DNA of 32,268 bases from Acidimicrobiaceae bacterium (GTDB lineage: Bacteria > Actinomycetota > Acidimicrobiia > Acidimicrobiales > Aldehydirespiratoraceae): contig VYCM01000103.1 in the NCBI GenBank assembly GCA_009843915.1, positions 1 to 32,268 on the forward strand, written 5' to 3'. Shown in pieces: positions 1 to 32,268 of this stretch; within the stretch, counting starts at the first letter, position 1; each line of letters begins with the position of its first letter. A program made the translations under genes and the position numbers. The notes under the pieces are model-generated. The model had not been told where the DNA came from. It saw nothing but the letters and a program-made list of their open reading frames with translations, and made no database searches.

Positions 1-191
1 CCGGCGAGGCCGGCGGGCAGCTTGCCGGTGAACAGGATCACGATCCACGAGATGACCCCCACGACCGAGCTCACCACGGCCAGCACCGCCAGCACCACGT
101 GGTGAGGGATCAGCAGCAGCCAGTGCACCAGCGGCCGCCAGTTGGCGATCCGCTCCGGGGTGTTGATCTGAAGTGATGCGGGATAGCTCAT
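1..191 (-). CDS. DUF4389 domain membrane protein, N-terminal part
   Basis: The gene runs off the left edge, so only the first 63 residues are seen. It starts at an ATG at 191 with AAGGTG a few bases upstream. The visible protein opens MSYPASLQINTPERIANWRP and then has a hydrophobic stretch (about residues 22-54, LVHWLLLIPHHVVLAVLAV onward) ending in the ILFTGKLPAGL motif. The W-R-P-L-hydrophobic-I-P-H and LFTG-P signatures are typical of DUF4389 proteins, which are small membrane proteins of unknown function common in actinobacteria. It is read away from the amidase beside it, on the same strand. Confidence 0.75.
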   Translation of the reverse strand, partial: MSYPASLQINTPERIANWRPLVHWLLLIPHHVVLAVLAVVSSVVGVISWIVILFTGKLPAGLA

Positions 192-244
192 ACGCGCACC
201 TTAGATCACCCGATCCGGCAGTCCAAGACGCTCCCGCCCGGGGT

Positions 245-1678
245 TCAGAGGGGTTGGGCGAGGGTTGGGCGGTGGGTGTTGAAGAAGGGGCCTTGCTGGG
301 CTTCTAGGGAGGCGGCCACCTGGTAGGGGACTAGGTCGGCTTCGACCGGTCCGACGATCTGCATGCCGATGGGAACGCCGGTGGAGTCGGCCAGGCCTAT
401 GGGGACGCTCATCACCGGGAGCCGGCCGAGGATGTTGAACGGGTAGGTCATGCAGAACGTCAGCATGTCGCGCAGCGCGGCGGGGTCGGCGTCGTCGCCC
501 CGTCCGAGGTCGGCGGGGATGTCGTTGCGGGTCAGGGTGGGGCAGACGAGCGCGTCGAAGCCGGCTCCGAACACCTTGTTTCGCAGTTCGAGGTACATGT
601 GGTCGCCGTACTTCCAGCTTTCCCACCACTGCTCCACGGTCACGTCGGGCGAGTCCTCGAACCAGTCCCGGATGTAGGGGGTCAGTTGGTCGGAGGCGCC
701 GTCGGGGAGCACGCTCATCAACATGCTGCGGCTCAGGAAGTTGAGGTGGGTCACGGCGGTCGATAGGGCCGCGTCGGTCCAGTCGAGCTCGACGGGCTCG
801 GACTCGATCCCGGCCTCGGCCAGGGCAGCGGTCGCGTGGGCGAGGGCCTCGGCGGCCTCCGCGCCGACGTCGAAGTAGCCCAGGTCGGTGCTCACCGCCA
901 CTCGCATGCCCCGCCCCGACGGGACGGGTTCGGGGAGTTGGTAGGGCTCAAGGGAGAACATGTCGGTGTCCAGGGGGCCTGAGATGGCGTTCTCGAACAG
1001 CGCGGAGTCGTTGACGGTGCGGGCCAGCGGGCCCGATGCGGCGTAGGTCTCGCGGTTCCACGGCCAGTACTCGGGGACCCGCCCCCACGGGGGCTTGAAG
1101 CCGACGAGGCCGTTGAGCGACGAGGGGATGCGGATCGATCCGGCGATGTCGGAGCCGGTGGCCAGGGTGGAGCTGCCCGCCGCCAGGCTCGCCCCGGACC
1201 CGCCGGAGGAGCCTCCGCAGGTGAGGTCGGGGTTCCAGGGGTTGCGGGTGACGCCGTGCAGATGTGACCAGGTCACCGCGGCCATCGAGAACTCCGGCGT
1301 CGCGGTGCGGGCATGCACGATGGCGCCCGCGTCGATGACTCGTTGGGCGATGGGGTCTGTGTGGGAGGCGACCTGGTCGGCGAACAGCAGCGATCCCTCC
1401 GTGATGCGCTGGCCCTCGATGTGGGGCTCGTCCTTCACCGCCAGCGGAAGTCCCTCCAGCGGGCGGTTCGTGCCCTTCGCGTAGGCGTCGGCCGCGGCGT
1501 CAGCAGCCACCAGCGCCTCCTCGAAGAAAGTGTCGGTGAAGGCGTTGATGGTCGGCTCGACCTCCTCGGCCCGGGCGATCACGGCCTCCATCAGCTCGCG
1601 GGGCGACATCTCCCGTCGGCGGAACAGCTCCACGGCATCGGTCGCCGACAGGTAGCAGAGATCGGTCGGGGAACTCAT
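245..1678 (-). CDS. Amidase (amidase signature family)
   Basis: This 477-residue protein hydrolyses an amide bond; the substrate cannot be told from sequence. The Ser-cisSer-Lys triad of the family is visible: Lys82 in PLAVKD, the glycine/serine motif CGGSSGGS at 154-161 (cis-Ser about 157), and the nucleophile Ser181 in GSDIAGSIRIPS. The spacing of 24 residues between the two serines is the family norm, and the length is typical. The second motif usually reads SDTGGS; here Ile-Ala replaces Thr-Gly, which some family members share. The ATG at 1678 faces the divergent sodC gene across about 95 bases. Confidence 0.9.
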   Translation of the reverse strand: MSSPTDLCYLSATDAVELFRRREMSPRELMEAVIARAEEVEPTINAFTDTFFEEALVAADAAADAYAKGTNRPLEGLPLAVKDEPHIEGQRITEGSLLFADQVASHTDPIAQRVIDAGAIVHARTATPEFSMAAVTWSHLHGVTRNPWNPDLTCGGSSGGSGASLAAGSSTLATGSDIAGSIRIPSSLNGLVGFKPPWGRVPEYWPWNRETYAASGPLARTVNDSALFENAISGPLDTDMFSLEPYQLPEPVPSGRGMRVAVSTDLGYFDVGAEAAEALAHATAALAEAGIESEPVELDWTDAALSTAVTHLNFLSRSMLMSVLPDGASDQLTPYIRDWFEDSPDVTVEQWWESWKYGDHMYLELRNKVFGAGFDALVCPTLTRNDIPADLGRGDDADPAALRDMLTFCMTYPFNILGRLPVMSVPIGLADSTGVPIGMQIVGPVEADLVPYQVAASLEAQQGPFFNTHRPTLAQPL

Positions 1679-1772
1679 TCAACGACCCTATGCGGCTTGT
1701 CGATCAGTCCCGTCCTAACCTGTGGATCGAGGCCGACACTCAAGACGAATCCGATGCAAGGAGGGCCCGAGG

Positions 1773-2312
1773 GTGCTTACCAGACGAATGATCCTCACCT
1801 GTGCCGCGGGGCTGCTGGTCCTGGTGGGACTGGCGGCGTGCGCAGAGGATGACGTGGCCGGCGTGGGGGAGACCGCGGTGGCGACTATGTGGGGCGTCGA
1901 CGGCGCGGCGATGGGCACCGTCACCATGGAGCAGGGGCCCCACGGAGTGCTGATCTCAGCCGATGTCAGCGGCCTGACCGAAGGCGGCCACGGGTTCCAC
2001 ATCCACACTGTTGGTTCCTGCTCGCCGGACTTCTCCGCAGCCGGTGGACACTTTGCGCCCGAGGGTCGTGGCCACGGCTTCCTGTACGTCGACGGAGCCC
2101 ACGCCGGCGACATTCCGAACATCTATGCCGCCGGCGACGGCACCGCCCGGGCCGACTTCTTCACCGATTGGGTGACTCTGGCCGCTCATGGCACGACATC
2201 GGTATTCGATGCCGACGGCTCGACGATCATCATTCACGCCAAGCCGGACACCTACGGCTCCGAGGCTGGCGCCGGCGACCGGGTGGCCTGCGGAGTGATC
2301 ACCCGCAGCTGA
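1773..2312 (+). CDS. sodC: Cu/Zn superoxide dismutase, lipoprotein
   Basis: This 179-residue protein dismutates superoxide outside the cytoplasmic membrane. I chose the GTG at 1773 because AAGGAGG lies 8 bases upstream (1758-1764); the ATG at 1722 has no such site and would add a non-signal extension. The signal peptide ends in the lipobox LAAC with Cys23, so the protein is probably lipid-anchored. Metal ligands are in place: H76 and H78 (GFHIH), H93 and H101 (GGHFAPEGRGHG), D113 (AGD) and H155 (IIIHA). The disulfide pair is C83 and C173 (VACGVI). The next gene starts 14 bases after its stop and is probably co-transcribed. Confidence 0.92.
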   Translation: MLTRRMILTCAAGLLVLVGLAACAEDDVAGVGETAVATMWGVDGAAMGTVTMEQGPHGVLISADVSGLTEGGHGFHIHTVGSCSPDFSAAGGHFAPEGRGHGFLYVDGAHAGDIPNIYAAGDGTARADFFTDWVTLAAHGTTSVFDADGSTIIIHAKPDTYGSEAGAGDRVACGVITRS

Positions 2313-2326
2313 CGGAGGCCGCGCCC

Positions 2327-3694
2327 GTGAGCACTCAGCGAGTTGTCATTGTCGGCGGGGGCTTCGCCGGGCTCAGTGCCGCCTACACGCTGAAGAAGCG
2401 GGGCATCACGCCGCTCGTGCTTGAGGCGTTGGATCGTGCGGGCGGGCGCGGGAAGGGCGAGGAGGTGGACGGGTTCTCGCTGGACATGGGGGCGTTCGTG
2501 TTCACATCGACCTACGACACCGCGTTCGGCCTGTGCGAGGAGCTGAGACTGCCGTTGGTGCGGTCGCAGATGAAGTTCGGCCACTTCCGCAACGGGCGAT
2601 GGGTGACGACGACGCCGGAGCAGTCGATGTGGAACTTCGTGCGGCACCTGCGCACGGCCATCACCATGGGGTTCGGGTCGCCGGCGGGCATGCGTGCCGG
2701 CTCCAAGGTGATGCGGCAGATGCATCGGGAGGAGGATTATCTGAGTTTCGCCAGCGACAGCCCCCTGGCCGAGATCGACGACGACGAGACGTACGGCGGC
2801 TATCTGAAGCGGCTCGGTGTGCCGCGGAGCCTGCAGTTGACGCTCGGGGGGCCTCTCAAGATGGTGCTGGGCGATCCGGAGCCCGCAGGGCAGGCACTGA
2901 TGCGGGCGTACATCGGGGAGACGATGCTGAGCAGCGGCACGGTGTTCATGCCCGAGCGCGGCATCGGATCCTTCAACGCGGCGCTGGCGGCGGCCTGCTC
3001 CGATGCGATCCGCGTCTCGACACCCGTCCGCAGGATCGTCGTCGCGGACGGGGCGACGACCGGCGTGGTCACCGACGGCGAGACCATCGAGGCCGACGCG
3101 GTCATCTGCGCCGTGCCCGGCACCAAGGTCCCGGATCTCATTCCGGAACTGCCGGCAGAAACCCGCCGCGCCCTCGGCACCGTCGACTACTCGACCGGTT
3201 GCCGGGTGGTGATCGGGCTGGACCGCTCCCCGCTGCCGGCGGGCTGGCACGGTGCGCTGTACCCGGAGGACGACGACGCCCCGCTTCTGCTGGACAGGTC
3301 CGCCTTCCTGCCGGACTGCGCGCCCGCCGGGCACGGCCTCCTCGACCTGCTCATCGGGCGCGACCGCGCCAGGGAGCTGATCCCGCTCGACGACTCAGAG
3401 ATCAAGCGCCAGATGCTGGGCGCCGCCCGCCGCAATGCTCCGCCGGGTTCGGCCCTTCCCGGCGACGACGAGGGCCTGTTCTTCCGCGTCTACCGCTGGG
3501 AGGAGGCACTGTGCATGGGATCACCGGGGATGCTCGCCGCGATGACGGAGATCCCGGGGCAACTCGCAGGCAACATCGACAACCTGTTCCTGGCGGGCGA
3601 CTACATGGGGATCCCGTCGGTCAACGGTGCGCTCTCCAGCGGCCACAAAGCCGCCACCCAAGCCGCAGACCTCCTGTCATCCCGCCCCACCTAG
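2327..3694 (+). CDS. FAD-dependent oxidoreductase (amine oxidase / phytoene desaturase-like)
   Basis: A 455-residue flavoprotein. The start is the GTG at 2327, with GGAGG at 2314-2318, 8 bases upstream. The N-terminal Rossmann fold is clear: VVIVGGGFAGLSAAY has the GxGxxG dinucleotide motif at residues 10-15, followed by the acidic strand end LVLEA and the RAGGRG motif typical of the amine-oxidase / protoporphyrinogen-oxidase / carotenoid-desaturase superfamily. The C-terminal FAD motif is LFLAGDYMGIPSVNGALSSG. The substrate cannot be assigned. It follows sodC by 14 bases. Confidence 0.85.
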   Translation: MSTQRVVIVGGGFAGLSAAYTLKKRGITPLVLEALDRAGGRGKGEEVDGFSLDMGAFVFTSTYDTAFGLCEELRLPLVRSQMKFGHFRNGRWVTTTPEQSMWNFVRHLRTAITMGFGSPAGMRAGSKVMRQMHREEDYLSFASDSPLAEIDDDETYGGYLKRLGVPRSLQLTLGGPLKMVLGDPEPAGQALMRAYIGETMLSSGTVFMPERGIGSFNAALAAACSDAIRVSTPVRRIVVADGATTGVVTDGETIEADAVICAVPGTKVPDLIPELPAETRRALGTVDYSTGCRVVIGLDRSPLPAGWHGALYPEDDDAPLLLDRSAFLPDCAPAGHGLLDLLIGRDRARELIPLDDSEIKRQMLGAARRNAPPGSALPGDDEGLFFRVYRWEEALCMGSPGMLAAMTEIPGQLAGNIDNLFLAGDYMGIPSVNGALSSGHKAATQAADLLSSRPT

Positions 3695-3708
3695 CCGCCG
3701 CCAGCCAC

Positions 3709-3759
3709 CGTTCTGTGAGCAACGAAGCCGCCTCAGTCGGCATATCTGCTCACAGAACG
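3709..3759. repeat. 13-bp perfect inverted repeat
   Basis: CGTTCTGTGAGCA at 3709-3721 is repeated exactly in inverted form at 3747-3759, separated by 25 bases. It lies 15 bases after the oxidoreductase stop and 17 bases before the lipoprotein start. There is no T-run after it, so it is not a classic intrinsic terminator. It could be a hairpin terminator of another kind, or an operator for the lipoprotein gene. Confidence 0.7.
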
Positions 3760-3775
3760 AACCTAGAGTGGTCGC

Positions 3776-4810
3776 GTGGGTCGGATGAGGTTCGGACTTC
3801 TGGCGCTCGCTGTCGTGGCGCTGCTGGCGGCGGGGTGTGGCGAGGCCGACGACGACGCCGGCGTGATCACTACCAGCGCGGTGAGCGCGGCGCTGGCCGA
3901 CACGGTGGAGGTACCCGTCTATCAGGCGACCACCTCTGCCACCACGCTGCTCACGATGCCTGCCATGGGCGCTGATGCAGACCCCCAGCCGACGGGCGTG
4001 TCACCCACGGTGGTCGCCACCGTCGCTCATGACCGCCAGCACTTCTTCATCAGCATTGCGCTACCGCCGGGCGCCCAGATCGCCGGTGGTGACGCGATCG
4101 AGTTCGAGATGTGGAGCGACAGCGAGCGTCTGGTGATGGACACTCGCGACTATCAGCGGCTGCTGGATGCCGCTCCCGGCACCGAGTTGGGGCCGCTAGA
4201 GCCAGGACTCTTCTCTGTCGACCTGGCCGCCATAGGGTCAAGCCACCCAGGGCTACTAGGTGCACTGGTTGGCGTCTCGCTCCCTTCTCTGAGGGATCTG
4301 GCCGACAACCTTCCCGCAGCCCTGGACACCATCGAACAGATCTCGGAGGATCCCCCGATCTTTGTGGGCTCGACTACTGCTGCGAGCCTGATCCGCGCTC
4401 GGGGCGCCGATCTCGAAGTCGCGATGCGCTCCACTGTTGCAGGGATGGCGCTGACTTCCCCAGCGGATGTCGATGAACTGACCGAGCTGTTCACTGAGGT
4501 CTTCAGCACCGCGGCGGCAGAGGTCGTGATCGAGCTCGACGATCAGGGCTTGGTGAGCGTCCTGTCGACCCGCGAGGACATGTCGGGTCTCTTCACCGCT
4601 GTCTTGGAGGCGGAGAGTCTGGCCGCCGGTGCGACGGATCAGGAGATGCGAGAGGCGCAGCAAGCTCTTGAGGGTGCTGAGCTCATCCTTGAGACTCGCT
4701 CGGTGTACGAGACCGACGTTGAGCTGGAGGTCCCGCTGCTCCCGGCAGCCACCGAGGACCGCACCGACGAATGGCGCGAGTTCCTGATCGACGCCGGCTT
4801 CGATAGCTGA
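3776..4810 (+). CDS. Predicted lipoprotein of unknown function
   Basis: A 344-residue protein with an N-terminal signal peptide, MGRMRFGLLALAVVALLAAG, followed by the lipobox cysteine and an acidic linker (GEADDDAG). The first codon could be GTG at 3776 or ATG at 3785; neither has a strong Shine-Dalgarno site and both give a workable signal peptide. The mature part is soluble and alanine-rich, with alternating short helices and strands, and has no catalytic motif I recognise. The general build resembles actinobacterial lipid- or ligand-binding lipoproteins such as the LppX/LprG type, but I cannot support that from motifs. It converges on the AhpD-like gene. Confidence 0.75.
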   Translation: MGRMRFGLLALAVVALLAAGCGEADDDAGVITTSAVSAALADTVEVPVYQATTSATTLLTMPAMGADADPQPTGVSPTVVATVAHDRQHFFISIALPPGAQIAGGDAIEFEMWSDSERLVMDTRDYQRLLDAAPGTELGPLEPGLFSVDLAAIGSSHPGLLGALVGVSLPSLRDLADNLPAALDTIEQISEDPPIFVGSTTAASLIRARGADLEVAMRSTVAGMALTSPADVDELTELFTEVFSTAAAEVVIELDDQGLVSVLSTREDMSGLFTAVLEAESLAAGATDQEMREAQQALEGAELILETRSVYETDVELEVPLLPAATEDRTDEWREFLIDAGFDS

Positions 4811-4819
4811 GGGCGGGGG

Positions 4820-5368
4820 CTAGTCCGGGCGCCAGGCCTCGAGTTCTATGCCTAGGCCGTCGGCTATTCGGTTGGCGTAGGCGTAGTAGCCGACCACCTC
4901 TGCGATGTCGAGGATGTCGCGGTCGGAGAACCCGGCTGATCGCAGCGCTTCGACATCGGCGTCCTCCATGGCGCCGGGGGTCTTGGTGAGCTTGACCGCG
5001 AAGGCCAGCATCGCTGCTCGCTTCGGCGACAGCGGAGCCGTGGTCCAGTCCTGCTCGACCGCGGCGACCAGCTCGTCGTCGTTGATCAGCCGGCGCAGAC
5101 CGCTCCGGTGGTGGACCACTCAATAGTGGCAGTCGTTGGCGAGGCTCACGACCAGTGCGATCAGCTCGCGCTCGGCCTTGCGCAGCGTCGCCGTGCCGGC
5201 CATGGCCGACTCGTACAGGGCCAGGTGGGCCCTCATGCTGCGTGGGTTCAGCGAGTGCACGGCCAACACGTTGTCGACCCGGCCGTACTTCGGGTCGACC
5301 ACCCGCGGGTGGATCTCGCCGAGCTCGCCGTCCCAAGAGTCGTCGGGAATGATCTCGATGCGCGCCAT
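4820..5368 (-). CDS. AhpD-like peroxidase-related protein, predicted selenoprotein (CxxU)
   Basis: Read through one in-frame TGA (5122-5120) this gives 182 residues, the usual length of the AhpD-like peroxidase-related family. The sequence around the TGA is ALVVSLANDCHY-[TGA]-VVHHRSGL. In the family this site is a CxxC pair followed by a histidine, the redox centre of the carboxymuconolactone-decarboxylase/AhpD fold. The TGA stands exactly where the second cysteine belongs, giving CHYU. The frame continues directly after the TGA with conserved family sequence (DELVAAVEQDW, LSPKRAAMLAF, GFSDRDILDIAEVVGYYAY-NR) to a TAG stop at 4822. A hairpin matching the bacterial SECIS rules lies at 5108-5090. 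The alternative is a nonsense change or base error of a Cys codon. Annotation software would split this into two ORFs. Confidence 0.8.
5090..5108 (-). promoter_or_regulatory. SECIS-like hairpin after the in-frame UGA
   Basis: On the minus strand the 19 bases read CCGGAGC-GGUCU-GCGCCGG. They form a seven-position stem with one A.G mismatch and a five-base loop starting GG. The loop begins at the 19th base after the UGA. Bacterial SECIS elements bound by SelB are hairpins inside the coding region with a G among the first two bases of a small apical loop, about 16-37 bases after UGA; this one fits. GC-rich coding DNA makes chance hairpins common, so this is support, not proof. Confidence 0.6.
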
Positions 5369-5422
5369 AGACCTAGCGTCTCACACATCCGGACCCGTCA
5401 GGTGGCTTCGAGGGTACGGTCG

Positions 5423-7342
5423 GTGGTCGTGGACGTACCGCAGGAAGCTGTCGATGCGCTTCATGGGGTCGTCTCGGCGATGCCGGGTGGCGGCGAGAGC
5501 CGGCCCGGCCAATTCGATATGTGCGAGGCGGTCGCGTCCGCCCTGGACCAGGACCGGCATCTGGTGGTGGCGGCCGGCACCGGCACCGGCAAGTCGATGG
5601 CCTACCTCGCTCCGCTGGCAGCGGGCGGGAAGAAGGCTGTCGTGGCCACCGCCACCAAGGCCCTCCAGGACCAGCTCGTGGACAAGGATCTTCCCCTGCT
5701 GGCCGAGGCGCTGGGCATGCCGCTCAAGTTCGGCGTGCTGAAGGGCAGGTCGAACTACGTCTGCCGCAAGAAGCTCGCCGACCTGGCCGCGGCGGCCGGC
5801 AGCGGGCAGCAGCAGCTGATCGCCGCGGACTCCGCCGCCGAGGCCGGGCGCATCCGTGAGGAGATCAGCCAGCTGGCCGCCTGGGCCGACGTGACCGCCG
5901 ACGGCGACCGGGCCGGACTCGACTTCGAGCCGTCGGTGCGGGCCTGGGAGGCGGTGAGCGTGTCCGGGCGGGAGTGCCCGGGCGCGGCGAACTGCCCGTC
6001 GGGGCCGGAGTGCTTCGCCGAGCAGGCCCGCGACAGGGCGGCTGAGGCGGATGTGCTGGTGGTGAACCACGCCCTCTACTGCCTGCATGTGTTCACCGAG
6101 GCGGAGATCCTGCCGCCCCACGATGCGGTCGTGCTCGACGAGGCCCACACCCTCGAGGACATCGCAGCCGGAGCCGCCGGGGTGTCGATCACCGGAGGCC
6201 GGTTCAGGCACGCGGCCCGGGCGGTGAGGGCCGTGGTGGGGCGCTCGGCGACAGCCGACAGCGTGGAGGCGGCCGGCAACATTCTGCGGGACGCTCTCGA
6301 CCCCCACCGCGACACGCTCCTGACATCGCTTCCCGACGACCTGATCGAGACGGTCGCCCTGTGCCGGGGACGGCTCGGCGCGGCCGGCGCCGAGGTCCGC
6401 GAGGCGGAGGGCGACGAGACGCGGCGGAGAATGGCCCGACGGCTCCTCGACGCCCTCACCGGGGATCTCGCCCGAGCGTCTGACCCGGACAACGAGGACG
6501 CTGTCTGGGTGGAGGGCTCCACCAGGAATCCGGTCTGGCGGACCGCCCCGGTCGATGTCGGCCCGATGCTGGAGGAGCGGCTGTGGACGCGCACTCCGGC
6601 GGTCCTGACCAGCGCGACCGTCCCCATGAACCTGGCTGACCGGCTCGGGCTGCCCGACGATGGCCACGACAGCCTCGATGTGGGCAGTCCCTTCGACTAC
6701 CGCAGCCTCGGCCTGCTCTACTGCGCGAAGCATCTGCCCGGCCCCAGGGAGCCTGGATGGGCGCAGGCCGTGCAGCAGGAGATCGCCCGGATGGCTGTCG
6801 CCGCCGGAGGGCGCACCTTGGCGCTGTTCACCAGCTATGGGGCCATGAGGGCCGCCGCCGAGGCTTTGCGGGAGACGACGGGGCTGCGGATCTACTGCCA
6901 GGGGGACCTGCCCAATCGCGAGCTGATCGGCCGGTTCGCCGCGGAGGAGGAGAGCTGCCTGTTCGCCACGATGACCATGTGGCAGGGCGTGGACGTGCCT
7001 GGCCGGTCGCTGTCGCTGGTGGTCGTGGACCGCATTCCGTTCCCGCGGCCCGACGAGCCGCTGATGGTCGCTCGTCGCAAGCGGCTCGGGCCGCACGCGT
7101 TCCGCGAGATCGACGTTCCCCGGGCGGCCACGCTGCTGGCCCAGGGCGCCGGGAGGCTCATCCGCTCCGCGCAGGACCGGGGCGTGGTCGCGGTGCTCGA
7201 CTCGCGGCTGGCGACTGCCCGGTACCGCCAGGACCTCCTCCGGGGCCTCCCGCCGCTGCGCCGCACCATCGACCTCGCCGAAGTCGAGGCGTTCCTCTCC
7301 GACATCCGCCGCTCCGCCGAAGCCCCCCGTCCGTCACGGTGA
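5423..7342 (+). CDS. dinG: DinG-family ATP-dependent helicase (XPD-like, Fe-S)
   Basis: A 639-residue superfamily 2 helicase that unwinds DNA from single-stranded ends, R-loops or forks during repair. The GTG at 5423 has GAGGG 8 bases upstream. Walker A is AAGTGTGKS (about 50-58); the DEAH box is VVLDEAH (239-242). Four cysteines that would hold the 4Fe-4S cluster are C114 (NYVC), C185, C191 and C197 (in RECPGAANCPSGPECF). C-terminal motifs MWQGVDVPG and QGAGRLIRS-DRG are those of the XPD/DinG group. The longer open frame upstream overlaps the AhpD-like gene and is not needed. No exonuclease domain is fused. The gene stands alone. Confidence 0.9.
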   Translation: MVVDVPQEAVDALHGVVSAMPGGGESRPGQFDMCEAVASALDQDRHLVVAAGTGTGKSMAYLAPLAAGGKKAVVATATKALQDQLVDKDLPLLAEALGMPLKFGVLKGRSNYVCRKKLADLAAAAGSGQQQLIAADSAAEAGRIREEISQLAAWADVTADGDRAGLDFEPSVRAWEAVSVSGRECPGAANCPSGPECFAEQARDRAAEADVLVVNHALYCLHVFTEAEILPPHDAVVLDEAHTLEDIAAGAAGVSITGGRFRHAARAVRAVVGRSATADSVEAAGNILRDALDPHRDTLLTSLPDDLIETVALCRGRLGAAGAEVREAEGDETRRRMARRLLDALTGDLARASDPDNEDAVWVEGSTRNPVWRTAPVDVGPMLEERLWTRTPAVLTSATVPMNLADRLGLPDDGHDSLDVGSPFDYRSLGLLYCAKHLPGPREPGWAQAVQQEIARMAVAAGGRTLALFTSYGAMRAAAEALRETTGLRIYCQGDLPNRELIGRFAAEEESCLFATMTMWQGVDVPGRSLSLVVVDRIPFPRPDEPLMVARRKRLGPHAFREIDVPRAATLLAQGAGRLIRSAQDRGVVAVLDSRLATARYRQDLLRGLPPLRRTIDLAEVEAFLSDIRRSAEAPRPSR

Positions 7343-7361
7343 CGAGCTAGCAGCGACCGTT

Positions 7362-7688
7362 CTAGCGAACTGGCTTCAGGACGGGTCGCCGGAGGATGTC
7401 GTGGCTGCCGACCCGCAACCACACGATGTGGAGCTTGCCGGCGACGACGGGGTTGCCCATGGCGAAGGTCGCGCGTCCGTCGGAGGCCCATGACATCTCG
7501 TACACGTCTGGCCGCCCGGACAGCTTCTTTACGCGAAGCCCCGGCCGGAACCAGCTGCGCCGGCCTGCCTCCATTTCCTTCAGGTCAGCGATGAAGTCCG
7601 CGACCCGTGCCTTGAAGCGCTCGGCCTGCGCTTCTGTCAGCCGGTCCCGGTCGCGCTGAAACGCCGTCGTCTCGTCGTGCGTGGGCAC
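7362..7688 (-). CDS. RelE/ParE-like toxin
   Basis: A 108-residue basic protein starting at a GTG, 8 bases after the stop of the small acidic gene upstream. The C-terminal half (FRPGLRVKKLSGRPDVYEMSW followed by DGRATFAMG and LHIVWLRVGSHDIL) has the strand pattern of RelE/ParE-fold toxins, where the substrate is mRNA in the ribosome (RelE) or gyrase (ParE). The conserved R-V-K-L-x-G-x-P-x-x-Y-E block and the final VGSHDIL strand are the strongest signs. A helix-rich N-terminus (residues 1-45) precedes them. I cannot tell the target. The order antitoxin then toxin is the standard one. Confidence 0.65.
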   Translation of the reverse strand: MPTHDETTAFQRDRDRLTEAQAERFKARVADFIADLKEMEAGRRSWFRPGLRVKKLSGRPDVYEMSWASDGRATFAMGNPVVAGKLHIVWLRVGSHDILRRPVLKPVR

Positions 7689-7696
7689 GAGGGGGC

Positions 7697-7882
7697 CTAC
7701 GGCGGTGAGGTGCTGTCGGCCTGGCTTCGGGCCGCATCGAGCGCGGCCAAGAACTCTTCGTCGCTGTAGTAGGTGTTAGCGATGTCGTCGGAATCCAGCC
7801 TCGGCCCCTTGCCCACACTGGCCTTGAGATCCTCAAGTGTCAGCGCCTCGCTCTGGGTGTCGGCGTCAACTGGCTGGGCCAC
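7697..7882 (-). CDS. Small acidic protein, probable antitoxin
   Basis: A 61-residue acidic protein (GTG start, with GGGGAAG about 7 bases upstream) placed directly before the RelE/ParE-like toxin. Its sequence includes LTLEDLKASVGKGPRLDSDD and a helix YSDEEFLAALDAARSQ. No DNA-binding motif is obvious, so assignment as antitoxin comes from position, size and charge. If correct, it neutralises the toxin and may bind the repeats at 7913-7956. Confidence 0.5.
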   Translation of the reverse strand: MAQPVDADTQSEALTLEDLKASVGKGPRLDSDDIANTYYSDEEFLAALDAARSQADSTSPP

Positions 7883-7912
7883 AGAATCTTCCCCGGGTTG
7901 CTCGCCAGCTCA

Positions 7913-7956
7913 CGCTACCACCGAGCGCATCGGGTAGTGATCGGGTAGTGGTAGCG
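7913..7956. promoter_or_regulatory. Repeat cluster upstream of the toxin-antitoxin pair (possible operator)
   Basis: A 9-bp inverted repeat, CGCTACCAC at 7913-7921 and GTGGTAGCG at 7948-7956, flanks and overlaps a perfect tandem duplication of ATCGGGTAGTG (7929-7939 and 7940-7950). The cluster lies 30-75 bases upstream of the antitoxin start. Autoregulated toxin-antitoxin operons often carry such sites; no matching promoter boxes were identified. Confidence 0.5.
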
Positions 7957-7989
7957 AGCCGCGACTGCGGGGCTCAGGCCTATGTGGGC

Positions 7990-8388
7990 TTATGCAGGTT
8001 CTGGAGCTGGGGTGACGATCTGGATCAGGTTTCCGCAGGTGTCATCGAAGACGGCCATCACGACGGTGCCGACGTCGGTGGGCGGCAGGGTGAATTCGAC
8101 GCCGGCGGCGCTCAGCCGCTCGTGCTCGGCGTGGACGTCGTCGACGGTGAACTGTGCTGATGGGATCCCGTCGGCGGTGAGGGCGTCGCGGGATGTCCTG
8201 GCGGCCGGGTGTGCGGCGGGTTCAAGGAGCAGCTCCGGCCCGTCAGGCTGCTCGGGGGAGACCACGGTGAGCCACGAGTAGTCCCCGACGGGCATGTCGT
8301 GATGCTTCTGGAATCCGAGGACCTCGGTGTAGAAGGCGAGGGCCTTGGCCTGGTCGTCAACGATGACGTTGGTCAATGTGATCCGCAT
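7990..8388 (-). CDS. VOC-superfamily (glyoxalase-like) protein
   Basis: A 132-residue protein with the single-module vicinal-oxygen-chelate fold: MRITLTNVIVDDQAKALAFY followed by TEVLGFQ, then YSWLTVVSP with PDGPELLLEP, then the second beta-alpha-beta unit ending AVFDDTCGNLIQIVTP. I start at the ATG at 8388, where the fold begins; a longer open frame upstream would run into the neighbouring divergent gene. Such proteins include glyoxalases, dioxygenases and antibiotic-binding proteins; the substrate is unknown. The first strand lacks the usual His metal ligand, so a metal-dependent reaction is uncertain. Confidence 0.85.
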   Translation of the reverse strand: MRITLTNVIVDDQAKALAFYTEVLGFQKHHDMPVGDYSWLTVVSPEQPDGPELLLEPAAHPAARTSRDALTADGIPSAQFTVDDVHAEHERLSAAGVEFTLPPTDVGTVVMAVFDDTCGNLIQIVTPAPEPA

Positions 8389-8473
8389 GTGCGCCGACTC
8401 TAGTGAGCCGGCCCGCATGATCGAACCTCTGAGATGCTGGACGCAGGGCCGGCGGTCTAGGAGGCTTAGCCCC

Positions 8474-9025
8474 ATGAGCGCAGCGGCCCGTCCTGATCGA
8501 CCCATTCCGAACAGCTATTGGGTTGAGGAGGGCCGGTTCGCGGCGGGGGAGTATCCGGGGGCGTTGGACCCGCGGGAGGCGGCGGCCAAGGTGCGGGCGC
8601 TGATTGAGGCCGGCGTCGACTGCTTCATCGACTTGACGCAGCGGCGCGACGGGCTGGCCCCGTACGAGCAGGTCGCGCACGAGCAGGCGCGGGCTCTGGG
8701 CCGGTCGGTGCGGCGGGAGAGCCATCCGATCACAGACATGTCGGTGCCGCGCCACGCCGCGGAGATGGCGGCCATCCTCGACGCCATCGACGACGCCCTC
8801 GGTGAGGGTCGCACGGTGTATGTGCACTGCTGGGGCGGGATCGGCCGCACCGGGACGGTGGTCGGCTGCTGGCTGGTCCGCCACGGGCTCACCGGCCAGG
8901 GGGCCCTCGACCAGATCGCCGAGTGGTGGCAGCACGTGGAGAAGAGCTGGATCCACACCGAGTCGCCCCAGACTCGCCACCAGCGGGCCTTTGTGCGGCA
9001 GTGGGCCGAGCCCCGCCGCCACTAG
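8474..9025 (+). CDS. Dual-specificity / tyrosine protein phosphatase-like
   Basis: A 183-residue cysteine phosphatase. The P-loop is [12 protein letters not shown], with catalytic Cys119 and Arg125 (HCxxGxxR). The segment HPITDMSVP upstream probably carries the general-acid aspartate. The N-terminal part ([17 protein letters not shown] and CFIDLT) is typical of bacterial dual-specificity phosphatases. AGGAGG at 8459-8464, 9 bases upstream of the ATG, fixes the start. It lies 28 bases before an ADP-ribosylglycohydrolase, so the two are probably one transcript. The substrate may be a phosphoprotein or a small phosphorylated compound. Confidence 0.85.
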
Positions 9026-9053
9026 CCGGCGTCGCGGGACCGGAGCGACGCCA

Positions 9054-9992
9054 GTGGGCGCGGTGAGCGCCGGGGACCGCTTCCGGGGCTGTCTGGTGGG
9101 GCTGGCGGCGGGGGACGCGCTGGGCACGACGCTGGAGTTCAGCCCGCCGGGTTCGTTCGACCCGATCGACGACATGGTCGGCGGGGGGCCGTTCGGGTTG
9201 CGGGCGGGCCAGTGGACCGACGACACGTCGATGGCGCTGTGTCTGGCCACCAGCCTGCTGGAGTCGGGCGGGTTCGACCCTGTGGACCAGATGGGGCGCT
9301 ACCTGCGGTGGTTCAGGGAGGGGTACCTGTCGTCGACGGGGCGCTGCTTCGACATCGGCGGCACCACCCGCGAGGCCCTGGTGCGCTTCGAGCGGACCGG
9401 CGAGCCGTACTCGGGGCCGACCGACCCGATGTCGGCGGGCAACGGCTCGCTGATGCGGCTGGCGCCGGTGCCCATGTTCTTCGCCGGCGACGCCCGGGAG
9501 GCGATCGACCGCAGCGCGGACAGTTCTCGCACCACCCACGGCGCCGTCGAGGCGGTCGACGCCTGCCGCTACTTCGCGGGCCTGCTGGTGGGCGCGCTGC
9601 GAGGCGTCGACAAGGAGACGCTGCTGTCCGAGCACTACAGCCCGGTCGAGGGCCTATGGGACGAGGCCCTGCTCGCCCCGAAGATCGCCGCCATCGCCGC
9701 CGGCTCGTTCAAGCACAAGCAGCCCCCCGAGATCCGCGGAACCGGCTACGTGGTGGACACCCTGGAGGCGGTGCTGTGGGCCTTCTTCCACACGGAGGAC
9801 TTCAGGGAGGGCGCCCTCAAGGTGGTCCACCTCGGCCAGGACGCCGACACCACCGGAGCGATCTTCGGTCAGATCGCCGGCGCCCACTACGGAGCACCCG
9901 CGATTCCAGTCACCTGGCAAGACAAACTGATAATGGTGCCTGAGATGAGGTTGCTAGCTGACCGTCTCCACATCCAGTCCGCCCTAACCTGA
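9054..9992 (+). CDS. ADP-ribosylglycohydrolase family protein
   Basis: A 312-residue enzyme of the DraG/ARH family, which removes ADP-ribose from proteins, nucleic acids or related molecules using two metal ions. Both metal-binding motifs are seen: WTDDTSM (D56, D57 and T55/T58) and [10 protein letters not shown] (D263, D265, T266/T267). The opening [20 protein letters not shown] is also a family hallmark. I start at the GTG at 9054, with GGAG at 9042-9045; a second GTG at 9063 is too far from that site. It follows the phosphatase by 28 bases, so the pair may act on the same modified target. Confidence 0.9.
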
Positions 9993-10079
9993 GTTCCCGT
10001 TGCCTGGGGCTGGCCATCTGGATACGATCGCATCTCCGAAATTACATCAGTCGTATTAGGTTGGGGAAGGGAGTGCAGG

Positions 10080-10595
10080 ATGCGAGCGAAGATCGCCGAG
10101 GGTGGACTTGAGGTCGAACTCGTCGGGAGTGCGACCGAGATCGCAGCAGTTCTACGAGAGGTGCTGAAGAGAGGTGGTTCGCCCGAACTCCCCGCACCCT
10201 CCGCCCTTGCCGCGGATGCAGAGAGTGGAGAAGAAGGTGTTCCGGCCCCTAGCGAGTTGGACTCAAGTGAAGCACGCGACGGCGAGGATCACGAACGTGT
10301 CGACGCTTTGACGTTCTTTCGAGAGCGATCCCCAACAAACAACCGTGAAGCGACAGCTGTGGCTGCCTTCTATCTGGCCGAGAAGGCACCAGCGAAGGAC
10401 AGATCGCGCACGATCACCAAAGAACTCCTTGGAGATGTGTTCCGTGAGGCTCGGTGGAGGCTGCCTGCGCGGCTGGGAGCCACGCTTGGTGACACTATGG
10501 CCGCTGGATACCTGAATCGCATTGAGGCCGGGGTCTATGAGTTGTCAAACACGGGACATAACCTAGTCGTGCACACGCTTGGAGAGACCGAGTAG
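10080..10595 (+). CDS. Unknown protein, possible winged-helix
   Basis: A 171-residue protein I do not recognise. It has a short N-terminal basic/hydrophobic segment (MRAKIAEGGLEVELVGSATE), an acidic low-complexity middle (about 40-75), and a folded C-terminal part (about 80-165). That part has the helix-helix-strand rhythm of a winged helix: NNREATAVAAFYL, a helix ITKELLGDVFREARWRLPAR, then LGDTMAAGYLNRIEAGVYEL and SNTGHNLV, where the last two look like the wing. A purine-rich GGGGAAGGGAG precedes the ATG. The next gene begins 17 bases after its stop. Confidence 0.65.
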   Translation: MRAKIAEGGLEVELVGSATEIAAVLREVLKRGGSPELPAPSALAADAESGEEGVPAPSELDSSEARDGEDHERVDALTFFRERSPTNNREATAVAAFYLAEKAPAKDRSRTITKELLGDVFREARWRLPARLGATLGDTMAAGYLNRIEAGVYELSNTGHNLVVHTLGETE

Positions 10596-10612
10596 CAGAG
10601 GTCCAGCAGGAG

Positions 10613-11410
10613 ATGCTTGACCTCGACCTGGCACCGAAGGACTACCTCGCGTTCGAGAAGAACATCAAGAAGCGAGGGATCCGATGGGTGACCTCCGCCG
10701 ATGACGCACAGCGTATGCGAGCGCTCTCAGCCGGATGGATAAAGGAGTATCGGCCGTTCTTCTTGGCGGCGCTGGGGGAAACCGACCACATTGTTCAAGT
10801 TGATGACGATGTGAAGTGGCTCCGGTCCCGTTGCGGCGTTCGGACCGAGTCCAATGAACTCCGCCAGAGATTGCGGCGCATTGCCCGCACCATCAGCAAA
10901 GAATTGTTACCCGCATACGACGCGAACCGCTGGTCGCTGGCCTCAAGCATCGAAGACCACACAGAGAGCGATCCGATTCTCCAGAGGCTCATTTCCTTCG
11001 ATGAGGCGATTGCTCAGAGCTATAGGCAAGCACTCCTTGACCTGAATGACCCCGATCGTCTCACCTACGTCGGGCCGGCCACCGAGTTGCGCGAGGTGTT
11101 GGGGGCGACGATCCGTCAGCTGTCCCCTCCCGACGACGAGATCGTCAACAGATCGTGGTTCAAGGGGCACCAAGGTAAGCCAACGCAAGCCGAGAGGATC
11201 CGAGCGATCCTTGGCGACAAGGCGCGCTACGCGCCACCTACTAAGACGCTTGAGATCATCGATGCGACGATCGGTTCAGTCGCGCGCTCGACATACAGCC
11301 GCGCATCAGCCGCGACGCACTTGGGCAGGAGCGCGGCCCGGGACGATGTGGGCAGGTTGCGGCCCTGGGTGGATGCGATCCTCGGCGAAATCCTGCCCGA
11401 CGCGGGGTAA
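10613..11410 (+). CDS. Unknown protein, resembles pPIWI-associated nuclease-type proteins
   Basis: A 265-residue protein following the winged-helix-like gene by 17 bases, with AGGAG immediately before the ATG. It is mostly helical. The C-terminal part has YVGPATELREVLGATIRQL, PPDDEIVNRSWF, a PTQAERIRAIL helix, and a closing region RSTYSRASAATHLG. From memory this layout resembles the domain described as predicted pPIWI-associating nuclease, but I cannot verify this and no catalytic signature is certain. With its neighbour it forms a compact two-gene unit at the edge of the defence island. An alternative is an all-helical toxin or an Abi-like protein. Confidence 0.55.
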   Translation: MLDLDLAPKDYLAFEKNIKKRGIRWVTSADDAQRMRALSAGWIKEYRPFFLAALGETDHIVQVDDDVKWLRSRCGVRTESNELRQRLRRIARTISKELLPAYDANRWSLASSIEDHTESDPILQRLISFDEAIAQSYRQALLDLNDPDRLTYVGPATELREVLGATIRQLSPPDDEIVNRSWFKGHQGKPTQAERIRAILGDKARYAPPTKTLEIIDATIGSVARSTYSRASAATHLGRSAARDDVGRLRPWVDAILGEILPDAG

Positions 11411-11444
11411 CGACTTGGCGTTTACATCGCGCGCTGGACCGTCT

Positions 11445-11638
11445 AAGACCGTCATCCACTTGCCGCGCCGGTCCGGGAGGTCTCGCCACGGGGCGACGGT
11501 GCTGGCGATCCACAAGATCGCCCAGATAGTTGTGCGGTAATCGCTGCTGTACGGCCAGCCCCGGTTCCGGTTGGGGAGCAGCGCCTCGATCCGCTCCCAC
11601 TGGCTGTCGGTCAGCACCTGTCGGGTTACCGTTGCCAT
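11445..11638 (-). pseudogene. IS5-type transposase, 5' fragment
   Basis: From the ATG at 11638 the frame reads MATVTRQVLTDSQWERIEAL, then LLPNR, an AILWIA stretch, and TVAPWRDLPDRRGKWMTVL. This is the conserved N-terminal domain of IS5-family transposases (L-T-D-x-Q-W-x-x-I-x-x-L-L-P and G-x-P-W-R-D-L-P-x-x-x-G-K-W). After about 65 residues the similarity stops and the frame continues into unrelated sequence, 35 bases after the stop of the 265-aa gene. The rest of the element is missing, so this is a deletion remnant. It marks past mobile-element activity at the left edge of the DISARM island. Confidence 0.8.
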
Positions 11639-11919
11639 TTTATCATTAGAACACAGAGAATTACAGATAAAATCTGTATATCTATGAATAATGTGCCACA
11701 TAGCATGGCATATTGCTGGCACTGCATTAGCAACTCCCTTGTGCGGTCAAGCTGGCCGGGCGGTGCTTACGCCGCGGCCAGCGTTCAACTTCGCTACAAG
11801 GTGGCAGACGCGACGCTGGAGTCTTTGAGAGTGTTTGACGTTTCAGAAACCAGAGGTCAACCTAGACAAAATCGGGCGCCGTGCACTTTTTCGGCTTATC
11901 GTCGGATTTGTAACAGGCC
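11639..11919. other. Gene-free AT-rich stretch between the IS remnant and drmC
   Basis: No gene is supported here. The first 75 bases are strikingly AT-rich for this window and contain a small palindrome, ACAGAT-AAA-ATCTGT at 11663-11677, probably part of the lost element's outer end or its promoter. The rest returns to moderate GC and holds only short, unsupported frames. Confidence 0.6.
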
Positions 11920-12708
11920 CTAGTCAGCAGGGAGGGGACTTAGGAGCTTGGTGTCGATCAGGCCTTGGAAGTGGGTCGTGACGCTGGCGGCCAGGGCGCG
12001 GTCGCGGGTCAGGAGCCCGAGTTCTATGTTGCGGTCCAGAGCGGCATCAGTGAGGTTGGCGGAGGTGATGAAGACCGCTTCGTCGTCCACAACGACTGCT
12101 TTGGCGTGGAGTACGCCGGACGGCCCACCGGGTTCGAGGGATCGCGGGTCGTAGAAGACGGCCGGTCTTGAGGTGCCGGGCCAATCCGTTCCCCAGAAGC
12201 GATCCGCAAAGCGGCGCACGAGTTGGTCTGGCGCGGTGGTGTCGCCTCTGGCTCGCTGGATGTTCAACATGAGGACAGCCCGCACGACGGGGATTTCTTT
12301 CATGCGCTGGGCGAGGTCCGCGAAGGCTCGGGGGCCGTCGAAATACACGTAGGTACTCATCCACACCGATTGTGTGGCGGTGCGCACGAGTTCCTCGTAC
12401 ACGCGACGGGTGTCGCGGGCGTGGAGACCGGGCACCTCCGGGCCTGACCACACCAGGTCGAGATCAGCGGCTCCGCCAGTGGCCTGATCCAAGGAGCGCA
12501 CCCACGCCGAGACGGCCCGGCCCGTGATTCCGATAGACGCTAGTTCAGTCAAGTCGGCGACGAGGTCTTCGGTCCCGGTCGGCATTCCCAGCACGGATCG
12601 AAGGGCAAGCGGTGAGGGGGTGTCGGGCAGCTTCCCGGTCTCGTAGGCGGCCGCGAGACGCTTGCGCAGGTGCGCAGGGAGAGCAGCGACTCGGCTGCCT
12701 GGGGACAT
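11920..12708 (-). CDS. drmC: DISARM protein DrmC, phospholipase D-like
   Basis: A 262-residue single-HKD phospholipase D superfamily protein, the size usual for DrmC. The motif is at about residues 200-221: GVLHAKAVVVD, then FITSANLTD with D-N-x-E-L-G-L following. The N-terminal part is helical (ALPAHLRKRLAAAYETG). In other DISARM systems DrmC is a core gene, though it was reported to be dispensable for protection against some phages. I start at the ATG at 12708; the codon before it is a GTG that could also serve. It begins 23 bases after the drmB stop and is the last gene of the drmA-drmB-drmC run. Confidence 0.9.
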   Translation of the reverse strand: MSPGSRVAALPAHLRKRLAAAYETGKLPDTPSPLALRSVLGMPTGTEDLVADLTELASIGITGRAVSAWVRSLDQATGGAADLDLVWSGPEVPGLHARDTRRVYEELVRTATQSVWMSTYVYFDGPRAFADLAQRMKEIPVVRAVLMLNIQRARGDTTAPDQLVRRFADRFWGTDWPGTSRPAVFYDPRSLEPGGPSGVLHAKAVVVDDEAVFITSANLTDAALDRNIELGLLTRDRALAASVTTHFQGLIDTKLLSPLPAD

Positions 12709-12731
12709 CACAGCATCACTCGGTCACGCGC

Positions 12732-14540
12732 TCACGGCGCAGGAAAGAAGGCGGCGTCGGGGACTCCGAGCACCGGCACGACCAGCGCCCTGTCGAGGTA
12801 GTCGTTTCGCATCTCGCAGGAGGTCTCTGCGATCAACGCGCAGCCATGGCAGGCAGCGCCGTGCAAGAAGCGCTGCTCCATGCCGTCGCCAGCGGCGTGT
12901 TGGGCGCATATCGGGTCGTTGGAGCACAGCAGCGCCATCTCCAGGGCGTTGACGAGGTGGTCCTCGATGTGGCGGGCCTGCTGCACCAGCCCGCCCAGCG
13001 TGCCTTCGGCGTCGGGAGTGCCCGTATAGAGCAGCAAGCCGTGATGGCCGTCCTCGACGTAAACCCGCTCGCGGATGGAGCTCGCCGGGTAGCCACAGCG
13101 CATCGACATCGACTGGATCAGCAGGTGTGCCACAGTGTGCAGCAGGATGTAGGGGCCGCCTGGGAACGGGCGCTGTCTGCGGCGCTCCTGCTGCCAGGCG
13201 TCGTGCTGCTGGTGGAGCCGGTCGAGGCGTTGCACCACCTGGCGTCGCTTCAACCATGCCCCGACAGCGGCTTGGCTGAGATGCACGAACACGCCCTCGC
13301 CCCGGTTCTCCACCGCGGGAAACCAGCGTGGCTCGACCGCGATGTCCGCCCGTTCGACGTCGGTGTCATACTCGCCGTGGATGTTGCGCATGGCAGCCTC
13401 GAAGCGTGTGAACCCGACGAGCGCCTGAACCTCGCGCAGTCGGTGGAGCTGCACCACCGACTCGACGCCGCTGCTCAGCAGCGACCCGTCGCGTCTCCAC
13501 GCAATGTCGGGAAGGCGGCGGGCGTGGAAGTCGGGATCCAAGGGCACATCGTCGCCGTAGCCCTCGGGCGCGGCGAGCAGAGCTTCGAGTTCTGCGACCT
13601 TCACGGGACGGTCGCCAGTTCCGCCGCGTTTCAGCTGCCCGATCGCGGCTAGGACTTCGTCGTCCGAGAACGGGCTCAGCCTCTCGGTGACCTTCGGCTT
13701 CTTCTTGATGAACTGGAGGTCACCGGGGTCGTCCACGATCTGTAGGTCGTCCCACAGTTCGCGCACCGTGTGCTCGACGGCCGCGCCTCGATCGGGCAGC
13801 GACAATGCGCTTACGACCTGCGCGAAGTAGGCATTGGAGGCGGTGCGGATGAGCAGCCGGCTCGGCTGGTCGCACGCCTCGTCAGTGTCGAGACCGAGCC
13901 ATGGTCGCTTGCCCCGGCAGTTGCCGAGCGGCCTGTGCTCAAACTCCGTCGCTTCGTACAGGCGCCTCGACTTGCCGCAATCGCACCGCACCACGAGTTC
14001 GGCCAGGTCGCCTGTAGTGCCGCGCTCGTCGAGCCAGAGTTGGCGTCGGCATCGTTCGCCGCCACGATGCGCGAACCCGGACCAGTCGAGGTCGTCCACA
14101 TGGCCCTTCGGGCAGGCTCTCACGAACCGGGTGGGCACCACTGCCTTGCTGTCGAAGCGGCGGCGCCCATCGTCCAGCGCCCTACGGTGCACGAGGCGCC
14201 GCGAGCGCTTGCGTTCGGGATCGCCGTCGTCGTCTTGGACTACGAACCACTCCGGGAAGCTCCACGCTCCGATTCCCAGGCCCGGTGACCACGGGTCTTG
14301 GGGCTCGGGCGGCGGCGCGTACATCCGGGGGGACGGCACGCCGGTGATGGCCCCGAGCAGACCGGCGAGCCGTTCGTCGACGATCTCGTCCAAGTCGCCG
14401 GTGTTGGGCCATGTTTCCAGCCCGGCGACTATGGCGGTGTGCTCGGGCAGGTCTAGCAGCGCGCCGGGTCCGTAGGTGGTGATCACCTGGCTCTGGCGCA
14501 GCTGCCCGTGGCCTCGGCTCACCGACCGCCACCCCCGCAT
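12732..14540 (-). CDS. drmB: DISARM protein DrmB (DUF1998)
   Basis: A 602-residue protein from the ATG at 14540. The open frame extends further upstream into drmA, but family similarity begins at QLRQSQVITTYGPGALLDLP; a GTG at 14522 is an alternative start. There are two cysteine-rich regions. The first, about residues 137-213 (ACPKGHVDDLDW, ERCRRQLW, RCDCGKSRRL), looks zinc-binding. The second is the DUF1998 C-terminus: LLLYTGTPDAEGTLGGLV at about 500, CSNDPIC at about 540 and CHGC at about 563. In DISARM, DrmA and DrmB form a DNA-loading and translocating complex that senses DNA with 5' single-stranded ends. It lies between drmA and drmC, as expected. Confidence 0.93.
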   Translation of the reverse strand: MRGWRSVSRGHGQLRQSQVITTYGPGALLDLPEHTAIVAGLETWPNTGDLDEIVDERLAGLLGAITGVPSPRMYAPPPEPQDPWSPGLGIGAWSFPEWFVVQDDDGDPERKRSRRLVHRRALDDGRRRFDSKAVVPTRFVRACPKGHVDDLDWSGFAHRGGERCRRQLWLDERGTTGDLAELVVRCDCGKSRRLYEATEFEHRPLGNCRGKRPWLGLDTDEACDQPSRLLIRTASNAYFAQVVSALSLPDRGAAVEHTVRELWDDLQIVDDPGDLQFIKKKPKVTERLSPFSDDEVLAAIGQLKRGGTGDRPVKVAELEALLAAPEGYGDDVPLDPDFHARRLPDIAWRRDGSLLSSGVESVVQLHRLREVQALVGFTRFEAAMRNIHGEYDTDVERADIAVEPRWFPAVENRGEGVFVHLSQAAVGAWLKRRQVVQRLDRLHQQHDAWQQERRRQRPFPGGPYILLHTVAHLLIQSMSMRCGYPASSIRERVYVEDGHHGLLLYTGTPDAEGTLGGLVQQARHIEDHLVNALEMALLCSNDPICAQHAAGDGMEQRFLHGAACHGCALIAETSCEMRNDYLDRALVVPVLGVPDAAFFPAP

Positions 14541-14643
14541 CCGGGGCTGTGGGTGCCGCGTGGGTCGGCACGACCGTGGAACTGGACTCCGCCCCCACCT
14601 CCAATGCTTCGCGACGAGCTTGTCGGCCGGAACTGGTAGCCCG

Positions 14644-17600
14644 TCATCCGTCGCTCTTTCGAGACATAGATAGGGGCTTGATGTAGAGGTCCACCTCGGG
14701 TTCCACGTCGCGCAGCGAGCGGTTGGCTCGGAACTTGCGCTGGTGGGGAGACTCGAAGTCCTCTTCGAGCATCTCGCGCAGCAGGGGCTGGGGCGTGCGG
14801 AGCTCGTACCGCTGGTACTGGACCTCGACGTTGGCGTCCTGGTAGTCAGAGACCACCGTGAGCCACGAGTCGAGCAGGTCGACGACGCGGGACCTGACGC
14901 TGTGCAGCCGCTCGGCCCGCTCGGCCTCGTCGGCGAAAGGCTGCCGGTCGACACGATCCGCGAAAAACTCTAGAAGAGCGCGCTCAACGTCGACGCGCGC
15001 CCCGGCGAGCGCCTCGACGCCCCGGGACGGTGTCAGAGTCGCATCGGAGTGTCGGGCCAACCCCACCATTGCCCCGGCGAGGCCGCGGTCGAGGGCGCGC
15101 GCCGAGAACGGGGTCACGCTCGACACCTCCACCGACCGGTAGAAGGTCTCGTGATAGTGGCGGAAGCGCTCGTAGTGCGACCGATCCCGCGGCTTGTGCA
15201 CGTTGAGCAGGGTGACCACGAGCCCCGGCTTGTCGTCGACTCGGCCCACCCGGCTGGTGGCCTGGATGTACTCGGCGTGGGTCTTGGGCTGACCGAGTAC
15301 GACCATGAGCCCCAGCCGCGGAATGTCGAGCCCGACCGAGATCATGTTGGTGGCGATCGCGCTGTCCACCCGTCCCGTCTCGTGGGCGGCGTGGCTCAGC
15401 CGCGCCCGGGCCTGTGCCACCTTGTCGGTGGAAACGCGAGAGGTAAGCTCCACGACCTCCGACATGGTTCTGCGGTCCTGGAACAGACCCCTGGCCTCAC
15501 CGATGCGCTTGCGCTGGCCGTAGGTCTTGACGGTGTTCTGGACCTCCTCCTCGAGGATGCGGCGGGCCCCGCCGAGCTCGCGCAGGCTGTTGAAGTAGCC
15601 GAGCACGGTCATGTACGGATCGGTGGGGTTGCGCTTGTTGCGGTGCCCTCCGGCGTCTCGGTAGGCCCGCTCGGCTGCGCCCATCAGCGCGAGCCACACC
15701 CGTCGCATGAGCACCTTGGGGTTGCGTCCCGGCGACGCAATACCCAGATACATGCGCCCCGGCACCCGGTCGACGGGCACTACCTGAGCGAAGAACGAGT
15801 CCCGGCGGTCGGGACCCGGCGGCGGGAACACCTCGGTAAGCGAACGCGCGAACAGCGCCTGTATCTGGTCCTGGGCCTGGCGGACGGTGGCAGTGGACGC
15901 CACGATCTTGGGACGCATCGACTGAGCGGTGGCCTCGGAGCCGTCCGCCGGATGCTCCGTCGTCCGCGTGCACAGCGCCTCGATGGCGGTCTCGTACAGG
16001 CCGACCATCGTTCCGAGTGGCCCCGAAATGAGATGCAGTTCGTCTTGGATCACTAGCTCAGGGCCAGACAGCGGCTTCTCTAACGGGCGGCCCTGCCTCG
16101 GCTCCGAAGCACCGTAGAAGCCGAAATCGTCGAAGCGGCTGGCTCCTCCGAGCAGAGCGCCGGTCTGGCCGGTGAACGGCAGCGACGCGAACTTGTCGAC
16201 CGTGGCGATGAGGAATGCCGGCAGGCGTCGGTAGATGGGCTCGTCCACTGCCAGGATGGGCAGCGGCCGGTCGCCGCTGAAATCGCACTCGAAGTTGATG
16301 CAGACGACCCGCAGTTCACTTGGCTGGTCGTCGTCGGGTAGGAGTGTGAACGATGCTGGCTCGAACGGGGTGCCGCAACGAGGGCAGCTCTCCAGCGGAA
16401 TGGGCATGGGCTTGCCGGGATCGCTCTTGAACTGGCGGGTCTTGGAGCGGGCCGAGTCGGAGCGCCTGTCGCCCTTGTGACCCATCACGTTGGGGTGGCC
16501 GCCTTGCCGACCCATAGGCCGATCTCGATGGGCCACCTGCCGTAGCGTTCCGGATCGGCCTCTCGTTCGAGTTCCAGCGCGCACACGAGGCTGGCGGCCC
16601 GTCCGAGCTGGTCGAGGGTGAGCAGCCGCAGCGTGTAGCGCATGATGACCACCACGCCCGCTCCCTGGAGGCCGTCCTGTCCGGGGCGCCGCAGCCGGCG
16701 CAGCATGATCGTGAACGCGGCCAGCCCCAGGTACGCCTCCGTTTTTCCGCCGCCAGTCGGGAAGAACAGCAGGTCGACGATCTCCCGCTCCGGACTGCGC
16801 CCGTCTGCCAACCCGCCCACGTTCAACAAGATGAAGGCGAGTTGGAAGGCTCGCCATTCGGGCTCGTCGTCGTCCACACGCCAGCGCAGCGCCCGGGCCA
16901 CGGCCCGGTTGGCCACCCGGAACGCGTCCAGAGCGTCGTGGTCGTGGACCAGCACGCCGATGCCGCGTTCGATTCGGTCTGCAGCCATTCCAGCCCGTCG
17001 CAGCAGTTCCTCACCGACATCACGCCGGTCTCCGTCGAGCGCACCGAGGCCGCTGCGCTGCAGGCCGATCCATGTGCGGTAGTGGTCTACCAGCGGCCGA
17101 AGCGCGTCGGACGCGGCTTGCCCGTCGGTGAGCGCGCCGAGCTTTTCCATTGACAGTTCCGCGTCGGGCACCAGCACGGTCTCGGTCTTGGCAACCGTCG
17201 CGCTGGGGATCCACGCGGTGCGCAGCGTCCGGCACTCGCCGTCCACAACCTGCCAGTCCGCCGAGGTGCCGTGGCCGACGGCGTACTCGGGAACGTCCGC
17301 GTAGTGGAGGTCGGCTACCTGGTCGTCCCATTCGGTGGCTAGCGCGCCCCGCGGGTCTGGCCGCGCCACGAACGGCACTCCGCCAGCGATCTCTAGTTCG
17401 GCCTGGAAGATGTAAGCCTGCTCGGCGGCGCCCGCGCTTTCGGGATCGTCGGGGTCTCCCGCCGTGGGAGGCCGATTGTTGACCAGGAACACCGACACCG
17501 ACCGCGTGCCCTTGCTGAGGGTCGCGATCCGCCCTGTGTCAACAGGTCTGACGGCCACATGCAGACGGAGCCCGCCCGACTGAGGAACCGGATGATCGGC

Positions 17601-18086
17601 AGCGGCCTGAGAGAGCGAGACCGCCACCGTGCGCTCCAGCGGCTCGCGCTGCCACACGCTGACCTTGTTGCCGTCCGGGCCCTCGTACTCGGTCTTGTGG
17701 TAGTCGCCCCATCGCACTGCTACGGTCAGCTCCTCGGCCGAGTCGGGCACGAGGAAGCTCAACCCGACCGACGACGGGAAGAACCCTTTCTTGGCAGCTG
17801 TGCGCTCCTCAGAAGACTCTTCGGTCAGCCCGGCCAGAGCGGGGGTCTCGTCCAGCGGATCGTCCTCATCGGCATCGGAGCGCTGGTCGAACGGCGTGCC
17901 CGACGGAACGAGGAATCCAGTGAGGTACCAGTTCGACGGCCGAACCCACCCCGGCAACTGCTCCTCAGCCAGTTCATGCCCTGCGCCCGGCCCGACCAAG
18001 TCCAGCCGCAACGCCGCCGCCAGGTACTCGCGCACCTCCAGCGAGTTGGCGTCGGCGAGTGCGGACGGCCTGGTGTCAGCGTTCAT
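14644..18086 (-). CDS. drmA: DISARM helicase DrmA, interrupted by a single-base frameshift
   Basis: Two overlapping frames together encode one DrmA of about 1147 residues. The first frame (18086 to 16485) covers the N-terminus, Walker A FFPTGGGKTEAYLGL (about 442-450) and the following MRYTLRLLTLDQL motif, and stops at GLWVGKAATPT. The second frame continues the family sequence with MGHKGDRRSDSARSKTRQFK, a zinc-type CPRCGTPFEP, motif II VIQDELHLISGP (about 680), VASTATVRQAQDQI, ATNMISVGLDIPRLGL, and motif VI IQATSRVGR (about 945). Adding one base at the C4 run (16492-16495) restores a single frame of 1148 codons. DrmA is an SF2 helicase that acts with DrmB. It starts 67 bases after the PD-(D/E)xK gene. 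As written, the sequence makes only a truncated protein unless slippage occurs. Confidence 0.92.
16485..16495 (-). other. Frameshift site in drmA (C4 run and premature TGA)
   Basis: On the minus strand the bases read GCGGCCACCCCAACGTGATGGG. In the incoming frame ACG is followed by TGA (16487-16485). One more C would give ACC-CCC-AAC-GTG-ATG and the expected DrmA continuation. A missing base in a short homopolymer is a frequent assembly error, a real inactivating mutation, or, less often, a slippage site. Confidence 0.85.
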
Positions 18087-18153
18087 CTGGCAAAGCCATC
18101 ACACCGCGCTTCGACCTGTAAGCGGAATGTGTCTAAGAGCGGGTGTCGAAGAC

Positions 18154-19218
18154 TCAGAAGTCATCGAAGAGCCTGGGTGCTTCGTCAACTGCGGCTTCGA
18201 TGTTTGTTCTGTTGTCGGCTGGTTTGGCCTGTTCTAGGAGTTTGATGACTTCTGCTTGTTCATCGTGGCTTGAGAGCGACAGCGAGAATGTGTCTCTGCT
18301 CTGCCTCCGGAAGTAACCGAGACTCTGCAGGGTCGTCGTCAGCACACCCGTCGCCGCCGCAGCGAACTGTTGTCGATCAGCATCCAGCCACCGGTCGAAT
18401 ACGCCAAAGGTTGCCCGGCTCAACAGCATTGCCCCAGTGATGTTGAGGGTCGTTGGCACGATGGCTTGACCTACGACGGCCATTGCCTCAACGACTACGC
18501 GGGCCGTCAACTCCCGGTAACCATCCGCTTGAAGTTCCGGATCCTGGGTTCCTTCTATGCCGGGAATCCACGGAATCACGTAGAGAGGCCGGATGTCGTC
18601 TTCACCATGACGATGCAAGACAGTCGCAGGGGTTTGGAGTGCCCGTTGGGCGGGCGCAGGCAGGTCGGAGAGGCTCGAGGTCGAGAGCCTCGCACCCTCG
18701 TCATCTATGGAAATACCGATCGTGGCGGTCGGTGCTGCGGACACGCCCTGGGAGCCCAGGGACTCGTTCAAGGCTTGAAGAGTCTCGGCTAGGCGGGCGG
18801 CGTCGCTCTCGACGGTCCCATACACGACATGGCCCGGTCGGGGCTGTGTCTCGGCGTACGACGCCGACAGGTCGTGAGAGGCCACGATCAGCTTCCCGGC
18901 CTGCCGCACGTTCGACGAGTCTTGGGAGAACCCGTGGGACTTAAGCTCAACGACCAGAGTCACCGGGTCGTCCGGATGGTCAATGCACAAGTCCGGACGG
19001 CATGGCGAGCGGTCGGTGGAGCCCGCAATGTCGCGAAGGGCTGAGACGGTCGGCTCGTCGGCCGGCACGAGCAGTCGTCTGCCGAGCGACTCCAACTCGT
19101 ATCCGTCCGTGCGCAGGACCGGCCGCACGGCGGTGATGTCGGGGAGGTCCTCCAGCGCCCACAGCAGGATGTTGAGTTGGAATACGGGATCGGAGACGAG
19201 AACGGCGTCGGAGGTCAT
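18154..19218 (-). CDS. Putative PD-(D/E)xK nuclease of the DISARM locus
   Basis: A 354-residue protein of no family known to me. Residues 75-93 read PDLCIDHPDDPVTLVVELK, which fits the PD-x(10-30)-(D/E)xK nuclease pattern exactly: P75-D76, then E91 and K93 at the end of a hydrophobic strand. A following helix (SSNVRQAGKLIVASHDL) with an early Gln is also common in this fold. The N-terminal 70 residues and the C-terminal half (about 190-354) are of unknown role; no second catalytic motif is seen. It overlaps the upstream gene by 4 bases (ATGA), so the two are translationally coupled, and it ends 67 bases before drmA. By position it is a DISARM accessory nuclease candidate; function is inferred from one motif. 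Confidence 0.65.
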   Translation of the reverse strand: MTSDAVLVSDPVFQLNILLWALEDLPDITAVRPVLRTDGYELESLGRRLLVPADEPTVSALRDIAGSTDRSPCRPDLCIDHPDDPVTLVVELKSHGFSQDSSNVRQAGKLIVASHDLSASYAETQPRPGHVVYGTVESDAARLAETLQALNESLGSQGVSAAPTATIGISIDDEGARLSTSSLSDLPAPAQRALQTPATVLHRHGEDDIRPLYVIPWIPGIEGTQDPELQADGYRELTARVVVEAMAVVGQAIVPTTLNITGAMLLSRATFGVFDRWLDADRQQFAAAATGVLTTTLQSLGYFRRQSRDTFSLSLSSHDEQAEVIKLLEQAKPADNRTNIEAAVDEAPRLFDDF

Positions 19219-20438
19219 GCGGCGATGCTGGCGGCATCGGCCACCGCCTGTTCGTAGGGCTCGCTACCGAGCCAGGCTCTCGCGGTCGGAGCTAGCTCTC
19301 GTTGCACGTTGGTGACGAGCCGGTGGACTGTGTTCCCGCAGGTGCCGTGGGGAAGTACAGCGAGGAGATGCTGGCTGGTGGCCTCCAGCAGGAACGGTTG
19401 CCACAGGTGCCGGTCCACGGCAACGACATGTGCCTTGGTGGGCCCCCGGCGCGTGACGAAGCCTCCGATACGGAAGCGACTCGTCCGTCGTTCGAGCGCA
19501 AGCTCAACGAAACGGTTGAACAACGGCTCGCTTAGGGGCTCGCCGAAGTCGATGACCAGGGGGCTGCCGTGAATCTTGTACCCGTCTTGGCCGGCGTCGG
19601 TGGTGTCGACCCAGAGGCGGGCTTCGGCATGCTCGGTGACGCTGCGGTATAGCGCGAGTACGCGCCGCACCGTCGCCCGGTGGTCGGCGAACGAGTCGCT
19701 TCGGTTCGTGGCGCGGCCGTCGTAGTTGAGGCGGTGGCCACCGCGGCCAGCCGCGGGCATCTGCAGGTGCACCAGTGAGCGCAGCGGGTCGTAGGAGTCG
19801 ATGAGCCGCTGCAGTTTCTCCTCCAGCACGGACAGGCTCTCGGTGAGCGTCACCACCGAGCGTCGGCGCTCTGTAAGGGCGTGCGGTGTCTCGTAGTCGG
19901 CATCGTCGGCGCTGTCGTCGTCGGTGCCCACATCGAGACCGTCGATCGGCTCATAGCGAGCCTCGTGCTCGAATCCAAGCCGCGCGTAGCGCTGCGACGG
20001 CGTGGTCGCTTGCACCTGCCGCCACAACTCGAACAGGATCGGCGACGACAGCCAGAGCCGGTCAAGCCACGGGCTGGTGTCCACCGTCTGGCGCACCCAT
20101 CGGTCACTGTGTTCGACAGCCATCTTCGTGTAGAAGACAGGATGCCGGTCGTCGAGTTCCTCGACTAGGCCGACCACTTGGCCGCCGTGGCCAGCGTCCT
20201 CGACACGGAACAACGTGTCGTCGAGACGGTGAAGATGCACACGCCCGGCGAACCTGCTGGCCAGGTCAGGCATCTGTTGGTTACTGCCTGCGGTCTCCAG
20301 CATGTAGGTCTTGACCAGTTTGCGACCCGCGTCGGGGTGCTCGATGTCCGCCGCGGCGGGCACGGGGTGGCCCTCCAGGTAGTCGACGAACTCGCTGCGC
20401 CTCTCCAGCCGCGGCAGGTACCCGACATTGTCGGTCAT
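19215..20438 (-). CDS. Unknown DISARM-associated protein (407 aa)
   Basis: I do not recognise this protein. I start at the ATG at 20438 (MTDNVGYLPRLERRSEFVDY); the open frame runs 30 codons further upstream, but that part is low-complexity. The middle carries an acidic linker (DVGTDDDSADDADYETP, about 190) and a predicted coiled region (VVTLTESLSVLEEKLQRLID). The C-terminal half has alternating strands, including GSPLVIDFGEPL and SRFRIGGFVTRRGPTKAHVV. No membrane segment or signal peptide is seen. Its stop overlaps the next gene's start as ATGA, pointing to a fixed-ratio complex with the PD-(D/E)xK protein. It is first in the minus-strand run leading to drmA. Confidence 0.7.
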   Translation of the reverse strand: MTDNVGYLPRLERRSEFVDYLEGHPVPAAADIEHPDAGRKLVKTYMLETAGSNQQMPDLASRFAGRVHLHRLDDTLFRVEDAGHGGQVVGLVEELDDRHPVFYTKMAVEHSDRWVRQTVDTSPWLDRLWLSSPILFELWRQVQATTPSQRYARLGFEHEARYEPIDGLDVGTDDDSADDADYETPHALTERRRSVVTLTESLSVLEEKLQRLIDSYDPLRSLVHLQMPAAGRGGHRLNYDGRATNRSDSFADHRATVRRVLALYRSVTEHAEARLWVDTTDAGQDGYKIHGSPLVIDFGEPLSEPLFNRFVELALERRTSRFRIGGFVTRRGPTKAHVVAVDRHLWQPFLLEATSQHLLAVLPHGTCGNTVHRLVTNVQRELAPTARAWLGSEPYEQAVADAASIAA

Positions 20439-20749
20439 GGCCGACAGCGTAGGCCGTGCCTCGCCCCCGGCCGCTGCTGAGACGTTGACGGAGTTCGTAG
20501 CGCAGATCCCGGCCTGCGAACAACTCACCGAGCGATCGCACCACCGTGCCGACTGCTACTCTGCAGCTATTGCTCCGCTTTCTCGGCCAAGCCGGGAATG
20601 GCGGGGACTTATCGTCTTGGAGGCAGAAGGCACCGTGGCTCCTGTGTCGGTCTTCATCGACTACGCCTACCACTGTGCCTGCGAGGCCCTAGCGATCCGC
20701 AGACCGATCCGCCCACTTTCGGGCACATCCGAAACTTGAGGAGGCGACG
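20439..20749. other. Divergent intergenic region between the 407-aa gene and the DUF4209-like gene
   Basis: About 310 bases separate two divergent starts. A 103-codon frame on the plus strand ends just before the next gene's ribosome-binding site, but it has no start signal or recognisable family. The region probably holds both promoters; no clear boxes were identified. GAGGAGG at 20738-20744 serves the plus-strand gene. Confidence 0.5.
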
Positions 20750-22594
20750 ATGAGTGTCTTGCAATTGCCGGTGGAGCGCTACGTCGAAGAGGTCAATGCC
20801 ATCTGCGCGCGACTCGATGCAACCGAGGGAGAACTCGCACTCCACACCGTGTTCGACGCCTTGGAGAAGTTGGGCAAGCGCGACGACCCAGAGCCCGATA
20901 ACGCTCATGGCGACAGGACCTGGGATGCGGTGGCGGCGGCACTGGCCTACTACCTGAGAGAAGGCGGGTCGGACGACGAGCGGCTGGCCGGGTACGGGTC
21001 GTTTGGCCCGATGTGGATAGCGCCGGTCGGCGACGGACGATCCAACCTGTATCCGGCTGAGCCTGCCAAGACCCCCGAGGAGACTCGCGAGGTCTGGCGT
21101 GCACTCGCTGTCGTCGAGACATTGGACCCGCTGGTGCGGGGACGGCTATGCGACTTGTTGTGGGAACTCAGCGACGGATCCCGCCCTTACGCCTACGCGG
21201 AGACCGCCGTCTCATGCCACCTCGAACACTCACGACGTGAGACCGCCGAGCCGTCCGGACGCGACGAGTCCGCACGCCGTGCCGCCGCGCTGGCTGCGAC
21301 GCTCAACAACCGGACGCTGCTCTCCGAGTCGTTGCACGCGATCGAGCAGCGTGTCGCCAACTCGTTGGACAGCACCTGCGACGAGTTCGAGATCGTTGTC
21401 AGCGGCCTACAAACACTCGTCGATTACACGTATGCCAAGAGGCACCGTCAGGACACCAATCCCGACGACCGAGACGCGAGGGTGCGCGCTCTCATCGAGC
21501 GTTCACTCCGGACGTACCGCCATCCCGTCGAGCAGGAGGAGTTGCTCGACCTCGCGATGGCGGCCGCCGAGGACGTACGGGTGGGTCAGCGGTTGCGAGA
21601 CGAGCAGACTCAGGTGGCTGAGTCCGCCACCGAGGGAACTGAGGGAATCCTGAGAATGGTCCGCTTGGAGAACGCTCGACGGATGGCCGCGCGACACGGC
21701 GACAGCGACGCCGAGCGACGCATCCGTCGCCGCATCGAGGAGACAGACATGAGCGAAGCCATGTCAGAAACCAGCACCGAGATCGAAGTCGACGCTGCAG
21801 AAATAAGGAACTGGGTGGAACGGCTCATGGAGTCCGGACGAGGCCCCCAGGGCCCGGCAATCATGCTTCTTCACTACGGCATGCACGGCGTGCCGGTGTC
21901 GTCTCCTGACCAGAGCCGAACGGCCATAGCAGAGTTCCAAGCGGAGCATCCGCTGCTGACCATCCTCAAGAGGGATCACATCGGCCCGTACAACTCTGTG
22001 TCCATCACCGTGCCAGGAGGTGAACTGCGCGCGCGTAGCGATCTCGGAGAATACGACGCCTTTGCCATCAACCTGTTCGCGGTGGCAACCGCAGTGCGCT
22101 TCATGGATGAGATGCGGCTGCAATACCACCCAAGCGGTGAGGAGATGGCGGCCTGGTTCGCATCTGCGGGAATTCCTGAGCGGTTGGCCGAGCGGATCGG
22201 TGTCTCCTACGAGCGATGGACCGCTGGTGATCACGTGAGCGCCGTCTCGGTTCTAGTCCTCGTCGTCGAAGGCGCGGTCCGTCATCTTGCGAACCTGCGG
22301 AGCATCCCCGTAACCAAGACACAACACCACGACGGCGGCGAGCAAACAAGCGAACTGCGTTCGCTGGGACAACTAATCGAAGCTCTCGGCGCCGACGAGG
22401 CTGGTGCGGGTCTCCCTGTGCTGCCTATCGAGCATGTGCGCTATCTGGAGGCGGCGCTTGTGGACCGCTGGTCGGTAAACCTGCGCAACATCCTCGTCCA
22501 CGATGCCGAAGCCGTCCTCGATAACGCCACCTATGGCGTCCTATTCCACATCGTCTGCCTGCTAGCCGCGCACACCACTGTGACACGGCACTAA
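20750..22594 (+). CDS. DUF4209/HEPN-like protein with RNxxxH motif
   Basis: A 614-residue, almost wholly helical protein. The start is firm: GAGGAGG lies 5 bases before the ATG. The C-terminal region (about 440-610) resembles DUF4209, ending with SVNLRNILVHDAEAVLDNA and a hydrophobic helix (YGVLFHIVCLLAAH). R579-N-I-L-V-H584 is the RNxxxH signature of HEPN ribonuclease domains, which are common toxins in anti-phage systems. The N-terminal 200 residues are a separate helical domain ending near a DESARRAAALAATLNNR helix, and a charged linker (about 300-345) joins the two parts. It is transcribed opposite to the drm genes. Assignment to DUF4209 is from memory of the family pattern; RNase activity is inference. 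Confidence 0.65.
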   Translation: MSVLQLPVERYVEEVNAICARLDATEGELALHTVFDALEKLGKRDDPEPDNAHGDRTWDAVAAALAYYLREGGSDDERLAGYGSFGPMWIAPVGDGRSNLYPAEPAKTPEETREVWRALAVVETLDPLVRGRLCDLLWELSDGSRPYAYAETAVSCHLEHSRRETAEPSGRDESARRAAALAATLNNRTLLSESLHAIEQRVANSLDSTCDEFEIVVSGLQTLVDYTYAKRHRQDTNPDDRDARVRALIERSLRTYRHPVEQEELLDLAMAAAEDVRVGQRLRDEQTQVAESATEGTEGILRMVRLENARRMAARHGDSDAERRIRRRIEETDMSEAMSETSTEIEVDAAEIRNWVERLMESGRGPQGPAIMLLHYGMHGVPVSSPDQSRTAIAEFQAEHPLLTILKRDHIGPYNSVSITVPGGELRARSDLGEYDAFAINLFAVATAVRFMDEMRLQYHPSGEEMAAWFASAGIPERLAERIGVSYERWTAGDHVSAVSVLVLVVEGAVRHLANLRSIPVTKTQHHDGGEQTSELRSLGQLIEALGADEAGAGLPVLPIEHVRYLEAALVDRWSVNLRNILVHDAEAVLDNATYGVLFHIVCLLAAHTTVTRH

Positions 22595-22736
22595 TCCCGC
22601 CGCCACGATGGACGACGGCTAACGTAGCCAATGATGACAGTGAGCATGGGCCTCGGCCTGATACGGGCAAGCCATCAGCGCGCTGAGTCGGCGCTAGCCA
22701 CTCCGGGGCGCGGGAAGCATCCCCAACGGACACCTC

Positions 22737-23885
22737 TTGCAAGTCAAGGTGACCGCCCGTCACATCGCAGACCAAGCGAGTCCATCGTTGCTCCGAATTG
22801 AGACAATCGGTCAACCGGGTCAGGGATCGGTGGTCGATCTCCTCGCCAGCGCCACCCGGCAGCAGGAGTTTCGACGCCTCCGGGCGGCGGTGGCGTACGC
22901 GACCCCAAGCGGCATCCAGTTGCTCAAGAACGCTGGTGCCTGCCAAGCTGCGCACCTCACTTCGGAGTGGCTGGTCGCTGTGGACTGGTGCCGATCAGAG
23001 CCGGCTGCCCTCGACGCGCTTGAGTCGTCACGCCGATCAACCGTTCGGATCCCATCCGGCGCTCATGTCATAAACTCACCCAGATGTACTCCACGGACCC
23101 CATTTCACCCGAAAGGATTCCTCTTCTTAGGCCCGAAACGTCGGCTCCTAGTCTCGGGTTCAGCAAATCTCTCTAGGAACGGCCTTTCACGGGGCCATGA
23201 ACTGGATACCGTCATCGAAGTCCGAAATGCTAAGACATCCGCTGAGAAGAAGGCATGGAAGGCCCTCGGAAGGACGAACAAGTGGTTCCGGGAACTCTGG
23301 CGAGACTCAACGGCGTATCCGCTAATCGCGAATGACTACCGGACGGCACATGCTGGCTCCATCAAGGAACCTGTTCCAACATCGGATGATGTGACCGAGT
23401 CGACCGGACGTCGTCCTCGTACTGGATTCAGTGGAGACGATCTGCTGAAGCTGCGTTCCGCACAGCATCTCTGGATCGAAGCCGGCAATGTGTCACAGAA
23501 TCGCGGGCGCGGTGTCCCAGGTAATCAGATCATGATGCGCGCAATGACTCGAGTGTTCTTCGGCGTTGAGCCAAGAGATGTTTCGCGCGATACTCACTTG
23601 ATAACGTTAGCTATGAGTTATCAGGGACATATCTCGTGGGACAGAACTCTGAGGTACTCGAACAACTCGATGGACGTGCTGACAGTACCTGTCCCAGGGT
23701 CACCTACAGGTCCGCCCTCATATGATAATCTAACGTTAGTGCTCCGCAAGGCGTCACATAATGGCGCATTGATCTACGAACTGCGAATTGCAACACCCGC
23801 CGAGACTGTATCTCTAGGGCGATATAGCGATCAAGTAGGCGGGCGCTTCGTGATGTCGAGCGGTCGTCAATTTGGTGTCTACTAG
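22737..23885 (+). CDS. Phospholipase D-type nuclease, possible restriction endonuclease
   Basis: An open frame of 382 codons from a TTG at 22737; an in-frame TAG at 22695 limits the start, and GTG 22749 or TTG 22788 are alternatives without a good ribosome site. The PLD active site is FHPKGFLFLG (H124, K126) with GSANLSRNGL at 141-150 and E155 in HELDTVIEV. One HKD motif is present, so it would act as a dimer. The C-terminal part (about 240-382: IEAGNVSQNRGRGVPGNQI, FFGVEP, SYDNLTLVLRK) has the layout of a nucleic-acid-binding recognition domain, reminiscent of PLD restriction enzymes such as the NgoFVII/BfiI type, with low certainty. GC drops from about 66% to about 50% near residue 120. It ends 59 bases from the end of drmMI, tail to tail. 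Confidence 0.65.
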   Translation: MQVKVTARHIADQASPSLLRIETIGQPGQGSVVDLLASATRQQEFRRLRAAVAYATPSGIQLLKNAGACQAAHLTSEWLVAVDWCRSEPAALDALESSRRSTVRIPSGAHVINSPRCTPRTPFHPKGFLFLGPKRRLLVSGSANLSRNGLSRGHELDTVIEVRNAKTSAEKKAWKALGRTNKWFRELWRDSTAYPLIANDYRTAHAGSIKEPVPTSDDVTESTGRRPRTGFSGDDLLKLRSAQHLWIEAGNVSQNRGRGVPGNQIMMRAMTRVFFGVEPRDVSRDTHLITLAMSYQGHISWDRTLRYSNNSMDVLTVPVPGSPTGPPSYDNLTLVLRKASHNGALIYELRIATPAETVSLGRYSDQVGGRFVMSSGRQFGVY

Positions 23886-23944
23886 ACTCGCATTCCAAGA
23901 GCTGGCCCAAAGAACAGCCTTGGATGCCTTGTGCCGAATTGGCT

Positions 23945-26900
23945 CTACTCAGCAGTCGTCCCGGGCATAGCGTCCCATAGGGTCGCGGGTGGTGGAGTCG
24001 CGTTGGCTAAGGCGTGGCGTGAGCGACCCCGGGAGCGTCTGTCCTTGGTCTCCCGTGACTTTAAGAGGCCAGCTCGGGCCTCCTCTGCCGCTCGCTCTGC
24101 ATTGAGTTCCAATAGTCGAGCTAGTACTTGATCGCGAACGTCATCAGGCCAACGATAGCGATATGGCTTCCTCTTGGTACCCCAGGTCGCCTCATCAATC
24201 TCGTAGTCGAGAAGGAATTCGCAGTCAGTCGGAATGTCGGTCCAGCCGTAGGCGTCGAGTACCACTCGGTCCATGGCTGCATGCAGTCTGCGCAACTCCG
24301 CTATATCAGTACTGTCCTCGTAAGGATTGTGAAAGCGGTTGTAGGTCTTCGTCATACCCTCGTCATTGCGGGCCATCAACGCAGCACGGAACTCATAGTA
24401 CTCCTTGCCTACGATGTCTAGGCTACGGTGAGTCTCCCAGCATTCCGGAAACGGAAACGTCTCAAAACAATCAGAAGGCGTGTACCGAAGATCATCCTTC
24501 ATGGATGATCCAAAGAACTGCGCCCACGACTCATGAGGACGAGATTGTAATGTGCAGAAGGCCGAATATGTATCAAGCGGATAGACAATGAGCGAGTCAG
24601 CATAGATCATGTTGGCAGGCAAAAAGGCATACTGTACTCGCTGACTGACGCGAGAATTCGCTAGCACTCGATCCAAACCTGAGATCGCTGAATATAGCTC
24701 TACTCGCGCATTCCAGTACTTCCACCACTCATGTACCATACGAGGATACTTGTCTGCATCCTTGAGTATTCGCTCCGGCCTGACTCGTTTCTCTGCTATC
24801 GCAAACAGTTGAGGCCAGTGCTTTCTACAATACTCTTGATCATGTTCGCCAAAATTAATGATGTATCTGTGATGACTATGTGTGGGACTTCCATTGAGTT
24901 CTTCGCCGCCGATATACGGACGGATCGCTTCCTGACTATCTGGCTCTTCCTGTATCACCTTGTACATGTCGTCATGAGAAGCTGTGACTCCACGCTTGTC
25001 ACTGTCGTCGAAGGTGAAGCCCATGCCAAGTACGATGCTTCCCTGGAAGCTCTTCGCGGAGCTTGCAGCCAGTCGAACTGGATCCTCGTGTCTACCACGA
25101 TAGAAAAGAAAGGCTGTGATTCTATCAACGATATTGTTATCCAAGTACTTTAGGGAGCGAACGTGTCCCTTGCCTATATGAATTACACTGATGATTACAG
25201 CGGCAGTTCCCGGCCACTTGACTCTTCTCCGTGCATGATAAATTTCGCCACCACGCTGACATATCCAACGCAAGCCGCTATTGCGGGTATCGCCTTGAGC
25301 AATCGTGTTTGTAGCAATCAGCCCCAGGGTACCGCTATCTCGAATCAAGTCGAACGCTCGTCGGAAGAAGTGCGCGACGAGATCAGCTCCGCCGCTCGAC
25401 TGCTCATGGGCCGCGAGCAGCCACTTCGAGTAAACCTCACCTTGGACTGAGGAGAGATTGCGTCCACCAAGGAAGGGCGGGTTGCCGACCATGGAATCGA
25501 AGCCGGGGTTCTCGCGGTCAAAGACTTCGGGGAACTCGACTTGCCAGTGGAAGGGGGCCAGTGGTGGATCGGCATTGCGCAGATCGTCGAGCCATGAGCG
25601 GTACGTGTCTGCTTCACCGTCGATGACCCTGGTGGCAAACTCCTTGCGGCGGGCTTCGCGGTCCTTGGGTTTGGGCTCTTGGAAGAACGCGGCCAAGACG
25701 AGGTCGCCGAGCAGGCAGACGGCTGCAGTCTCTGACTGGACCTGATCCCAGAGCTCCCGCAGTTCTCCGTCGGACACAGAGTCATCGGCCTCGCGGATGA
25801 GCTTGCGCAACTCGGCCGACCTGTCCAAGTGGGCTCGTCCTCTCAGGGCCTCGAAGCCTTCCGCAAAGTGTGGGGCGCCGCCCTTCCAGTGAAAGGCCTG
25901 GATCTGTGGGATGGACAGGCCTACCAGCGAGTCGCCGTGGCGCAGGGCGTGGTCGAGGAATGTGAGCGGGTGCTCCTTGGCGAGAGTGGTAAGCCACAGC
26001 GACAGCTTGGCCAGATCCACCGCCTTGGGGTTGCGGTCAACCCCGTACAGGCAGCGCTGAGCGATCTGGCGGCGAGCGAAGATCACCTCGTCCTCGTCGG
26101 GCGGGATCTCAGGCGCGACGCTGTGGGCCCGCCAAGACTCGATGAGGGCGTCTGCGAGTTGGCGGCAGGCCTCCACGAGGAACGCGCCCGAGCCCATGGC
26201 CGGGTCGCACACCTTGAGATCGAGGATCTGCTCGGGGCGCAACGGACCGTCCGCTTCCTGCCGCAGACGGTCGAAGATGGGCTCCAGCGCGATCCGGACG
26301 ATTGGCTCGGTCAGCTCCCGCGGCGTGTAGTGCGAGCCTGAGCGGCGGCGCTCCTCGCTCGGCTGCAGCACCATCGCGCCCGTGGGCACGAGGTCGGGTG
26401 TGGCGTTCTTGTCGATGACGGAGTCCAAGGTGGCGTGCAGCGCGTCGATCGCGCCGCCTGCATGGGGATCGATCTGCTGGACGGCCTTGTTGACGACAGC
26501 CGTGAGCTTGCGGTCAGTGCGGTCCCTGAGCCACTTTGCCCGTTTGGTCGGGGCCTCGGCCAGCAGTTCCTCCACGTTGATCGTGGCCGGGGCGCCGTGC
26601 TTCTTGACGGCCTTGATGGCGATGCTCTGACCCGCAGCGGTCTCGAGCCGGAAGCCCATCATGGTCTCGTAGACCGAGCCGATGTGCTCCACATCTAGAG
26701 CCCGATATGAGATCCGCTCGGCATCGAGCACAATCAGCTTCTCCAGTACTCGGTGAACGGTGCCGTCGGACACAAGGGGCGGATCGATGCGTTCCTCCAC
26801 TTGGCGCACATCTCCTCGCAGCCCGCCTCGGCCCTCCAGGAACGGGTAGCGGTCGGGGTGGAACAGGTCACCGTGCCGGGCCGACAGACTCATGTTCGGG

Positions 26901-28114
26901 CCTCGGGCGCCGTCGTGGACCATGCGCCACAGCGCGAGCAGCTGCGCGTAGGCGCCGTAGCGCTGGTCCATGGTGTCGGGATGAACCGCGGCGTCCTCGC
27001 GCAGTCTCTCGTACAGGCCCGACACCGAGTAGGCGCCGAGGAACACCTCGCTCTGGGGGAGCATGTCTCGCTCCTCGGCGTAGAGCAGGAACACGAGGCG
27101 CAGCACCACGGTGAGCAGGCCCCGGTAGATCTCGTCTGGCTCGTCGACGAACTCCCGGCCGAGAAGCTCGCCCCGCGAGGCGTCGTGAGCGGCCTGGAAG
27201 CCGCGCAACAGCTCGTAGAGCGCGTGCAACACCTGCTCAGCGAGGCGCTCGCTGACCTCGTTCTGGAACTTGCGGCTGTCGCTCAGCAATGCGGCGAGGC
27301 GCTTGTCGGCGGGCATCGCTAGGAGGCGGGTCTGGCTAAGTAGTTCGCGCATGGCCGCGCAGATCGGCCGGCCCGCGGTCTGGAGCATGTCCGCGACCCG
27401 GAAGTCGAGCCAGCCCGAGTTCTCGCCCGGAGGAGCGGACACGAGCCGCAGGGCGGTTCCGTTGAAGATGAGCCCGGCCGGGGCGCGGGTGTGGCGCAGC
27501 AGGCGTTCCATGCGGCCGTGGGCTGACAGCTCCAAGCCACCGGCGGTCGTGCTGTCGAAGCTCTCGCCGGTGTCGATGACGCTCACGAGCAGTTGCCAAG
27601 GCGACGGCTCGCCCTTAGTTCCGTTCGCCGTGCCCGCACCGGATTGAGGGGTCATGCCAGCGGCGCCGTTTTCGGCGGAGCCGTCCGCTTCGCCCGCAGA
27701 GCCGGGTGCGTTGACCGCTGCGGATGCCCGCTGCGGCAGCGGGTCCCTCAGCGGCTCGGCACGGACCGCGAAGTCAGGCCGGAAGTTGCCTACCCCCTCC
27801 GGCAGTTGCACCTCCAGTTGGTCCGGGATCGGAGCGTCCGATGTGCCTGCGTAGCCCTTCGGCGAGAAGCTCCAGCCCAGAACCGACTCGGCGAAGGCAC
27901 GGAAATCGCCCAGACGCGGCGCGGACGCCGCTTGTCCGTGATCGAGACCGTCGTCTTCGGCGCACTTGCGCAGCAGCCGCTGGCCTTCGGCGTCTCGGCG
28001 GGTCAGGATCACGCCGGCTCGGACCAGCGCAGGCGCCGACACCACCAATCCCGTGGGGCGAACGAAGCCGATCCACTCCAAGTGCGCAGCTACCTGCGGA
28101 TCGAGCCTCGCCAT
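23945..28114 (-). CDS. drmMI: DISARM adenine methyltransferase DrmMI
   Basis: A 1389-residue protein from the ATG at 28114, which overlaps the drmD stop as TGATG with GGAG 8 bases upstream; a TTG at 28132 is a less likely start. It is an N6-adenine DNA methyltransferase: SAM-binding motif I VCDPAMGSGAFLVEACRQL (about residue 630-650) and catalytic NPPF (about 880). A long helical N-terminus precedes them. The C-terminal part (about 930-1330) should hold target recognition and is encoded by DNA of about 45% GC, far below the rest of the gene. In DISARM the methyltransferase marks host sites as self. BREX PglX is similar, but the drmA, drmB, drmC and drmD neighbours decide for DISARM. Confidence 0.93.
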   Translation of the reverse strand: MARLDPQVAAHLEWIGFVRPTGLVVSAPALVRAGVILTRRDAEGQRLLRKCAEDDGLDHGQAASAPRLGDFRAFAESVLGWSFSPKGYAGTSDAPIPDQLEVQLPEGVGNFRPDFAVRAEPLRDPLPQRASAAVNAPGSAGEADGSAENGAAGMTPQSGAGTANGTKGEPSPWQLLVSVIDTGESFDSTTAGGLELSAHGRMERLLRHTRAPAGLIFNGTALRLVSAPPGENSGWLDFRVADMLQTAGRPICAAMRELLSQTRLLAMPADKRLAALLSDSRKFQNEVSERLAEQVLHALYELLRGFQAAHDASRGELLGREFVDEPDEIYRGLLTVVLRLVFLLYAEERDMLPQSEVFLGAYSVSGLYERLREDAAVHPDTMDQRYGAYAQLLALWRMVHDGARGPNMSLSARHGDLFHPDRYPFLEGRGGLRGDVRQVEERIDPPLVSDGTVHRVLEKLIVLDAERISYRALDVEHIGSVYETMMGFRLETAAGQSIAIKAVKKHGAPATINVEELLAEAPTKRAKWLRDRTDRKLTAVVNKAVQQIDPHAGGAIDALHATLDSVIDKNATPDLVPTGAMVLQPSEERRRSGSHYTPRELTEPIVRIALEPIFDRLRQEADGPLRPEQILDLKVCDPAMGSGAFLVEACRQLADALIESWRAHSVAPEIPPDEDEVIFARRQIAQRCLYGVDRNPKAVDLAKLSLWLTTLAKEHPLTFLDHALRHGDSLVGLSIPQIQAFHWKGGAPHFAEGFEALRGRAHLDRSAELRKLIREADDSVSDGELRELWDQVQSETAAVCLLGDLVLAAFFQEPKPKDREARRKEFATRVIDGEADTYRSWLDDLRNADPPLAPFHWQVEFPEVFDRENPGFDSMVGNPPFLGGRNLSSVQGEVYSKWLLAAHEQSSGGADLVAHFFRRAFDLIRDSGTLGLIATNTIAQGDTRNSGLRWICQRGGEIYHARRRVKWPGTAAVIISVIHIGKGHVRSLKYLDNNIVDRITAFLFYRGRHEDPVRLAASSAKSFQGSIVLGMGFTFDDSDKRGVTASHDDMYKVIQEEPDSQEAIRPYIGGEELNGSPTHSHHRYIINFGEHDQEYCRKHWPQLFAIAEKRVRPERILKDADKYPRMVHEWWKYWNARVELYSAISGLDRVLANSRVSQRVQYAFLPANMIYADSLIVYPLDTYSAFCTLQSRPHESWAQFFGSSMKDDLRYTPSDCFETFPFPECWETHRSLDIVGKEYYEFRAALMARNDEGMTKTYNRFHNPYEDSTDIAELRRLHAAMDRVVLDAYGWTDIPTDCEFLLDYEIDEATWGTKRKPYRYRWPDDVRDQVLARLLELNAERAAEEARAGLLKSRETKDRRSRGRSRHALANATPPPATLWDAMPGTTAE

Positions 28115-31100
28115 CAGTTCGACTCCGGCCAAAGATAGACGAGCCCGACCGGCTCCACCCGCTGCACCTTCACCTCGTAGAACTCCCGCACCCGGGCCGG
28201 CTCTCGTTCCAGGTCCTGCTTGAACTGTTGGAGGCGCGTGCGCCAGTGCCGCATGTTGGCGTCGAGCTGCCTGGTGTCCTCGCCCAGTTGTCGGGCATCG
28301 GGGCCCTGGAAGTCCAGCAGCAGCTGCGTGTACTCGCGCTCGTGGCGGGCGAGTTCAGCCTCGACCTGGTCACGGTGGCGCTCCAGCGTGTCTCGCAACG
28401 CCCGCTCCTCGCGCTCGCCGCGCTGGGCCAGCATCTGCTTCGCTGCCGCAGCGTGCTCGGCAGCTCGCGGCTCGAGTTGCGGCCGAAGATCCTCGATGTC
28501 TTGGGCAGCGGCCGCCATGAGGCGGCGCTGGACGACCTCGTTCGGCATCCGGGCGCTGCCATTCAGCGACTCCTCCAGCAGGTCCATCGTGAGGGTCTCG
28601 GCGTCACGCGCGTATGCCCTCAAGGGCTCGCTGCGGGCGGACGGATCGCGCCAACGGGCCGCCACCGGCACGATCTCCTCGTGCAGGCGCTCGGCACCGC
28701 GGCCGTACAGCGACAGGCGTCCCAACAAGATCACACGGGGGATCGAGTCCCGCGACTGGGCCAGGCACGCCCTCGACAGATCGTGGTATACGAACCCCTG
28801 AGCCCGGAAGCGGGACAGCAGCCGCTGGGCCACCCGCTGCTCCAGGTGCAGGTGCACGGTCTCCTCGTCGAGCCGCCCGGCGTCCTCGAACACCACCGGG
28901 CGGATGGGTGCGCCGCGTCGCCACTCGGGCAGCTTCTGGTCGAGCTTGCGCGGTACCCGCAGCGAGTCCAGCGTCGAAGTCCAGCTCGGGTCGGTGGCGG
29001 AGCGCTGCTCCAACGGCGGGAACGTCCACACCGGGCGGCCCTCGTCGTCGGTCCCCGCCACCAGCGTCGGCGCGCCCAGCAGCTCCAGCGAGCAATCGAT
29101 GGCGTCGCGGAACGGCACAGGCGAGAAACCCGCCCACTTGCGGGATCGGTCGAGAAGGTTCTGGCACGCCTCGATCTGTGATTCCAGATTCTGGGCCCGC
29201 TCGCGAGCCTCCTCGAGTTCCTCCTCGGTGGCCCGCCGCCTGTCGTCATCCAGCGACTCCGCCTCTATCTCACTCCTCAGGGCATCGGCGTCACGGTGGC
29301 GGATTCCCTCCGACAGCATCCGGCGCTCCACGGAGTCGTCGATCACCTGCGACAGGCTTCCCAGCTCCCGCTTGATGGTCTCCGTCTTGGTGACCAGGAC
29401 CTCCAGCACCCGGTCCTCAGTCCGCTGGGGCAGAACGAAGTAGTGGCAGTTGACCTGGGCCGCGGGCTGCAGCTTGCGGTCGATGCGGCCGTTGCGCTGC
29501 TCGATGCGGCCCGGGTTCCACGGCAGGTCGAAGTGGAACAGGTCCGAGCAGTGGGCCTGGAGGTTCAGTCCCTCACGGGCCGCGTCGGTGGCGATGAGGA
29601 TGCGCAGCGGCTCCTGGGCCGGGTCGGCATTGAAGCGGCGCTGCACCTCGCGCCGACGGGCCCTGCTGGTGAGGCCGTCGATGATGTCGATGCGCTCCTC
29701 GGCCTGGTCGGTGTCCTCGATCGCCTGCTCCAGGATCGACTTGAGGTAGCGCTTGGTGCCCTCGCGGTTCTCGGTGAAGATCAGCACCCGGCGCTCGGTC
29801 CACGTCGGCGGCGACCCGGTTGCGGGCTGGCCGAAGGCGGGCAGCCCCGGGCATTGGTGCCGTCTGATCCAGTCGATGAGACGGAGCGTCTTGGCGTCGG
29901 GGAGATGGCGGGCATCCTCTGCGATCTTCTCCATCTGGTCGAGGAGGCGCTGCTCGTGAGCCCACGCGGCCGCTGCGGGGTCAGCAGCCGGCTGGGAGGC
30001 GGCGTCGATCTGTGCGATCTGCGCCTCCTCGTCGGCTTCCGCCTCGTCGGAGGTCCACCCGGCGCGCTCATCGTCGGCGTCGGCCGGCTTGAGGAAGGCG
30101 GTCGCCTGCTCGTCGTCGGGGTACAGCGCCGGATGCGGGTCGCCCCCGAGCTCGTGGGCTTTGTCCCAATGGCGCTGGACCGTCTCGCGGTGCTTCTGGA
30201 GACTGCGGGCGAACGCCTCGATCGACGACAGCAGCCGCTGCTGCAGGCCGACCGCCATGAGTCCGGCCGCGAAGCGGACCCTGGCGGACTCCGACGAGTA
30301 GCGCTGGTCTCGGGCGGTTCGATACTCGTCGAGCAGCCTCGACAGGGCCAGCTCCGGGGCGTCCTCGGGCAGCCCGTCGATCTTGACCCGCACGACGTTG
30401 CGCTCCGGGAAACCGCCTTGGATCGAGCGGAGGTCCTCCTTGATGCGGCGTACCATCACCGGCTCGAGGTCGGTCCTGGCCCGCACCTTCACGCCTCGGG
30501 TGAACCGGTACGGGTCGAGCAGCTCCAGCAGCGTCGAGAAGCTGTTGGAGTGGCCGTTGTGGGGCGTGGCCGACAGGAACAGGCGGTGCTCGAACCGGTG
30601 GGCCAGATCGCGCACCGCCCTCGTGATCTTGGTCTCGATGCCGTATCGGCCCCCTGACGACGGAGCGGCATGGTGCGCCTCGTCGAGGATCAGCAGGCTT
30701 CCGGGCCGGGCCTCGCCGAGCCACTCGCGCATCGGGTCGGTGTAGGCGGGGTCGATCAGCAGGTTGTGCGACACCAGGAACCGACTGTGGGTGCGCCACG
30801 GGTTGACCCCGAAGCCTCGCTCGCGGCGCATCCGCGACACGTATGCGCGGTCGAGGACTTCGAACACGAGCCCGAAGCGCTCCTCCATCTCGCCCCGCCA
30901 CTGCTCCAGCATCGACGGAGGCGCGGCCACCACGATCGACTTGGCCTTGCGGCGAAGCAGCAACTCGCGGGCGATCAGACCGGCCTCGATGGTCTTGCCG
31001 AGACCCGTGTCGTCGGCGATGAGCAGGTTGGCCCGCGGCAGCGCCAGCGCCTTGCGTAGCGGCTCCATCTGGTAGGCGTCGATCGTGATGCCGGCCCTGA

Positions 31101-31440
31101 ACGGTGCCTGGAACAGCCGCGAGTCGGTGGCCGTGGTGCAGTTCCAGCGCAGCGTGTTCAAGAATGCCGCGAACAGCCGCGGCGAGTCGAGGCCCTTGGA
31201 CGCCAAGTCGGCCCAGCCCTCGTCGGTGAGGATCCACCGGTCCGGCTCGTACTCCCAGAACACCTCCAACGCCTGGCCCTGGTTGTCGTCGTCCACGCAC
31301 GCCAGCCCGACTAGAGCGGACTCGCCCGGCACCTGCGACTCGGCCACCTCCTCCACGATCCACCGCCGAGACCGCACCTGCACCAACTCGCCCACCCCTG
31401 GCAGCCGCTCCGGCAGCACCGCAGGCGCAACGGCACTCAC
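28114..31440 (-). CDS. drmD: DISARM SNF2-type helicase DrmD
   Basis: A 1108-residue SNF2/RapA-like ATPase, the marker of class 1 DISARM. It starts at a GTG at 31440 with GAGGAG 8 bases upstream. Motifs: Walker A DDTGLGKT (143-150), I-V-V-A-A-P-P, DEAH (253-256), SATPHNGHS (290-298), then after a long insert the C-terminal RecA-like lobe with ATDAAREGLNLQ and RIEQRNGRIDR (about 640-650). Coiled-coil-prone stretches lie at about 735-765 (RRRATEEELEEARERAQNLE) and about 990-1050. It probably translocates on DNA. The stop overlaps the drmMI start by one base, so the pair is translationally coupled. Confidence 0.93.
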   Translation of the reverse strand: MSAVAPAVLPERLPGVGELVQVRSRRWIVEEVAESQVPGESALVGLACVDDDNQGQALEVFWEYEPDRWILTDEGWADLASKGLDSPRLFAAFLNTLRWNCTTATDSRLFQAPFRAGITIDAYQMEPLRKALALPRANLLIADDTGLGKTIEAGLIARELLLRRKAKSIVVAAPPSMLEQWRGEMEERFGLVFEVLDRAYVSRMRRERGFGVNPWRTHSRFLVSHNLLIDPAYTDPMREWLGEARPGSLLILDEAHHAAPSSGGRYGIETKITRAVRDLAHRFEHRLFLSATPHNGHSNSFSTLLELLDPYRFTRGVKVRARTDLEPVMVRRIKEDLRSIQGGFPERNVVRVKIDGLPEDAPELALSRLLDEYRTARDQRYSSESARVRFAAGLMAVGLQQRLLSSIEAFARSLQKHRETVQRHWDKAHELGGDPHPALYPDDEQATAFLKPADADDERAGWTSDEAEADEEAQIAQIDAASQPAADPAAAAWAHEQRLLDQMEKIAEDARHLPDAKTLRLIDWIRRHQCPGLPAFGQPATGSPPTWTERRVLIFTENREGTKRYLKSILEQAIEDTDQAEERIDIIDGLTSRARRREVQRRFNADPAQEPLRILIATDAAREGLNLQAHCSDLFHFDLPWNPGRIEQRNGRIDRKLQPAAQVNCHYFVLPQRTEDRVLEVLVTKTETIKRELGSLSQVIDDSVERRMLSEGIRHRDADALRSEIEAESLDDDRRRATEEELEEARERAQNLESQIEACQNLLDRSRKWAGFSPVPFRDAIDCSLELLGAPTLVAGTDDEGRPVWTFPPLEQRSATDPSWTSTLDSLRVPRKLDQKLPEWRRGAPIRPVVFEDAGRLDEETVHLHLEQRVAQRLLSRFRAQGFVYHDLSRACLAQSRDSIPRVILLGRLSLYGRGAERLHEEIVPVAARWRDPSARSEPLRAYARDAETLTMDLLEESLNGSARMPNEVVQRRLMAAAAQDIEDLRPQLEPRAAEHAAAAKQMLAQRGEREERALRDTLERHRDQVEAELARHEREYTQLLLDFQGPDARQLGEDTRQLDANMRHWRTRLQQFKQDLEREPARVREFYEVKVQRVEPVGLVYLWPESN

Positions 31441-31476
31441 GCGTCTTGCTCCTCTACACGCGTCTCTTCTACGCGT
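31439..31476. repeat. Three ACGCGT palindromes at the drmD start
   Basis: ACGCGT occurs at 31439-31444, 31458-31463 and 31471-31476, the first overlapping the drmD start codon. The spacings are 19 and 13 bases. They flank the ribosome-binding site, so a protein bound here could block drmD translation or transcription. No promoter boxes were found to support this. Confidence 0.4.
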
Positions 31477-31534
31477 GGACGACTCTCGGCAGCCATCCTT
31501 CGGCGATCGGCCATCCGACGACTATAGGGCTGAG

Positions 31535-31575
31535 CCTCACCGCGCATTGCGCAGGCGGTGTGAAGCCCGGTGAGG
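31535..31575. repeat. 8-bp inverted repeat between the PUA/EVE-like gene and drmD
   Basis: CCTCACCG at 31535-31542 pairs with CGGTGAGG at 31568-31575 across a 25-base loop that itself has GC-rich self-complementary stretches. It begins 17 bases past the stop of the upstream minus-strand gene. It may act as a weak terminator or attenuator before drmD; there is no T-run. Confidence 0.4.
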
Positions 31576-31591
31576 TTCGATGAGTGCGGCG

Positions 31592-32050
31592 CTAGGACGT
31601 GGCTGCGTCAAGCCCGAAGGCCGATTCGACTGTTGTGATGGTGTGCTCGTCGCGCAGCTTGCAGACGGTGACCTGTGAGGCGAATAGTCCCTTCTCCCAG
31701 AAGGCTTGATCCAGCGTGCGCTTTGCGAGCCACTCGACCGCCACGACCATCTCGGTTTCCTCAGGGTCGTCAGACTCGGCCCCTTCCCAGGTCCCCCCGC
31801 CTGGATGTGGTTGATCGAGCAGCGGCTGAAGTTGACCGTTGATCTCGACCTTGGCATCACGTAACGCGATGAGCTCGCCGGTGACTTGTCCGATGCCCAC
31901 ATAGCCGGCTCCGCCTACGTGCGCGAACACGCGGCTGCCGGGCTTGAGGCTTCGAAGCGGCTTCCAGTACCACGATCCTCCGCCAGCGTTTAGAAGCCCG
32001 TACGTGCTCGCTATCGACCAGCGCCGGGGGTCATCGACCCGGCCGAGCAC
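31592..32050 (-). CDS. PUA/EVE-like modified-nucleic-acid reader candidate, start disrupted
   Basis: From the GTG at 32050 this gives 152 residues, but the same frame is open up to a TAA at 32221 with clearly protein-like sequence and no ATG, GTG or TTG. The missing part reads FFRHFSDDGRDYLARTWLLD and RPWNGRDFYIVLGRV. The core contains LLNAGGGSWYWKPLRSLKPG, RVFAHVGGAGYVGIGQVTGE, then VVAVEWL and KGLFASQVTVCKLRD. I recognise this as a PUA/EVE-like domain often found near or fused to nucleases, possibly a reader of modified bases. An ATG at 32196, with GGAG 9 bases upstream, is one base out of frame; adding one base after it gives about 201 residues. So a base may be missing here. It ends 151 bases before drmD. 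Confidence 0.7.
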   Translation of the reverse strand: MLGRVDDPRRWSIASTYGLLNAGGGSWYWKPLRSLKPGSRVFAHVGGAGYVGIGQVTGELIALRDAKVEINGQLQPLLDQPHPGGGTWEGAESDDPEETEMVVAVEWLAKRTLDQAFWEKGLFASQVTVCKLRDEHTITTVESAFGLDAATS

Positions 32051-32231
32051 GATGTAGAAGTCCCGACCGTTCCATGGCCGCTTCTTGCTACGCGACGGTC
32101 GACCAACCTTGCCTTCGACGGGCTGCGGATCGAGAAGCCACGTCCGCGCTAGGTAGTCGCGGCCGTCGTCGCTGAAGTGGCGAAAGAAGACGGCATTGAT
32201 CGGTACTCCGTAGGGGAATTATCAACTTGAC

Positions 32232-32260
32232 TTGACAACTGGGGGCTGACCTGGTACTTT
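32232..32260 (+). promoter_or_regulatory. Sigma70-type promoter reading out of the window
   Basis: TTGACA at 32232-32237 and TACTTT at 32255-32260 are separated by exactly 17 bases. The -35 is a perfect match and the -10 matches 4 of 6 positions. It points rightward, toward a gene outside the window, and lies back-to-back with the PUA/EVE-like gene. Confidence 0.55.
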
Positions 32261-32268
32261 GACGGGCA

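Follow-up and report, generated by a model that had tools for sequence, protein, structure and literature searches.

A class 1 DISARM locus of an Acidimicrobiaceae bacterium with a probable cargo slot between drmMI and drmA

The locus described here is a class 1 DISARM system in which the junction between drmMI and drmA probably acts as a cargo slot; taken as a whole, it is best explained as a composite locus with swappable slot contents. It lies in a window of 32,268 nt, the whole stretch of DNA that was analysed, from Acidimicrobiaceae bacterium GCA_009843915.1 (contig VYCM01000103.1, positions 1-32,268, forward strand), and its features are collected in Table 1. Four genes separate drmMI from drmA, in the places and of the kinds given in a preliminary description of this DNA, which also had their orientations right: the orphan and the PD-(D/E)xK gene are co-directional with drmA, and the DUF7380/DUF4209 and PLD genes are opposed. 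The same description suggested an expanded or composite system arising through a four-gene insertion. The composite character is supported, but a single insertion of all four genes is not, as relatives carry the parts separately and the four genes form three units with separate distributions: the PLD gene, the orphan with the PD-(D/E)xK gene, and the HEPN gene. Chance open reading frames were also considered and rejected; since all four have homologues elsewhere, they are real genes.

Table 1. Features of the DISARM locus, with positions counted in the window
Feature	Position	Strand	Evidence
drmC, PLD nuclease of DISARM	11920..12711	-	NF038319 160 bits (cut-off 133)
drmB (DUF1998/MZB protein)	12732..14954	-	NF038324 536 bits (cut-off 240) from aa 149; MZB domain
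drmA, YprA-type helicase with a frame break near 16,494	14644..18086	-	NF038325 in two pieces; 1-nt gap vs L040
PD-(D/E)xK nuclease candidate	18154..19218	-	4-nt overlap with orphan; P75-D76...E91-x-K93 motif
407-aa orphan	19215..20438	-	407 aa counted from its ATG; 19 distinct loci
Block without similarity to the L040 DISARM locus (replaced cargo)	20460..24060		blastn of locus vs L040, L042
DUF7380-DUF4209 protein, HEPN-type R-x4-H motif, RNase candidate	20750..22594	+	Family domains and motif
PLD-superfamily nuclease candidate	22737..23885	+	Convergent with drmMI at a distance of 59 nt; HxK...GSxN...E
drmMI, MmeI/Eco57I-type N6-adenine methyltransferase	23945..28132	-	PADLOC DrmMI 1273 bits; Eco57I, MmeI_Mtase, MmeI_TRD
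drmMI target-recognition domain, diverged from two same-genus relatives, low GC	24446..25021	-	MmeI_TRD aa 1038-1229
drmD, SNF2-like helicase of class 1 DISARM	28114..31440	-	NF038317 1026 bits (cut-off 610); SNF2 and helicase domains

NCBIfam and PADLOC models confirmed that drmD, drmMI, drmA, drmB and drmC are all present, as had been claimed, and these five genes make up class 1 DISARM as PADLOC defines it (PMC9252829), here with a frame-broken drmA. Their order is that of annotated plasmid loci and DrmB, DrmC and DrmD exceed the model cut-offs, whereas the additional four genes at the drmMI-drmA junction and the frame break in drmA distinguish the window from class 1 DISARM. DrmE was absent from the matches listed for nine locus proteins with PADLOC and eight with NCBIfam; the PADLOC scan also took in two open reading frames beside drmC. 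The NF038325 matches to drmA are split over two frames (profile positions 564-1165 and 1-626), both pieces score under the model cut-off of 950, and alignment with the intact drmA of the same-genus locus L040 reveals a single 1-nt gap, which may reflect a genuine mutation or faulty assembly. This break was missing from the preliminary description. The true start of drmB probably lies near the drmA stop, at about 14,650.

In the class 1 loci that we compared, the drmMI-drmA junction is the favoured insertion point. With the window itself left out and a limit of 400 nt, which was our own choice, a longer gap was found at drmMI-drmA in 14/23 class 1 loci, as opposed to 2/25 at drmD-drmMI (Fisher 1.5e-4) and 0/26 at drmA-drmB (1.2e-6), the relatives being draft genomes with common ancestry. 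The excess remained when L089 was removed (13/22 vs 2/24, p 3.7e-4; L043 has no gap value in this count, was separately seen to be empty at 177 nt, and would turn 13/22 into 13/23) and when one of L039, L040 and L042 was kept (p = 2e-3). The plasmid matches H11, H16, H18, H20, H21 and H29, with coverage of at least 80%, were left out of the fetched set. Since many related class 1 loci hold extra and often different genes at this junction, the site resembles a slot with exchangeable contents. Counting against this reading, the contents are not all defence genes: they include an IS with an MqsA-type antitoxin and SecB, XisH/XisI, and regulators, and several slot proteins had no PADLOC match at all. 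Our literature search, which covered titles and abstract openings but not the original DISARM study by Ofir et al., returned no description of cargo between drmMI and drmA.

Slot content is exchanged between close relatives. In two same-genus loci, with flanks (drmD and the orphan) that are about 94% identical, the cargo has been replaced; against L042, a locus with a gutted drmD, the block unmatched by blastn spans about 20,620-25,170. The divergence extends into the target-recognition domain of drmMI: identity to L040 is 0.66-0.79 in 500-nt bins over 23,900-25,400 and 0.90 or more in most bins across the rest of drmMI and drmD, and GC is 0.515 in 24,001-25,000. No direct repeats were found in 20,300-24,300, and a promoter and terminator scan gave a result at chance level. 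The PLD and HEPN genes run in the opposite direction to the DISARM operon and so lie outside its transcript, a point against the slot reading.

Among the cargo genes, the PLD gene is the likeliest DISARM partner. Its motif (H124, K126, N144 and E155; HxK...GSxN...E) is invariant in 6/6 family members; PLDc_2 was found in 5/6, that of the window member lying below its cut-off, and RE_NgoFVII matched 2/6. The preliminary description had proposed to test whether unrelated hosts carry the four genes at the same junction, and for the PLD gene this was borne out. Among 100 related genomes, the window included, a full-length PLD gene occurs in two, G000 and G044, the latter from the same family as the window, and in both it sits between drmMI and drmA; the best of seven plasmid matches, from Methylocystis sp. 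MJC1 of another phylum (Alphaproteobacteria), has the same position, in a locus whose examined stretch lists no drmC. Thus 3/3 close full-length homologues, counting the window, share one junction across two phyla. Besides this best match, four further plasmid loci were inspected (H3 and H5 were left out); these homologues, at 26-30% identity, stand outside recognisable DISARM loci, and three of the four, from Methylosinus, Roseomonas and M. iwaonis, lie beside other DNA methyltransferases. Against the slot reading, the PLD gene was found in the slot in 1/15 plasmid loci with both flanking genes visible. BfiI is a PLD-type restriction endonuclease; with enzymes of this type, such as NgoFVII, the slot PLD shares the HxK-N-E motif and the association with DNA methyltransferases, but the window protein has no RE_NgoFVII match and no assigned domain in its C-terminal part. 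A PDB sequence search gave nothing meaningful for the PLD, PD-(D/E)xK or orphan proteins, and viral contigs contained no relatives of the PLD protein or the orphan.

The orphan and the PD-(D/E)xK gene do recur at the drmMI-drmA junction within Acidimicrobiia, the only class in which they were found as far as we searched. Three merged searches gave 19 orphan loci, of which nine are in DISARM, at two positions, six are beside other defence genes and four were assigned to neither group. Neighbours of the orphan outside DISARM include Gabija-like/IetA, type I R-M and PDC-S01 genes, which speaks for the slot reading. The second DISARM position is directly before drmD, where in L054 the PD-(D/E)xK gene overlaps the drmD start by 4 nt. 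The orphan was present in 9/11 genomes with class 1 drmA and in 3/89 without (Fisher 6e-9; within the family 9e-7), a count that by our judgement leaves out DrmA-like matches scoring no more than about 330 bits but takes in the partial match of 820 bits in G036 and the split one in G000. With 9/19 loci in DISARM, the orphan is not confined or nearly confined to DISARM as a dedicated subunit would be, and in G018 it is unlinked to the DISARM locus of that genome, which counts against the slot reading. A phylum sample added nothing new (2/396 genomes, both already known); the contig scan for the orphan used two short peptide patterns and may overlook distant relatives, and in the class sample weak matches were dropped (orphan in G104 and G365, PD-(D/E)xK in G094). 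In the nine DISARM-linked orphan loci the PD-(D/E)xK gene is full-length in three (the window, L045 and L054), partial in five and undetected in one, and it is therefore dispensable there, which likewise counts against the slot reading. Its motif is invariant in 5/5 aligned proteins and, in a model with a pLDDT of 71.6, falls at strands 77-80 and 87-92; Foldseek gave no match below 1e-3 (best E 0.09). The AlphaFold2 model of the orphan, with a mean pLDDT of 46.7, offered no fold usable for a structure search.

The HEPN gene behaves differently. In its family, R579 and H584 (R-x4-H) are invariant in 6/6 members, DUF7380 was found in 6/6 and DUF4209 in 5/6, the window member having the motif and DUF7380 only; the assignment as a HEPN RNase (DUF4209) thus stands at the level of the family. 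The likeness to the C6orf70/DUF4209 HEPN family, as presented in PMC3710099, lies in DUF4209 and the R-x4-H motif, and the difference in the DUF7380 region, the sole match of the window member. The proposed recurrence between drmMI and drmA failed for this gene: in other genomes it is mostly away from DISARM, with a remnant in G008 at the same place as in the window, and plasmids contained no relative of the protein.

Based on these observations, we propose that DrmMI would mark host DNA and that DrmD and DrmAB would load onto phage DNA lacking this mark. DrmC is dispensable, and the PLD in the slot may contribute DNA cleavage alongside it, a role suggested by the likeness of the slot PLD to PLD-type restriction endonucleases and its tracking with DNA methyltransferases; Bravo et al., 2022 (PMC9142583) proposed that another PLD nuclease is recruited. 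The orphan would be a defence protein, often with a PD-(D/E)xK neighbour, that accompanies DISARM and also Gabija or type I R-M, and the HEPN protein a self-contained RNase that arrests growth once the first line fails. Given the frame break in the assembled drmA, this copy may have a dead core, and the cargo may be the part that still functions. A similar arrangement is known from BREX, for which PMC12839542 describes auxiliary and backup nuclease effectors (PD-(D/E)xK, HKD/PLD, HEPN, and OLD/TOPRIM as in PARIS and Gabija): in both cases extra effectors lie within or beside the core loci of a methyltransferase-containing defence system. In contrast to the present case, that source covers BREX and BREX-related systems, and a count of the word 'disarm' in its text gave none.

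The strongest alternative, to which we give somewhat less than an even chance, is a plain defence island, in which independent defence genes landed in a DISARM locus with no functional link. It is compatible with a slot and denies only the functional link. The location of the HEPN gene in other genomes and its second copy in this one, the position of the orphan beside Gabija-like genes and type I R-M, and the diversity of slot contents all fit such an island, whereas the strong preference for drmMI-drmA over two other junctions, the shared position of the closest full-length PLD homologues in two phyla, and the repeated presence of the orphan at two sites within DISARM, in one case with a PD-(D/E)xK gene that overlaps drmD, argue against it. 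We think it unlikely that the locus is simply decaying, with drmA broken, the DISARM core dead and the slot a graveyard of foreign genes. Such decay would agree with the one-base break, with the partial PD-(D/E)xK genes of L039, L040, L042, L043, L053 and L073 and with the gutted drmD of L042, but a gap of one base may simply be an error of the draft assembly, the remaining locus is open, and the orphan (dN/dS 0.08 and 0.11), the PD-(D/E)xK gene (0.17) and the PLD gene (0.125 vs L039, with dS near saturation) show purifying selection, which also speaks for the slot reading. A dedicated expanded DISARM subtype, with the four gene products as parts of a single machine, is very improbable and largely refuted by gene distribution: tight packing and the shared direction of the orphan, the PD-(D/E)xK gene and drmA would suit it, but relatives missing one or more of the four genes keep the core, the HEPN gene is mostly elsewhere and the orphan is outside DISARM in at least 6/19 loci.

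The cargo-slot reading can be taken further, although we regard the following combination as speculative and rather unlikely to hold in full. Class 1 DISARM may have evolved an effector slot between its methyltransferase and DrmAB modules; the slot PLD could be the dedicated nuclease that DISARM has been believed to be without, coupled to methylation and swapped jointly with the target-recognition domain of DrmMI; and the orphan, together with the PD-(D/E)xK gene that often adjoins it, could be an undescribed defence module serving several helicase- or methylase-based systems. We rate this joint reading lower because the PD-(D/E)xK gene is full-length in just 7/19 orphan loci. In conclusion, a PLD family at a fixed place beside drmMI in two phyla represents a concrete candidate for the destruction of phage DNA by DISARM, and a favoured cargo junction offers a simple place for finding new defence genes.

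The junction between drmMI and drmA is a cargo site. Gaps between core genes were measured in 29 DISARM loci, in which the visible genes vary: 10 from relatives found through drmA, two found through the orphan gene (L045 and L053), 16 from plasmids found through drmMI, and the plasmid of Methylocystis sp. MJC1 (L089), which was found through the PLD gene and is also match H13 of the drmMI search. Gaps of >400 nt separate drmMI from drmA in 14 of 23 loci (relatives 5/8, plasmids 9/15), compared with 2/25 for drmD-drmMI (Fisher, 1.5e-4) and 0/26 for drmA-drmB (1.2e-6). The difference from drmD-drmMI persists when L089 is left out (13/22 vs 2/24, p 3.7e-4) and when, in addition, one of three related loci is kept (11/20 vs 2/22, p 2e-3). 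The slot of a Trichormus variabilis plasmid holds a PtuA/AriA-like ATPase and an AriB-like DUF4435 protein, and other loci carry an ATP-binding protein with an O-methyltransferase, XisH/XisI, or an insertion sequence with small genes. Given this diversity, the site accepts varied kinds of gene and is not restricted to nucleases. Immediately upstream of drmA, Methylocystis, Sinorhizobium and Acidibrevibacterium encode an XRE regulator together with a small protein (137-171 aa), a layout that hints that the drmAB module is controlled separately; the Sinorhizobium regulator matches the RmrA and capP models.

The window is one entire contig (C124) of a 3.24 Mb genome in 151 contigs, 88% complete. 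All five class 1 DISARM genes are backed by PADLOC and NCBIfam profile matches. Compared with an intact drmA from the same genus, drmA is spread over two frames by a single 1-nt gap near 16,494; seen in a single assembly, this break may be a mutation or an assembly error. Just beyond drmC lie a 171-aa protein and a 265-aa neighbour with a weak match to pPIWI-associated nucleases (pP_pnuc_1 9e-6, slightly under the cut-off; Aga_Nuclease 2.5e-4).

Features of the window and of related loci (unprefixed positions are those of the window)
Feature	Position	Strand	Remark
DISARM core		-	order drmD, drmMI, junction, drmA, drmB, drmC
PD-(D/E)xK gene	18154-19218	-	
orphan gene	19215-20438	-	
HEPN gene	20750-22594	+	
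PLD gene	22737-23885	+	
drmMI target-recognition domain	24446-25021	-	low GC, diverged, adjoins replaced cargo
genes beyond drmC	10080-11410		
XRE regulator and small protein, three Alphaproteobacteria	L089:9595-11223; L098:13600-15222; L099:14112-15747		L098, Sinorhizobium
ATPase and DUF4435 protein	L105:12705-14688		T. variabilis plasmid
drmD-drmMI frame	L042:12436-17835		genome G008
orphan/PD-(D/E)xK remnants	L039:13613-14311; L073:1375-1947		
second DUF4209/HEPN gene (L003)	G000:C134:4287-5966		window's genome

Exchange of cargo is visible between close relatives. In a blastn comparison with L040, a locus from the same genus, identity is 90-98% over drmD and the beginning of drmMI and about 94% over the orphan gene, and the stretch from about 20,460 to 24,060 has no match; in its place L040 has genes for an M78-peptidase protein and a PDC-M50A protein. 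Against L042, also from this genus and with drmD partly deleted, the unmatched block spans about 20,620-25,170, and the cargo is an AAA_16 ATPase. At the same position L042 still matches the HEPN gene's start over 82 columns, so that gene was probably once present there and later replaced. In L039, from genome G044 of the same family, the PLD gene is accompanied only by a remnant in which the orphan and PD-(D/E)xK genes are fused. The 3' part of drmMI, with the target-recognition domain, is only 66-79% identical to L040; such divergence next to replaced cargo would fit a joint swap of specificity and cargo. The shortened drmD of L042 runs into drmMI in a single 1,799-aa frame.

The fourth junction gene bears the PLD motif, and RE_NgoFVII matches two of the six members of its family. 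Among 100 relatives, full-length matches (about 600 bits) occur only in the window's genome and G044, both in the slot, and 15 other genomes give short matches of <=36 bits; in the class sample the window's own genome is the sole match (1/296). Seven of 72,556 plasmid records matched, the best of them from Methylocystis sp. MJC1, where the genes run drmD, drmMI, PLD, three small or regulatory genes, drmA, drmB. Of four other records fetched, those of Methylosinus, Roseomonas and M. iwaonis place the PLD gene next to a DNA methyltransferase, tail to tail in M. iwaonis as in the window, and that of Halobacterium does not.

The orphan gene (407 aa counted from ATG) overlaps the PD-(D/E)xK gene by 4 nt, and both are co-directional with drmA. 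The 13 records found to carry it are titled Acidimicrobiia or Acidimicrobiaceae MAGs, a kind known from marine sponges. After merging of same-contig records, recognised by the length of the contig and the position on it, and with two G014 contigs counted as one, there are 19 distinct orphan loci. Nine belong to DISARM loci: six on the drmMI-drmA side (the window; L044 and L055, which are the same loci as L040 and L042; L041/L056; L045, so counted although its contig begins before drmMI is visible; and the L039 remnant) and three immediately before drmD (L051, L053, L054). Six adjoin other defence genes: GajB, an OLD-like ATPase and IetA in L047, L048 and L050 (L047 proteins scanned, the others assigned by similarity), type I R-M in L072, and PDC-S01 in L049 and L073; L046, L052, L074 and L120 fall outside both counts. 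The PD-(D/E)xK gene is full-length beside the orphan in 7/19 loci (window, L045, L046, L047, L054, L072, L120), partial in 7/19 (L039, L044, L051, L053, L055, L073, and L074 at a contig end), not detected in 4/19 (L041, L048, L049, L050) and outside the visible stretch in L052. Since it is full-length in just 3/9 DISARM-linked loci, the orphan is the better preserved of the two, and a nuclease role for its neighbour in DISARM is weakened. L039 and L073 show similar decay, with the beginning of the orphan fused to a late segment of the PD-(D/E)xK gene. The motif itself (P75-D76, E91-x-K93) is invariant in five aligned homologues, and a Foldseek search with the PD-(D/E)xK model gave no significant match.

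In the class sample the orphan occurs in 7/296 genomes (2 weak) and the PD-(D/E)xK protein in 6/296 (1 weak). Among the 100 relatives, 11 have class 1 drmA, 12 the orphan and 9 both (Fisher 6e-9; 9e-7 within the family), values inflated by shared ancestry; in G018 the orphan is unlinked to that genome's DISARM locus. The low dN/dS of the orphan (0.08 and 0.11), PD-(D/E)xK (0.17, window vs L045) and PLD genes (0.125, at a dS of 1.7, close to saturation), beside 0.13 for drmD and 0.17 for drmC, indicates that all three have been maintained as functional proteins across the time compared.

The HEPN gene family has DUF7380 in all six members, DUF4209, a HEPN family according to PMC3710099, in all except the window member, and an invariant R579-x4-H584 (6/6). 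Homologues occur in 7/296 class genomes and 5/100 relatives, the window's genome within both counts; its second DUF4209/HEPN gene is 34% identical. DISARM genes were found near none of seven homologues off the window contig (0/7, fetched stretches, G010 and G041 left out), and a PADLOC scan of some neighbours gave no match.

According to Bravo et al., 2022 (PMC9142583), unmethylated 5'-overhang DNA activates DrmAB, and DrmC neither co-purifies nor is required; they suggest recruitment of another PLD nuclease. The slot PLD would be the best fit for this role, as it is the right type of enzyme, in the right place, and tracks with methylases. We propose that the orphan and its PD-(D/E)xK neighbour may form a separate defence module, and that the HEPN protein could be a backup that stops growth. 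For BREX, PMC12839542 describes a precedent with this set of auxiliary effectors, which makes the present arrangement less surprising yet backs the reading given here.
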